NCBI GenBank assembly: GCA_947184155.2
Contig: CAMXCT020000257.1
Span: 124,001 to 188,000, forward strand
Length of the DNA stretch: 64,000 nucleotides
Source of the DNA: Cladocopium goreaui
Taxonomy: Eukaryota; Sar; Dinophyceae; Suessiales; Symbiodiniaceae
Reading direction: 5' to 3'
Shown here: piece by piece, positions 1 through 64,000 of the stretch
Layout of the letters: the number at the start of each line of letters is the position of its first letter
Numbering within the stretch: position 1 is the stretch's first letter
Translations under genes and position numbers: made by a program
Notes under the pieces: generated by a model
Databases searched by the model: none
What the model was told of the DNA's origin: nothing
What the model saw: only the letters and a program-made list of their open reading frames with translations

Positions 1-81
1 GCCTGGACTTAGCGTGCCGGCTTGCAGAAACCCCAAGGGATCATTTGACGTAGTGTGCAACTGATCAGAACTCTTAAGTGA
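1..81 (+). repeat. 3' end of the 5' LTR (copia)
   Basis: It matches 6,514-6,594 at about 94%. Both end in ACTCTTAAGTGA. Just inside, at about 84-110, lies an imperfect hairpin GGTAGG..CCTACC where a primer-binding site or leader structure is expected. Confidence 0.8.
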
Positions 82-124
82 TTTGGTAGGCGGAGCCTTA
101 AGCTCCTACCTTTCTGTTTCCGCC

Positions 125-805
125 ATGGCGCCCGGATCTGGTGACATGGCTGAGACCCAGACAAAGGACAACTTCATTCCTAGGCTTGACAACACGACCT
201 CTGGATACAAGGAATGGCCAAACGTATTCAACTATATGCCCGAAGAGTGGCCATCCAAAAGAGGGAGTCTGAAATTGAAATCTCAGTGCTGTCCACCTTA
301 ACTGGTGCGTCCTGGAGGCAATGCGAAGACCTCGAGGTGAAAGATCTGGAAACTGCAGACGGCTTAGGCCGTATCCTGGATGGATAGGCTGGATGCGCAA
401 TGGCAATACGAAGCCTTCGAGACGTATTTCTACAAGACCTACAGAGCAATGAACCAGACAATGCTGGACTCAGTCTGGCCAAGCCCTTCGAAAGCTTTCA
501 CAAAATCACTCCCTGACGAAGTTGCTGGATGGTTGCTGATGCGAAGTGCTGGATTGACCAAAGAGCAGACCCTACTGATTCAAATAACTGTTGGTACAGA
601 AACAGCTGTCGGGAAGGTGGAAAAAGCGCTATATCTGACCTTGGGACAAAACGAAAAGGTTTCCTCTCCTGCAAAGTTCAACCATATGCGTGGCCGATGG
701 ACGTCCAACCGTGCTCACTTTGCTGATGATGAGGCATGCTATGAGAATGAAGACGCGTACAACGATGATGAATATACCCTGCCTACGATGGTGATGGTAA
801 CATGA
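125..805 (+). pseudogene. copia gag-like region, frameshifted
   Basis: An ATG at 125 opens a short frame to 301 that contains RLDNTTSGYKEW. Homology-like sequence resumes in another frame at about 380 with MDRLDAQWQYEAFETYFYKT and DEVAGWLLMRSAGLTKEQ. This resembles the helical capsid-type N-terminus seen in dinoflagellate copia polyproteins. At least one frameshift separates the two parts, so no intact Gag can be made. A basic, Lys/Gly-rich stretch (about 1,040-1,170) follows before the zinc knuckle. Confidence 0.6.
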
Positions 806-1175
806 TGGAATACCATGGTGATGGCGCGTACATACTGGCAAGATGATGAGTCGGATGTGCAATCTACATAGTATGGTTCCACAATAGCTGATGACATGCC
901 CAGCTCCGATGCCGTCTTCGACACTGAGGAGTTCGATCGGTCTATGCTGCCTATGCCGACAGCAAGCGTCAGCTGAACCAGTTGCGCGTGAGCCGTGGAT
1001 TCTTCCCTGTGGTCGCTTCAACCGATGGTGTCCAACGTCTTGATTCGCCATCAAGATCCGGAAGTTCCAAAGGGAAGTCCAAAGGTAAGGGTAAGGGAAA
1101 GAAAGGATCAAAACGTTCAAAAGGTCCCAGTTCCCCCAAAAAGGGTGTGTCAAGCATAAAGAAAGGGGTGAACAT

Positions 1176-2655
1176 ATGTCCTCAATGGCGTGCCTGCGAT
1201 GCAATATGTTTGGCCACATGGCTGCCAACTGTCCCACCAAGAGCTCTGGCAACTCTCCTGGCAAGAAGCGTCCTGCAGACTGCTCCGACAACATGCAGAA
1301 CTTTGTCGGGATGGCCCAGCACCTGATCTCCGATGCCAATAATAATGACCCTGATGCCTGCATTCAAGATGGTGGTGCGTCGACGTTTTTGGCTGGATCT
1401 GAGTATGTGCTGCGATACCTTAAGTGGTTAGAGCTGCTTGGTATGGATGTTGAACACCTCCATTTCAAACGTTGTCACAAAAGTTTCAAGTTTGGAGGTG
1501 ATGGTGAAAGTGTCAGTCGCTGGGTGGTCCAACTGCCTGCAAAACTTGGTGCCAAGGTTGCTCGCATTCAGTGCTTTGTGATTTTTCGGTGCCACTCCCA
1601 TGCTGCTTGGTCGCCCAATTCTGGAAATGTTGAATGCTGTGGTTGACTTTGGTGGCAAGCGAATGCATCTTTTGGGTGGTGATTGGCAAGAAATCCGCAG
1701 TGGCAAAGGCGGCGCAATGCTTCTGAAACTGGCTGATGGAGTCACACAAGACTCCCAACTCACCGAGGTACAACTTGACCTCATCAGTGAAGACGACGAC
1801 CATGATCAGGTCGAGACACTGTCCAGTTCCTTGAAAGACTTGCATGCCGAGAACCGCTTTGCCCAAATGACTGATGTGGTCCGAGAGCTCATGCAGCCCG
1901 ATGCCACAAACCCAACATGAGTGACACAGCCTTCCAAGCCAAAGATGATGATTTCCCTGAAGCAGTTCCTTTGCCGGAACATGATGTGATGAAGCTTGAA
2001 AACATATGCAATCAACAAAGTGCTGAAGTGCGTAATCAAGTTTCAGGTATGGTTCACATGGCCCGTGACGGAGCTCGTGACAAAGCACCCCTTTTTTGGG
2101 AAGTTTACGTTGGAGACGTTGGAGAGGGTCGCCTTTCGACCGAAGTTTGCAAAACTTAGTGCTCATGTTGAACGTTTTGGTCTGAATGAGGGCTGGGATT
2201 CTTCACTTTGCACACACACCGCAGCGCATTTCTCCAAAAGATTGACTCTGATGAACCTGTTGAGATTTTCATGTCCCCAAAGTGTACGTGGTGGAGCCCC
2301 ATGCAGAACATCAACATCAAGTGTGCTGCAGATGCCGCTGATCTGGAAGAACGCCGTGAAATCGACCACGGAACCCATTTGTCCATCTGATGCAAAGCCT
2401 ACTGGAAGCAAGTGCGAGCTGGCCGACACGCTCACATTGAGCACCCTGAGAAAAGTCGTGCTTGGAAAACAAGAGCGTTTTCAACTCTTCCTGGGTATGC
2501 TGCTCTGTTTGATCAATGCGAGTATGGTGCCACAACAATCAACAATGATGGCTTTTCCGAGCCAATCAAGAAGTCCACACGAATCCAAACCGCCAAGAAT
2601 GCAACGTTCAATCTCATGAGTCGCTGATCACACCCACTGTCCACTTGAAGGTTCC
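1176..2655 (+). pseudogene. copia zinc knuckle, protease and pre-integrase region
   Basis: At 1,191-1,233 the frame reads C-LR-C-NMFG-H-MAAN-C, a perfect CX2CX4HX4C retroviral zinc knuckle that binds RNA in Gag. About 45 residues on is QDGGASTFLAGS, which matches the catalytic D-[ST]-G-A site of aspartic proteases with Gly in place of Ser/Thr. Frames then switch around 1,600, 1,917 and 1,996, so the protease and the linker to integrase are broken. The unusual DGGA may be a real variant or decay. Confidence 0.7.
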
Positions 2656-4073
2656 ATGCCTGGTGGCGGACAACGATGCAGAGAAGCCGAAAACTATGGC
2701 GTAAGTTTGGCAAAGTATCTGGCCAAAGCGGTCATGCACGAAGAGGATCTCACTCAGCAAATCTATGCGGTGGATGATGTCGAGACGGAAGCCATTGAGT
2801 CCTTGAACTGCCCTCATTGCCAGAACTACGGCATCAAGAAAGGTGTGTCTCCTGCCTCAGTTGACAGAGCTGAGAACTTCAATCAAGTCATTCAAGCTGA
2901 TGTCATGTGGATTGAGTTGGACAAGAAGAAATGTGTGGCTATCTTATCTATGGTTGATGAGTGTACTCGACACATGGCTGCCTGCATTGTGTCTGATGAG
3001 AAGTCCCCATCTTTTATCAAAGAATTAGAACGTTCCCCGGTTAGGTTCCATGGTCCTATGCAACAACTGAAAATTGATGAATATGCTGGTTGGGGATCCG
3101 ATGCGTTTGCAACATGGGCAGAAAACCTCGACATTGAGCTCAAGATCTCACCTGGCCAAGTTCACACACGAACCAGTGTTGTCGAGCGACACCATCAACT
3201 TTTGAGGCGTGCAGTCCAAAGCTACATGGACGACAATGAGATCTCAGGTGTTGAAGCCGTGCATGAAGCTCTGACGTGGGCGGTTCCTTCCCTGAACGGG
3301 CACACGTTTGTGAATGGCTTCACTCCCACACAACTTGCAATGGGAGGGCAACCAGCAATCCCAGGCCTGATGCCCGAAGAGCGCACAAAGCCTCCACAAC
3401 TCTCTGAAGGCCAACACCTGCAGGAGATCCTTGAGTGTAGATCTCAAGCTCAACAAGCGTGTGCCAAAGCCGGTGCTGATGTCAGGTTGGGAAGAGACAT
3501 GCTGCAGCAGTATCGAGGTCAAGATGGCTGGTGAACGGTGTCTATACTGGCGCGAAGCCACTGACAAGTTCCACGCAATCAAGTGGAAGGGTCCTGCAGT
3601 TGTGGCTGCTGTTCCAACTTGGCCCCGACACTGGAAATGTCGACACCTACTGGCTTGCTCATGGAACTGTGCTGATCCGAGCTGGAAAACACCATGTGAA
3701 ACGTTTGGTTGATGCAGAAGGCGGAACAGCCTCTCCACTTGAAGCCATGCGTGAGGTGCGCCAAAGACGCGTCGTCCGAATGATTGACCTCCACAAGACT
3801 AACAAAAGACCCTTCGATGAGTTGGATGAGGATGACGCAGATCTTGACTTAGATGTCAAGAATCGAAAGCATGTTGAACCACCACATCAACTACAGCTCC
3901 ATGGTCCAGCTCAGCAAGAACATCCTGAACCAGTTGCGAATGATGCTGCAACTGAACCTGATGTTGAAGTTTTTGACCGCCCAGCCGATGCTGATGAGTT
4001 CCAAGATGCGATTGAGCAAATGGGCCGTCAAATTGATCAACTTGAAAGACCTCCTGACTCTCCATTCTCCTAG
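2656..4073 (+). pseudogene. copia integrase (rve core and C-terminal domain), frameshifted
   Basis: One frame of 292 residues holds the zinc-binding tail CPHCQNYG, then the DDE core: QADVMWIEL (first Asp), KIDEYAGW (second Asp), VVERHHQLLRRAV (Glu). Spacing fits a D,D-35-E integrase that joins cDNA to the chromosome. The frame stops at 3,534. The C-terminal SH3-like part continues in other frames: YWREATDKFHAIKWKGPAVV at about 3,543 and HGTVLIRAGKHHVKRLVD at about 3,660-3,713. It is followed by an acidic linker (FDELDEDDADLDLD). Confidence 0.8.
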
Positions 4074-4440
4074 GCTCCAACAACTCCTGCTGAAACTGTG
4101 ATTGGAGAGAATGACGAGCCCAATACCAATGCCAATAACGACAACGATGATGCCAATGCAAACACCACTGCAACTCTGCCAGCCAACATGCCAGCAGATC
4201 TGGATCTGGCCCCTGTGCCACCCAGTGATGATGAATCAAACGAAGATGAGATTGGTGGTCCCTCCGCGGCAGTTAACACTTTGCCTGCCGACGGCGGGGA
4301 AATTCCGCGCGAGGTGGGTGGCAGCCAGTCACTCACCGGATGCAGCCGTCCATAAGATGCAGCAGTTCACACTTGGCCTGCTAGCTCTGATGATGCCTTC
4401 AGACGCAGACGGCGTCGAACAGATGCTCACTGGTGAAAAC
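4074..4440 (+). pseudogene. Acidic Asn-rich linker; RT palm missing
   Basis: The stretch encodes NDEPNTNANNDNDDANAN and PPSDDESNEDEIGG, a low-complexity acidic linker between integrase and RT. The RT fingers and palm, including YVDD, are absent before the thumb-like sequence begins at about 4,440. An internal deletion is the simplest reading. Confidence 0.5.
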
Positions 4441-5270
4441 ATCCTATGGTTACCAACTTGGACAGCCTGAATGCTTCAGCAAGATCAAGCCCATCACCAT
4501 TGACCCAAAGCGTCGTGGCATTGCGATGGCTTCCCAGAACGAGATCAGCGCCTTGCCTGCAATGGCCAAGTACACAGACGTCACCGCAACTTAGTGCCAC
4601 AGTGACTCTCCTTAGTGGTCAAATCACAGCTGGAGCAACAGAAGACTTGCGTGATGCAAACAAAGCCTTGAAGTTTGCCAAGATGAACAATGATGTTGGA
4701 TTCCACTTTCGTCCGCTGGGTCAAATTTCAGATATGGTTTTGGTTGCAATGACCGACGCCTCATGGGGAATCCTGGATACCTTAAGAGATTTTAGATGGT
4801 CAAGCTACCAACTACATCATTTTGGATCGGTGAAGTTTTCGTTTGCCCCGCATCTCCAGAAGCTCATTGAATGCAGAGTGCGATGGACAGTTTGGAATAC
4901 ACCCGTACGTTAATTCAAGGTTGCCTGAATGCTGACTATACTTTGCAATCCCCAGGCGAGTGGGTGATCAACAAAACTGCTCTTTTTGTGAATGCCAAAG
5001 CCTTGTACGATTCAATTCGTGCTGAAGCTCCCCAACTCTCTGGTGACAAAAGAAACAAAATTGAAGTGATGATTGTGAAGGAAAAGATGCAAGTGTGCCA
5101 AACCTTGCTGCGATGGGTTTTAAGTGAGGCACAATATGCTGATGGAATGACAAAACCATCCGCAAGACAGTTGCTCACAGACCGCCTTCGAACACACATG
5201 TTCAAACTGCAAGCAGGTGAAAGTTTCATAGCTGCCAAGAAGAAGACGCAGCAACAACATGAAGCCAATG
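4440..5270 (+). pseudogene. copia RT thumb and RNase H remnant
   Basis: Translated pieces read GYQLGQPECFSKIKPITIDP, then LSATVTLLSGQITAGATEDL and ANKALKFAKMNNDVGFHFRP, typical of the copia RT-RNase H junction. VLVAMTDASWG (about 4,738) marks the RNase H start with its first catalytic Asp. NAKALYDSIRAEAP and LLRWVLSEAQYADGMTKPSA (about 4,990-5,160) are the later RNase H motifs. The segment needs frame changes near 4,870 and elsewhere. It should remove RNA from the RNA:DNA hybrid in an intact element; here it is dead. Confidence 0.75.
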
Positions 5271-5339
5271 CCGCTAGCTTGCCCGCGAGCAACGTATATA
5301 GGTGGTTTAGCCCATTTTGTTTTCATTTCACAGATCATG

Positions 5340-5938
5340 CCTGTCACCGCGACCTCCATGGATGATGCTTCGGAAGTTTTCGAGATGCTGCGATTTTTGG
5401 TGACTATGTTGGTTTCCTTTTTCACTGGATGTTTTTGCATGTGGATGTTCATGGACTACCCCAACATCCTCAACCGTGCTGAGCCGAAGCGTCGAACGAC
5501 GCGGCCAAGAAGCTCAATGTGAAATCACCTATGAGGAGATGAGTCACATGCAACATGCCCTTCACTGCGAGAAGGAAGACATGCAAAGAGCCATCGAAAG
5601 CTATAAGCGTGAACTGGAAACTCTGAAGAGCTATGCCCAAGTGATGAAGGATGCAAGCGAGACTGACAAGCAAGATGCAGAAAGGTTTCATGCAGATCTC
5701 AAGAAGGCCACACTGGAGTTGGAAGAGAACGAGCTCCCCCTTATCGAAAGCAAAGAACGATGTGATGAACTGGAACGAAAACTATGAGCTGCAGGATTCT
5801 CTGGATCGGGCCAATGCGGCCAACAACAACATGAATGAGTGGTACCACCACGACCTGGAGTTCGACTCCGAGGTCTACGCTATTCGTCAAGCCACCAAGT
5901 TCTACCTGTTCAACGACTGTGAGACTGTGAGTTGTTGA
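5340..5938 (+). pseudogene. Extra ORF downstream of pol: membrane segment plus coiled coil
   Basis: An ATG at 5,340 starts a frame with a strong hydrophobic stretch (MLRFLVTMLVSFFTGCFCMW) followed by a basic patch (KRRTTRPR), ending at 5,522. From about 5,476 a different frame gives a highly charged heptad-like segment (EKEDMQRAIESYKRELETL ... DLKKATLELEENELPLIESK) to 5,787, and a third frame continues LQDSLDRANAANNNMNEWYH to 5,938. One ancestral protein with a transmembrane helix and a long coiled coil, now frameshifted, is the best fit. Its place between RNase H and the 3' LTR is where env-like ORFs sit in some LTR elements. No fusion function can be claimed. Confidence 0.55.
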
Positions 5939-6049
5939 TGCGTGCAAGACTCATTGTCATGCACAGGTGCTCAACTTGCGTGGATCGCAGACTCCGTGAA
6001 AACTCTGAGCTGGATCATTTCCAACAAGGATGCAAGTGATGGCCGACAG

Positions 6050-6594
6050 GTTCTTAAGTGAACCGCCTCTGGTTTTCAATGTCTACGTTTGCGAAATACA
6101 GTTTTGTCATACATATGCTGGGCGGACTGGAATTTTCCCGCTATACAATACAATGCAATGCAATGTGTGCCAGGTGGACTGGAGTTTTCCCACCTGACGA
6201 ATTTAATTTTTCATACAACAGGTAGACTGGAATTTTCCTACCTGACGGATGCAATGTGCTGAAGGCAGACTGAAATCTCCTGCCAAATGAAGTAATGGCT
6301 GCCGGTGAAACAATGGCCAGTTTTCGGCCAAAACAACTTTCCCCGATGTGAATTTGACGCCGTCAACTTAGGTGTTGATACTACATGCTGGGATGACACA
6401 CACAAATCGAGAAGCCACTGCCCAGGTCAGTTCACTACATGCTTCAAGCGCCGACGCTGCTTGGATCATATCGCCCTAAAAGGGCCCTTGAGCCTCGCCC
6501 GTGCGAAAACAGATGCCTAGACTTAGCGTGCTGGATTGTAGAAACCCCAAGGGATCATTTGACTTAGTGTGCAACTGATCAGAACTCTTAAGTG
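6050..6594 (+). repeat. 3' LTR region (copia); left edge uncertain
   Basis: The right end is fixed by its match to bases 1-81. The left edge cannot be placed because the 5' LTR is truncated. CTTAAGTGA occurs both at about 6,052 and at the LTR end. The interval holds four tandem hairpins (6,121-6,284). Confidence 0.5.
6121..6284 (+). other. Four tandem stem-loops with a constant loop and covarying stems
   Basis: Units start about every 45-49 bases. Stems: GCGG/CCGC (6,122-6,141), CAGGTGG/CCACCTG (6,171-6,196), CAGGTAG/CTACCTG (6,219-6,244), GGCAG/CTGCC (6,264-6,284). The loop is ACTGGAATTTTC in units 1 and 3, with one change in unit 2 and slight change in unit 4. Stem bases differ but pairing is kept, which argues for RNA or single-strand DNA structure. 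Confidence 0.75.
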
Positions 6595-7400
6595 AGTTCT
6601 TCAGAGTTACAGTAGTTTGAACGCTGTGGCGTCCGCAAAGCATCCTCTGAACGGTTGATTCACATGTTCTCAATGCCTTCGCGGGCACAATGGTCAAATG
6701 TCCCACCAGCTAGAGAGTAGTCGATGGGGGTTGGAGGAGGATGTGCTGAAGCCACCGAAAAAGACAAGCTGCATCACCAAGCTTGGCCACATCAGGATCC
6801 TCAGCTTTGCTCCAACACTTTCACCGGGTGCTACCAGATTTTGTCAAAAAAAGAGTAATTTTGCATGCGCAATGCGACATCAAGAACTCGTCCACTTCAC
6901 TGCATCAGTCTGTGCGTACTTATGCGGCCCAGGCTCCAGTCCTTGACGTTCTGGCAGAAGGTGGTGTCCTGCATGGTTTTCTGCCATGTGGTGGTGTAAA
7001 GGTGGGATGATGCGAGAGACCGGGACACCCTTTTTCTGCACAAACTGAAGCTCCACTGGTTACATTCAAAACGTGCAGTACAACAATGCATTATATATAA
7101 ATACTATATCAAATCTACTGTATATATAATATTATATATACAGATGTGAAATTGTGAAAGCACAGATTCAATCGGATCTGTTCCAACGTTTCAAGTATGC
7201 TTTCTGCTTTCCGCCTCAGAGCCCTGGGGCTTCATCTTCAAATGGTAGATCAGCTTGCAGCCTCACAACTGAAAGTGACCTATGCGCAGAAAAATATAGA
7301 AAAATGATGTAGTTGCTTGGGTATGCTTGAAGGGCAGATTAGTTGGCATCAAACTTTCACTACAGGACAGGCACATAGGTTTATAAGATCCGAAGTCTCT
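6595..7400. other. Intergenic, no gene seen
   Basis: Beyond the LTR no convincing coding signal or RNA gene is visible. A short TA-rich microsatellite lies at 7,090-7,140. Confidence 0.5.
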
Positions 7401-7404
7401 AGGA

Positions 7405-8040
7405 TGAAGGTTTTTCAAAATAATTATTTTTATGATTTTGATACGTTTCAGATATGATTTGTTGTTATGATTTGTTTATGGCTTGGTTTTGCTGTTATGA
7501 TTTTGATATGGTTTCAGTTATGATTTTGATATGGTTTCAGTTATGTTTTTTGTTGTGGGTCAAACTTGTGATTTGAAGCCAACCCATCGGAACCATATCC
7601 AAAAAAATATTCAAAAATCGTATCAAAACCATATCAATATCGTATCAAAATCAAATCAAAACCACGAAAACCTGCGAAAAATCGACCAAAAACCTGTCCC
7701 TGGGCTGTGTCTGTTTCTTTTTTTGAAGCCAACTCACTGGAACCACATCAAAACCGTATCAAAATCAAATATCAGAAACGACCAAAAACGTATCAAAACC
7801 ATATCAAAATCATACGGACACCATAAAAACACTTGAAAACTCGACCAAAAACCTGTCCCTGGGCTGTTTCTGTTTCTTTGTTTGAAGCCAACTCACTGGA
7901 ACCATATCAAAACCGTATCAAAATCATATCAAAATCGTAACAAAACCCATATCGAAATAACCCCAAATTCAAAGCATATCAAATTCATATCGTCAAATCG
8001 TATCCAAAACCATATTAAAATCGTAAAAAAATATTTCCTG
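7405..8040. repeat. Degenerate AT-rich tandem repeat
   Basis: The stretch is built from variants of AAACCATATCAAAATCGTATC and, at its left end, the complementary GATTTTGATATGGTTTCAG. A block beginning CCTGTCCCTGGGCTGTGTCTG and running into 'TTTGAAGCCAACTCACTGG' occurs twice (about 7,695 and 7,850). The opposite orientations at the two ends make this a loose inverted arrangement. Confidence 0.7.
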
Positions 8041-8289
8041 AATTCAGCATCCTAGAGGGATTCCGGGCTTATAAACATAGGTCATATCCTTGCTGCGTTG
8101 TGTTGCTTTGATACTTGCTCAATCTTGCTCATGTATTTGCACTTAAATGACTTTGATTCTTTGATGTACATTTCAAATGTAGATCAGGTGGATATCTACA
8201 TTGATGCAACGTCTACATTCTACATGACTTTGCATACAGCACATTACCTTTCACTACAGTACGCGACTGGAAGAGCATCCTTCTGGATC

Positions 8290-11200
8290 CCGCCTTTTCG
8301 GTCAAGGTAGAAGAAGACCAGGAAAACTAAGTAGGTCCAGCCCTCACCGCATGCTACAAAGAACATCAAAGATCTCCGTATTGAATATATCCTCATGCCT
8401 GGCCAATAATACAGAACAAGCTTGCTTTTCCATCCCAAACCAGTTCACGGCGGCCAGGGCCTATGCATGATTGAAAAAATCAAGGCATGCAAGTCCACCA
8501 AAAAGCCACGGCATGCAGAACTTCTCAGGAATTGACGAGACTGGAGAAGCCCGCAATCATCACGCCCCTGTGAATGGGCAATGCTCAGCAACAACCACAC
8601 AGAAGGGGGGAAGCATCTTTGAACAAAAATCGGCATTGCATGCAAGATTCGTATTGCCAGCATCGCTCAGAGTAAAGCCGGCGACTCTCTCGATCCTTGT
8701 GGGCGAAAACAGCGAAGTTTCTTCTTGCACTCATTCCATCCACAGTATCTGGTTTGCTTGGCAACCAGGTCACGGCAGGAAACTTTTAGCAGGTTTAAGC
8801 TGAAAATGTTCAAGTTTGTCTAGGGAAGCAAAGGCACGTGTATTGTTTGGCACCCACCAATGCGTAGTTGATGAAACCCGCAAGTCCTGACTCCAGTATG
8901 CGTTTCTCTCATGTTGGTTTCACGCTGGAATGCAAAAATGCGGAGCCTGTCAATGTGAGGGAGCACAAAATGAAGCCATAGTAGATCACAAACCAGGTGC
9001 CATAGGATAGTGCCGCAGACTGAGCACACAAAATCTGCAGGCGCTCACATGCTCTGAGGATCCCATCGAACAAATCCAAGGTAATTATACTTTGTAATCC
9101 AGACTTCACAAGTGAAAGTATGTATATGTCATATACAAAAGTGTTTGTTAGATTTGTTGGTGTTTGTTGCTGGAATTGTGAGTTGTACAGCTAAAAGCAC
9201 CCTGATTAGGCAAATGAGGCGACTGTCGTCAAAACTCCTCCTCATTTAATTGGTATTTAATTGGTATTTAATTGGTATTAATTGGTTACATGAGAAGTGC
9301 CTTTGGAGTTGAGCTTCCGCAGCAAACAAGCAGCAAAATCACAATGATCAAAGATGGAGGGAAGCCATGGGAAGCCTAAAACTCCGTGTCAAAAACAGCA
9401 ACCCTTTTTGACTCCAGACATTGAGGTCCCCACGCAGTTGTAGCGTCGACGTTTCACGATAAAGTAATGGAACACTTCGCAAGCTCCGATTGTCCAACGC
9501 TCGCTCTGTCGGAACCACTCTGCAAACTCCTCCCCTTGCCGTGCAAAGCTCTTGCAAACAGTTCACTGACATCACGGTATCCAGGACACAAGTCATTAAG
9601 TTATTAAGTGTCTTTACTTCTATCTTACTACTCCTGGAAGGTCTGTCAAGCTATGACGAATCTCGCACATCTTCAAGACCTATTTCGACATTTTTCAACG
9701 CTTCTAGATGTCATGTTTCTACCCCAAGGTTCTACTACGCTTTTGAATGCTTTTGATGGCGATGAAATCCTCCCTTTGGAAGGCTCAGCTGCTCGGCTGC
9801 TCGGCTGCTCGACTGCTCAGCTTCCTACACTGGGAAGTTCCAGATGTTGGTCCAGAGATCACAGGCATGGGAATCATCAAGATCTCAATGCGCTTCCTTG
9901 GGCCACAATGGGCAACAAAAGACACTTCAAAACACTTCAAGAGATGCAAACCAGCACACATTTCAGAGTGTTTTTGTGAATTTCATCGTTCCACTCCTGG
10001 AAAAATTGTTGGTGATGCCAAGTTTACCTTTTCAGAAACCAAACACACCAAGGAACTTAACAAATGTAGCTGGTTGACTTCGTGTGCAATTTCTTGTGAG
10101 AGACTTTGACTCCATTGGTCAGAGTCAATGGAATAGTCTTGTCAGCAGAGTCACAGGGATACAGGCTTGACAGGATACAATGCAAATAAATTGCAAGCTC
10201 AAAGTGCCTTATGCCGTCTGAATGCGAGACAAGAATCTGCAGAGCTTGCATGCAGGTCAAGGTGTAGATGATGTCATCCATTTGATAGTGAGCATGGAAG
10301 AACCTGATTCATTGCTGTTGACACAAGACCGACAGAACTACGGCAAGTGGCGTGTTCAGGAAACCCACTCGTTCTAAGCATCCAGATGACCAGATGCATG
10401 TTTAGGAAACCTAAGCATTCTCAGCATTTCAGGCATTTCGGGATCCTAGATGCAACAAGTTTGATTTGAACAGCTAATGTTTTTCTTCCCTACTGCACTA
10501 ATCTTCCTGCTACACTGTAATTTTGATCAAGCAGTGCACAAAAGTGATGAAAACTGCGTCCTTCTTTGCAAACAAAGGATAGAAAATGATAGAAAGGGTA
10601 GACAAATATGCAAAAGCCACGTGTGCAGCTCTCGAAATCTCTCGAACCAGGTAGCTCGCCCTTGATGCAAAGATCCAATGAGAAGCTGAAAATCGACATG
10701 GTGTTGATGTTGAAAGGGATCAGAAAGCCCAGCATGTAGGCAGCACCTGAGGAATAATTCACCGCAGTGAGACTTGCTTTAAGTATCTTTAAGATTCTTT
10801 AAGATTCTTTATATAAGTATCTTTCACAATAAAACAGTGACAATCGATGGCGCTTGTGTTAAACAATGCTGTCATCGAACGACGATGTCTGTCTGTTCCA
10901 ATACCACTGCTTAGCAGAAGCAAATCAGAAGATCATATCACTTACATTCACTGGCCATGGAATTTACCATGCAATTGCGAAATCAAGCATAGCGAGGTGT
11001 CATGAAGAATATGAAGACGCGTTCTCTCCATGTCCCACAATGGATGCATAATACAGTATGCATATTGACGCATGTATAATTTTATTGCAGACAGAGCTCC
11101 GAGCTTTGAAATATACAGCCTGCCTTTAAGCTCTGGACGCATGATGCCAATGGTGCGCACATAGAATGGACGCTCGTTCAAGAAGTGGTTGTAGTACAAA

Positions 11201-12400
11201 GGTGCCTGTCACGACTGCGATAAGACTGTAGCTTGGAGCATTTTGGTCTTCTTGATCTGGAAAGAGACGATGCCACTCCCAGCAACAAATGTCAGTCTTC
11301 CCAGGTTGAACAAATTGCCGGCAAACTGGCCTGCCACACCACCTCCTTGGCTTTTGGGGAGGTTAGGAACTGGTAGCCGAGGTTCTCAAAATATCTTGGG
11401 GCAAAGATGGAGTCCTGCAAAGTGGCCACAATGAATGAATGAGGTGAAAGAAGGTCCAAACAAACAAGGTGGTTTGACGGTTCGACGTCACTCCGTATCA
11501 CAGCTGGTGGCGGTGGTGCAGCTGAGGTCCAAGTCACCGTACTCCTGAAAGGATTCGTACAAAGCAATCGGTGGCAGATCTCCAAGGCTTTCTCTGTTGA
11601 ATATCAATTCAGACGGTTCATAGGATGTGTACAGTATACTGCTGTCTTATGCTTGCACCAAGATTGAACTCAAGACCACGGCCCCAGTTTTTGAAGGTGC
11701 CATTCTGAACCTGGCCCAGTATGTTCAATCCTCGAGCCGCGTCACAGCAGCTCGCATCCTAAGAAAGAAAAAACAATGACGAATGTCATGTACAACAAAA
11801 TCAAACTTACAGGTCAAGCATATTGACAAGCTCCAAACAAATGAATGTGCTTTCACCGCCAACATGCTGCTGCAGGTCTACAAAAACTTGAACAAACTCT
11901 GTACACGACGACAAGTGTCGTGTAGTTGGCATTGGAACACTTGCCACGGATCTCACGGCCCCCTGCCCACTGCTTTGGGTGCTTGGTCACCTGAGCGAAT
12001 GTGACATGTGAATGTGACTGCAATGATGTGCAGCTGCAAAGCATCAGCTCTAACCTTTGTTCATCCAAGTAGCATGGAAACGCTTGAAGGACCTCCCATA
12101 CCTCAACAGTAAAAATCACAGAAGTGAAGCTAAACGGAGGAAAAATCGTCAACTGGTCTTTTTTGCAAAAGGACACTTTTTTGTGAGCATCCATAAGCTA
12201 ACCTCCAATCCACAATTCGAACGCACATTGGCGATGGAGAGTGTGGACAAATCCTTGCGAAACGCACAAAGCCACAAAGATCCACAAAGCCTTTCCGCAT
12301 CCGCCCCAAAGCCGTGCAGTCAAGGCGCCGCTCCTTCAACCGCGCGGCCTTTTCGGCTACATCCGGAGTTCCCTCTTCCAGGCCTCGGAGAGGCGTGGTT
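8290..12400 (-). CDS. Exons of a multi-pass membrane protein, 3' part (unidentified)
   Basis: Minus-strand peptides with hydrophobic, non-repetitive composition appear in short islands separated by AT-rich DNA. In gene order: about 12,245-12,395 (EEGTPDVAEKAARLKERRLD), 11,915-12,005 (VTKHPKQWAGGREIRGK), 11,645-11,760 (NILGQVQNGTFKNWGRGLEF), 11,475-11,580 (GDLPPIALYESFQEYGDLDL), 11,230-11,350 (GGGVAGQFAGNLFNLGRLTF), 11,085-11,200 (PLYYNHFLNERPFYVRTIGI), 10,655-10,770 (YMLGFLIPFNINTMSIFSFS), 8,935-9,035 (YGTWFVIYYGFILCSLTLTG), 8,655-8,760 (MSARRNFAVFAHKDRESRR), 8,300-8,400 (SLMFFVACGEGWTYLVFLVF). Several have AG/GT-like edges. The family is not recognised; exon edges are approximate. Confidence 0.45.
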
Positions 12401-12429
12401 CGATGTTCCGTTTGTGTCAATGGCAAATC

Positions 12430-13710
12430 AGAATCAGATGAATATCAGATGAATATCAGATGAATATCAGATGAATCAGGAGGTAGGAAAGGTAGGAATG
12501 TGCCCTAGAGTGCTGCGGTTCGCATCTGGAGGATCACAATGCTGCACTTGGTGTCTCAAGCATGCTCTTTTTGTCAAATGCACTATGAAGGCTCTCAAAA
12601 AGGTCTGGAAATTCATGCAGTTTCTCTTAACAAACACTGAAATTTGTGAGCTTAGCTGCACAGCATGCTTTTCCAAAAGTACCTCAAGTTGATGACATGT
12701 TTGCTATTGTTTGCTTGGCCCTCTCACTACGACCATCTTGTTTACATGTGTTCACAGACAGCAGCCTTGTTGAAGACTGTGTCAAGGATCCTGTGCCTTG
12801 AAGGCTTATTCTTGCAGGCTTGATATCCTCTTTTGTCGTACATGTTTCAGAGTGTATTGCGATGAGGATTATCAATTGTTGAGGTCAGTCATGGGGTTGG
12901 GCGCTTGCAAGGTTACACCTGGTGTGGCAGTGGCAGCAGTGCTTTTCCTCACAAATGCCCGGATAATCCCGGATAATCCCGGATAATAGTTCTGCCTTTT
13001 CTATGCTTGTGACAGTGTGACAAATATTCCCTTTATACCTCGCGTCCGGCGTATACTTCGTGTGATTTTGAAAATTATCGAGTGAAACAACGACAGACTG
13101 TGACAGACTGTGACAATGAGTCGAGGCGCCAATCACCACAATGAGGCGGTGCGCCGCTGACCTCGGACAAACTCGACGCTAATTTCTTCCCACAAAGGAA
13201 AAAGAAAAGATTGTGAAAGATTGTGAAAAACAAGTGAAAAACAAGTGAAAGATTGTGAAAGATTGTGAAAGCAGAAAAAGATAGAGAAAAGGGCATAAGA
13301 AGTGCTGGAAGTGCACTCGAATTGTCTGTACGAGGACTAATCCAGAAGTCGATCCACAATGCGGTGCATCTATGCATCTGCCTGTGCATCCTTACTTCCA
13401 TGTGCGTGTGGATGTATATGCTGAACATGTTGCGCATGCCATTTACAAATACACGTACGGACTTATGATATATGTATATAATATAATATAATATAATATA
13501 ATATAGTATAATATAATATAATATAATATGAATACTGTATATCAATATTCAGATGCACATACCCTTTTATTCGTATGTATGTACATACATATGTATGTTA
13601 TAAGGTTAATATATATATATATATGATTGTGTACATACTGTACATACCTATTCGTATATATATATATACACAATTATGGTTTTATACCCATGTGAATTCT
13701 TATGAAGCCC
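12430..13710. other. Mostly non-coding, several short tandem repeats
   Basis: Contains GAATATCAGAT repeats (12,437-12,478), a triple CCGGATAATC (12,958-12,985), GATTGTGAAA repeats (13,208-13,270), an ATAAT microsatellite (13,478-13,530) and TATA tracts (13,608-13,670). I see no supported exon; it probably represents one or more introns of the minus-strand gene. Confidence 0.45.
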
Positions 13711-14039
13711 CCAGTAGCAACATCCTTGTCCAAGAAGATTCAGGATCCATGATTCCAAGGACACGACTGCGCAGCCAGAGAATCAATAGACTGGCAAATC
13801 ACTTCCATGGGCTCCTGATGAATATGATTTTACTTTGGGTCTGCCCAGTCAAGATCAAACCAAGCACAGGGGAATTCACATCCAGATCAGACAGCAGAAC
13901 CGGATGCTGATATGCAGCTGATATGTGCAGTCCTTGTAACCACACATCATGACGAGGTGCTGCAAATTGTCTGCTAATCGCTTCTCCTGAGAATACGGAA
14001 GTGAAATGAAGAAAAAAATGAAAAGTTAGCTGTTAGCTG

Positions 14040-17000
14040 CAAGAAAACCACACCTCTTCGGTTCCTCTAGGGATCTTCTCTTCCCAGGTGTCATCCACCA
14101 CCTGGAAAGGAGGATTTCGAATTGCCATCTTTTCTGACTCTGCTATCTGTGTTGCAACGTGTTTCCCAAACTTCGCCTGGTGTACTCCTACTCTTCTGTG
14201 AACCTTCAGGCACAGCACTGTAGCACAGGGTGTGGGCGCCTTTTTCATCAGAAAGTTTGCTTGGAGAGAACGCACTGCACAAACCTGCCATCTGCTTCGG
14301 ACTGCCCGCTCATGACTAAATCTGAAATTGCTTACAGCGCTGCTGAAGGGCCGTCAAGAGGAACGCTCCAAGCCATCCAACGAAGAGCCCATAGATAGCA
14401 GCGAATATTGGGCCTTGCAGCAAGGCAAAGAACTCCATCTTGTAGTTTGTTTGACCGTTTAACCCACACCGTAGTAGAAGTCAGATTCAAGTGGTTCTAG
14501 TCTGTGTTGAAAACTAACAGTGTTCCACAAATTCCACAAACACAATGCCACACAAGGTGAGACAGTGACAGCAACATCGCAGCAACAAGAGGAAAAAGAG
14601 CAAGAACTAGTGGAAGAACACCGTCAACAAATGTCAAAAGATGTCAACAGGATGCATGAGAAATCATGAGAATAAGTTGTGTGACCAAGTGGCAGACTAG
14701 GTCAATCCACAGAGGAAGAGGGATGACAATGAAGTCAAAGATCAGGAAGAGCAAGTTCCATCGCATGAGAATGAATTCATTCCTTACAGTATGCGCTACC
14801 AGGAAATCGGCAAACACCTACGTGAGTTTGCTTCTGAAAGTTTCAGGATCTGCAAATCAGCATATGAGTTCCGGTCTGACTGTCTAGTGCAGCTGTGTAG
14901 CTCTTTCACCACTTGCTGCTTTTCATCGACTGCATACTGGCCTTCAATGAGCAGATTGAATTTGGATAAAAATCCAGCCTAAGTGTCTACTCCTGCATAG
15001 GCTGTATAGGCTGCACAGCTTTAGCCAAGATAAGCAAATACATGAACGACATGGTTGAGGTACAAGTGCAATCACTGATACTGTATCCCGACATGTAAAA
15101 CTGTAGAACATTGTAGAAACTAGAAACTGAGCTCATAGAACTTGGTGACCAAATGTGATCAGGGTGGCCACGGTGACTGACAAGTAAAGTCGAGCGAAAA
15201 CCTCCGGCTTCGGAAAACTCAAGCGCCTCTGGGTGCAGTAGTGAAAATTCGTTGCCACCAGGACCTTGGACAGGACAGTGACAGCGATTCACATGATGCG
15301 ATATACATGTTGTATGTTGTGATATGTGATAATATGTGATAGTATGTGATAGTATATATATTCATATGTGATAGTATGATAGATTGAATATACATGGCAT
15401 GCATGTCACACATGTTTGTCACATGTTAAACTTGTCACAGTCTCAACAAATTGCAACAGTTGCCTGATGGAAAGGATGCGCCTGTGACCCTGCAGTTAGA
15501 GCATTCAAAGTATCCAATCTAGGTGTGCTTGATTTTTTGCTTGAAGCAATCGGATTGATAAAAGAAAGTGTTCGCCGACTCTCTGTCATCCTCTTGCTGG
15601 ACATCTTAAGCCCCAAACATACCTTCATTTCATGAGGTATCTCAGTCAAAACTTGGCGGCCAAGTGCTGCCCAGCTACGGTTGCTTCTGCGCTGTTGGCT
15701 GAGCTGACATGGACGCAACGGAGGAGACGGAGATTAAAGATGGAAATTCACTGAAACTGAAACACTTGAACACTTGGAACAGCTGCCCACAAAGCTTTCT
15801 GCTGAAATGTGTCCAGTTACACGCACATTCAGTTGGCTTTCGCACTCCGACTTGGTTCAAACTGGTTCAAACTGCACTTCACTTACTTGGATTGAATATG
15901 ATTGAATACTAGACGAAGGCTTGTGCAGGCTCATGGGGCAAGAGTCTTCACTGAGTTTGCACTGTACATACTGAACATTGTAGTCTCAGTAGCACACTTC
16001 CATAAACTCCGTAGGTGACCGGAGGTGCCTTTGGATTCACCTGTGAAATACCAAAAGTAAATAAAAGTGAGAAATTCTCGACCTTCATTGCCCTCATTGC
16101 TATCCTTTTGACTGGCTGCGAAGGTCCTTCGTATCAGTCTTAGGCTGTAGAGTCTGAGCATTAACATGAGAATCAAAGGGCTGGCTAATGGCCAGGAGCA
16201 GCTTGCAGCAGTTGATCCCATTCTGCATAACATGCAGCAACTTGCCGTTCATCTAAAATATTAAGCGTCAAAATCATTGCAACCGACACTTCTTCAGAAA
16301 GTCTCGACATGTCTGGACATTCAAATATCAACGAAATGAAAAATACCTGGCCACGCAGGTGGAGCAGCATCTTTGTTTAGTCTTGGCTGTGCCAAAACAA
16401 ATTGCATTATCACAGCTGCAAATGGCGCCTGGTTTGCAATGCCGGCCACCGGCGAATTTGCCAGTGGCACAGTGGCATAGGCACAGAGCATACAGTAAAG
16501 AGAACGCGTTCAAAGGCGTGATAAATTGGTTGAATTAGCTTGCTGGTTTATTGAGAAGAAACTCAACTTAGAAGAGTCAGCAGAATGACATCTTCTGTCT
16601 CGCAACCTTGGCACAACAAATTACGCTTTTACTGGCTACGCTTGCGCCCACCACAAGTCCGCTCACATCCCAAGCTCACGCAGCCCAAACTGGCTACCTG
16701 ATGTCACGGCGCCAACCCAGACAGCAATTTCGCCAAACATCTAAAGGAGAGGTTTCCAGCGTGGCGCAGGTTCCATCGGTGCAGTTTGCTTTGATTTGCT
16801 GCAACCAAACATGCCAAAACTGGTCCTTCAATTGGGAACATCTTTGACATGGATGGGAAACTTGTGAAAGTCTCTGAGATTCTAGGGCATGAACGTCACA
16901 GGGGCTGAGTGGGCCTGAGCTGAGAGTGACAACCTAGAGTGAAGCATAGCGGAACTCATGGCTCATGGCGTTTCAAGTTTCAAACTGGGTAGGTTTGGCA

Positions 17001-17260
17001 TGGCCATCATCTGCACGTTTAGAATATGCGTTCTCCCCTGTACTTACATTTTGGTTCAAATGTGGTCCACTGGCTGGATATTAATTTCGCCCAGCAGCAA
17101 GGTGGACTGCGTGTTGATGGTTCCATAGCCGGGGGCCACTGGCTCAGTCTCGGCAACACATGTTGTTTTTGCCTTTCTTGAAAGGAGCAATCCGATAATC
17201 CATAGCAATCCCGAGCAACATCTGCAGCAGTTCCCAGTTTGACATCTAGTTGACGACAAT
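14040..17260 (-). CDS. Exons of a multi-pass membrane protein, middle part (unidentified)
   Basis: Nine minus-strand islands read as coding. In gene order: about 17,090-17,235 (KAKTTCVAETEPVAPGYGTI), 16,345-16,490 (ATVPLANSPVAGIANQAPFA), 16,045-16,225 (PLASPLILMLMLRLYSLRLI), 15,475-15,705 (GRQVLTEIPHEMKVCLGLKM), 15,140-15,290 (EVFARLYLSVTVATLITFGH), 14,880-14,980 (FNLLIEGQYAVDEKQQVVKE), 14,650-14,790 (NLLFLIFDFIVIPLPLWIDL), 14,345-14,440 (GPIFAAIYGLFVGWLGAFLL), 14,050-14,200 (KFGKHVATQIAESEKMAIRN). At least four contain clear transmembrane helices. Intron spacing of 100-300 bases suits dinoflagellate genes. Likely the same gene as the exons on either side. No family recognised. Confidence 0.5.
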
Positions 17261-17299
17261 CAGAGAAAGCATTTCTCAAGGCTCCCGGCTACCAGGAAA

Positions 17300-17765
17300 G
17301 GGTCTGGAGCCCCTGGGACAGAGCGGGCAGCTCCACATTTTCGGCAGAAGCTAGAGTCAGGCCTGACGAAACAAGCCATCTGTTGCCCAAGGGTTATCAG
17401 GGTGGCAGGCAAACGCGTGTCTCCAAGTGAAATTCACATAAAACTCAAAACTACCTTTGGTGTTGGAAAACCTGTAAGCAAAATTCATTAGAAGGTAGTT
17501 TTGAAAAAATGATAGACATAGTGATTCTCCATGCTCACGCTTTTGGTTGATCGGTACAGTACATGGCCTGCAACTGCATAAGTTGAATTGCATTGCTCTT
17601 TTTGAAACTGGACAGTCTACTTTTCTCGTATGCTGCCATGTGGCATGAGAACATTGCCGCAGTTGGCGCAAGCTGTTGCTTCTGCACGAGTGGTCCGCAT
17701 AGTGCTTGCGGCAGCACCACTGGTAGCGGCTGCGCTGGCCGAGACATCCTTAGCTGAAAGAGGGC
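17300..17765 (-). CDS. Exons encoding two CxxC zinc ribbons
   Basis: Around 17,640-17,750 the minus strand encodes STMRTTRAEATACANCGNVL, and at about 17,300-17,350 DSSFCRKCGAARSVPGAPDP. Each is a CxxC knuckle of the short zinc-ribbon type; the FCRKCG form is very common in dinoflagellate proteins of several classes. A third island at 17,370-17,470 reads SFEFYVNFTWRHAFACHPDN. The exons sit just upstream of the transmembrane exons on the same strand, so a cytosolic zinc-binding domain ahead of a membrane domain is plausible. Confidence 0.45.
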
Positions 17766-17819
17766 AAAAGGCAAACTGTAGATAGACAACATGATCCATG
17801 TAACATGTAATTCAATATT

Positions 17820-18132
17820 ATGTATGTACAATTGAACATACTGTACAAAAATACATATGCATTATGTATATATATATATATATTTATTAGAATGTATGTA
17901 TGTATGTATGTATATATATATATATTAGAATGTATGTATGTATGTATGTATGTATGTATGTATGTATGTATGTATGTATGTATGTATGTATGTATGTATG
18001 TATGTATGTAGTAATGTATGTATGTATGTATGTATGTATGTATGTATGTATGTATGTATGTATGTATGTATGTATGTATGTATGTATGTATGTATGTATG
18101 TATGTATGTATGTATGTGTATGTATGTGTGTC
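17820..18132. repeat. (ATGT)n microsatellite
   Basis: About 240 bases of nearly pure ATGT with one interruption (TAGTAATG at about 18,008), preceded by a TATA tract. Long apparent ORFs in both directions (MYVCMYVC, THTYIHTY) are artefacts of the repeat. Confidence 0.95.
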
Positions 18133-18299
18133 CCTATTTAATTGTGCAAGCAAGAAGGACAGGTATATTGAAGCCTTCTGACATCTCGGCACTTCCAAAG
18201 AGTGCTCAAGATGACTGGGAGCTAAATCAATCGGTGCGGGGAACCAACACTGTTGACAGGGCTTCCAGATTGTCAATTTTAATCGAGGGGGTTTTGGCC

Positions 18300-18385
18300 G
18301 AAGGGGTTGCAAAGAGAAAGAGAAAGAAAGAGAAAGAGAGGGAGCAAGGGAGAAAGAGAGAAAGAGAGAGAGAGAGAGAGAGCAA
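18300..18385. repeat. AG-rich purine tract
   Basis: GAGAAAGAGAAAGAAAGAG and (AG)n run for about 80 bases. This is a simple repeat without coding meaning. Confidence 0.85.
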
Positions 18386-18589
18386 AGACAAGCCAGTTTT
18401 GTTGATTCCGGGAAAGCTGCTACGAGTACTTGCGGACACTTGCTACAATTGAAAGGCCGCACCTGTTTGGTTTCTTGGAAATGATTGCATGCTCCACGGA
18501 AGCGAAATCTCCCTGACAATTGGTACCTCCCAATATCTTCCCTGTTCAAAAAAGTAAAGCCTTCATTCAAAGGGCATGAGCCAACATCT

Positions 18590-19395
18590 GCAACATTTTT
18601 TTTGCCAGCAACTGCAGATTCGCATCAAATCCAGCAGATTCATTATTCAATCCATGCTTCGCCTGTACCCCAAGCCGTTCTGCAGGGACAGGCTTGGGCA
18701 GCGCGGAAGGTGCTTGGCCTTTTGAGCAAGATCCGAACAAATAACCCACAGATGTGCTGATCCAAAGAACACCTTTGTGTGTGTACTTCTCCGCTACTGA
18801 GGCCTGGAGTGCAGCACACAAAACCTCGTGCACGCCCAGTGACGCAGCAGCTGTACCAGTGCCCATTGTGCCCACGATCGCAGTGCCATAGGTGGTGACT
18901 GGTGCAGGGGCCACCTATCAAGAAACATGTTCCATCATTTTCCCCCAACTTCAGGAGCTCATGTCCCTTCGAGTAGTACAGTCCTGTCACAGCCTGTGAC
19001 CCCTGCCTGAGTCTGAGCAAACATGCCAGGCTTTAGGTTCACTGTGGTCACCTTAGCGGAAGACAGCGCTACATCATGCTACAAGCGCTATCTCTCTCTA
19101 CCCGATGATGCAGTCTGATTCTGAGACCCAAACCACAGGAGCTTCGTGGGACACAGACTGCTCAGTAATCACAGCAGAGACCTCCACCTCCATCAAAAAT
19201 GGAGGGACTGGCACGGACTACTAGCTGCCTAGCTCATTTGAAAAGGATTGAAATGGGCATCGATGGCATCCTAGATCTGAGACATTTTGGCTTGTACTTC
19301 TGCAGGACTCAGAGGGGTATCTTGATCAGCTGCAGCGATCTTTACGACGAGTGTCATAGTGCGCATGTGGTTGCAATCTAGTCGTGTACCTTAAA
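18590..19395 (-). CDS. Further minus-strand exons (unidentified)
   Basis: At about 18,745-18,915 the minus strand encodes APAPVTTYGTAIVGTMGTGT and VHEVLCAALQASVAEKYTHK. At 18,572-18,650 it reads SAGFDANLQLLAKKMLQMLA, and at 19,270-19,385 MRTMTLVVKIAAADQDTPLS. These look like soluble, Ala/Thr-rich exons between the alveolin-like exons and the zinc ribbons. No function is recognised; edges are approximate. Confidence 0.4.
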
Positions 19396-20029
19396 CAGAA
19401 TGAACAGAAAGATATAGAAAGATCCAGTATCAAAACATGTTGAAAATTGTTGAAATATGCTGAAGATATCGGGAAAAAGGTATCTGGAACGACAGATCTG
19501 GATCCCACCAAATCCCTGCCTCATTGGTTGGAAGGCTCACACGCCGGACAGAAGCCACAGGAGCATCATAGATACCTGACCGCAAAAAACCCTCCGGTGG
19601 CGCTCTTCCTTTCAAATCCTTTCAATGCCTCATCCTTCTTCACCCTTCTTCAATGCTCTAAAAATCTTTAAAGATTTTGTCTAATGAAAAGGATCCAAGG
19701 ATTTGCCAATCCTTTGCCTCCTTGCTGCGCTTCGGCGATCCCGCTGACGACTTCCTTTCAAAGTCGCCCAGCTGAATCAACAGGCAATCATGATGTCATA
19801 CACACATTGAACATTGAATGCATTGCACACTTCCAGACATTCCTCTCAATTTTCTTCCTACCTAAAATGTTGCCACTCGAGCGTGTCTCTTGTGACATGT
19901 CATGGGTCGTCGCAGGTTGTTCGAGATCTAAGAGTCTGCTAATTTCCAGTCCTCCTTTCTTGCAGACCGTTGGTACTGCCAGCCTCTGGCAGGAAAAAAA
20001 TAGCACGTGGAGAATTTAGAGACATGGTC

Positions 20030-23000
20030 ACCTCCGCTTTCCAATCACACTGTTCAACTCTTGTGCTGGTGTCCGCCCTTCATCAACAGCGGCAACCTCG
20101 CTCTTCTCAAAAATCTCAGTCTTAGCTTTGTATGTTGTTTCTTGGCCTCCTGATGTCGTGTTTCGAGGGAGCCGTCCAAGTTCCAGCAGGCCTGTCTGGA
20201 TGATGCGTTGCTGCATCGCTCCAGAGGCTTTCTGCCGAATGACTTCATGCTGCACTACCTGCGGAATAGACAAACTGCTGCGATCATAGACATAGGTAGA
20301 CATAGGTGGACTGCCTAGGCATGACCGAATGGAAGCTGCAGAACAAGCTGGAGGCTGCTTCAAGATTCAAGCGTACACTCTACAAGCATTAGACAGTCAG
20401 AAAGGTGTAGCACTTTCTGATCACGAATAGCTTCTGTAGTCTAAACCATATGAAGCTGTATTTCAATCTGTGTCTTACAGAAAGCGACCTGGGGAACCTC
20501 CACTGCAGTTTCCCGCACAAGGTTCACTGGTACGGGTACAACCTGTGTGCCATGAGCCAGCAGTGCTTCAAAGGGGTATTGACATCGCTGTGGATGCTGT
20601 TGGATCGCTTGCTCGAAAAGAGTCAATTTGATTGAAAGGCATTGAGTGGGAAGTTTAGTTTCTCAAAGCTTAGTTTCTCGGCCAATTGGGACAACAAGAA
20701 TGAGCCACAAGATGATGTGTTGGGCCAGGAATGCTTGTAACGTCTTGGGCAGGGACTATACATGTCGCTTTCCAGGGTTCAGAGGGAGCGCCCAAGCTTG
20801 AAGGCGTTGGATATCCATCTTTGAAGACCCTAGATTCACACATATTCACACTGTCCAAATATCTCTGAAGAGCACCTTCTCCACAACTTTGGTTTCCACA
20901 ATCCTGCCAAGCTCAAGAACACCAAAGGGGGATGTGAGAAGGAAAATCAAAAGTGACAAATGGTTCTTTGAAATCCCTCTGGAAGTCTCAAAACATGGCA
21001 GCATCACTTGGGCACATGCTTTTGCACAACCTGCTTCTGGTAATGCGGTACCTGCATTTCATGCTTGGTTTCAACAATCCACATGTCAAATTGTTTATTT
21101 CAAGCATGTGCGAGTTGATTTCACAATATGTTCGATCGCTTCCCAATGCTTCGTGCAAGCATTCGAAGCCGGAACATCTGACACATGGCTCTGCCTCCTT
21201 GATCACTTCAGCCACTTGAACTTGGGGGACATGTTTGAGACATTCCTCGTAGAAGACCTGCCATCGACTCGACGTGCTTTAGATATTTATATATTATATT
21301 ACTGTATTATGTGTATATATATATAGATCGTGCTCTATCCGAGCATATTCATCATACTCTCTCATATCCAAATATGGTCATGGCAGGCATCTTTGCTTTT
21401 CCTTCTCCATTGAGTCCATTCATGGTCATGTCAGTCATGTCCATTCATGTTTCCCCCTGGTTTGTGCCTGTGGTACTTCGACAATCTTCTCTTCTGCCTG
21501 CACGATGATCTTAGGCACCTGACCAATCCATCGCATTGCAGCGCATTTTAATAATTAAGCTTCCTTCATCTTCCTTCAATGTTCAATAATGTTCAAGAAT
21601 ATATCCAAGAAACTTGAAGAAACTCGCTCATATTTAAGGCATATTCAACTTGCACGCGCCCGTGAGACCTCCTTGTCCACCATTTCCACCTGTGGCTTTG
21701 GTACCTTAAACAGCATCGCATCAAATTTTCGCGTGAGTCTCGTCACAAAGGGCAAGCTCCACGAGTGCACTCATCTTCGGGCTTTGATTTGAAAAAGCAG
21801 TGAAAAGTAGATTCTTCGCTGTTTGGGAGGGTGTTTTGTGTCTGCAAGTTGACAGCCTCCTAAACGCCGCCAAATACTCAGCTCTACTTGTTTCTACCAA
21901 AGTTTGACTTTGCGAATGCCCGGAAGAAAGGGAAGTGAGACTTGCCTTCCTGTGGACACAAGTACAATTGCAAGACATCAAGGCAACTAATTGTATTGCC
22001 TTTGCGGCTGAGACCTGTAGACACTTCTGAGGGTGTTCAAATGCGCTCAACAAATTCGACTAAGGATGGCGCTTGCACCATCAATTCGGCCACATGGACT
22101 TGCGGCACTTCCACCGGTCGCTCCTTGCAACATGCCGTGGCAGGGCCAAGACTTGTACTCCAGGGACTCACAAGTCCGAGTCGGCCGAGTCACTCATGAA
22201 TGGAACAACAAAAAAATATTCAACGGTTTCAAATGGATTTCAAATGGATTTCAAATGGATTTCAAGAATCTTACAGGATGTTTAAATATATCATAATAGT
22301 TCATAATATATCTCAGAAAATAAAATCAAGTTGTAAAGATTTGTAAAGTATTTTAAAGGGTTATAGATGGTTATAGTTATTGTCCTACTGTCAGTGCCGG
22401 AATTATAGAACGGAAGTTGAGGAGTACGAAGGTACGGTTATTTACCGTACCCTGTTGTTCTATAATTCTGTTTTCCTCGGAAGGTATGAAAAAAAAACGT
22501 ATCTGAATTTACTCCTAACTTTTTTCGTCGTTCTATAATTCTTGTCGGAGCGTTGTTGTTCTATAATTCTGTTTTCCCCCATTTTTCTCACATTTCCCAT
22601 TTTCGTTCTATAATTAATTTTCTCCGTTCTATAATTCATTTTTCCGTCGAACGGAAAAATTGATTATAGAATTATAGAACCTCTTCCGGGGTCCCAGAAA
22701 GAGCTCATTTCCTCATTTTCTCATCGAATCCCCATTAAATCCTCATTAAATCCTCATTTTATCCGCGTTTTATTATCATTTCCTCATCAAGTCCTCATTT
22801 TATCTTCATTTTATCCTCGTTTTCTCATCAAATCCTCATTAAATCCTGATTAAATCCTCATGTTATTTTCATTTTATGTAGTCCTCATTTCCTCATCAAA
22901 TCCTCATTTTATCTTCATTTTATCCTCATTTTATCCTCATTTTATCCTCATTTTATCCTCGTTTCCTCATCAAATCTTCATTTTATCCTCATTTTATCTT

Positions 23001-24545
23001 CATTTCCTCATCAAATCCTCATTAAATCCTCATTAAATCTTCATTTTATAGATTGTATATATACAAATATGCAGTAAATATCATGGAGGCGCCAGAAATT
23101 ATAGAACGGAGCAATTTAATTATAGAACGGGGAAACTTAATTATAGAACGGATCCGAATCCGCGCGGAATCGGGATCCGGAGGAGTACGAAGGTACGGTA
23201 TTTTAGCGTACTTTTGTACTCCTGGCTCCGTTCTATAATTCTGGCACTGACTGTACATTGTCCTCATGAATTCTCCAAAACACATCGCTGCCCTATCCCA
23301 CATGGCTGCCCGATGTGCCCGTCCTGTGTCAGGGTTAGCGGCACCTGGGTGAGCCATGGTGTGGAACTGTGAATTGGCAGCATCCACTGTGGTCGTCAAA
23401 CACACAGGTACCACCAGGGAGGCAACAGGGAGGCAACAGGAAGGCAACAGGAAGGCAACAGGAAGGCAACAGGAAGGCAACACACAGTAACAACATGAGA
23501 CAGCCTGAAACAACTGAAACGGTGTAAGTATGTGTAAGTGTAAACATACTGTAAATATAAAAACATTGCGTGTCTGATGGCTCTCAAAGGAGTTGCTGAG
23601 ACATTTAAATCTGCAGGAGTGCAAGACTCCATCATTGCACCTCACATAGAATCGGTATCTAAGGCCTACCAACCTATACAGTATTGGCCACCTCTAATGC
23701 TCATTGGAACAAGACAATTTACGTTGTCTTTGCATTCAAATCATTCCCTGGCACCAAGCCTCCACAATCCTCTCCTGTGGTTGAAGAACCACCTGGAGTA
23801 GGTCACGGACTTCCAAACCAAAAGTAACCACACTGCACCTTGTCATAACAGAATTGTCAAAACGTGACTCTTTCATCCGCCTTGCATCCTGTTGCCCGCG
23901 CCTTCGGCACTTCTTTCTTCACGAATTGTACATGAGGCCTTGGCACCTGATCAGGAACTCGGCACTGTCACTGAGAAATCTGAGAAGGGCAAGCCAGGCA
24001 ACTCCTGACAGGTTTTATATAGTTCAGGAAGCACCACGCCTGTGTGACAGCCTCCACATGGATCAGCTCTGGCACTTCAATAGGTCTTTCTTCGTATATG
24101 ACCTGCATGCTCCACAAGGTACGTTATCAGTGTTTCAGGATGCGACTCCACTGCACAATTATATAGAAGCAGCAGCCAGTTGTATAAAGACGGCCGAAAA
24201 GGACGGTTGGGCCTGAGGCACTTCCACAATCTTCTCCACGTACCTAGCTGTCAGATCATGTTCTGGACTATATATATAGTTATATATAGTTATATATAAA
24301 TGTCCAGTGTTTCTCGGTGTCATTCATGACGTCATGCTTCGCCCTGTGCAACTCTTCAGCCACAAGAGGAAGAAAATGCTCGCATAGAAGCTTTGCCAGA
24401 CGACACAAAGAGATCGGTTCAAACAGTGTCTGTTGACAAATGAAGCACAGCCAGGTACTATTGATGCATTCTCTTTCTTCTGTGTTTGATCTGCGGCACT
24501 TGATGACTTTTTTTGGCACGCGCTTCTCGATGTACTTGACCTACT
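20030..24545 (-). CDS. Alveolin-like (inner-membrane-complex type) protein, multi-exon, partial
   Basis: Alveolins are articulated cortical proteins under the alveolar sacs of dinoflagellates, ciliates and apicomplexans; their hallmark is repeats rich in E, V, P, K with E-K-[IV]-V-E-V-P-Q and V-P-x-x-x-V. The minus strand shows many such short exons, in gene order: about 24,490 (VKYIEKRVPKKVIK), 24,230 (RYVEKIVEVPQAQ), 24,075 (QVIYEERPIEVPELIHVEAV), 23,900 (DQVPRPHVQFVKKEVPKARA), 22,100 (KERPVEVPQVHVAELMVQAP), 21,690 (KVPKPQVEMVDKEVSRARAS), 21,490 (QVPKIIVQAEEKIVEVPQAQ), 21,190 (HVPQVQVAEVIKEAE), 21,040 (VETKHEMQVPHYQKQVVQKH), 20,900 (RIVETKVVEKVLFRDI), 20,520 (VNLVRETAVEVPQVAFCK), 20,200 (IPQVVQHEVIRQKASG). 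20,690-20,850 adds GYPTPSSLGAPSEPWKATCI. Start and end are not resolved. Confidence 0.65.
22388..23252. mobile_element. Non-autonomous terminal-inverted-repeat element
   Basis: The left end reads CAGTGCCGGAATTATAGAAC and the right end is its near-perfect reverse complement (GTTCTATAATTCTGGCACTG). Inside, ATTATAGAAC or its complement recurs at least ten times on both strands, and a mirrored block GGAGTACGAAGGTACGGT occurs near both ends. No transposase is encoded. It lies between two alveolin-like exons, so in an intron. A clear target duplication was not found. Confidence 0.7.
22705..23045. repeat. TCCTCATTTTATC minisatellite inside the TIR element
   Basis: About 340 bases of variants of TCCTCATTTTATC and TCCTCATTAAA, filling the centre of the inverted-repeat element. 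Confidence 0.85.
23403..23483. repeat. GGAAGGCAACA minisatellite
   Basis: Six copies of an 11-base unit GGAAGGCAACA with one GGGAGG variant at the left. Confidence 0.9.
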
Positions 24546-24549
24546 TTGC

Positions 24550-25070
24550 ATGGTGTAATGTGCTGCACGGAACTGGAAGCTCCTTTCACCGACGATCTTG
24601 ATAAGCATGGCGAGCATTTACTCGTTTGATTTTCCTTTTTAATGCTGAATTTCAAGCCTCTAATTGGGCAGGTCGCTGTTTCAAAACCAGCAGCCCATGA
24701 GGCTTCTCTAGACTTCATGTCGTGAAGGTGAATCTGTTCAGTGTATCTACCATCAACAACAAGAACAAAATCTGTTTACGTCTGGTTTCTTCATGACTAG
24801 GAGCAGCCATACACACCCTTTCAATGAAAGTCTTTTCCCATTCTGCGAGGATTGCCATCGAACGTTAGCGTGGCTTTGCCACGCGACACCCCACATTGTA
24901 GCTGATCGACTCGTCTGTTTACACAACACTGATTTTTACACCATGAACTGGTTTGAACCGCAGGCTATATAAAGCTATCAGGCATCAGCCTTGAGGTTTG
25001 TGAAAGCCTATCAGCCACGGCAAACATCTCAAGCACACGCTCTCTGCTCACACAGCATCTTTCTGGAAGG
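24550..25070. other. Intergenic or 5' region of the alveolin-like gene
   Basis: No exon is supported here. A minus-strand peptide LPERCCVSRERVLEMFAVAD at about 25,010-25,080 could be a further exon but lacks a clear alveolin motif. A TATATA stretch sits at 24,270-24,300, just left of this block. Confidence 0.3.
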
Positions 25071-25080
25071 GTGATACCGA

Positions 25081-25312
25081 GTTCTTCAAAAAAACAGCCA
25101 TCCACAGGAAACCACAGAGATACCCTGCTTACCCCCGCAACCCCCAACTTCAATGTTGTGATCGGAAGTGCCGAGCATCATCAACAGAAATGGCTGTTTT
25201 TTTTGAAGGCCGCCAAACACAAACTTCAGAAGACAACATTGAATTGGGGGACGGGGGGGGCATGACCTCTGTGGTGTGGTACTTCATGGGATGGCTGTTT
25301 TTTTTGAAGAAC
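25081..25312. mobile_element. MITE copy 1
   Basis: A 232-base element with perfect terminal inverted repeats GTTCTTCAAAAAAACAGCC (one A fewer on the left than in the other copies). The right flank is CCGG; the left flank is ACCGA, so this copy sits at the array edge and its target duplication is altered. Confidence 0.75.
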
Positions 25313-25608
25313 CCGGACTCAGAAAAGACACAATAGGATGGACCCATGGCTGCAGACAAACGCGAGAATGATGACGACACTGTGTCAGGGAAAGCATCGG
25401 GATCAGTTTGGGCGGGTGTTTGTGTGTGGGTGTGTCTGTTTGCTTGCGCGGGCGCATATGTGCTAATATGGGTTGTGCTAAGTGAAATACATGCAGCGAC
25501 AGTCTTGACACCTTTTTGACCTGATTCCGCAATGTCGTGGGGTGCACTGGCTGTCGTTCTGCGTGGCAGGCGCGCCACTTTGAGAGCGTGACTGCTCTAT
25601 CCTGCACA

Positions 25609-25863
25609 CCTGCCATGCAACGCACATGCAACACACATGCAACACACATGCAACACGACATGCAACATGAGCTTTTTACCTGTAAATTTACAGTCAACGT
25701 GCAGGATTTGACGTTTGCAGCCCCAACTCCGGTCTTAGAATGGAAAGTGTAGATTTTTGCCCCCGCGGCCACGTTGCTTGGAAATTTACAGGGAAAATGC
25801 TCGTGTTGCATGTGTGTTGCATGTGTGTTGCATGTGTGTTGCATGTGCGTGTGCATTGGCAGG
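25609..25863. mobile_element. Foldback element, copy 1
   Basis: Arms begin CCTGCCATGCA and end TGCATTGGCAGG. Each arm is made of 11-base iterons (TGCAACACACA, or its complement on the right), then GAGC..TTTTACCTGTAAATTT mirrored by AAATTTACAGGGAAAATGCTC. The centre of about 100 bases is unpaired. The pattern is that of a foldback element or large hairpin. Confidence 0.65.
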
Positions 25864-26252
25864 CCCATACAAATCACACCCGTGAAGTGGGGAAGTAGAA
25901 AACAGCGTGGCAGGCGCAAGAGTTGTAGGTGGCAGGGCGAGACTTTGGAAGCTGAGCGCCTTGGATATTACATTGTGGTGGTGGCCCGTAGCATCCACCT
26001 TTGTGGGGTTGTCGCATATTATATAGAATAAGCTTTGACAACCATCTTGGGCAACTTTCACAAGCTGATGGTTAGCCCTTAGCATCCACCTTTATTGGGC
26101 TGTCACAGATTACAGAAGCGCATGCTTTGACAATGCGTAAATTTCAGAAGCTGATGTTGTCGCATCGATGTGTGTGTATGTGTGCTGATCTACATCCACA
26201 TGCATATCAACAACAGTTAAACTGAACTCGGAACAAAAAAAAGCCTCACCGG

Positions 26253-26485
26253 GTTCTTCAAAAAAAACAGCCATCCACAGGAAACCACAGAGATACCCTG
26301 CTTACCCCCGCAACCCCCAACTTCAATGTTGTGATCGGAAGTGCCGAGCATCATCAACAGAAATGGCTGTTTTTTTTGAAGGCCGCCAAACACAAACTTC
26401 AGAAGACAACATTGAATTGGGGGACGGGGGGGGCATGACCTCTGTGGTGTGGTACTTCATGGGATGGCTGTTTTTTTTGAAGAAC
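26253..26485. mobile_element. MITE copy 2 with CCGG target duplication
   Basis: A 233-base element with 24-base perfect terminal inverted repeats starting GTTCTTCAAAAAAAACAGCC. It is flanked by CCGG on both sides (26,249-26,252 and 26,486-26,489). The same locus is empty (single CCGG) in satellite units 4 and 5. It has no coding capacity. Confidence 0.85.
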
Positions 26486-26781
26486 CCGGACTCAGAAAAG
26501 ACACAATAGGATGGACCCATGGCTGCAGACAAACGCGAGAATGATGACGACACTGTGTCAGGGAAAGCATCGGGATCAGTTTGGGCGGGTGTTTGTGTGT
26601 GGGTGTGTCTGTTTGCTTGCGCGGGCGCATATGTGCTAATATGGGTTGTGCTAAGTGAAATACATGCAGCGACAGTCTTGACACCTTTTTGACCTGATTC
26701 CGCAATGTCGTTGGGTGCACTGGCTGTCGTTCTGCGTGGCAGGCGCGCCACTTTGAGAGCGTGACTGCTCTATCCTGCACA

Positions 26782-27046
26782 CCTGCCATGCAACGCACAT
26801 GCAACACACATGCAACACACATGCAACACGACATGCAACATGAGCTTTTTACCTGTAAATTTACAGTCAACGTGCAGGATTTGACGTTTGCAGCCCCAAC
26901 TCCGGTCTTAGAATGGAAAGTGTAGATTTTTGCCCCCGCGGCCACGTTGCTTGGAAATTTACAGGGAAAATGCTCGTGTTGCATGTGTGTTGCATGTGTG
27001 TTGCATGTGTGTTGCATGTGTGTTGCATGTGCGTTGCATTGGCAGG
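26782..27046. mobile_element. Foldback element, copy 2
   Basis: Same structure as the first copy, with one more right-arm iteron. Confidence 0.65.
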
Positions 27047-27440
27047 CCCATACAAATCACACCCGTGAAGTGGGGAAGTAGAAAACAGCGTGGCAGGCGC
27101 AAGAGTTGTAGGTGGCAGGGCGAGACTTTGGAAGCTGAGCGCCTTGGATATTACATTGTGGTGGTGGCCCGTAGCATCCACCTTTGTGGGGTTGTCGCAT
27201 ATTATATAGAATAAGCTTTGGCAACCATCTTGGGCAACTTTCACAAGCTGATGGTTAGCCCTTAGCATCCACCTTTATTGGGCTGTCACAGATTACAGAA
27301 GCGCATGCTTTGACAATGCGTAAATTTCAGAAGCTGATGTTGTCGCATCGATGTGTGTGTGTGTATGTGTGCTGATCTACATCCACATGCATATCAACAA
27401 CAGTTAAACTGAACTCGGAACAAAAAAAAAGCCTCACCGG

Positions 27441-27673
27441 GTTCTTCAAAAAAAACAGCCATCCACAGGAAACCACAGAGATACCCTGCTTACCCCCGCA
27501 ACCCCCAACTTCAATGTTGTGATCGGAAGTGCCGAGCATCATCAACAGAAATGGCTGTTTTTTTTGAAGGCCGCCAAACACAAACTTCAGAAGACAACAT
27601 TGAATTGGGGGACGGGGGGGGCATGACCTCTGTGGTGTGGTACTTCATGGGATGGCTGTTTTTTTTGAAGAAC
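27441..27673. mobile_element. MITE copy 3 with CCGG target duplication
   Basis: Same 233-base element and terminal repeats as copy 2, flanked by CCGG at 27,437-27,440 and 27,674-27,677. A second, internal copy of the terminal motif (ATGGCTGTTTTTTTTGAAGG) lies at about 27,551-27,570. Confidence 0.85.
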
Positions 27674-27969
27674 CCGGACTCAGAAAAGACACAATAGGAT
27701 GGACCCATGGCTGCAGACAAACGCGAGAATGATGACGACACTGTGTCAGAGAAAGCATCGGGATCAGTTTGGGCGGGTGTTTGTGTGTGGGTGTGTCTGT
27801 TTGCTTGCGCGGGCGCATATGTGCTAATATGGGTTGTGCTAAGTGAAATACATGCAGCGACAGTCTTGACACCTTTTTGACCTGATTCCGCAATGTCGTG
27901 GGGTGCACTGGCTGTCGTTCTGCGTGGCAGGCGCGCCACTTTGAGAGCGTGACTGCTCTATCCTGCACA

Positions 27970-28266
27970 CCTGCCATGCAACGCACATGCAACACACATG
28001 CAACACACATGCAACACACATGCAACACGACATGCAACATGAGCTTTTTACCTGTAAATTTACAGTCAACGTGCAGGATTTGACGTTTGCAGCCCCAACT
28101 CCGGTCTTAGAATGGAAAGTGTAGATTTTTGCCCCCGCGGCCACTTGCTTGGAAATTTACAGGGAAAATGCTCGTGTTGCATGTGTGTTGCATGTGTGTT
28201 GCATGTGTGTTGCATGTGTGTTGCATGAGTGTTGCATGTGTGTTGCATGTGCGTTGCATTGGCAGG
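27970..28266. mobile_element. Foldback element, copy 3 (longest)
   Basis: Same structure with extra iterons in both arms, showing that the iterons expand and contract. Confidence 0.65.
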
Positions 28267-28652
28267 CCCATACAAATCACACCCGTGAAGTGGGGAAGTA
28301 GAAAACAGCGTGGCAGGCGCAAGAGTTGCAGGTGGCAGGGGCGAGACTTTGGAAGCTGAGCGCCTTGGATATTACATTGTGGTGGTGGCCCGTAGCATCC
28401 ACCTTTGTGGGGTTGTCGCATATTATATAGAATAAGCTTTGACAACCATCTTGGGCAACTTTCACAAGCTGATGGTTAGCCCTTAGCATCCACCTTTATT
28501 GGGCTGTCACAGATTACAGAAGCGCATGCTTTGACAATGCGTAAATTTCAGAAGCTGATGTTGTCGCATCGATGTGTGTGGATGTGTGCTGATCTACATC
28601 CACATGCATATTAACAACAGTTAAAATGAACTCGGAACAAAAAAAAAACTCA

Positions 28653-28656
28653 CCGG
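28653..28656. other. Empty MITE site, unit 4
   Basis: The flanks CTCACCGGACTCAG are continuous with one CCGG, matching the filled sites minus element and duplication. Confidence 0.8.
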
Positions 28657-28929
28657 ACTCAGAAAAGACACAGTAGGATGGACCCATGGCTGCAGACAAA
28701 CGCGAGAATGATGACGACACTGTGTCAGAGAAAGCATCGGGATCAGTTTGGGCGGGTGTTTGTGTGTGGGTGTCGCATATGCGCTAATATGGGTTGTGCT
28801 AAGTGAAATACATGCAGCGACAGTCTTGACACCTTTTTGACCTGATTCCGCAATGTCGTGGGGTGCACTGGCTGTCGTTCTGCGTGGCAGGCGCACCACT
28901 TTGAGAGCGTGACTGCTCTATCCTGCACA

Positions 28930-29202
28930 CCTGCCATGCAACGCACATGCAACACACATGCAACACACATGCAACACGACATGCAACATGAGCTTTTTAC
29001 CTGTAAATTTACAGTCAACGTGCAGGATTTGACGTTTGCAGCCCCAACTCCGGTCTTAGAATGGAAAGTGTAGATTTTTGCCCCCGCGGCCACTTTGCTT
29101 GGAAATTTACAGGGAAAATGCTCGTGTTGCATGTGTGTTGCATGTGTGTTGCATGTGTGTTGCATGTGTGTTGCATGTGTGTTGCATGTGTGCATTGGCA
29201 GG
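28930..29202. mobile_element. Foldback element, copy 4
   Basis: Same structure; the right arm ends TGTGTGCATTGGCAGG. Confidence 0.65.
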
Positions 29203-29588
29203 CCCATACAAATCACACCCGTGAAGTGGGGAAGTAGAAAACAGCGTGGCAGGCGCAAGAGTTGTAGGTGGCAGGGCGAGACTTTGGAAGCTGAGCGCCT
29301 TGGATATTACATTGTGGTGGTGGCCCGTAGCATCCACCTTTGTGGGGGTGTCGCATATTATATAGAATAAGCTTTGGCAACCATCTTGGGCAACTTTCAC
29401 AAGCTGATGGTTAGCCCTTAGCATCCACCTTTATTGGGCTGTCACAGATTACAGAAGCGCATGCTTTGACAATGCGTAAATTTCAGAAGCTGATGTTGTC
29501 GCATCGATGTGTGTGTATGTGTGCTGATCTACATCCACATGCATATCAACAACAGTTAAACTGAACTCGGAACAAAAAAAAAGCCTCA

Positions 29589-29592
29589 CCGG
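29589..29592. other. Empty MITE site, unit 5
   Basis: GCCTCACCGGACTCAG is continuous with a single CCGG, as in unit 4. Confidence 0.8.
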
Positions 29593-29884
29593 ACTCAGAA
29601 AAGACACAATAGGATGGACCCATGGCTGCAGACAAACGCGAGAATGATGACGACACTGTGTCAGAGAAAGCATCGGGATCAGTTTGGGCGGGTGTTTGTG
29701 TGTGGGTGTGTCTGTTTGCTTGCGCGGGCGCATATGTGCTAATATGGGTTGTGCTAAGTGAAATACATGCAGCGACAGTCTTGACACCTTTTTGACCTGA
29801 TTCCGCAATGTCGTGGGGTGCACTGGCTGTCGTTCTGCGTGGCAGGCGCACCACTTTGAGAGCGTGACTGCTCTATCCTGCACA

Positions 29885-30162
29885 CCTGCCATGCAACGCA
29901 CATGCAACACACATGCAACACACATGCAACACGACATGCAACACGACATGCAACATGAGCTTTTTACCTGTAAATTTACAGTCAACGTGCAGGATTTGAC
30001 GTTTGCAGCCCCAACTCCGGTCTTAGAATGGAAAGTGTAGATTTTTGCCCCCGCGGCCACGTTGCTTGGAAATTTACAGGGAAAATGCTCGTGTTGCATG
30101 TGTGTTGCATGTGTGTTGCATGTGTGTTGCATGTGTGTTGCATGTGTGTTGCATGTGGCAGG
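29885..30162. mobile_element. Foldback element, copy 5
   Basis: Same structure; the left arm has a repeated ACATGCAACACG and the right end lacks CATT before GGCAGG. Confidence 0.6.
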
Positions 30163-30493
30163 CCCATACAAATCACACCCGTGAAGTGGGGAAGTAGAAA
30201 ACAGCGTGGCAGGCGCAAGAGTTGTAGGTGGCAGGGCGAGACTTTGGAAGCTGAGCGCCTTGGATATTACATTGTGGTGGTGGCCCGTAGCATCCACCTT
30301 TGTGGGGTTGTCGCATATTATATAGAATAAGCTTTGGCAACCATCTTGGGCAACTTTCACAAGCTGATGGTTAGCCCTTAGCATCCACCTTTATTGGGCT
30401 GTCACAGATTACAGAAGCGCATGCTTTGACAATGCGTAAATTTCAGAAGCTGATGTTGTCGCATCGATGTGTGTGTGTATGTGTGTATGTGTA

Positions 30494-31046
30494 TGTGTGT
30501 GTGTACCATCTGAACAGATGTAAAACTTCTTATTGGTTTTCACTACTTTGCAGGGGGACTGGAGCCGATTTGCCTATCCAGTCCAACGAAGCTATGGCAT
30601 TTCGGTGGATGAGTGGTCTGATCAACCACTTGTACCTGCAAAACTCAGTTTGAACTGTTGACCAAGCTGTTACACTGCGTTGTTTCGACTCTACACGGTT
30701 GCCACAATCTGTATTGCATGCATCAGAACCTTCCTCAGATTTTCGCCGAAACCATATCGCCGACAGTATTATGATTTTTTGATATATTTTCGCCGAGATC
30801 ATGTCGCCGATGAACAATGGGTCATTTTGGGAAACAATCGCCGAAACATTATTTGGGATTTCAACATGCTGGTCATCACTCTATGGACTCTGGTTTTAAC
30901 TACGTTTGACAATATCGGATGCCCTACATCGTTTTCGAGAAGTACCTCATGCGGCTCTTTTACTCATCAAATAATTTAGACTGGTTTGCATGTTTCAGGA
31001 TTCAGTTCCTGCCGGATCATATAATGATCCATTCTTGTCTAGTGTG
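30494..31046 (+). repeat. Pseudo-LTR A, 5' copy
   Basis: 553 bases matching 43,065-43,617 with about two differences. It starts TGTGTGTGTGTACCATCTG and ends TCTAGTGTG. Near the start is the palindrome CATCTGAACAGATG, then a pyrimidine tract and TTTGCAG, which could act as a trans-splice acceptor, directly before the pseudoknot RNA. Confidence 0.9.
30551..30640 (+). other. Pseudoknot-hairpin RNA motif, copy A1
   Basis: P1 pairs GGACTGG (30,556-30,562) with CCAGTCC (30,578-30,584). P2 pairs GCCGA (30,564-30,568) with TCGGT (30,602-30,606), extended by TGCC/GGCA (30,571-30,574 with 30,596-30,599). P3 pairs GTGGT (30,613-30,617) with ACCAC (30,625-30,629), loop CTGATCA. The constant parts are CAGGGGG at the start, AACGAAG after P1 and GTACCTGCA at the end. 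Confidence 0.75.
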
Positions 31047-31577
31047 ATTTCCATGGTGGCTCCGACATGGTGCCATGGAGCCATTGGAGGCAACCCTTTT
31101 CAGGGTGAGTGTTGACAGACTTGAATTCTGAATTCACACATTTTAACTTAGTAATTCGTTTAAGTAGAGGGCAACAATCAGCCTTGCGGTTTATCAGCCA
31201 TTTTGTGATTTCCTGCTGCTCCGGCTGTCCCAGGGACCCCAGTGATCTGATCTTTCAAGTGAAGCTGCTTCGAAATACCAGAAACTTCCTTTTATCACTG
31301 CAGCTTGCGCATTTGAAGTTCAACATGACATTCACGACAAAAGGCAACAGGCATGTCCTTTTCCTGCAGGTGTGGTCTCTTTGGTTTTTGGTGAGGTGAA
31401 ACATATTGTGCATCTAATTCGTTGGAACTTGGAAGCTGTTTTATGCCATTGCGGCACGACTTGACCACGGTCCCGGTGCAGGGAATAATCGCACGATTTT
31501 GTAGGCAGTTAGGGACTGAATCCTGTATGTGGAGAAAATTTTACAATTGTTCACTTTTGTTTTGATCTACTGAAGCG
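31047..31577 (+). promoter_or_regulatory. 5' leader of element 1
   Basis: Non-coding. Two blocks are shared with the leader of element 2: TTAGTAATTCGTTTAAGTAGAG (about 31,147) and, about 270 bases on, GGTGAGG followed by TATTGTGCATCTAATTCGTT. A TTTTCCTGCAG acceptor-like site lies at about 31,360-31,370. Candidate promoter, packaging or splice signals. Confidence 0.5.
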
Positions 31578-34199
31578 ATGCATCCGTGGACCACTCCGCC
31601 AACATCATGGCCTGTTCCACCGCAGCCTACGAACGCACCTTCGACGTGGCCGCAATCATCGCAGAACGTACATCTATTTGGACATCCTTCGGCCTTGCAT
31701 CCTACATGGTCTTCTTCAGCTTCGATCATGCCGTCTACATCATCCCCAACATCGTTGCCGTTTACCTCATTGTCTCCGGCTCCTCATGCAGTACCAGGTC
31801 TACAGCTCGTACCCACCATGCCTGCGTCTTTGGCCTCCGAACCCACGATGGCGCACACCGCTCCTTCGACTTTCCCATCTCCTTCGGCACCCACCGCTCC
31901 ACCTGCCTGGCCTTCTCCTCCGACTTCATCTCCTACGTCGACTCCACCACCTACATCGACTATGCCACCGACACCTTTGCCAAGTTCTCCTTACCCACCC
32001 CATCACATTCAACCTCCATTACAAACGGACGCATTGATGGTCTCTCCAGATGCACCTCCTCCACGGCCTCCTGCAGTTAAGGCAGCTCCCAGGCCTCGCT
32101 CTGACAAAAGAATGGATCGACCGCGCAGGCCAGCTTCAAAAGCCCCTCCTTCGACTACACCACCAGCACCCACGGCAGCACCTACGTCATCCGTGCCACC
32201 CGAACTGGTCGCATTGGGTTCCACTACACAGCAACTTGCGGAATCGGTTCGACTTATTCAAGCTCAGCAACAGGTGATCATGGATACTCAACGAGCCCAA
32301 GAACAACGTCAGCTACTTCTCCAACAAGACGGACCTCCACCGAACCCTATTCCACAAATACCACAACCTACCCCCGTGCCACCACTGTCAGCCACACCTC
32401 CACCCGCACCGAAAGCCAGACCTACCGAACCTGACGTTCCGGACCTTCGCATTGTTCAAGCCCCAGCCATTGCTCCTCCTCACCAACTACCAGTTCCATC
32501 ATCCCCAACACGCCGACCAAGATCTAGGACTCCACGACCACGTTCCCATCGACCTTCTGTACATTCTCATCGCCACCGCTATTCTCCTCCACGTGCAGAG
32601 CGACCTCGTTCTCCTCTCCCTCGTCATCGATCATCCACGAAACCCGACAAGGGCCGCAGAACCCCATCTCCATACAGACGACGCTCCCCACCACGACGCC
32701 GCTCTCCCGTGGTTCCTCGACGTCATCGATCTCGCCCACGTCCACGTTCCGCGACACCACGTCACCGATCCAGAGGCCGTGAAGTCATACTTCGACCAGC
32801 TGCGAACCCATCGAATCCAAACTACATCCCCACTCCCGATGCTGATGACACCTGGGGTACATGGAACGACAGTCACTACACCGACAACTACCATCACCAC
32901 AATACTCGACCCAATTCTCCTGCCGATCCACCACCAACGGAACCACCAACCAACCCACCAACCCACACTTCAGCACCACTCGGCTCGGTGTCCTTCCGAG
33001 TTCCGGACGGCGACAGTGAAAATTCTGAGGTTACAGATACAATTTCGCTCACCAAGTTTGACACGAATGACATCGACCTCGATGAAATGGTGGCGGCGGC
33101 CAATGACCCCCATAGGGTCCGTTGCCTGACTGAGCTTGGCCCCGATCATGTTGTTCCCCTACGCCGATCATTGACCCCGGCTATCTTGCAGCTCTTCAAC
33201 CAATTTGTGGACGCGATGTTCGAAAAGTTGGCTCAACCATACCGCACCGTCAACAACCATCGTATTTACATCAAAGCAAGCCAAGCCACCGTCAGGAATA
33301 TTGCCAGGGCCTTTGCGCAATCCGACTTACTGGACGTCGAACTCGCAAGGCAAACACAAGCCTTCTACATCGAGCCAGAGAACTTGCTGACCATCACGGT
33401 TCCCACAGGATTGAAGAAGAAACCAATCTACCGTGGCGAACACATGGGCACCTACCTGATCTACCACAAAACGAGTTGGGAATCAGTTGCCAAAATTCTT
33501 GCGGAAGACTGCATCCGTCCGGCAACTTGGACAAAAAACGAAGCCGGCATGCCGACTCAATACCCATGTTACGGGTTCTTCGGAATGTCCTCTGAGATCG
33601 CAGACATCGACAACCTACCCGGCTATGCTGTCAAGATCTGTACCTCTCAGCTCTACAAAATAGGCAAAGGACAAAACCCATCAGGCCTACTGGCCATATG
33701 CCGCTCACCCAAATGCATCCGTGCCCTAGCTGGAGGAAATGACCAAATCCAACGCTTGTGCAACCTTGCGGGCATCGCCAAGGGCAAAGACAATGCAACG
33801 GCTATGAACTCAAGCGCCGCATCTATATGCTACGTTGCCTCCACTCACACGGTTTTCCCGGGCTTGATCACACACCAGACTGCAGAGACCAATGCACCTT
33901 CGGAACCTCCTGATGATTCTGCACGTCCAGTACGACCTGACCCTTCTGCCGACGCCCCAGAACCTTCGGAGCCGCCCCCAGACGACTCTCGCGACACACC
34001 GAGCCACCGCGAAACCGCTGCCTCTGGCTCTCGGGACTATGCTCGCCGATCTTGGCACGACAATGCTTCTTGGGACAATTCCACCTACAACCACCGAGAT
34101 CGCCGATCCTCATACCATGAAGACCACTCTCGTGACCAGCACCATGAAGGCCGACCTCGTTCTCGACACTCGACCCACCACTCTAGATCTCGTTGGTGA
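31578..34199 (+). CDS. ORF1: Pro/Arg/Ser-rich protein with ART-like C-terminal domain
   Basis: 873 residues from the first ATG. Residues 1 to about 320 are Pro/Ser/Thr-rich, about 320-430 are Arg/Ser/Pro-rich in the style of RS domains (SRTPRPRSHRPSVHSHRHR), which often bind RNA or splicing factors. From about residue 500 a folded domain begins. It contains YHKTSWESVAKILAEDCIRP, then PCYGFFGMS about 30 residues later. The matching domain in the second element reads HGTTLSTAQLILMEGKIRP and FGAFYIG, which is the pattern H-G-T...I-L..G..P...G.F/Y of the ADP-ribosyltransferase/PARP fold. Here Gly is replaced by Lys. The tail is again RS/His-rich. A polypyrimidine tract and CTGAAG precede the ATG. 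The enzymatic role is inference only. Confidence 0.7.
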   Translation: MHPWTTPPTSWPVPPQPTNAPSTWPQSSQNVHLFGHPSALHPTWSSSASIMPSTSSPTSLPFTSLSPAPHAVPGLQLVPTMPASLASEPTMAHTAPSTFPSPSAPTAPPAWPSPPTSSPTSTPPPTSTMPPTPLPSSPYPPHHIQPPLQTDALMVSPDAPPPRPPAVKAAPRPRSDKRMDRPRRPASKAPPSTTPPAPTAAPTSSVPPELVALGSTTQQLAESVRLIQAQQQVIMDTQRAQEQRQLLLQQDGPPPNPIPQIPQPTPVPPLSATPPPAPKARPTEPDVPDLRIVQAPAIAPPHQLPVPSSPTRRPRSRTPRPRSHRPSVHSHRHRYSPPRAERPRSPLPRHRSSTKPDKGRRTPSPYRRRSPPRRRSPVVPRRHRSRPRPRSATPRHRSRGREVILRPAANPSNPNYIPTPDADDTWGTWNDSHYTDNYHHHNTRPNSPADPPPTEPPTNPPTHTSAPLGSVSFRVPDGDSENSEVTDTISLTKFDTNDIDLDEMVAAANDPHRVRCLTELGPDHVVPLRRSLTPAILQLFNQFVDAMFEKLAQPYRTVNNHRIYIKASQATVRNIARAFAQSDLLDVELARQTQAFYIEPENLLTITVPTGLKKKPIYRGEHMGTYLIYHKTSWESVAKILAEDCIRPATWTKNEAGMPTQYPCYGFFGMSSEIADIDNLPGYAVKICTSQLYKIGKGQNPSGLLAICRSPKCIRALAGGNDQIQRLCNLAGIAKGKDNATAMNSSAASICYVASTHTVFPGLITHQTAETNAPSEPPDDSARPVRPDPSADAPEPSEPPPDDSRDTPSHRETAASGSRDYARRSWHDNASWDNSTYNHRDRRSSYHEDHSRDQHHEGRPRSRHSTHHSRSRW

Positions 34200-34544
34200 A
34201 CTATTTCCCCTTGAGAAGCACCGGAACAAGTATCGACTATTCTACGTCAGCGATACAGTGAGCCTAGTGGCCCCGCCCGATCATTTTGGAGTAACAATGC
34301 TTCTCCCGACATTCGGTATTGCTGCCACTTCTTCCTCAAAAGGTTTGTGAATCGCTGCTTGCTCATATTGTTGATCCTTTCGCCCGATTCGTTTTCACTT
34401 TACGTCTCACACAATGGGACCACGTATTATGTTTCACACTTTTTCAATTTCACATTACCCTTGTCTCACCTCGACATTTTCCGCAGCTTTCATTCGGCAG
34501 TTCGAGCGCATTTTGACCTATTATTTCGTGACCCTCTCTACATC

Positions 34545-35849
34545 ATGGCGTCCCAGGACCTGATCTCCCAATACAGCGCGGATATGAATGGAATTCCTCC
34601 TTCCCAGCCGGATCGCTCGCGCACACCACCACGTCATCAACATGGATGGCACCAAGCAGTACCGGCGTTCCGTGGCCCGATGCATTATGCCATGACGACC
34701 CATCGACCCTTGTGGAACCCATCCGGAATACCGCCTCCGCCACCTACGTCTCCATCGTTCCCAACACGCCCACCATGGACTTCACCTACGGCACCTTTCC
34801 CGCCCACGCCGCCTCCGAGCTCACAGACACCTCCCAACAACGCCAACTTTGCACCTCAACGTCACCCTTTTACACCGAGATCACCGAGACCTATGTCATC
34901 CCCAGGAGCAAGTTCCTCTGTCAACGAAGGATATACATGCAGACCAATTGAAATCCCACCAGTGGAGAACTGGAAACCGGATGTCGACTTCCACGACTCC
35001 AACAAAATCAATGGTTTGGACTTCCCTTCCAGAATCCGACAGAGCAGATTTTCAAGCTACAAGGACATTGAAGGGATGGATCCTTTACAAGTCCCACTCT
35101 GGAAGTTCTTGTACCAGGGCTTACACAATACTTGGCTTCGTCGAGTGGCATACGGAAGAGAAACCTTCGTCCTTCCTTTTGACAACATAGGCACTACAGT
35201 ATTTGTGGCCGAATTGGTATCCCAACTACGCACCCGCAATGTAGACTTGGACAAACTTGCTACATTTCGAGCTCGTTCAGCAGGCCAATGTATCAACCAG
35301 AAGGAGGCCACCCAAAACATGGCCAAAGATGTTGCTCAACTTCTCCAATCTTGGCTCCCGACTCAACCTTCTGCTGACGTGGCAAGCCAACAACGCATTC
35401 TTGAACTGGAAGCAGAACTGGCCAAGGTCAAATCGGCCGCTACTACCTCACCAGCTACAGCACCTCCGGGCTCAACTCCGGCTACGACACCGATAGGACG
35501 TGCACTTCAAGGACAACCTGCCGCTTCTACGACCTTCGACCCCTCAACTCTGCTTATCTCTCCGGGCTCCGTGAACACTTGGCTCGTTGACAACCAACCC
35601 ACATCATTGTCGGACACTCAATACACCAAGTGGTTGAAAGCCTTGAAGCTACCCCAGCCCAAACAGGATATCCTGGAGAAGAACTTGGAAAAGGTCAATG
35701 AATGGTGGCAAAACCAACCCGATGATGCTTCGAAAACTATCCAACGCGCAAGCGTGGCTATGGGTATCGACCCCTGCAAGCACAAGGGGGCCTCCACGGA
35801 TGAAGTCGTCCTCAAGGTCATGACAGTGGCATTATTGATGCAATCCTGA
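34545..35849 (+). CDS. ORF2: Gag-like protein with coiled coil
   Basis: 434 residues from ATG 34,545, which follows TTTTCCGCAG and CATCATGG; the frame is open upstream but the polypyrimidine tract there argues for this start. The first 150 residues are Pro/Ser-rich (PPPPPTSPSFPTRPPWTSPT). A conserved domain follows (NKINGLDFPSRIR ... DIEGMDPLQVPLW ... LRRVAYGRETFVLPF), then a leucine-rich coiled coil (QQRILELEAELAKVK), then a C-terminal domain (YTKWLKALKLPQPKQDILEK). The order fits a structural nucleoprotein, but no zinc knuckle is present. It ends at TGA followed by CTAG, in frame with ORF3. Confidence 0.7.
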   Translation: MASQDLISQYSADMNGIPPSQPDRSRTPPRHQHGWHQAVPAFRGPMHYAMTTHRPLWNPSGIPPPPPTSPSFPTRPPWTSPTAPFPPTPPPSSQTPPNNANFAPQRHPFTPRSPRPMSSPGASSSVNEGYTCRPIEIPPVENWKPDVDFHDSNKINGLDFPSRIRQSRFSSYKDIEGMDPLQVPLWKFLYQGLHNTWLRRVAYGRETFVLPFDNIGTTVFVAELVSQLRTRNVDLDKLATFRARSAGQCINQKEATQNMAKDVAQLLQSWLPTQPSADVASQQRILELEAELAKVKSAATTSPATAPPGSTPATTPIGRALQGQPAASTTFDPSTLLISPGSVNTWLVDNQPTSLSDTQYTKWLKALKLPQPKQDILEKNLEKVNEWWQNQPDDASKTIQRASVAMGIDPCKHKGASTDEVVLKVMTVALLMQS

Positions 35850-35853
35850 CTAG
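35847..35853 (+). promoter_or_regulatory. Candidate stop-readthrough site TGA CTA G (element 1)
   Basis: ORF2 ends TGA CTA GC and the same frame stays open through LAAYLKVPGSKAANI to the ORF3 ATG at 35,895. UGA CUA G is an established leaky stop context in some viral and animal mRNAs. Element 2 has the identical seven bases. Confidence 0.65.
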
Positions 35854-35894
35854 CAGCCTATTTGAAAGTACCTGGCTCAAAAGCAGCCAACATT

Positions 35895-38630
35895 ATGCGA
35901 ACTTTGGCCGTGGCTCATTCCTGTATCCTTGTTCTTGCACTATTGACTCCTCTCACGTTGTCCCCTTCTGTTGATGTCTTTTTTGCTTTTCGGATGCTTC
36001 AAACAGTATTGATGGGCCAATATGTGTTATTACACCCACGGGCAAATCCGAAACTCCAAGCCTTGCTCAAAGGCACTCCGATGCAGAGTATTTTCTTTTG
36101 CAGATCCTGGGATGACTTGTCAGTCGCCCTTCAATGTTTCAAGCACCCTCAGGCGGTGTATATTCGTTTCTGCCACATTGCTAATTTTCAACCTAAGTTT
36201 TATGTTGGTTCCACATCGTCGTTTGTTTTGGACCGCGAACACTCTCGCTATCGGAAATTTCTGCAAGTGCAACAACATAAATTCGTGCTGGCCGAAGTTG
36301 CCTTACGGTTTTGGTGCAGATTTGACAATTTCTGGATGTGGTCTGTTTTCCCGATCTACACCAATAAATCCAACTTTTGGGCCTTGGAACAGGCCTTAAT
36401 TCAATTGTGGCAACCTCGATTGAACACCCCGTTCATTTACCAGTTTTTCAATTGCCGAAAGGGACTCATTGCACGTACCAAATTTTCCGCCTCTCGACAA
36501 TTTGGAGCATTTTCCTTGTGGCGGAAACTTCGCTGGCGATCTACACCTCATCATGTTCGACACGCTCTTCATAGTCCTCTTTTCCATCGACGAGTACAAC
36601 TTTGGGAGATTATCCAGGATTTGGGCAGTAACTCCGTTCGACGCTTCCACATGGAAAAGAAACTACGATCCAACGAAATTGGAGTTCAAGGCTGCTACTT
36701 TATCCGACGTCTTGCCAACAACCTTGGAGAACCTCAAAGGTCGTACGCCGTCAATGCCATTGACCGAGCTCTGACCTTTTGGAAAGCCAAACGAGTCAGA
36801 AAACCGGTTCCTCTTCGTGCGCCTTGGCTACTATGCCCCAACTGGACTCGGGATCTTCGACGCCTACTCACCTCCCACGTTCATCAAACCCGACACTACA
36901 ACACCACATTACAGACTCCTTCCACGGCGATTGTCTTCACAAAGTTCCCCTCGGTGATGGATAGCTTGTGCAATCACAAAGAAGCCGCTACCAAATGGGC
37001 TGACGGCGAAACCCCAAAGTGTGCCTGTGATGCCTTGCGACCTCATGCCCTTCAAGGTCTTCAACCCGATCACCACCTGGTCCTCGACGGCGACAACCTA
37101 CATTTCGATAATGGCCCACACACATCCATTGCGACTGGTTCGCTTCAAAACAAAATCTTCCCACCTTCCAAAGAAATCCAGACATCGCTTCGCAAGGCTC
37201 TGCGGACATGGACTACCCGAAACTCACTCCCTTCCTTACAAAAGTCCCATATTGATGAGCTTTGGCATCGTTCTATTCAATCCCACTACCACACACTCAA
37301 CAACCACATCACTCACAAAGACATCGGCCGCTTCAAACGTCTTTTTCCAGAAGCCGTCTTCCACAACGAGGACAAGCGAGCTACATCCTTACGAATCTAC
37401 TGCCCCGTACTCTACTTCCAGTGCCTCACCACCACCTTCGCCGACCCGTTGGTATTTCGCAAATTGGAGCAAAGCCCGAGTGACATCATCGAGCGGACCA
37501 TCGCCGAGATCAACCGCCATTTTGGTAAAGCATACCCATGGGCCCTTGGTGCTGGACGAGACCTGCCGAATGCCTATGTTCTACCCAAACGGAAGTAACG
37601 GAAGAAACAGTTCAAGGCTGGACGACCCATTGTCAGCTTCTTCACGGCACCTTTCCGACCTATGTTGAACTGCACTGCCAAGCTGATATACAACCTTCTA
37701 CCCCAAGCGTTTCCCCACAACCTAGCAAAGGGTGATGTATTTGATCTCATCAAGCTCCTCAAGGACACTGACTTTGATTCGCTCCCCACTCCACGAATAC
37801 ACAACCAAGATCTTGCGGGCTTTTTCACAAGCATTGACACAGACCGCTTCATCGCTAGCTGGCGACTGACCTTGCAGTTCCTCTCGACCCTCATGAATAC
37901 CGACCCTGATGAGATCATCTCCGTGAAGGCAACTCCGGGCAACAACACAGGGGACGTAGTAAAAGGCCGCACATGCCGTACACTCAATGTGACCAGGAAG
38001 ATCTTCATTCGGGACATTGAACGCATCATCCTCATGTCTTTGAAGATGACTCACTTCTCCATTGGCACTACGGTTTTTGAACAAATCCGAGGATCCCCTA
38101 TGGGCTCCCCACTGAGTCCAGCTTTGTGCATGATGGTTGTTGCATTGTCTGAAGAAATCTGGTACAAAACCTACCGCACCACCCTTAGCAACATGGATCT
38201 CACAGCTCGCCTCCTTCGCTATGTGGACAACAGACTGTGCTTGTCGGACCCCAGCTGGGACTACGAAATTTGCTTCGCCAATTTCCTCCACCCGGAGTTC
38301 TACGGCCATCCTATCATTTTGGAAACGGAACCGGACCAGGAGTTCTTGGGCTTTTGTATCGAGTTCGAGCCCTTTGCCCTTCGCTACAGCCCTCCACGCG
38401 ACTTCAACCAGGTCATGGCGCCATTCTCCGCATCACCTTTGGCCGTCCAACTTTCAGGCTTTGTTTCACGATTATTTCTGGTCGCCAAATGCGCGCACCC
38501 TGCACATGAACGAACACGAGGTTTTGCCGCATTGCACCGTTTGTACAGATCTGCAGGTTTTACCGAGTCCGATCTTTTCGCTGCCGCCAAGCCAATTCGT
38601 CAATACTTGCACGTTTCCTCATTGTGGTAA
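35895..38630 (+). pseudogene. ORF3: GIY-YIG endonuclease-reverse transcriptase, in-frame stop
   Basis: First ATG at 35,895; the frame is also open back to the ORF2 stop. About residues 85-200: VYIRFCHIANFQPKFYVGST (the GIY and YIG strands as VYI and YVG), then DREHSRYRKF and ALEQALIQLWQPRLN, holding the Arg, Glu and Asn of the nuclease. A KCAC motif (CxC) links to the RT. RT motifs: GRPIVSF, DLAGFFTSIDTDRF (motif A), GSPMGSPLSPALC (motif B), RYVDNRL (motif C, YVDN instead of YxDD), and DQEFLGF. A TAA at 37,596-37,598 interrupts the frame; it lies in a 9-base duplication (ACGGAAGTA/ACGGAAGAA) absent from element 2. It should nick DNA and copy its RNA onto the target. Confidence 0.85.
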
Positions 38631-38803
38631 AATCCTGAACCGTCTTGCCGCGTGCGCTTACGTTTCATTACTCACACCTTGCTGAACGTTTCACCTATTT
38701 GGACCTTATTAGAATTTATTTGATTTCGGAATTGTGCTTTTCCAGCTGGCTTACCCTCAAACTCGGCTTCATTTACTTGTTGACCCATATTCGACGCATT
38801 GTC

Positions 38804-39436
38804 ATGGCTTCCTCGCCTCCTACGACGTCAATTCCGATTCAAGAACCAGTGTTTCTTCAATTTCTTCATGATGTTCACCATGCTTACCTTCTACTACATC
38901 GAGCAATGGCGCTACTACCACCCACACTCATTCCCAACATCGAACCTACTCCTCTTCCCAGTACAGATGTATGGAATCAACCTGATGGGCTACGACCACA
39001 TTATTCGGACCAGACCAACGCCTTCATTGACAATGCCCCCATCCCATCGCCGGATATGGCGGAGGAAGAGACACTTATGGATGAACTTGTGGAAACCCAT
39101 CTCCCTGAGCCACACCAACATGTTGCTGCCCCGCCTCCTGATGTTTTACCTGCACCTTCGAAGCTTTCTACCAGAACACCATCACCGCCGAATCGCAAAC
39201 AGAAAGCCAAATCCGCTCCAAAGGCGCCTGCCAAGCGTCGTCGCCGACGTGACCAATCCCGATCCCGCTCCTCGAGCCCACTGTCACTCTGGACCTCCGA
39301 AGACAAACAGAAACTACGCACTCTGAAGGCTGACGAGAAGTCTCGATTTTCATGGAAGGTGATCTCGACCAAGATGGGCAAGTCTGAGGAAGATGTTCGT
39401 TCTATGTGGAATAAGATCAAGGACAAACTTGGCTGA
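38804..39436 (+). CDS. ORF4: Myb/SANT-like protein
   Basis: 210 residues from ATG 38,804. The N-terminus (FLQFLHDVHHAYLLLHRAMA) resembles that of the equivalent protein in element 2. A Pro-rich middle and a basic nuclear-signal-like KRRRRRDQSRSRSSS precede the C-terminal LWTSEDKQKLRTLKADEKSR and WKVISTKMGKSEEDVRSMWN. The three spaced Trp/hydrophobic positions (W..ED..L....W..I......V...W) fit a single Myb/SANT DNA-binding repeat. It may target chromatin or DNA during integration. A TTTTCCAG acceptor-like site lies about 60 bases upstream. Confidence 0.7.
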   Translation: MASSPPTTSIPIQEPVFLQFLHDVHHAYLLLHRAMALLPPTLIPNIEPTPLPSTDVWNQPDGLRPHYSDQTNAFIDNAPIPSPDMAEEETLMDELVETHLPEPHQHVAAPPPDVLPAPSKLSTRTPSPPNRKQKAKSAPKAPAKRRRRRDQSRSRSSSPLSLWTSEDKQKLRTLKADEKSRFSWKVISTKMGKSEEDVRSMWNKIKDKLG

Positions 39437-39548
39437 CCAACGACATATGCGAACCAAACAAAAAAGGCAGTTTGCGGCACGGTATTACGGCTTCACCAAC
39501 CAGTTGGCTTCCTTTTGGGAATTTTTCTCCTTGTTAATCTTCAGAACC

Positions 39549-40283
39549 ATGGGCGCTGTTGCACCATTGATTTTTGACACGTCGTATTACACAACCCGCC
39601 AGCCATTTATTATGTCTCTCCGCATTCACCTGGACCGCTATTGCCAACTGCGAGCTATGTCCCACGAGAGGATCTCACCTACACGACGCTCACGCTCTCC
39701 AACCAGGACGTCGTCTTCCGCTATGGGCTCTTCGTCATTTCAGCACCCACCCAACCGGTCTTCGCCTCCGACACCTCACCGACCGGTTATTTTCCAGTTG
39801 GACCTGAAGCCGATGCAACAACTGGCCGTACGCAACCCTTATTACAACATCTTGACCCCCAAGGTCGCGGGCAACCTTTCTACGGCCACCTATGATAGCC
39901 TGTTCCAGACGTTCAAGGTGATCTACCCGGACTATGCTCGCAGTCATTTCGTTTCAGACCTCAAAACCGTAGTTACCGACACGTTGCTACAACGCTGGTC
40001 AATACACCTACCAGCGTCAGAGTTCTACATGATGATTGACACCGACCAAGGAGCTCAGATGCTTGACGACCTTCCTCATTCTCTTCTGGATGCTTTGAAC
40101 TGGTTCTACCCGAGATGGAAAACTCATCAACATCTCGATGCCTTCACGACTCGTGAGTGTTCACCGTTGCTGCTGACACCCCATCCGGATGCACAAGACA
40201 CAGGCTTTGCTGTACATGTTCAAGTGATTCCCCGTGGGCATCCATTCGTCACGGCCACCCGATACACTAAAGCTGCTGAGTGA
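39549..40283 (+). CDS. ORF5: protein X, copy 1
   Basis: 244 residues if started at ATG 39,549, which directly follows ATCTTCAGAACC; ATG 39,657 (MSHERISPTRRSRSPTRTSS) is an alternative. The N-terminus is Ser/Arg-rich; the C-terminal 170 residues form a domain starting PVIFQLDLKPMQQLAVRNPY and including LLQRWSIHLPASEFYMMIDT. The same architecture (P-V-I..LD..P.Q; W.I...P....F/Y; L.A....W) is seen in ORF7 and in ORF5 of element 2. The family is unknown. Confidence 0.6.
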   Translation: MGAVAPLIFDTSYYTTRQPFIMSLRIHLDRYCQLRAMSHERISPTRRSRSPTRTSSSAMGSSSFQHPPNRSSPPTPHRPVIFQLDLKPMQQLAVRNPYYNILTPKVAGNLSTATYDSLFQTFKVIYPDYARSHFVSDLKTVVTDTLLQRWSIHLPASEFYMMIDTDQGAQMLDDLPHSLLDALNWFYPRWKTHQHLDAFTTRECSPLLLTPHPDAQDTGFAVHVQVIPRGHPFVTATRYTKAAE

Positions 40284-40500
40284 TTAGCTGTCTTGAAGGA
40301 TCTCGGCAAGGCTCCCGCCTATGAGAAAAAGACAACATTCGTTATGATGTCCACCACCACGGTTCTGAATTTCCCTTATGTCATCCTTTTCTCGTTTTCC
40401 ATTGGGTGATGTTCGTTATTTATTCCTTCATCATTGACCTTCCCCACGGCCTTTTGGCTTCAGTTCAGTATTTCTCATTATCATACTCTTGTGATCGTAC

Positions 40501-41190
40501 ATGATGACTTCCAACACGGATGATCCTGCTCGATTGGTCTCACACCGTTCACCACCTACATCCACACATGGCCTTGTCTCACACCTGCCACCTGATGATC
40601 CTACCTCGGCATCCTATATTCCTCGTGCAGCGCGAATGATTCCGACCTCTACCACGGTCCATTCCGTCTTCATCAAGAAGCTGAGCTATCCTTTGTCTAA
40701 CCGTTCAGATGAACTTTGGATCGTGGAAAGGACACTTGATGGTATTGAAACGTGGAAACCAGTGGAAACATTTCTGGAGAACATGCACCTCACCAACGAC
40801 CAGGCGATCCTGCGTACCACAGCTAACCATTGGCGCCGATACTATGACGTACCAATTCAATCATCATCCTCCTCCCCTACGGCAACTACTGTTCCCGTTT
40901 TACCACACCCTGAACACTCCAACGTCTACGTCTCCCAGCCGTACGAAGCGATACCGGACCACCTCCATATTTTGCAGTCATGCTGGGGACGCTCTGCCCA
41001 ACACCACTCTCAAGGAACCACTACCTCTTTATATTGGCCACCTTGGCGGTCTACACCACCTTCTTCCCCACCGGCAACACTACAACGTACTGTACATCTC
41101 ACTCACCCCGCTGTCCCTCCTCAACAAGTGCATGGTCCACTGGATGCGAACGATATTGACCCGATGGATATGTCGGACTCAAGTGTGTAA
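40501..41190 (+). CDS. ORF6: protein Y, copy 1
   Basis: 229 residues from ATG 40,501. After a Ser/Pro-rich N-terminus there is a core VFIKKLSYPLSNRSDELWIV ... ANHWRRYYDVPI. The W-R-[RH]-[YH]-[YF]-x-[IV]-P signature recurs in ORF8 (DYWRHHFEIP) and in ORF6 of element 2 (NYWRRYFQIP). The Pro/Ser-rich tail ends DIDPMDMSDSSV. Family unknown. GGCTTCAG lies about 40 bases before the ATG. Confidence 0.6.
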   Translation: MMTSNTDDPARLVSHRSPPTSTHGLVSHLPPDDPTSASYIPRAARMIPTSTTVHSVFIKKLSYPLSNRSDELWIVERTLDGIETWKPVETFLENMHLTNDQAILRTTANHWRRYYDVPIQSSSSSPTATTVPVLPHPEHSNVYVSQPYEAIPDHLHILQSCWGRSAQHHSQGTTTSLYWPPWRSTPPSSPPATLQRTVHLTHPAVPPQQVHGPLDANDIDPMDMSDSSV

Positions 41191-41371
41191 TATACCACAT
41201 TATTTGTCGGCAGGAAAAAGACCTGTGATTCACCGTCTCTTTGTGTGACCATTTACTAGGTATTCCGTTTCCCTTCCATTTCCAACACTTTGAGCTTTAT
41301 TCTGTGGTCATTCCAACCCATTTTGCAGCTTGGGCTTTTCGCTTTCTCCTCGATACTTCATATTTGACGCA

Positions 41372-41965
41372 ATGGCTCGTTCTTCTCGGCCCAATCCATA
41401 TCGCGCTACATCTACGATCGAGACACCGCTTGGTACACGAACCGTTGGATGGTTTGCTGGACATCGAGGCCTTCCTGGTGATGTGAACCCTCCTCCAAAC
41501 AGACCTGTTCTTATCTTGGTTGACTTCTCTCCCCTACAGGCATTGATTCACCGAAGCGAACCTGACCGTGAACACTACATGGCTCTGGCGAACTCCAATT
41601 TTAGAAATGTCAGTGGCTACGAACTTGCAGCTCTGTTTACCTGGTCACGTCAGATGGAACCAGTTGAAGCCGGCCTCATCCCAATTGCCGAACTTCGCTT
41701 CTGTATCTCCAAAAGATTGAGGTCCCAATGGGACATCCAAATTGATCCCTCGAATCTGGAGTTTCGCTATTGCGACCTGGACGGTGATACATTCCAAGTT
41801 TCCAATGATATGACGATCTTGCAGCTTCTGGAGGCATACCGACCTGAATGGCGACTTCGGCAGTATAACTCCCGCGAATCCTCTTTCCTCATTCCGGGTA
41901 CCAGACAGCCTTTCGTACTACGTCTGCAATGTTACAAAATTAGCTCCGGTGTGATCCTGCCCTGA
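41372..41965 (+). CDS. ORF7: protein X, copy 2
   Basis: 197 residues from ATG 41,372. The core starts PVLILVDFSPLQALIHRSEP and continues RFCISKRLRSQWDIQIDPSN, EFRYCDLDGDTFQVSNDMTI and LLEAYRPEWRLRQY. It is clearly closer to the element 2 protein (YCISQHIWYTWDRFLSPSAM, RWQDDTGDTFALRNEEYL) than to ORF5 of its own element. CATTTTGCAG lies about 45 bases before the ATG. Confidence 0.65.
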   Translation: MARSSRPNPYRATSTIETPLGTRTVGWFAGHRGLPGDVNPPPNRPVLILVDFSPLQALIHRSEPDREHYMALANSNFRNVSGYELAALFTWSRQMEPVEAGLIPIAELRFCISKRLRSQWDIQIDPSNLEFRYCDLDGDTFQVSNDMTILQLLEAYRPEWRLRQYNSRESSFLIPGTRQPFVLRLQCYKISSGVILP

Positions 41966-42229
41966 TACGCTAGCCTGCCAAAAAAAGACTATGCCACAGG
42001 GTTTTCAAGTCTCCCTTGACACCTCACCAACATAAAGGATTCGTTGATTTCTACTTTATTTGACTTTGAGCTGTGACTTCTCCGTCGCAATTGAACCACT
42101 TGATTGAGGACTGGACTTCACTTTTATCATTCTTGTGATTGTTATCATTTTCGGGATTGGCTTATATTTGCAATTCTTGATGCCTCAGCCGTTGTTGCAC
42201 TACTTCTCGCATTTGTGACAGTTTCACCC

Positions 42230-42955
42230 ATGGAACACAAACGAGACGCGACCGTGGCGGGCTTGTCTTGGCCTTCGAATCCTACCCGTGGACTCGCTCC
42301 TGCCAACCCAGTTCAAGTACCAGACGCCCAGACTTCTGCACTATGTCACTCAGGCCCTCCTGACACTACGACCAACCCTACGTCGGCACCTTTGGCAACT
42401 GACAGCACGGCTCCTGACACGGGTACTATGGCCTATTCTGATACATATTCAGGACCAGCACCTCCTTGCGTCCCGTTTCCGACGGAGTCAAGTTCTGCAC
42501 ACAACTATCTCCATCGTGCTCAATTCTCTTCTCGCGTGGTTCACCAGATCCAATTCAAGGTCATTACCCACTCCAACAACACCAGGGAGCTTTTCATTGA
42601 AGAAATCCCCTTGCTCGGGCATTCCCGATGTCGTGACCCTGAACACTACTTTTATGGTCTTTCGGGCAACTGGGAGTGGTCCCTGCGTACAGCGGACTAT
42701 TGGCGACATCATTTCGAGATCCCCCTTGTACACGGACACCATCCTTTTCACAATGTGCCCATTGAGACGACATCTCCTGCAGATGAACCGAGCCTAACCA
42801 CCCGGCTCCATGAATTAGCCAAAGATCTATCTGACACCTTGAAGGCTGCTACGGCATCTGGGGAACTCGATCAGACTTGGGCGATGGTTGAACGCATGAG
42901 CTTCCACGATGCTATCGAAGTTCTTCTACAAGCTCCGAATTCCTCTTCTGACTGA
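42230..42955 (+). CDS. ORF8: protein Y, copy 2
   Basis: 241 residues from ATG 42,230, just after TTTGTGACAGTTTCACCC. The core reads IQFKVITHSNNTRELFIEEI ... PEHYFYGLSGNWEWSLRTAD and YWRHHFEIP, matching protein Y of element 2 (PEYFFNGIIGHVRAGQNGW, YWRRYFQIP). A helical C-terminal part (LHELAKDLSDTLKAATASGE) follows. It ends about 110 bases before the 3' pseudo-LTR. Function unknown. Confidence 0.65.
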   Translation: MEHKRDATVAGLSWPSNPTRGLAPANPVQVPDAQTSALCHSGPPDTTTNPTSAPLATDSTAPDTGTMAYSDTYSGPAPPCVPFPTESSSAHNYLHRAQFSSRVVHQIQFKVITHSNNTRELFIEEIPLLGHSRCRDPEHYFYGLSGNWEWSLRTADYWRHHFEIPLVHGHHPFHNVPIETTSPADEPSLTTRLHELAKDLSDTLKAATASGELDQTWAMVERMSFHDAIEVLLQAPNSSSD

Positions 42956-43064
42956 GGTGATCGCCCGTTTGTACATTAGGTTATTACAGGTTCACTTTCA
43001 CTGGTGTATTGCCGATTCCGCCAGCGAAGTTCTTCCAAAAAATCCAACCTCGCTACATGCGAGG

Positions 43065-43617
43065 TGTGTGTGTGTACCATCTGAACAGATGTAAAACTTC
43101 TTATTGGTTTTCACTACTTTGCAGGGGGACTGGAGCCGATTTGCCTATCCAGTCCAACGAAGCTATGGCATTTCGGTGGATGAGTGGTCTGATCAACCAC
43201 TTGTACCTGCAAAACTCAGTTTGAACTGTTGACCAAGCTGTTACACTGCATTGTTTCGACTCTACACGGTTGCCACAATCTGTATTGCATGCATCAGAAC
43301 CTTCCTCAGATTTTCGCCGAAACCATATCGCCGACAGTATTATGATTTTTTGATATATTTTCGCCGAGATCATGTCGCCGATGAACAATGGGTCATTTTG
43401 GGAAACAATCGCCGAAACATTTTTTGGGATTTCAACATGCTGGTCATCACTCTATGGACTCTGGTTTTAACTACGTTTGACAATATCGGATGCCCTACAT
43501 CGTTTTCGAGAAGTACCTCATGCGGCTCTTTTACTCATCAAATAATTTAGACTGGTTTGCATGTTTCAGGATTCAGTTCCTGCCGGATCATATAATGATC
43601 CATTCTTGTCTAGTGTG
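43065..43617 (+). repeat. Pseudo-LTR A, 3' copy
   Basis: Matches the 5' copy at about 99.6% (differences near 43,250 and 43,423). It ends AGTGTG and runs straight into pseudo-LTR B through the shared GTGTGTG. Confidence 0.9.
43122..43211 (+). other. Pseudoknot-hairpin RNA motif, copy A2
   Basis: Same sequence and pairings as the motif in the 5' copy, beginning CAGGGGGACTGG and ending GTACCTGCA. Confidence 0.75.
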
Positions 43618-43988
43618 TGAAACCCGTTATAACATACGGATATTTTACAATTTCGTACAACGAAGCAAGGAAGACAATATGTGGCGACAATAAGAACTGA
43701 ATTTTAATTCAGACATGCAGGGGGCTGGAGTGTGAATCAGAAGTCTCCAGCCAACGAAGACGCTTCTGATGTCACAGTGATATCAACCTGGGACGCTGGG
43801 TTGACGTACCTGCAATGTTGGTTCGAACTTTTGCACAAGCTGTTCTATTACTTTGTTTTTGAGTCATTTGGCAAGAATCGATTGCCCGAATCTCACCGTT
43901 TGCAACCGTGCCACATCGAAGGTGACTTAGGAAATCAGGCGACGGCAAGTTCTACTCTCATCATCATCAAATCAACCTAAGCAGTGTG
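43614..43988 (+). repeat. Solo pseudo-LTR B
   Basis: About 375 bases, starting TGTGTGAAACCC and ending CTAAGCAGTGTG, with the same internal layout as A and C but different sequence. No body ORFs accompany it; it is either a solo remnant or the 3' stub of a lost element. Confidence 0.75.
43718..43814 (+). other. Pseudoknot-hairpin RNA motif, copy B
   Basis: P1 GGCTGGA (43,723-43,729) with TCCAGCC (43,746-43,752). P2 ATCAGAAG (43,736-43,743) with CTTCTGAT (43,763-43,770), extended past one bulge by GTGA/TCAC. P3 CAACC (43,784-43,788) with GGTTG (43,799-43,803). The constant AACGAAG and ACGTACCTGCA are present. This is the longest and clearest P2. Confidence 0.8.
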
Positions 43989-44478
43989 TGAAACGTCTGT
44001 ACAGACGTAAAACTTCCATGGCATTGTTGAATCTGGTTTTTTGGTTTTATTTCAGTTTAAAACAAGCAGGGGTCAGTTTCAAACAAGCAGGGGGGCAGTG
44101 AATCTCATTCCATCCACTGCCCAACGAAGACGGTGGTTTGAGATTGTGATATCGGGACTGATCATCCCGACGTACCTGCATTTTTCCAATTTACCGTCAA
44201 TGGCAACCGGCTAAGCCAAGTACCGGCATGTCGAATTTCCATTTGAGGAGTCTCTACTGCACTGTTGTCGCAATCTGGATTTATTTGGTTATTTGGGTAT
44301 TTACAACTGGTCAGCTGCATCAGAACCTTCTTCAGAGCAAGGACGTAGAAAATTTACTTCGCCATGAATTTCACGCTGGATCAACTAATTTTTCCTGGCA
44401 GTTTGTAAGGGATTGTCTTGTGCACGTGAGATGCATTCCACAACAGTAATTCGCAATGATGTTTCTGAGCAAGTGTGT
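43984..44478 (+). repeat. Pseudo-LTR C, 5' copy
   Basis: 495 bases matching 54,774-55,268 with about three differences. It starts GTGTGTGAAACGTCTG, has the perfect 16-base palindrome ACGTCTGTACAGACGT, then TTTTATTTCAG as an acceptor-like site. ACAAGCAGGGG occurs twice just before the pseudoknot. Confidence 0.9.
44088..44180 (+). other. Pseudoknot-hairpin RNA motif, copy C1
   Basis: P1 GGGCAGTG (44,093-44,100) with CACTGCCC (44,115-44,122). P2 AATCTCA (44,101-44,107) with TGAGATT (44,139-44,145). P3 CGGGA (44,153-44,157) with TCCCG (44,165-44,169), loop CTGATCA as in A. Constant AACGAAG and ACGTACCTGCA are present. Confidence 0.8.
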
Positions 44479-45027
44479 CATTCCTGCTGTGTACGTCAAG
44501 TTGGCAGGAACCCTTCGGGGAAAGCCTTTCCAGGCTAACAATTGACAGTAAAACGATGTCTGAATTTACACTTTTGAATTAGTAATTCGTCTAAGTAAAG
44601 TGAAACAGACGGCCTTTTTTCAAGGTCTCACCGGTCGATGTCGATGTGTTGAACTGCTGCCCGCTGTACTTGGGATCATCCTTTTCTTTTTCTTTTGCAG
44701 CTCTGCATAGCTGGAAGCCACGTTAACATCCGTTTTTCAACGTTGCTCGAGAGTTTGGCAGACAAGATGCATCATGACATGGTTTCATATGGAGGCGTCA
44801 GGACATGCTTTAGGTGTGGTTCTTCTTTCTTTTGATGGTCGTTGGTGAGGTTCTATTGTGCACCTAATTCATTGGAATACTGACAGCTGTCGATGGGGTT
44901 GAAATGAATGTCGAGGGCCTTTGAGCCTTATCACGAATACTGCATGTGTTGTGGATGCATCCAATGTTTATGTGGTTACCATTAGAGTGATCGTCTGACA
45001 GTGCTGCCAGACCTGTTATTTTTGGCC
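44479..45027 (+). promoter_or_regulatory. 5' leader of element 2
   Basis: Non-coding. It shares TTAGTAATTCGTCTAAGTAAAG (about 44,579) and GGTGAGG with TATTGTGCACCTAATTCATT (about 44,845-44,875) with the leader of element 1. TTTCTTTTGCAG at about 44,690-44,700 is a strong acceptor-like site. Confidence 0.5.
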
Positions 45028-47118
45028 ATGTTTCCTGGTCGTTGGCCAAACTTTTCGGAGAACATGTGGAACTGTGGCTGGTCAGCGCCTGCCTTTACCT
45101 CACCTCAACCTGCTGCACAATTTGGTCAATTTTGTGGAGGTGATCTGATGAACCAACAGTCTCAAGCTCAGTCACAAGCTCAGACCCAAGCTCAGTTGGC
45201 TCAGTTAAGGGACCAAAATGCATTGCTGCATCAACAGTTGAACTCCCAAGCTCAGACCCATATTCAGCAACTCCAGCAGCTTCTTCCATTCCATCAGACC
45301 TCTCAACCAACCGCATCGCATCAGACTCCTTCATCAGTACCTGAGCCACCAACGGCGCCAACAGTCCAGACTCCTCCTGCTTCAACTCCAGTTCATCCCG
45401 CTCCACAAGAGCCACATCCCACTTTCAATCCAGAAGAGATGATGCAACAGATGCGCAATACAGTGGAATCCGGCATGCAGGCGTTTATGGAAATGACCAA
45501 AGAAAGGTCAAAGAGTCCTCATGCACGTGGGGTACACCCACCACCAGCGACTCCAGCTGCAGAGCCTCTACCCGTGACCCCATTGCCACCACTTCCACGG
45601 CTTCATCGCCGTTCCAGGTCACGGTCTCAACATTTTCCGTCTCAGATGGACAAACGTCCCATTTCGATCCCGAGAAGTCCAAGACGTCACCGACGGGATA
45701 GCCGTTCCCGCCAACATCGTCGACGCTCCCGTTCAAGGGATGACTCCATGTCTCCGGGCCGTCCCCGGTCAGTCACTCTTCGTTCCAACTCTCCACGTCA
45801 CCGGGAAGACCTACATCAACGTGAGGAACTTCGACGCCGTGATGAGTATACTTCTCCATCCACTACACAACAACCTCCATCTTGGCATGACCATCACTAC
45901 GAACCACCTTCAATTTCCGACAAGTCGGACTACCAAGACTATTCTTCATACCCTGACTACGGCTCCACCAAAAAGTGGAAGTCTTGGCAGTATTGGAAGG
46001 ACCAATCCAAGTCTCAATACTACACCCATCCTTCCGGATGGATTGATTACTCCAAGCCACATTACAAACATCAATCTTATGATGAACAACCTTCCAAGTA
46101 TCCTTCAAAGCCTCTGACGGCATACTCACTGGATAAGCATTCCCACAGCCAGGGCAACGATCCCAATCGCTCTGGCTCAGCCCAATCCAGAGCTTCCACT
46201 CTTCCACCTGGTCATATGGCCATCAACCTTCAAGAAGGTTCCAGAGAGGAATGGGCTCGCCAAGTCAAACATGCTCTCACCCATTCAGGGCGGATGAGAG
46301 CAGCAAGTGAACTTGACGCAAAAGAGCTTCCTCAACCATCCACGAGTATTGTTCAAGAGCACTTCGATGACGCAATGGACGAGTTGACCAACGTGGATGT
46401 GCGAATTCCTCCAGACATTGGCAGAAAAGCCATACATTTATTGTCAAGTACAGGCCTCCTGACGGATTTTGACTTTTCCGCATGCTATGTTCGAGAACTT
46501 CCACAAACAGGTATGCTAGCCTTAGTCATGCCGCTGCCAGAAATGAGCCGATTTCAAATGCCCCCACCTTTTGGCGGCCAAACTCTCGTCACACATGCAC
46601 TTGGCCATGGTACGACCCTCAGTACCGCACAGCTGATCCTTATGGAGGGCAAGATCCGACCAGCAAACTGGTCTTACCACAAAAATCCACAGAAATGCGA
46701 CATGCCCACCTTTGGAGCATTCTATATAGGCCGACAGATTGCCAATGCCGACAAGAACTTCCCATCATGGGCAGAACAGGAATTACTTGATTCCATGGAG
46801 AAGAAAGGCAAAGGCCAGCAAGCAATCACCATTGGGGCGATCTATAGAGGCTCAATGGAACATCTTGCACTTCGCGGTGGAGGGAACGAGAAATGTCAGC
46901 TCAATGTAGCTAAAAAGGGGATCGTCACCACTCCGGAGAAGTACACGATTGCTCATAGCAACCACGTGGGGCTGAAGTTCATCGCGATCAAATGGTCAGA
47001 CCTCAAGGATGACGACCCACTGGCCCGGCGCCCTATCGAACTTAAGGACACAGATTCTGAGGACAATGTCAACTACCGTCCCAACGAGGAACGGCATGCA
47101 GCCAAACGCAAACGTTGA
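45028..47118 (+). CDS. ORF1: Gln/Pro/RS-rich protein with ART-like C-terminal domain
   Basis: 696 residues from ATG 45,028. The N-terminus is Gln-rich (QSQAQSQAQTQAQLAQLRDQ), then Pro-rich, then RS-like (RRHRRDSRSRQHRRRSRSRD), then Tyr/Ser-rich. The C-terminal domain (from about residue 410) contains THALGHGTTLSTAQLILMEG, KIRPANW and, 13 residues later, CDMPTFGAFYIGRQIAN. His-Gly-Thr followed by I-L-x-x-G-x-[IL]-R-P and then G-x-F-Y is the opening of the ADP-ribosyltransferase fold. A catalytic Glu cannot be assigned by eye. The tail is acidic then basic (ERHAAKRKR), a possible nuclear signal. Confidence 0.7.
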   Translation: MFPGRWPNFSENMWNCGWSAPAFTSPQPAAQFGQFCGGDLMNQQSQAQSQAQTQAQLAQLRDQNALLHQQLNSQAQTHIQQLQQLLPFHQTSQPTASHQTPSSVPEPPTAPTVQTPPASTPVHPAPQEPHPTFNPEEMMQQMRNTVESGMQAFMEMTKERSKSPHARGVHPPPATPAAEPLPVTPLPPLPRLHRRSRSRSQHFPSQMDKRPISIPRSPRRHRRDSRSRQHRRRSRSRDDSMSPGRPRSVTLRSNSPRHREDLHQREELRRRDEYTSPSTTQQPPSWHDHHYEPPSISDKSDYQDYSSYPDYGSTKKWKSWQYWKDQSKSQYYTHPSGWIDYSKPHYKHQSYDEQPSKYPSKPLTAYSLDKHSHSQGNDPNRSGSAQSRASTLPPGHMAINLQEGSREEWARQVKHALTHSGRMRAASELDAKELPQPSTSIVQEHFDDAMDELTNVDVRIPPDIGRKAIHLLSSTGLLTDFDFSACYVRELPQTGMLALVMPLPEMSRFQMPPPFGGQTLVTHALGHGTTLSTAQLILMEGKIRPANWSYHKNPQKCDMPTFGAFYIGRQIANADKNFPSWAEQELLDSMEKKGKGQQAITIGAIYRGSMEHLALRGGGNEKCQLNVAKKGIVTTPEKYTIAHSNHVGLKFIAIKWSDLKDDDPLARRPIELKDTDSEDNVNYRPNEERHAAKRKR

Positions 47119-47442
47119 GCATTTAAGATAGCTTTCTCTGATCGTGTATCATTAGCTTTCTTGTCCTAAACAGGATCATGACTTCTTTTCTAGGGATTTC
47201 CTGGACACACGCATTGGCAAAATGCGACTGCTGACTCACCAGTCTGAGTGCTTTCCACTCTTATGCACTTTTTGTTCATTTTGAGCTTGCTGATTTTGTT
47301 TATTGTCCTTGACGCACTTACCAACATTGTTTGACAGGGTCCTGTAACGACAATGTGATGTTCCATTTCCTTTCATCCTCTCAATCGATGTAACCACCGC
47401 AGCTTTTTTGATCTATCAGTACTGTGAACAGCCCACGACACT
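47119..47442 (+). promoter_or_regulatory. ORF1-ORF2 spacer, element 2
   Basis: 324 bases without an ORF. It ends in a long pyrimidine-rich run and CCACCGCAG (about 47,394-47,402), then 40 bases to the ORF2 ATG, as expected of a trans-splice acceptor and a short 5' UTR. Confidence 0.5.
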
Positions 47443-48885
47443 ATGGCAGAGTCTGATCGATCCCGCTCACCAGCACCTGGTCGAAATCGAGCTGAACCTG
47501 AGCCTTCTCAACATCCTGTACGACAAGCTCTTCCGTTCTTTCCTCGATGGTGTGGTCCTATGCAATCAGCGATTTGGCACTCTCAACAGATGCTGCGAGC
47601 TCAGTCCAGACCTCAGTTCCAACCTCAGCTCAATATGCACCAGTCGGGACCTTATATGATGATTCCACCAACAAATCCATCAGCTTCGACGCAGACATGG
47701 ACAAATCCAAGACTTCCAACTACCCATCCAAGATTTCCACCTGCACCTCCTTCGTCCCCACCACCAACACTTGCATATCCACGTCAATCCAGCTCAGCCA
47801 CTCCGCCATGTTCACCTACGATTCCATGTGCCCCAACTCAACTGGCTTCGCCCAGTACTCCATCAATCCCGTCGTCACAACCTCGTCGCTCTGGCACTCC
47901 ATTCTCCAAGTCCCCAGGAGGACAGACTACTATGGATGAAAGTCGTACATATGGTTTCGATCTCAACCCCCACTGGCAAGATGACCAAGACCATTACGAC
48001 AATCAAAAGATCAACGGCTTGACCTTTCCTCGGAGTATTCGACCCTCAGCTTTTACACAAAAGCTGGACATCGAGGGATGCGATCCTTTGAAGCTACCGG
48101 TTGCGGCCTTACTATATCAGCAGGCCAACAACTTTTGGCTTCGGAAGCTGGCTCATGGGCGTGAACTGTACCTGATTCCGACAGGGGACATTGCAGCTGT
48201 GGTATTTATGACGGAGCTATTGACTCAGCTTCGGAACAAAGGGGTGGACCTTGACAAAGTGTCATCCTGCAAAGCCAGACAGGATGGGAAGCTACTGGAC
48301 AAGACCAACAACACCAAGTATGCTGCCCAACAGATCGCAGACTTGATCCACACTTGGGTTCCCACCCGAACGGCAGACCCTGACACTCAACATGAACTGA
48401 CTCAACTCCGGAGTCAACTTGCCCAATTGCGTCAACAACTAGGGGATACCCCAGGCGACTCCTCTACTCCGGGCACTTCTGGCCCTTCAGCATCCAATCC
48501 TGCTGCCACACCCATCCATGCTGCTCTTCTTCGAAGCTCCCCACAATCAGCTCCTCCTGCACCACCGAGCTTCGATCCTTCATCCCTCCTGGTCGGCACC
48601 ACCAGTGTCAATCCGTGGCTCACTCAAAACATGCCAACCACTCTGGCAGTCAGAGCTTTCAACAAATGGTTGAAAGAACTCCCACTCTCCGATGCCAAAC
48701 GCAAAGTGCTCACCGACAACATTACCAAGACGGAAGAATGGTGGGCAAAGCAACCAGCTGAAGCTCTTGACACTGTGGAACGAGTGGCAGTCATGATGGG
48801 CATCCCAGTCCATCTTATGGGCAAAAACTACGATGTGCTGAACCTTCTCCGGGCTATGACAGCGGGCATCAGCCTCACCAACTGA
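47443..48885 (+). CDS. ORF2: Gag-like protein with coiled coil
   Basis: 480 residues from ATG 47,443 (MAESDRSRSPAPGRNRAE). The conserved domain (QKINGLTFPRSIR, DIEGCDPLKLPVA, LRKLAHGRELYLIP, KGVDLDKVSSCKAR) aligns along its length with ORF2 of the first element. A coiled coil (HELTQLRSQLAQLRQQLG) and a C-terminal domain (FNKWLKELPLSDAKRKVLTD, EEWWAKQPAEALDTVERV) follow. It ends TGA CTA GC and is in frame with ORF3 12 bases on. Probable structural or RNA-binding protein. Confidence 0.7.
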   Translation: MAESDRSRSPAPGRNRAEPEPSQHPVRQALPFFPRWCGPMQSAIWHSQQMLRAQSRPQFQPQLNMHQSGPYMMIPPTNPSASTQTWTNPRLPTTHPRFPPAPPSSPPPTLAYPRQSSSATPPCSPTIPCAPTQLASPSTPSIPSSQPRRSGTPFSKSPGGQTTMDESRTYGFDLNPHWQDDQDHYDNQKINGLTFPRSIRPSAFTQKLDIEGCDPLKLPVAALLYQQANNFWLRKLAHGRELYLIPTGDIAAVVFMTELLTQLRNKGVDLDKVSSCKARQDGKLLDKTNNTKYAAQQIADLIHTWVPTRTADPDTQHELTQLRSQLAQLRQQLGDTPGDSSTPGTSGPSASNPAATPIHAALLRSSPQSAPPAPPSFDPSSLLVGTTSVNPWLTQNMPTTLAVRAFNKWLKELPLSDAKRKVLTDNITKTEEWWAKQPAEALDTVERVAVMMGIPVHLMGKNYDVLNLLRAMTAGISLTN

Positions 48886-48889
48886 CTAG
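48883..48889 (+). promoter_or_regulatory. Candidate stop-readthrough site TGA CTA G (element 2)
   Basis: The codons after the stop (CTA GCT CCG CTC ATG CGT) stay open into ORF3. The flanking codons differ from element 1 but TGACTAGC is identical. Confidence 0.65.
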
Positions 48890-48897
48890 CTCCGCTC

Positions 48898-51819
48898 ATG
48901 CGTCGAAAACTCAAGCACAAAGTGCTTCAATCCCATTTGCAAATTCTCCATTCGATGATTCTCATCCTTTACATTTTGACTCCCTTCACCATGACTTACA
49001 GCGTCCATTTGTTCCACGGATTCCGCATCAGCCAAACTCGAATGATGCTCCTGACAATCCTTCATGGTCATCGACACAATACCAAGCTGAAGTCAATTTT
49101 GGAAGGGTGTGCAGACCTTCAACACCTGTGGGGCTCCACACTTCATTCTCACAACCTTTTTTCCAGACAATTTTTCCAGCCTCAGAGCGTCTATATTCGT
49201 TTCACTCATATCAAATCCATGCAACCCAAATTCTACGTGGGCTCTGCAATGCATCATATCATGGACAGAGAGTACAGCCGCTCCAGGAAATACCTTCAAC
49301 TCACCAATGAGAGACTTGTGCAAGCTGAACTGGCACTTCGTTATTGGCAAGAACATGACAATCTGTATATTTGGGCACCTATTCCCATCTATACAAACAG
49401 AAGCGACTACCGCAGCCTCGAAATGGCACTGATTCAGGAATGGCAACCTCGCTTGAATTATCCTTTTATTTGCCAATTCTTCCATCCAAAGAAGGGTCTT
49501 CTCAAAAAAACCCTTCTTAACACAAACGCTCAATTTGGCCTTGCGACTCTTTGGCGGCGTGCCAAACACAAGTTCACTCCACAACTTGTCCGCCAAGTTT
49601 TTGACTTCCTCCAGATTCCAAAACCGTCTGGAACTCTGGACAATCATTCACGCCTTAGGTTCCAATACCAAGGCACGATTCGAGCAAACAAAGATGCTCA
49701 GATCCAATGATGGTGGACTGACCTTTTGCTACGCTCTTCGACGACTGGCCAACAACACCCAGGAGCCATTCCGCACCCTATCCTTGAACGCCATCGATGC
49801 TTCGATCCAATGGTGGCGTGGCAAACCAGCACCCAAAGCAACAGCTCTACGTGCCCCATGGTGCCTCGCTCCAGACCTTCAGCAAACACTAAAGAAGTTC
49901 TTGCGACAATGGCATGTCAAAATGTTGGCTCACCAAGTACCATGCCATCTTCCATCCTTCAAGACTGTCTTCATCAAACATGCGGCAGTTTTGGACATAC
50001 TATGCAATCACAAACAGGCCGTTGACGATTGGTCGACTACCATCCCTGCCACATGTTGTTGCAAATCCTGGTCCCGCTATAAGAATGCAACACTCAATCC
50101 ATCAGACTCTCACTGGGTCCTGTCCGGCTCTCTTCTTCACTCCCATCTCCAACCAGACCTGCTGTCATCGCGGAAGGCTCTTTGGCAAACAAAGTCTTCC
50201 CTTCCAAGAAGGAGTTTCAAAACCAATTGCGTCTTGGATTACGAAATTGGACCAAACGCAATGGTCTTCCTTCCATGCCCCAATCCGATATCACTGATCT
50301 CTGTCAGCAGCTATGGCACAAACACACTTCCCAGATCACCAATCACATCACAAAGCAATCGATTGGACGACTACAAGAAACCTTTGAAGGTGCCATTTTC
50401 CACTGTGAGGACAAACAAGCCTCTTCTCTTCGCATATTCTGCCCATGTATTTATTACGAGGCGATCGACAAAACATTCCAAGACCCTTCCATCTTTGAAT
50501 CCCTGCCAAATGAACCATCCTCGATCGTGACCTCCTTGGTTGAAACCCTACACCGCCAACATGGACGGGCATATCCTTGGGCAGTCGGATCGGGTCGTCA
50601 ACTCCCATCTGGATATATCCTGGCAAAACGAAAGAAAGACTTCCACAGTGGACGACCCATTATCTCCTTTGTCGATTCCCCATTCCGACCAATGCTCAAC
50701 ATCCTTGCCAGACTCATTTTCCAGCTCATCCCCACGGCGTGCCCAAATCACTTCGCTACTGGAGATGTGTACACTTTGCTCTCGATATTGAGATCGGCAC
50801 CTGTTGATGCCGACTTGATTCTGGTCAACCAAGACTTGGCAGGTTTCTTCACCAGTATTGATCAAGACCGATTCCTTCGCTCCTGGTTCATGCTCCTGGA
50901 CTTTCTCCGACCAAAAATGAATGTAGACGATGAGGAGGTCTTTTCCGTTTACCCTGGAAAGTCCAACAATCCAGGTGACATCATCAAAGGCCGTACATTT
51001 CGTCGCCTCAATGTCACTCGGAAGATTGTCATCGGCGATGTACCAGACTTGATCAAATCAGCCTTGCACATGCAGACCTTCACATTGGGAAAACGGTGTA
51101 TCCGTCAAGGCCGGGGCAGCCCCATGGGCAGTCCTCTGTCGCCTGCCCTATGCCTCATGGTCGTCTCCATCAGTGAACAGGTTTGGCACAACACCTTCCG
51201 TCAACTTCTCTCCAATCATCATCTCTTCATCCAACATGTTCGCTACGTTGACAATCGCCTCATCTTCGGTGACAAACGTCTTACCTCATTTGTTCCATAT
51301 GAGGTTCTCCTGGATGATGGCTTCTATGGAAAACCGATTGTCCTCGAAAGTGAACCAGATCAAGAATTCCTCGGCTTCATGGTTGAAACAAAGCCGCTGG
51401 AACTGATTTATCAGGGACCAACACAGGTGTCACAAGTTCTCTCACCGTTCTCAGCTTCACCTCCTTCGGTTCTTCTCAGCGGCTTTCGGTCGCGTTGTCA
51501 TATTGTCATCAAGGGTGCTTTTCCATCCCTACGTGTCCAGCAAGGTTTAGCACAGCTAATTCGATTGTACTCACGAGCTGGTTTTCCCAACGAGGAACTT
51601 CAATCCATCTCCAATCAACTTTTGATTCAGCATCAGAACTCGAGCACCACCGGAAAAGCTGATCTGCGGCCTTCTCAGGGTTCTCGTTCTTGGTTGGTTG
51701 GTTTTGTTTTCGCTTGTGTTTCTGGTCTTCTTTTTCTCGTGTTTGTCGTTGTCTTTTCGTTCTCTCCCTCAGCTTTTTCGGCTCAAACTCCGCTCTCCTC
51801 TTGTTTCCTCCTTGTTTGA
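48898..51819 (+). pseudogene. ORF3: GIY-YIG endonuclease-reverse transcriptase, two frameshifts
   Basis: GIY-YIG part: VYIRFTHIKSMQPKFYVGSA, DREYSRSRKY, SLEMALIQEWQPRLN. Comparison with the first element shows a frame change at about 49,600-49,615 and a change back at about 50,140-50,180, so the linker with its CCC (CxC-type) motif lies out of frame. RT part (frame restored): AKRKKDFHSGRPIISF, DLAGFFTSIDQDRF, GSPMGSPLSPALC, HVRYVDNRLIF, DQEFLGF. YVDN is again found. The last 50 residues (WLVGFVFACVSGLLFLVFVV) are a read-through of the pyrimidine tract that precedes ORF4. Introns or sequencing indels are alternatives to real frameshifts. Confidence 0.8.
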
Positions 51820-51825
51820 ACGCTC

Positions 51826-52806
51826 ATGGATCACGCTCAAGGGCGGGCGTTCCACCACCATTTGGCCAGAGCAATTATGCATCTCAATTATCTGGCAGGG
51901 CTCCTACCTTTCTTCGAGCCCTCCATTGAATATGATGAAGGGCCGCCTCCGGCCAATCTCCGTTTGGATCATCCCACCACCAGAGGTCTACACACTTTTG
52001 TGCCTCGACCAACATCGGAAGGTCCCCCGACCTTGGTATCACATGGAGGTATTCCTTCCCACATGGTCGTGAATCCAGAACCATACCTTCGACCGGCTGC
52101 AACAAGTTCGCCACCTGTCAATGCCTCCATGCTTGCCACGAATACTTCTCGTCATGCCACTCTCATGACGGACCCTGGACCTACTCCGATCCCAGCGTCC
52201 ACAACAACGATTACCTTCCCTACAGCGCCAACACGCACTACCACTCCTGTTCCAATACGCTCAAAGCAAAGGGCAGGTCCTCTGGTTGATCCACAACCAA
52301 AAAAGAAGCAGAAAGGGGAGTCCATTCCTGAACCCAGACTCGCCCACCATCCCGATGCCGATCATTCGACATCGCTACCAGTCATATCAGACACCCGCTC
52401 AGGCGACATGAATTCTGATGACTCCGATGGTGAGGTTGTATCCAGAGAGGACGGCACTTACACACATGCTGCAAAGGCAAGACCCAAAACACCTCCTCCT
52501 ACATTGACTCCCAATCCAACAGCTCCGCCGTCCCCACATATGCATATCCTTCATGCCACTACTGTCGCTACACCACCTAATCCGCTCCTTGATCAAGCTC
52601 GTCCTTGGACCCATGCCGATGATCAAGAATTGATCGGCATGAAAAAGGACACAAAGTCCAGACCCTCGTGGAGAACAATCGGAGCAAGACTCCATCGAGA
52701 TCATCAGCTCTGCAAGATCCGCTGGGGACTTTTGAAACAAACATCCGAAGTGGCTGACCCACCGGGTCCGATCAACGCACCTCACGAACCTGAGGGTGAT
52801 GACTGA
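51826..52806 (+). CDS. ORF4: Myb/SANT-like protein
   Basis: 326 residues from ATG 51,826, six bases after the ORF3 stop; TCTCCCTCAG lies 55 bases upstream inside the end of ORF3. The N-terminal helix (HHLARAIMHLNYLAGLLPFF) matches ORF4 of the first element in position. A Pro/Thr-rich middle and KKKQKGES lead to the C-terminal RPWTHADDQELIGMKKDTKS and RPSWRTIGARLHRDHQLCKI. W-T-x-x-D-D-x-x-L and W-x-x-I fit a Myb/SANT repeat; the third aromatic is W in IRWGLLK. Probably binds DNA or histones. Confidence 0.7.
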   Translation: MDHAQGRAFHHHLARAIMHLNYLAGLLPFFEPSIEYDEGPPPANLRLDHPTTRGLHTFVPRPTSEGPPTLVSHGGIPSHMVVNPEPYLRPAATSSPPVNASMLATNTSRHATLMTDPGPTPIPASTTTITFPTAPTRTTTPVPIRSKQRAGPLVDPQPKKKQKGESIPEPRLAHHPDADHSTSLPVISDTRSGDMNSDDSDGEVVSREDGTYTHAAKARPKTPPPTLTPNPTAPPSPHMHILHATTVATPPNPLLDQARPWTHADDQELIGMKKDTKSRPSWRTIGARLHRDHQLCKIRWGLLKQTSEVADPPGPINAPHEPEGDD

Positions 52807-52985
52807 CTTTAGCATCAATTCCTGCGATGTCAAAAAAGACGCTATTGCTGCCTTTTGTTGCTGGGTTTTGCTTAGGGTTTCCCTTCCTTTTGCTTTTCTC
52901 CTTGTTTTTTAGTTCTTCCTTTGGTCTGTAGTTCTTTTGCCTGGGATGAATGCTCTTCCTTAGTATCTGTTCACCCACAGCAAGT

Positions 52986-53600
52986 ATGGCTCATTCATAT
53001 CATCGTCAACGAACAGCTCCTGACCGCTCCCGTTCTCGGGACGACAATATGTGGCAGAACCGTGGCACTCAGCAACATGATTGGCAACGAAATCCTCGAC
53101 CTGAAGAACCACCTCCTGCCCCTCAAGTCTGAAAAGTCTTGGTCATCGTTGACATTGAACAAGTCCGCCCGCTTATGAACAAAACCCATGATGACTCGAT
53201 GGCCGCTACAACATGTGAGGTTCTCCCTCGCCTCACTCCGGTCGAAGAACGTGCATTGTTCACGTTCAACATCCTGCTCAATACACACCGGTTGGAAACC
53301 TTCCCGGTCTACAACCTGTTGTATTGCATCAGCCAGCACATTTGGTATACGTGGGATCGATTCTTATCTCCTTCGGCCATGGACATCAGATGGCAAGATG
53401 ATACTGGAGATACGTTTGCTCTCCGCAACGAAGAATACCTCGTCACCTATCTGAACGCATACCGCTCTCACTGGACTGAGGGACAAGAACATAATGAGTT
53501 CTTCTCGCATCATATTCATCCCTTTACGTCTCACATTCAACCTTACATCATGCGTTTGAGCTGCCACGAGGCTCTTCCAAACCGCAATATGCTTCCTTAA
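52986..53600 (+). pseudogene. ORF5: protein X with an in-frame TGA
   Basis: ATG 52,986 follows TCACCCACAGCAAGT. MAHSYHRQRTAPDRSRSRDD and PEEPPPAPQV run to a TGA at 53,130-53,132; the same frame continues KVLVIVDIEQVRPL to 53,600. Against ORF7 of the first element (NPPPNRPVLILVDFSPLQAL) the stop falls inside the homologous protein. The body includes YCISQHIWYTWDRFLSPSAM and RWQDDTGDTFALRNEEYL. Either a nonsense mutation, recoding, or translation from ATG 53,175. Confidence 0.6.
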
Positions 53601-53714
53601 GGTTAAAAAGTCTCTTACATGTAAGGACATGGGACTCTCTATCTTGTGTGATTTGCTTCTGCTTCTTGTTGTTTTTACCCGCTACATTCTTTAGTTCTCG
53701 GCTCCAGCTGTACC

Positions 53715-54653
53715 ATGACCAGACGTGATTCCTCATTTGCCGGTCTCACGCATCCTTCCTCATCCATGAATAAGTCACGTCGTGTTTCATGGAGATCCCG
53801 CAGTCATGGCCAATCCAGTAGCACTGCTGCTCCTTCGGATCGAATGCAGCCACCCCGTGGCGACAATGATCCCCAAGCTGGAAGTTTCCTCTCACCCAAT
53901 GCATCAGGCGAGTACACAACCAACTATGGGTACTCTTCGGCAAGTCTTGCCACACCCATACCATTTCCTGCCGATCATCAAGCTCCAATTATACCTACTC
54001 CCACAGAAGAATCATATCCACTCCAGCAAGAGATGGAGGAAGTCCGACGTCAGCTCCATGCATACTATTTCGTGGAAGTCCAATCACCTCCAGAAGATGA
54101 CGATCAACCAAAACTTCGACGACTTATGGTGACGGAAGTGGATCAACGGGGCCGCCACCACAATAGGCAGCCTGAATATTTTTTCAACGGCATCATCGGC
54201 CACGTTCGTGCCGGTCAGAATGGCTGGATTGACTCATGGGATCAATCCTCCCAGCTCGCCAACTACTGGCGACGCTACTTTCAGATTCCCGAGACCTCTC
54301 CATATGGCAACTGGCGTCCCTATCAAGCTGACGGACCAGAAAGCCCTATATCGGCACATGAATCCGTCATGGAAGACACCGACTCTCTCATTGCCAATGC
54401 TGACATCAATCCACCTCCTGTTCAGATTCACCAACTGGCAACATTCTTCTGGAACGTCCTCAACAATGACAGGGAGGCCAACCTGGCCATACTCGAACGT
54501 CTGGAGGATCCTGAAGGAGATCTTTCCCGACACCCAGTTCAGATCTTCTCGGCGGCAGACTTGGCTCATCTTGCTAGTCACTTGGCGGAATCCACGAGGA
54601 CCTTGTCTATCCAAGCACGCCGCATAGAGGCCTTACCTGATGACAGCCTGTGA
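53715..54653 (+). CDS. ORF6: protein Y
   Basis: 312 residues from ATG 53,715, preceded by TTCTTTAG. A Ser/Arg-rich N-terminus (MNKSRRVSWRSRSHGQSSST) leads to the core YYFVEVQSPPEDDDQPKLRR, PEYFFNGIIGHVRAGQNGWI and NYWRRYFQIPETSPY. A helical C-terminal region (HQLATFFWNVLNNDREANLA, DLAHLASHLAESTRTLSIQA) may mediate oligomerisation. Homologous to both Y copies of the first element. Family unknown. Confidence 0.65.
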   Translation: MTRRDSSFAGLTHPSSSMNKSRRVSWRSRSHGQSSSTAAPSDRMQPPRGDNDPQAGSFLSPNASGEYTTNYGYSSASLATPIPFPADHQAPIIPTPTEESYPLQQEMEEVRRQLHAYYFVEVQSPPEDDDQPKLRRLMVTEVDQRGRHHNRQPEYFFNGIIGHVRAGQNGWIDSWDQSSQLANYWRRYFQIPETSPYGNWRPYQADGPESPISAHESVMEDTDSLIANADINPPPVQIHQLATFFWNVLNNDREANLAILERLEDPEGDLSRHPVQIFSAADLAHLASHLAESTRTLSIQARRIEALPDDSL

Positions 54654-54773
54654 GGTTTAGGATTAATTCATTCGATGTTTCTTCCCTGTGTTTTGAAGCC
54701 ATTTCCGCTTCAGGGAACGGATAAGAGCTCTCCAGGTGATGAATGGAAAAACGACCCTGCTGCGGCAGGGTGT

Positions 54774-55268
54774 GTGTGTGAAACGTCTGTACAGACGTAA
54801 AACTTCCATGGCATTGTTGAATCTGGTTTTTTGGTTTTATTTCAGTTTAAAACAAGCAGGGGTCAGTTTCAAACAAGCAGGGGGGCAGTGAATCTCATTC
54901 CATCCACTGCCCAACGAAGACGGTGGTTTGAGATTGTGATATCGGGACTGATCATCCCGACGTACCTGCATTTTTCCAATTTACCGTCAATGGCAACCGG
55001 CTAAGCCAAGTACCGGCATGTCGAATTTCCATTTGAAGAGTCTCTACAGCACTGTTGTCGCAATCTGGATTTATTTGGTTATTTGGGTATTTACAACTGG
55101 TCAGCTGCATCAGAACCTTCTTCAGAGCAAGGACGTAGAAAATTTACTTCGCCATGAATTTCACGCTGGATCAACTAATTTTTCCTGGCAGTTTGTAAGG
55201 GATTGTCTTGTGCACATGAGATGCATTCCACAACAGTAATTCGCAATGATGTTTCTGAGCAAGTGTGT
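54774..55268 (+). repeat. Pseudo-LTR C, 3' copy
   Basis: Matches the 5' copy at about 99.4% (differences near 55,037, 55,048 and 55,216). Preceded by a short G-rich junction CTGCGGCAGGGTGTGTG. Confidence 0.9.
54878..54970 (+). other. Pseudoknot-hairpin RNA motif, copy C2
   Basis: Identical pairings to the 5' copy of family C, starting CAGGGGGGCAGTG and ending CGTACCTGCA. Confidence 0.8.
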
Positions 55269-55640
55269 ATATGGTTCAGTACCTCCATTTTAGGATCCTG
55301 AAATTACCATAGATGATATCTCAGGTTATTTTAAGTATCTAATCCGTTCTAAAACGATAAATAGAACCACTAGGTTTTGATGGTTTTTGAGGATTTCCCT
55401 TTCAAAGGAGTAAGACTATGAATGCAAACAATGCGTCCAGGAGGCAAGAGTTCCCTTGTGCAAAACCTACTGCAAAGACTCTTAAGGACAAAATAAATAA
55501 AATATATAATTATTACTATTACTATTATTACAAAACAACATCAAAATAACTCACAAAAAATGACTCTCACAAAACCCCCAAAAAAAAAAAGCTTCGGTGG
55601 TATCCCCAACAGCCGCAACGTTTTATTTTTACAAATCTTT
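55269..55640. other. AT-rich flank, no gene seen
   Basis: It does not resemble the satellite unit that flanks the array on the left, so the two sides of the array are not a simple filled site. A TATTACTATTACTATTATTAC stretch lies at about 55,505-55,531. Confidence 0.5.
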
Positions 55641-55649
55641 CTGAAGCGT

Positions 55650-56190
55650 GCTGCGAAGCCAAGCGGTGGAACCTGTTGGAACCTGACCTGGCCCTGCACC
55701 AAAGATTCCCAAAACCTTCTCCAGGACCTTCTCTGCAACCTTCTCCAGAACCCGTTGAACCTGACTTGGCTTTGCACCAAAGCCTCCCAAACCTTCTCCA
55801 GAACCTTCTCGGGAACCCTGTTGAACCTGACCTGCTCTGCACCAAAGCCTCCGGGAACCTTCTCCGGAACCTTCTCCGGAACCTTCTCCGGAACCCGTTG
55901 AACCTGACTTGGCTTTGCACCAAAGCCCCCCAAACCTTCTCCAGAACCTTCTCGAGAACCCTGTTGAACCTGACCTGGCTATGCACCAAAGCCTCCCAAA
56001 CCTTCTCCAGAACCTTCTCGGGAACCCTGTTGAACCTGACCTGCTCTGCAGCAAAGCCTCCCAGACTCTCTCCGGAACCTTCTCCGGAACCTTCTCCGGA
56101 ACCTTCCCCGGGAACCCTGTTGAACCTGACCCCTGTCTCTGCACCAAAGCCTCCCAGACTTTCTCCGGAACCTGGTTGAACCTGACCCGG
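55650..56190. repeat. Minisatellite with long ORFs on both strands
   Basis: Repeats of a composite unit of about 66-90 bases: GTTGAACCTGAC, CTGCACCAAAGCCTCCC, then variable runs of AACCTTCTCCAGAACCTTCTC. The unit lengths keep the frame, so both strands show ORFs above 150 codons (plus NLLQNLLGNPVEPDL, minus VPEKVLEKVWEAL). No other coding sign is present; I read this as a repeat. Confidence 0.8.
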
Positions 56191-56199
56191 CGCCTGCAC

Positions 56200-57560
56200 C
56201 AGTGCGGAGCTATTCTGGGCCCCCCCCCCCGGAATGACCGGAACATTCTCAGGTGGCGAATCAGGTCATCACCGGGTAGCGCTTCATGTCTTCGAGCTCC
56301 GCGGTGGCTTGGTTTGAAAAAGTCGTGGCGATGGCAGCAACTCCGGTGTCTTCTTGGGGTGGGTACCATCTCATCCTGGGCCAGTCATCCCAGTGCTGTG
56401 GAGATTTCACCCTCTTCCCCCCCCAAAAAAAAAACTTATGAAGAGAAATATTGGTGAAATTAACCTCGTCTATCATTCATGATCTCTCCGGCATTCCTAT
56501 ACTTAGTACAAACAGCGGCTCCTGGGCCACAGCCACCAAGACACTGTTATCTCAAAATAATTCATTTCTGCCACCAATCAGTTCACCGGAGAATTATATA
56601 ACCCCAAACTCCTTTCCAGCAGGCTTTGAAGGGATGTCCATCATAGAGCTACAAATCGCCCACCAGTCACCAGTCCTGCTTACCTGGTGCTAGAAAGAAT
56701 GTCTATGATGAGGGAAGCCGGCCCACCAGAATTCACCAACCTGAAAAGTTCGGCCAGACCTTGGGATAATAAATCCAACCCTGACTATAATTGGTCCAGA
56801 CCAACGGTCCACTTTTGACGGTCTGAACTGCTGCACAGGAGCTGCTGTCCAGTAAATGGATCCACAGAATACGGCGACCACCTCACACCTGAACCTGACA
56901 GCGACAGAAGAATTTCCACCCAATGGAAGGGTCAAAAATCTCTAAGATCCCCTTCGAACTTCCATTGGGTCCATGTTCGGAGAATGAGCATCCCCCTTGG
57001 CAGGTTGGCAGGTTGTTCACCATAATGATCCACCCTTGGGATATTGACCAAGCAAGCTATGCTCAACTTATCTTTGCGGATGGGACAAGAAGCCAAAATC
57101 TGCCATCATCTTCAGGGAGTGAATGGCAGGCGGAGTCCTTGTCTTCGCAGCCTCTGTTGACATCGCTAGCCACGACTGGTTTCGTGCTGGGAGGTACAAA
57201 ATGAATGCCGATTTTTGAATACCAACTCTGAAGGCTTGGACTATGCACACAATGCTCTTGGTTGATTGAATAATCCATTTATAAACCGCATTTGGCTGCT
57301 TCAGCATCAGTCGACCCCCACAAATCAAGCCAGCCCTTCTCAATCACAATAGAACGTTTGAAAAATACAATTGTGAGGCTACCAACGATGTCGTTTTGGA
57401 GAAATATAGGGTCGCGGTGGGTTTACTGTAATACTGTGTGTGTGTGCGCATCTATAAATACATAATATACCACATATATACATATACAGTATTATACACA
57501 TTGTCCACCTGTCTTAATGTACCTATTGGCCGTTGGGGAGACAACCCCTCTATTCAAAGA
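56200..57560. other. Mostly non-coding, two weak minus-strand exon candidates
   Basis: A minus-strand peptide at about 57,066-57,215 (HFVPPSTKPVVASDVNRGCE) could be an exon, and one at 56,700-56,780 is weaker. A CA/TA microsatellite lies at 57,433-57,500. Nothing here can be named. Confidence 0.3.
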
Positions 57561-57570
57561 CATCACGGGG

Positions 57571-57849
57571 TCAAGCCAGAGTCTCAGCCCCAGCTTTGCC
57601 GCAGCGATGGATGAATGCTGCGCCCCAGCCGCAATACTTGACCCACTCCTCGGGGCAAACTGCGATGGTGCCGTCCCTCCCAGGGCCCCAGGCTCCCCAG
57701 GGCCCCAAGGGCCCCAGCCCCCTGCGCCCAGCTTCAATGCACACTTCTGGCTTGATCATCGAGCAAAAGGTATGCACAAGATCCTGCAACTGCAGTGTTG
57801 GAAAGGTTTCCTCTACCAAGTGGTGCACCCCAGTATTTGAGGTTGGCAC
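57571..57849 (-). CDS. Possible exon or short ORF (unidentified)
   Basis: A 92-codon minus-strand frame includes VHHLVEETFPTLQLQDLVHT and AVCPEEWVKYCGWGAAFIHR with a Gly/Pro-rich middle. Composition is protein-like, but the overlapping plus frame is also open, so the strand is uncertain. No family recognised. Confidence 0.3.
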   Translation of the reverse strand: MPTSNTGVHHLVEETFPTLQLQDLVHTFCSMIKPEVCIEAGRRGLGPLGPWGAWGPGRDGTIAVCPEEWVKYCGWGAAFIHRCGKAGAETLA

Positions 57850-57955
57850 ATGTACAATATTAATCCTTGTTAACCTAGCTTAGCTCGTGATTCACTTTTC
57901 CTTGTTTGGGGGGCCACACCTTGTAGCATCCTGGGTTCATGAAGGGTTCCATCAG

Positions 57956-58336
57956 CTATGATGAGACCACCCCATAGCCAACAGAGCCACAGTCCTGGTG
58001 AGTGATGATCAAAAAGTTGAGGTCTGTCTGGTGGCCTCTCTCCAACCACTCCTGGCTGCAAAATTGAGGTAAATCTGATTGAGGTTGAATGTGGTTTTTG
58101 ACTCGTGCCCAAACGGATTCAGAAGGCAATGTCATCTTCCTTGCTTCCTGGCAGAGATCTATGTGCCACCCAAGTCTGGATTTGACCACATATTGACCCG
58201 AGGTCATAACCATCTGGAAACCTGAAATCTCCGTACTTCTGGCCAACCCCATATCCTTGGTTACACATCCTAAATTTGGTTGGCCCCCTGCTTCCACCCT
58301 TCGGGGCATCACCACCACGACCCCGTGACCCGCCAA
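57956..58336 (-). CDS. Possible exon or ORF (unidentified)
   Basis: A 126-codon minus-strand frame includes TSGQYVVKSRLGWHIDLCQE, SESVWARVKNHIQPQSDLPQ and LIITHQDCGSVGYGVVSS. Composition is balanced and non-repetitive, better than most frames around it. No motif identifies it; it may be a pseudogene fragment. Confidence 0.35.
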   Translation of the reverse strand: MAGHGVVVVMPRRVEAGGQPNLGCVTKDMGLARSTEISGFQMVMTSGQYVVKSRLGWHIDLCQEARKMTLPSESVWARVKNHIQPQSDLPQFCSQEWLERGHQTDLNFLIITHQDCGSVGYGVVSS

Positions 58337-58339
58337 GCC

Positions 58340-58620
58340 ACGCTAAAGCGAAAGAGACCCCGGAGGTGCGCGGCTCGCCGTTGCTCGGGAAACGGCGGCT
58401 GGATGCCAACCTGGAGCGCCACCGGTTGCTTGAACTACTTGAGTCGCGAGGGGTTGGCGAGCGGAAAGCTAAGCGGGGGAAGATGGGAGCCAGTCGTGCC
58501 AGCTGCGAACGGGAACATGGGCGAGGTGGGGGGATTGAGCCCCTGCTCATCCGCTTCCCAAAATGCGACCGGGGTGCTGTGGGGGTTCGCGTTAAAAATC
58601 ACACCTTTGGCATTTGGCCC
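58340..58620 (+). CDS. Possible GC-rich exon with a helical, basic segment
   Basis: The plus frame reads KETPEVRGSPLLGKRRLDAN, LERHRLLELLESRGVGERKA and CEREHGRGGGIEPLLIRFPK. The local rise in GC and the charged amphipathic helix suggest coding, yet the minus frame is open too. Family unknown. Confidence 0.35.
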
Positions 58621-58679
58621 GCCTCATCCCTTGCTAAAGCAAGAAGAAACTCCAGCTAGCTACTGCTAGCTTTCGTGAT

Positions 58680-59100
58680 TTGGGGACCAACAAATATGTG
58701 GATCTTTGGTGAATCAAATAGCAACTGCAGATCCTTCATGAAGCATACTTGAACCATATGAATCGAAACTGCAGAGATGGGGTCTCGCACATGAAGTAAA
58801 TATTACTATTGTTATATGAATGATGTGAAATGATGGATTTCTCCTGACCGCAACTGTTCCCATCTCAGGCCGTTGCAAAGTCATCCGAGTTCAGCAACTC
58901 AACACCTGGAACCACGGGCCCTGCTGAATGTTTCGGCCACGTGGCCCCCTACCGCCCTCTGGAATCAACTGACACACGGAGGTACCCTTCCACCGATTGA
59001 CATCCGTTTCCATACCCAAATTGCCATTTCGAGGGCAACATCCCCGACTTTCAGACCCAAGCTTTCATATTGCTAGGTCCGGATCCCATGATATTCCCTT
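58680..59100. other. Intergenic, no gene seen
   Basis: No coding or RNA signal is supported here. Confidence 0.4.
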
Positions 59101-59116
59101 ATGTGATATACATATA

Positions 59117-60975
59117 TACATTTACATTACATTACATTACATTTACATTACATTACATTAACATTACATTACATTACACTACATTTACATTTACATTTAC
59201 ATTACATTACATTACATTAACATTACATTACATTACATTACATTAACATTACATTAACATTACATTACATTGCATTACATTACATTACATTAACATTACA
59301 TTACATTACATTTACATTACATTACCATTAACATTACATTAACATTAACATTAACATTAACATTTACATTAACATTAACTACATTACATTTACATTACCA
59401 TTACATTACATTACATTACATTAACATTAACATTAACATTAACATTAATATTAAACATTAACATTAACATTTACATTTACATTACATTACATTTACATTA
59501 CATTTACATTACATTACATTACATTAGCATTACATTACATTACATTACATTTACATTGCATTACATTACATTACATTTACATTACATTACATTACATTAA
59601 CATTACATTACATTACATTTATATTACATTACATTACATTTACATTACATTACATTTACATTACATTACCATTAACATTACATTACATTTATATTACATT
59701 ACATTACATTTACATTACATTTACATTACATTACATTTACATTTTACATTACATTACATTTACATTACATTTGCATTACATTACATTACATTACATTTAC
59801 ATGACATTACATTCACATTTACATTTACATTTACATTTACATTACATTTACATTTACATTTACATTTACATTTACATTACATTACATTACATTATATTTT
59901 CATTACATTACATTACATTACATTTACATTACATTTACATTACATTACATTACATTTACATTACATTACATTTACATTACATTACATTACATTTACATTA
60001 CATTACATTACATTTACATTACATTACATTACATTTACATTACATTTACATTACATTACATTACATTAACATTACATTACATTACATTACATTGCATTAC
60101 ATTACATGACATTAACATTACATTACATTACATTTACATTTAATTACATTACATTACATTACATTGACATTACATTTACATTACATTACATTACATTAAC
60201 ATTACATTACATTACATTGCATTACATTACATTACATTGACATTACATTACATTACATTAACATCACATTACATTACATTACATTAACATTACATTACAT
60301 TACATTAACATTACATTGCATCACATTACATTACATTAACATAACATTACATTACATTACATTAACATTACATTACATTACATTACATTTACATTACATT
60401 ACATTACATTCACATTACATTACATTACAGTACATTACATTACATTACATTAACATTACATTACATTACATTTACATTACATTACATTTACATTACATTA
60501 CATTAACATTACATTACATTACATTTACATACATTTACATTACATTACATTACATTACATTAACATTACATTACATTACACTACATTTACATTTACATTA
60601 CATTACATTAACATTAACATTACATTACATTACATTAACATTACATTACATTGCATTACATTACATTACATTAACATTACATTACATTACATTTACATTA
60701 CATTACCATTAACATTACATTAACATTAACATGAACATTAACATTAACATTAACATTACATTACATTACATTTACATTAACATTAACATTACCATTACCA
60801 TTACATTACATTACATTAACATTAACATTAACATTAACATTAATATTAAACATTAACATTAACATTTACATTACATTACATTACATTTACATTACATTAC
60901 ATTAACATTAACATTACATTACATTACATTTACATTACATTACATTGCCATTAACATTACATTACATTAGATACA
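59117..60975. repeat. ATTAC / ATTTAC / ATTAAC satellite, 1.9 kb
   Basis: Nearly 1.9 kb made of CATTA, CATTTA and CATTAA words in varying order. A segment around 59,160-59,470 (ending in ATTAATATTAAACATTAACAT) is closely repeated at 60,550-60,870, showing block duplication on top of the simple repeat. The apparent HYITLHLHYI ORF at 59,771-60,109 is an artefact. Confidence 0.95.
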
Positions 60976-60979
60976 TTAA

Positions 60980-63170
60980 TTACATGCATATGCACATACA
61001 TATGACTATCCCATGATATTCCCAATGTCAATATATATGATATACAGGTGGCTTCCAAACGGGAAACCCTGAAACAGGCTGGCCTTTGAGGTCCGGCAGC
61101 TGGAGAACCTCGCTGTAGCTCCGTCGCCGCGAGCAGAACTCCAGGTGCGACTTCAACAGCCTCAGTAAAACGTCGCAGGTGCGTAGCCGCAGGTTGGTCC
61201 GAAAACCACCAGGTTATACCAGGTTATTATATTTTAATGGTGATTGATGATTGATTGCCTATGGTGATTGATGATTGTTATTAATGGTCATTAATGGTTA
61301 TTATTAACTACCAGGTTTGTTAAACTGCGGTAAAGATATTTTAATGGTGATGGATGATTTCAAGTCGGTAAACTGCGGCTGAATAAATTTTAAATCATCC
61401 ATCACCAGGATCACCATTAAAATATGTTTGACATTCTAGCAGAAAATCATCAGAATCATAATCCAGCTTTAATCCACTGCAGTTAGAATAATACGACACC
61501 TCACTTCGAATATTCTAAAAAAACATTTGCAGAATATTCCAGAGCCGGATCAATTCCTGCGACACACGTGGAAATGTTGCTTTTGTTCCCCATGTTGCTG
61601 TACGTTCCAAGTCATTTTGTCTTCAAATGCCACCCATGGCTGTTGGTTTCCATGTATCACCTACTGTATCTATCTAAATTCCAATGTACCGTGCAAAAGT
61701 CGATGTATGATGATGTATCTATCCAATGGCTACAGACTCACTTACACCCGACAGAATCGCATCACTTGCACCACCCAATCACTTACACCACCAGCAATCA
61801 CTTACAATTACAACCAACAAATTCGACTCACTTGCACCATCACTCCTGTTCTAGTGAATGAGACAACTTCGGGGGACGACCCCTTTAGGGTTTCTTTGCT
61901 TCACTCGGATGAGGATGGTGATGAACATGATGATGGTATGATATGCTGAATGTTTCGGTTGTTGATCTCAATGATGCTGATGATGCAGAAGAAAAAGACG
62001 TGAATGTGATGATGATTATGATGATGATAAAAACTGTTGTTATCATTATTATTGTTCTTATGATTGTCATGATGGCCATGGCAATAATGACTTGGAACAT
62101 GATCACTACACGTGATTCTGACCCAGAACCATGATGGCAGTGTAAGCGATACAAATCACGCGGTTGTAAGCGATGCAAATTTGGCGGTTGTAAGCGATAC
62201 AACGACCCATCTAATGCACCTTGAAGTCGCTTGACTATTGTAAATCTTGCTTCTTGCTTAGGTTTTTGTATGAGAGGGGTTTCTCCGAAATGTTCAGAAC
62301 ACTGAAAAACCTTGCACTTAGACTATTTGAAAGAATGTGTGAATGTGATCACATTTCCAATGTTTATATCCCCAAACCTGCACAGAAGCAGCAACGCTTC
62401 AAGCTTTCAAAAAACGGCCCTTCATAGCTTGGCTCAAGACAATCTATAGATTTTGCAGGAATGAAGCGTTTTCTTGAAAGAACCTAACCCCGACCCTGCT
62501 TGAGGACTTAGTGCTTCCCAAATCACATTGCCATGATTGCAAATGCCACACTTCAAGAAGCAATGCTTTTATTGATATCTTCAATGTCGAATATTCTAAG
62601 TGCAAGAGACCACATGCACGTAGAATATTGTGGAATTTTTCGACCGGACCGGGGAGCTCAAGGATCTGAACCAAAATATTCTAAGTGCAAGAATGCTACT
62701 ATGATAGGTAAAGCATCAATCACCATTAAAATGTTAATAGGCAATCAATCATCAATCACCATAGCATACAATAGTATGCGTATATATATATCAGGTATTT
62801 TAATAGGTATTTATCATGGAGCCCACTGAGCCAAAACCATACCCAAAATGTATCAAAATGTAACACACTACCAGAGGGTAGTGCTGTAAATTCTGGTGAT
62901 TGAACCATTGAACCATCGAAAAACATTGCATTCTGCCACAACTATGTCTATGACTTTCAATGGATGATTTATTTTGTCGGTTGAAACCCTGGTAGTTTTG
63001 CCGCAGTGTTGAAAAACAGCAAGAACTGTCCCTTCAACCAATTCTGCAATGATATTTCTTCCTCAGCTTCTTAGGGGAGTTCGCCAGTGTTTAAGAGTTT
63101 AACCACCATTTTCCCGATGTTCCGTCAAGTGTGTTTGACAGTCAAAACCTCATTCATATAATGTCTGGTT
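60980..63170. other. Mostly non-coding
   Basis: Contains TGATGGATGATT/ATCACCATTAAAAT blocks in both orientations (61,235-61,420 and 62,715-62,765) and a GATGATG-rich tract (61,900-62,040). A plus ORF at 61,527-61,949 lacks protein-like composition. No gene supported. Confidence 0.4.
62134..62205. repeat. Short tandem repeat GTAAGCGATACAAAT
   Basis: Three copies of a 24- to 25-base unit with core GGTTGTAAGCGATACAA. Confidence 0.85.
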
Positions 63171-63179
63171 GGGGGCCTA

Positions 63180-63350
63180 TCTTTGTACGAAAGATACTAT
63201 CACTTTTATATTACCGGGAATAATTGCCGCGAATGTCCGGGAAGAAATGGGACCAAAGCAGGACGAAAGTATCTTTTGCCACTGGGTGACGCTGGATCCG
63301 TCATCCCGCGCGGCTTCTTGTAGATTCCAACCTGCAGGGTCGGCTACAGG
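63180..63350 (-). CDS. Possible further exon of the histidine phosphatase gene
   Basis: One minus frame reads GIYKKPRGMTDPASPSGKRY and FRPALVPFLPGHSRQLFPVI; another is also open. It lies just downstream of the phosphatase exons. The assignment is weak. Confidence 0.3.
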
Positions 63351-63369
63351 GATCCACACCTCAACCTGA

Positions 63370-63620
63370 CAAACATGGTGCCCCCAAATCCAGCGCCTCG
63401 GAAACTTCGGTGTCGATCAATAGCGGCACCTGTCATCGGCACTGAGGTGACAAGGGGCCAGCTGTTGACCGCTCCCAAATGTCCCGGCCTGACCACCTTT
63501 TCTGCACGCCAAGACCTCCCGAACGTGCACAGCCGTCTGCACGCAACGAATGTATGGAGAGGTGATGATGACGTCAATCCTGGGGCAAGCATCGGCCATG
63601 CAGCGTTTGTGGGTGCAGCT
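63370..63620 (-). CDS. Exons of a histidine-phosphatase-superfamily protein
   Basis: At about 63,515-63,600 the minus strand encodes CPRIDVIITSPYIRCVQTAV, which matches the histidine phosphatase (phosphoglycerate mutase-like) signature D-x-I-x-S-S-P-x-x-R-C-x-Q-T-A; the Arg is a phosphate-binding residue. A second exon follows after ATGACAG at about 63,370-63,430 (VPLLIDTEVSEALDLGAP), where the family has its acidic I-D-x-E-x-x-E segment. The RHG catalytic motif would lie upstream, beyond or near the window edge, and was not seen. Substrate unknown. Confidence 0.5.
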
Positions 63621-63684
63621 GGCTTTTAGAGGACATACGGTAGTTCAGCTCGTGCTCCAAGAATATCTATTTGTCTATTTATTC

Positions 63685-63686
63685 AT

Positions 63687-63720
<34 letters not shown>

Positions 63721-63772
63721 GTCCATCCATCCATCCATCTGTCCTATCTATCTACCTATCTGTCTATCTGTG
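63685..63772. repeat. (ATCC)n / (ATCT)n microsatellite
   Basis: About 50 bases of CATC/CATCCGTC repeats followed by CTATCTAC and TGTCTATC words. Confidence 0.95.
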
Positions 63773-64000
63773 TGCGTATGTGCACATGCATGCAGACACC
63801 TTGAGCGACATTTAGCTTGAGAAGGAATGGCGTTTGCACAGGGGCCCTTGGCGACACCTCCAGGCCTCCAGGCTGTTTGATTGTTGAGTGATGTTGAGTG
63901 AATGAAAAAAAAGGAGGGAAAAAGGAAAGAAAGAAGGAAAAAGAAGGGAGGACTTGGAGGACTTGTCATAAGTCAGTCTGAAAGCTGATCCATAGGTGTG

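Follow-up and report, generated by a model that had tools for sequence, protein, structure and literature searches.

Five copies of an RNA motif, termed M, lie in and between two mobile elements in the window (the whole 64-kb stretch of DNA that was analysed). The question raised by this locus is whether M is a structured RNA under selection and, if so, what it does at a place where ordinary Penelope elements carry hammerhead ribozymes, namely in their pseudo-LTRs (PMC11167929; accessible part of PMC7761336). According to the same part of PMC7761336, plant retrozymes keep hammerheads in their LTRs, and the role of the Penelope hammerhead is still described as unknown.

Host elements and copies of M

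The features of the locus are as follows.
30494-31046, forward strand: 5' pseudo-LTR of element A, 99.6% identical to 43065-43617
30507-30520, forward strand: leader hairpin H, after the GT tract and upstream of M (by eye)
30550-30639, forward strand: M copy A1, within the 5' pseudo-LTR of element A
35850-37598, forward strand: frame of element A upstream of the reverse transcriptase (RT), weak GIY-YIG match (PF01541, residues 103-189, E 0.054, under the cut-off)
37599-38630, forward strand: RT frame of element A (PF00078, E 0.0079, under the cut-off), with SPMGSPLSPALC and YVDNRL
43048-43064, forward strand: hairpin T of element A, where the internal part ends, immediately upstream of the GT tract of the 3' pseudo-LTR (by eye)
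43065-43617, forward strand: 3' pseudo-LTR of element A
43121-43210, forward strand: M copy A2, within the 3' pseudo-LTR of element A
43613-43989, forward strand: solo pseudo-LTR B, sharing 98% identity with a pseudo-LTR of L029, a 1.1-kb derivative located elsewhere
43717-43813, forward strand: M copy B, in the solo pseudo-LTR between elements A and C
43984-44478, forward strand: 5' pseudo-LTR of element C, 99.4% identical to 54774-55268
44087-44179, forward strand: M copy C1, within the 5' pseudo-LTR of element C
48886-49710, forward strand: frame of element C, by eye alike to the GIY-YIG-like part of element A, with no Pfam match
50083-51819, forward strand: RT frame of element C (PF00078, E 4.6e-5, under the curated cut-off)
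54754-54771, forward strand: hairpin T of element C (by eye)
54774-55268, forward strand: 3' pseudo-LTR of element C
54877-54969, forward strand: M copy C2, within the 3' pseudo-LTR of element C

Elements A and C seem to be Penelope-like, with an endonuclease-like part ahead of the RT; the Penelope label rests on RT motifs and on the layout, with long direct repeats around both elements. Among 8,000 public proteins scored, 448 relatives of the element C RT were found. A search of the PDB by sequence (E up to 1) returned no relative of this RT, and a single match in a PDB profile search (E 0.73) was ignored. The GIY-YIG domain (PF01541) was matched neither in element C nor in the five relatives scanned. 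Penelope elements with an N-terminal endonuclease reportedly lack hammerheads.

All five copies of M fit one pattern exactly, with 0 expected in 100 shuffles, and the same five were recovered at 75-87 bits by a covariance model of 37 families, which include window copy C and relatives of A and B. The earlier note had described a covarying pseudoknot-plus-hairpin RNA at five places in Penelope-like pseudo-LTRs; the places were borne out by both searches, and the description is supported. When read, a sixth model match (11872-11966, minus strand, 15 bits, E 0.057) gave the impression of a chance hit. M lies 176-407 nt before the GTGTGT end in the window's three kinds of repeat, and insertion seems to be anchored at that end. 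Counterparts of leader hairpin H were seen by eye in the other pseudo-LTRs. M is present in the repeats of two Penelope-like elements, in one solo repeat and in 1.0-1.4-kb non-coding derivatives.

Architecture of M

M is a knotted RNA of about 90 letters composed of a closing stem P0 (5 bp, GCAGG/CCUGC), P1 (8 bp), the pseudoknot P2 (8-14 bp), P4 (2 bp, covarying), a P3 hairpin (mostly 6-9 bp) and a foot pair. About 14 unpaired bases are near-constant, namely a G, AACGAAG, GAW and GUA. The parts of copy A1 are as follows.
30550-30554/30635-30639, forward strand: P0
30555, forward strand: single G between P0 and P1
30556-30563/30577-30584, forward strand: P1
30564-30576, forward strand: pseudoknot loop strand
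30585-30591, forward strand: AACGAAG
30592-30593/30606-30607, forward strand: P4, with P2' in between
30608-30611, forward strand: GATG
30612-30630, forward strand: P3 hairpin
30631, forward strand: U
30632-30634, forward strand: GUA

In the A1 family, the first pair of P4 is C-G and the second is U.U. P2 is GCCGA-UU-UGCC/GGCA-UU-UCGGU in copy A (9 bp, read on L042 as a stand-in), 14 bp with a bulge in copy B (read on L029 as a stand-in) and 12 bp with a UU/UU mismatch in copy C. The foot pair of P3 is either A.C (26) or G.U (12) in 38 of 38 families; this swap is isosteric and points to a defined tertiary pair. Of the layout drawn previously, the stems P1, P2 and P3 are real and their linkers constant, but P1 actually has 8 bp, P2 is longer than drawn, and both the closing stem P0 and the covarying P4 had been missed. 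P0 hardly varies, partly since the search patterns required it, so its pairing is inferred, and it would close M. Extension of P0 outward past 5 bp was rejected on 53 flank pairs (P 0.23-0.69).

Covariation and abundance

The window's own genome (1.17 Gb) contains 3,184 matches to the two-ended M pattern, a count that includes an unknown few nested registers, whereas the reversed pattern gave 0. The pattern blocks were GCAGG, AACGAAG and GTACC; the patterns contained AACGAAG and GTACCTGC, and most also GCAGG, so the constancy of these blocks is partly built in, while GAW and the foot pair were not in the patterns. P1 with at least 7 of 8 pairs was present in 69 distinct motifs. Two motifs in which P3 could not be parsed were set aside, and removal of those with a similarity of 88% or more left 39 families. 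L104 was left out of the 38-family statistics, and L104 and L035 out of the 37-copy alignment (alignment A2), which was aligned by sequence only. Parsing of P3 and GAWR used the best-fitting register and therefore leans towards pairing.

Paired cells are kept at 98.5% among the 37 dissimilar copies versus 65.1 +/- 1.1% in shuffles, and the covariation score is 0.856 versus 0.170. Three of five covariation measures lie above all 500 shuffles in this alignment; the other two (pairs changed on both sides; number of pair types) show no excess. Covariation is present in P1, P3 and P4 and was not seen in P0, for which the patterns mostly required GCAGG. G.U pairs are few (two in P1, five in P3). P2 covaries as well: its mean duplex energy in 38 families is -17.4 kcal/mol versus -5.3 in shuffles. 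When no P1 filter is applied, P1 forms 7-8 pairs in a fixed register in 66 of 68 distinct motifs; in the other two the G run is longer or shorter by a single base. In a separate unfiltered check, 32 of 36 pair and the remaining four are register shifts. Taking the best of 21 registers gives 80 of 82, which is weak because mismatched partners reach the same in 746 of 2,904.

The covariation claimed in the earlier note was retained, and is strong, in this larger alignment (37-38 dissimilar families against shuffles). The stems vary freely and the junction bases hardly vary, which is a pattern usual for small ribozymes. M is almost certainly a selected RNA domain with a compact fold. Its 5' halves number 4,398 (104 reversed), about 1,100 more than the full motifs; among those read, L101 has lost its entire 3' half and C41:311568 has a shortened one. 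The excess and these two loci together indicate that part of the family does without the 3' half or is dead.

Derivatives, flanks and reassortment

The derivatives comprise 16 unique units in direct repeats with a spacing of 978-1364 bp. Their longest frames are 80-161 aa (five exceed 140 aa), against shuffled means of 99-124. Like retrozymes, they are non-coding, carry direct repeats and measure about 1 kb, and 14 of the 16 keep stretches of the 5' UTR along with M and the leader.

Among the copies, left flank, M and right flank are found in reassorted combinations, the joints lying at the ends of M. Some copies have near-identical M but unrelated flanks, and others have similar flanks around a different M; the pairs compared are not independent, and short left flanks contain the shared leader hairpin, which raises the counts of like left flanks. 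A GT tract or leader hairpin lies within 250 nt in 88 of 89 distinct upstream flanks, and L063, an old copy, has neither. Among the 100 3' halves listed, one looks like chance and 92 of the other 99 have an intact GCAGG half, 91 of them among the two-ended matches listed and one, C41, among the 5' halves. The remaining seven (L035, L119, L120-L124) show point mutations, decay or internal deletion, with leader sequence upstream. One further step of the analysis used 99 of the 100 matches listed, a nested duplicate having been dropped. No copy whose upstream flank was examined (among them 89 distinct flanks and the seven loci without an intact GCAGG half) starts at M, so the transcripts that were reverse-transcribed had not been cleaved at that point, and a piling up of insertion ends at M was rejected by the flank survey. 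The copies shuffle as if the RT crosses uncut M. A deletion in L119 removes P1, and that in L101 starts at the border of M.

Search for known RNA families

Rfam gave 0 matches at the gathering threshold in the 64-kb window, and its weak matches (3 and 96 of them) included no ribozyme. Hammerheads were found neither at the curated threshold in the window nor among the weak matches at 20 loci. The expectation that M matches no known Rfam family is supported for the window and these 20 loci. Twister, twister-sister, pistol, hatchet, hairpin and other Rfam ribozymes were rejected for want of a covariance-model match. Hammerheads are marked by CUGANGA and GAAA blocks together with a UH cleavage site. 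The hammerhead was rejected in all permutations, as M has no CUGANGA/GAAA core and its constant bases are AACGAAG, GAW and GUA; the permuted forms were considered after the accessible part of PMC10085705. The sequence CUGAUCA, which is not CUGANGA, occurs in some P3 loops only.

The five-copy pattern had 8 matches in viral contigs and 20 in bacterial or archaeal contigs, and by eye the stems were seen in none. Seven of the eight viral matches are one recurring 83-base stretch and the rest are scattered, and all are taken as chance. No relatives of M were obtained in a protein-led scan of viral contigs. No report of M was found in the open-access literature by title or start of abstract, a scope outside which most subscription papers fall.

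Possible functions of M

A small self-cleaving ribozyme is the slight favourite, held tentatively. M would occupy the position that the hammerhead has in ordinary Penelope elements, with the pseudoknot clamping the junction and the constant bases forming an active site next to the lone G that separates P0 from P1. Cleavage at that G or in GUA (the site is a guess) would cut long multi-unit transcripts into units; as with the anole Penelope hammerhead, it may depend on the protein of the element and does not have to come before reverse transcription. Arguments for a ribozyme are the covarying stems around nearly invariant junction bases, the isosteric foot pair, the position in pseudo-LTRs, where ordinary Penelope elements have hammerheads, the retention of M in non-coding 1.0-1.4-kb direct-repeat derivatives, and the 3,184 genomic matches with 0 for the reversed pattern. 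Against it speak the finding that no examined copy starts at M, the shuffling of copies as if the RT crosses uncut M, the excess of 5' halves over full motifs and the failure of ten other candidate self-cleavers to cleave in vitro (accessible part of PMC10085705). The fuller proposal is slightly less probable: that the P0/P1/P4/P3 junction with its A.C/G.U foot pair is a new ribozyme class, which replaced the hammerhead in this Penelope-like branch, drives the retrozyme-like derivatives and moves between elements as an exchangeable module.

An almost equally probable reading is that M is a non-catalytic recognition fold, whose junction and P0 are bound by the RT/endonuclease protein, which selects the RNA and positions it for target-primed reverse transcription; the RNA pseudoknots to which telomerase and other RTs bind would be a functional parallel. 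This agrees with the location of M, which the 3' repeat of the template RNA carries 176-407 nt ahead of its GTGTGT end, with the near-constant sequence and pairing of P0 (pattern bias noted) and with both repeats of an element keeping M uncut. The derivatives keep M with the leader and, in 14 of 16, 5' UTR stretches, which would act as signals in cis while mobilisation comes in trans. Penelope RTs and telomerase have a common ancestor (accessible part of PMC3846280), and a bacterial RT binds a pseudoknotted RNA (accessible part of PMC12039810). However, a bare binding site needs no fixed 7-nt junction strand or A.C/G.U-only pair, which is a weak argument, and the RNA needed by an anole element lies in the first 172 nt of its ORF, most of the pseudo-LTR being removable (PMC11167929).

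It is improbable that M shields or gates an RNA end or processing site, as an exoribonuclease block, a tRNA-like site on which processing enzymes act or a (trans-)splice acceptor concealed within P0 (...GCAG|G). There is no pairing beyond P0, and the left flank is mildly pyrimidine-rich (mean 0.64; right 0.55) with an acceptor-like end; yet only 15 of 39 left flanks reach at least 70% pyrimidine, for which reason a splice acceptor was rejected as a general feature, and the copies show uncut, unspliced M with the leader. Still less probable is a recombination module whose function is reassortment at its ends, by RNA cut-and-join or directed template switching. It would account for the reassorted pairings of M and flanks described above, but no special function is needed for the joints, which template switching accounts for where copies of a stable fold share ends of 6-8 nt, and the L101 and L119 deletions look like RT skipping. 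Chance, an artefact of assembly or a repeat that acts at the DNA level and has no role as RNA is scarcely credible: the few G.U pairs, the lack of covariation in P0 and the two unexceptional measures lean that way, but it is contradicted by the three measures above all 500 shuffles, and the shuffled and reversed-pattern controls, the fixed-register P1 in 66 of 68 motifs and the pseudoknot with its A.C/G.U swap also speak against it.

M therefore stands as a large RNA family (3,184 matches in one genome) with strong covariation and no Rfam counterpart found, in telomerase-related retroelements. If M cleaves, it would form a new ribozyme class and show that a ribozyme in this position can give way to a different one. 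Otherwise it is probably an RNA handle with which such an RT recognises its own RNA and that of its parasites. In either case, nature supplies dozens of versions with swapped stems, on which the question can be tested directly.

Comparison with known systems

The strand order P1-P2-P1'-P2' had been taken to exclude HDV, which it does not, since the nested pseudoknot of HDV has the same order. In HDV, P3 and P1.1 lie between P2 and P1', and cleavage takes place immediately 5' of P1. An HDV-like fold was rejected because M has no room for them there (0-4 unpaired nt in 39 families) and no Rfam match. HDV-like ribozymes, including those of R2 and other retrotransposons, share with M the strand order, a G-rich P1 and a CGAA-bearing strand leading to P2', whereas outside its pseudoknot M carries P0 and a 3' hairpin, and it leaves no room for P3, L3 or P1.1. 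The hammerheads of Penelope-like elements and Terminons (minimal type I) are likewise small cis RNAs with a weak closing stem in the same place of the pseudo-LTR; M differs from them in lacking a CUGANGA or GAAA core and an Rfam match, and in its other topology with a pseudoknot. Retrozymes, which are defined by a hammerhead and circular RNA, are also non-coding, measure about 1 kb and have a structured RNA in each of their direct repeats, but in the derivatives this RNA is M, not a hammerhead, and most of the derivatives stem from the 5' UTR of a Penelope-like element itself. Among pseudoknots bound by RTs, telomerase RNA and others (e.g., the DRT2 ncRNA) are used by an RT, as M may be, and the Penelope RT is related to telomerase; in contrast to RNAs of this type, M has no Rfam match and lies inside the mobile RNA itself.

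Fold and covariation

The ~90-nt RNA motif (M) is composed of a putative closing stem (P0), a stem P1, a pseudoknot (P2), a 2-bp stem (P4) and a hairpin (P3), with the constant stretches AACGAAG, GAW and GUA. A total of 69 distinct motifs, each forming 7 or more of the 8 P1 pairs, were reduced to 39 dissimilar families. P1, which the earlier note had correctly described as a covarying stem, has a length of 8 bp rather than the 7 bp given there. Paired cells make up 98.7% of P1 compared with 58% after shuffling (38 families), and without the filter on P1, 7 or 8 pairs in a fixed register were found in 66 of 68 distinct motifs. In 37 of 39 families P3 has an uninterrupted run of 6-9 pairs; its paired cells amount to 99.1% against 47% shuffled (38 families), and its loops are mainly of the RGACGY or YUGRYCA types. 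P2 is an 8-14-bp pseudoknot between the P1 loop and the strand after AACGAAG that is commonly interrupted part-way by a bulge or small internal loop. Its mean energy is -17.4 kcal/mol, whereas the shuffled mean is -5.3 kcal/mol and the best of 300 shuffles -6.9 kcal/mol. The values for P2 and P3 bear out the pseudoknot-plus-hairpin layout proposed for the window copies.

Covariation was scored over P0, P1, P4 and P3 in 37 families aligned by sequence only. Paired cells reached 98.5% compared with 65.1 ± 1.1% after shuffling, and only 34-39% when the same stems were slid by 1-3 columns. Cells changed on both sides numbered 268 vs 75 shuffled, and the covariation score was 0.856 vs 0.170; the stem changes with pairing kept, first noticed in the window, thus persist in the larger alignment. 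Pairs changed on both sides (15 vs 13.3 shuffled) and further pair types (48 vs 47.8) showed no excess in these families, because the columns carry nearly all letters anyway. P4 consists of two pairs flanking P2'; in the 37 families the first is C-G in 18, A-U in 17, G.U in 1 and other in 1, and the second is C-G in 16, U.G in 9, U-A in 5, G-C in 2 and other in 5. The pair at the foot of P3, between the final GAWR nucleotide and the one preceding GUACC, is A/C in 26 and G/U in 12 of 38 families, and this change between A.C and G.U is an isosteric wobble swap. P0 is retained in 36 of the 37 families; we infer this stem, because the search patterns themselves demanded its sequence and no pairing outward beyond it was found.

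Novelty and abundance

No known RNA was detected in the 64-kb window at Rfam curated thresholds, and no Rfam ribozyme, weak matches included, was found within a 651-base stretch around B and C or at 20 loci. A hammerhead ribozyme, permuted forms included, is ruled out by the core, and an HDV-like ribozyme by the missing P3 and P1.1. These searches and absences agree with the mismatch to HDV, hammerhead and twister remarked on earlier, but the strand order P1-P2-P1'-P2' by itself does not exclude HDV, whose nested pseudoknot has the same order. M is regarded as a new RNA fold family, because it has no Rfam ribozyme match in these regions, lacks the hammerhead core and is missing P3 and P1.1 of HDV; the novelty is the fold, whereas host elements of this type were already known.

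The window's own genome (1.17 Gb) was searched with sequence patterns, and all counts are lower bounds. The full pattern GCAGG-N22..50-AACGAAG-N30..60-GTACCTGC gave at least 3,184 matches, including a few nested registers of single motifs, vs 0 for the reversed pattern. The 3' half (CAACGAAG...GTACCTGC) gave at least 3,466 matches vs 22 reversed, and the 5' half (GCAGGG...CAACGAAG) at least 4,398 vs 104. Comparison of the 5'-half and full-motif counts leaves ~1,100 5' halves without an exact 3' half in range, which possibly represent another version of M. They include paired, apparently whole families (GGCCCGTG at positions 21304 and 30571 of contig C28), and a further such family, GGTCACCG, occurs on contigs C22 and C41.

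Host elements and repeat context

M starts 56-104 bases inside the repeat in the five window copies, which belong to the following elements.

30494-43617, element A, retroelement with long direct repeats
43613-43989, solo repeat B, between A and C
43984-55268, element C, retroelement with long direct repeats

The reverse transcriptase (RT) frames of A and C contain motifs such as SPMGSPLSPALC and YVDNRL, with a PF00078 match under its cut-off, and the frame upstream of the RT in A gives a weak GIY-YIG match (E 0.054). This fits putative Penelope-like elements in which the endonuclease precedes the RT, neither label being firm. A frame after the RT of C (51820-52806) encodes a Myb-like DNA-binding domain (PF13921, 24.8 bits vs the Pfam cut-off of 22.9), which is unexpected for such an element. 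Tandem units of ~950 bp occupy 25284-30390, where 11-base repeat arrays (CATGCAACACA and its complement) face each other, and frames at 1095-5365 resemble a retroelement polyprotein, one stretch of which looks like an integrase.

Where read by eye, the repeats contain a GT tract, a hairpin H, a spacer, M, a remainder and an AGTGTGT-like end, and a hairpin T precedes many 3' repeats. A GT tract or leader hairpin lies within 250 nt upstream in 88 of 89 distinct flanks of M. In most repeats hairpin H (30507-30520 and 43993-44008) comes after the GT tract, either as ACATCT-NNNN-AGATGT with GTAAAACTTCT or as a variable stem around UAUCACAU, and its stem changes look compensatory. The internal part closes with hairpin T, which is G+C-rich and lies immediately upstream of the GT tract of the 3' repeat (43048-43064, 54754-54771, and loci L058, L064, L089 and L101); the stem of T varies between families with pairing retained. 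Insertions are located in GT or GTGA tracts (30468-30504, 43613-43619, 43984-43990, and L029, a relative of B), and B and C seem to have entered at the GT that terminates the preceding copy, which suggests that insertion may target microsatellites.

Module exchange

Exchange was surveyed in 79 copies with identity thresholds of 80% and 60% for flanks and 90% and 75% for M; after shuffling, the median flank identity was 56% and the maximum 70%. Different motifs between like left and right flanks were found in 26 pairs, and like motifs with flanks unlike on both sides in 6. Likeness was confined to the left flank in 66 pairs and to the right in 37; the pairs are non-independent, and the leader hairpin raises the likeness of short left flanks. 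The motif of element A was found between other flanks in the repeat L042, and one motif occurs in three distinct contexts (L089, L100 and L116). All joints coincide with the constant ends of M or fall inside these ends. Loci L084 and L094 have common P1 and P2 and different P3 hairpins, one of which is that of family L098, placing an exchange point also inside M, at the GATA linker. No clear joint of two motif types at AACGAAG, which would ruin P1, was seen among the copies read. In the damaged copy L101, AACGAAG runs directly into a right flank, and L119 has lost P1; both fit skipping by the reverse transcriptase at the fold. The reassortment is most simply read as template switching at a stable fold whose ends are shared, by which intact folds would be transmitted.

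Possible function and comparison with known systems

M is tentatively predicted to be a self-cleaving RNA, the first-ranked reading although short of an even chance, and its place, size, near-constant junction and retrozyme-like derivatives speak for this. Ranked next, almost level with it and likewise below even, is a putative protein-recognition fold. The ~1,100 5' halves without a full 3' half, including L101 and C41:311568, count against cleavage, and ten other candidate RNAs chosen as likely ribozymes failed to cleave in vitro (PMC10085705). Among the matches listed, 92 of 99 non-chance 3' halves have an intact 5' half (91 by the full pattern and one by the 5'-half pattern); the other seven, read singly, showed point mutations, decay or internal deletion, with the upstream leader present. 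No copy starting at M was found among those read; the end of the copied RNA therefore does not appear to be set by M. Cleavage is compatible with this, because the hammerhead of an anole Penelope element needs protein to cleave, and RNA that has not been processed serves there as the main substrate (PMC11167929).

Among the matches listed, 85 of 99 motifs are accompanied by another on the same strand no more than 18 kb away; the spacings cluster near 1.03-1.37 kb, and further ones fall at 0.3-0.6 kb and at 2.4-18 kb. In 16 unique units of 1.0-1.4 kb, the frames are 80-161 aa compared with shuffled means of 99-124; all 16 match a repeat start, and 14 match 5' UTR stretches of the window elements (30974-31530 and 44180-44961). 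The units look like internal-deletion derivatives that retain M, much as hammerheads are retained in retrozymes.
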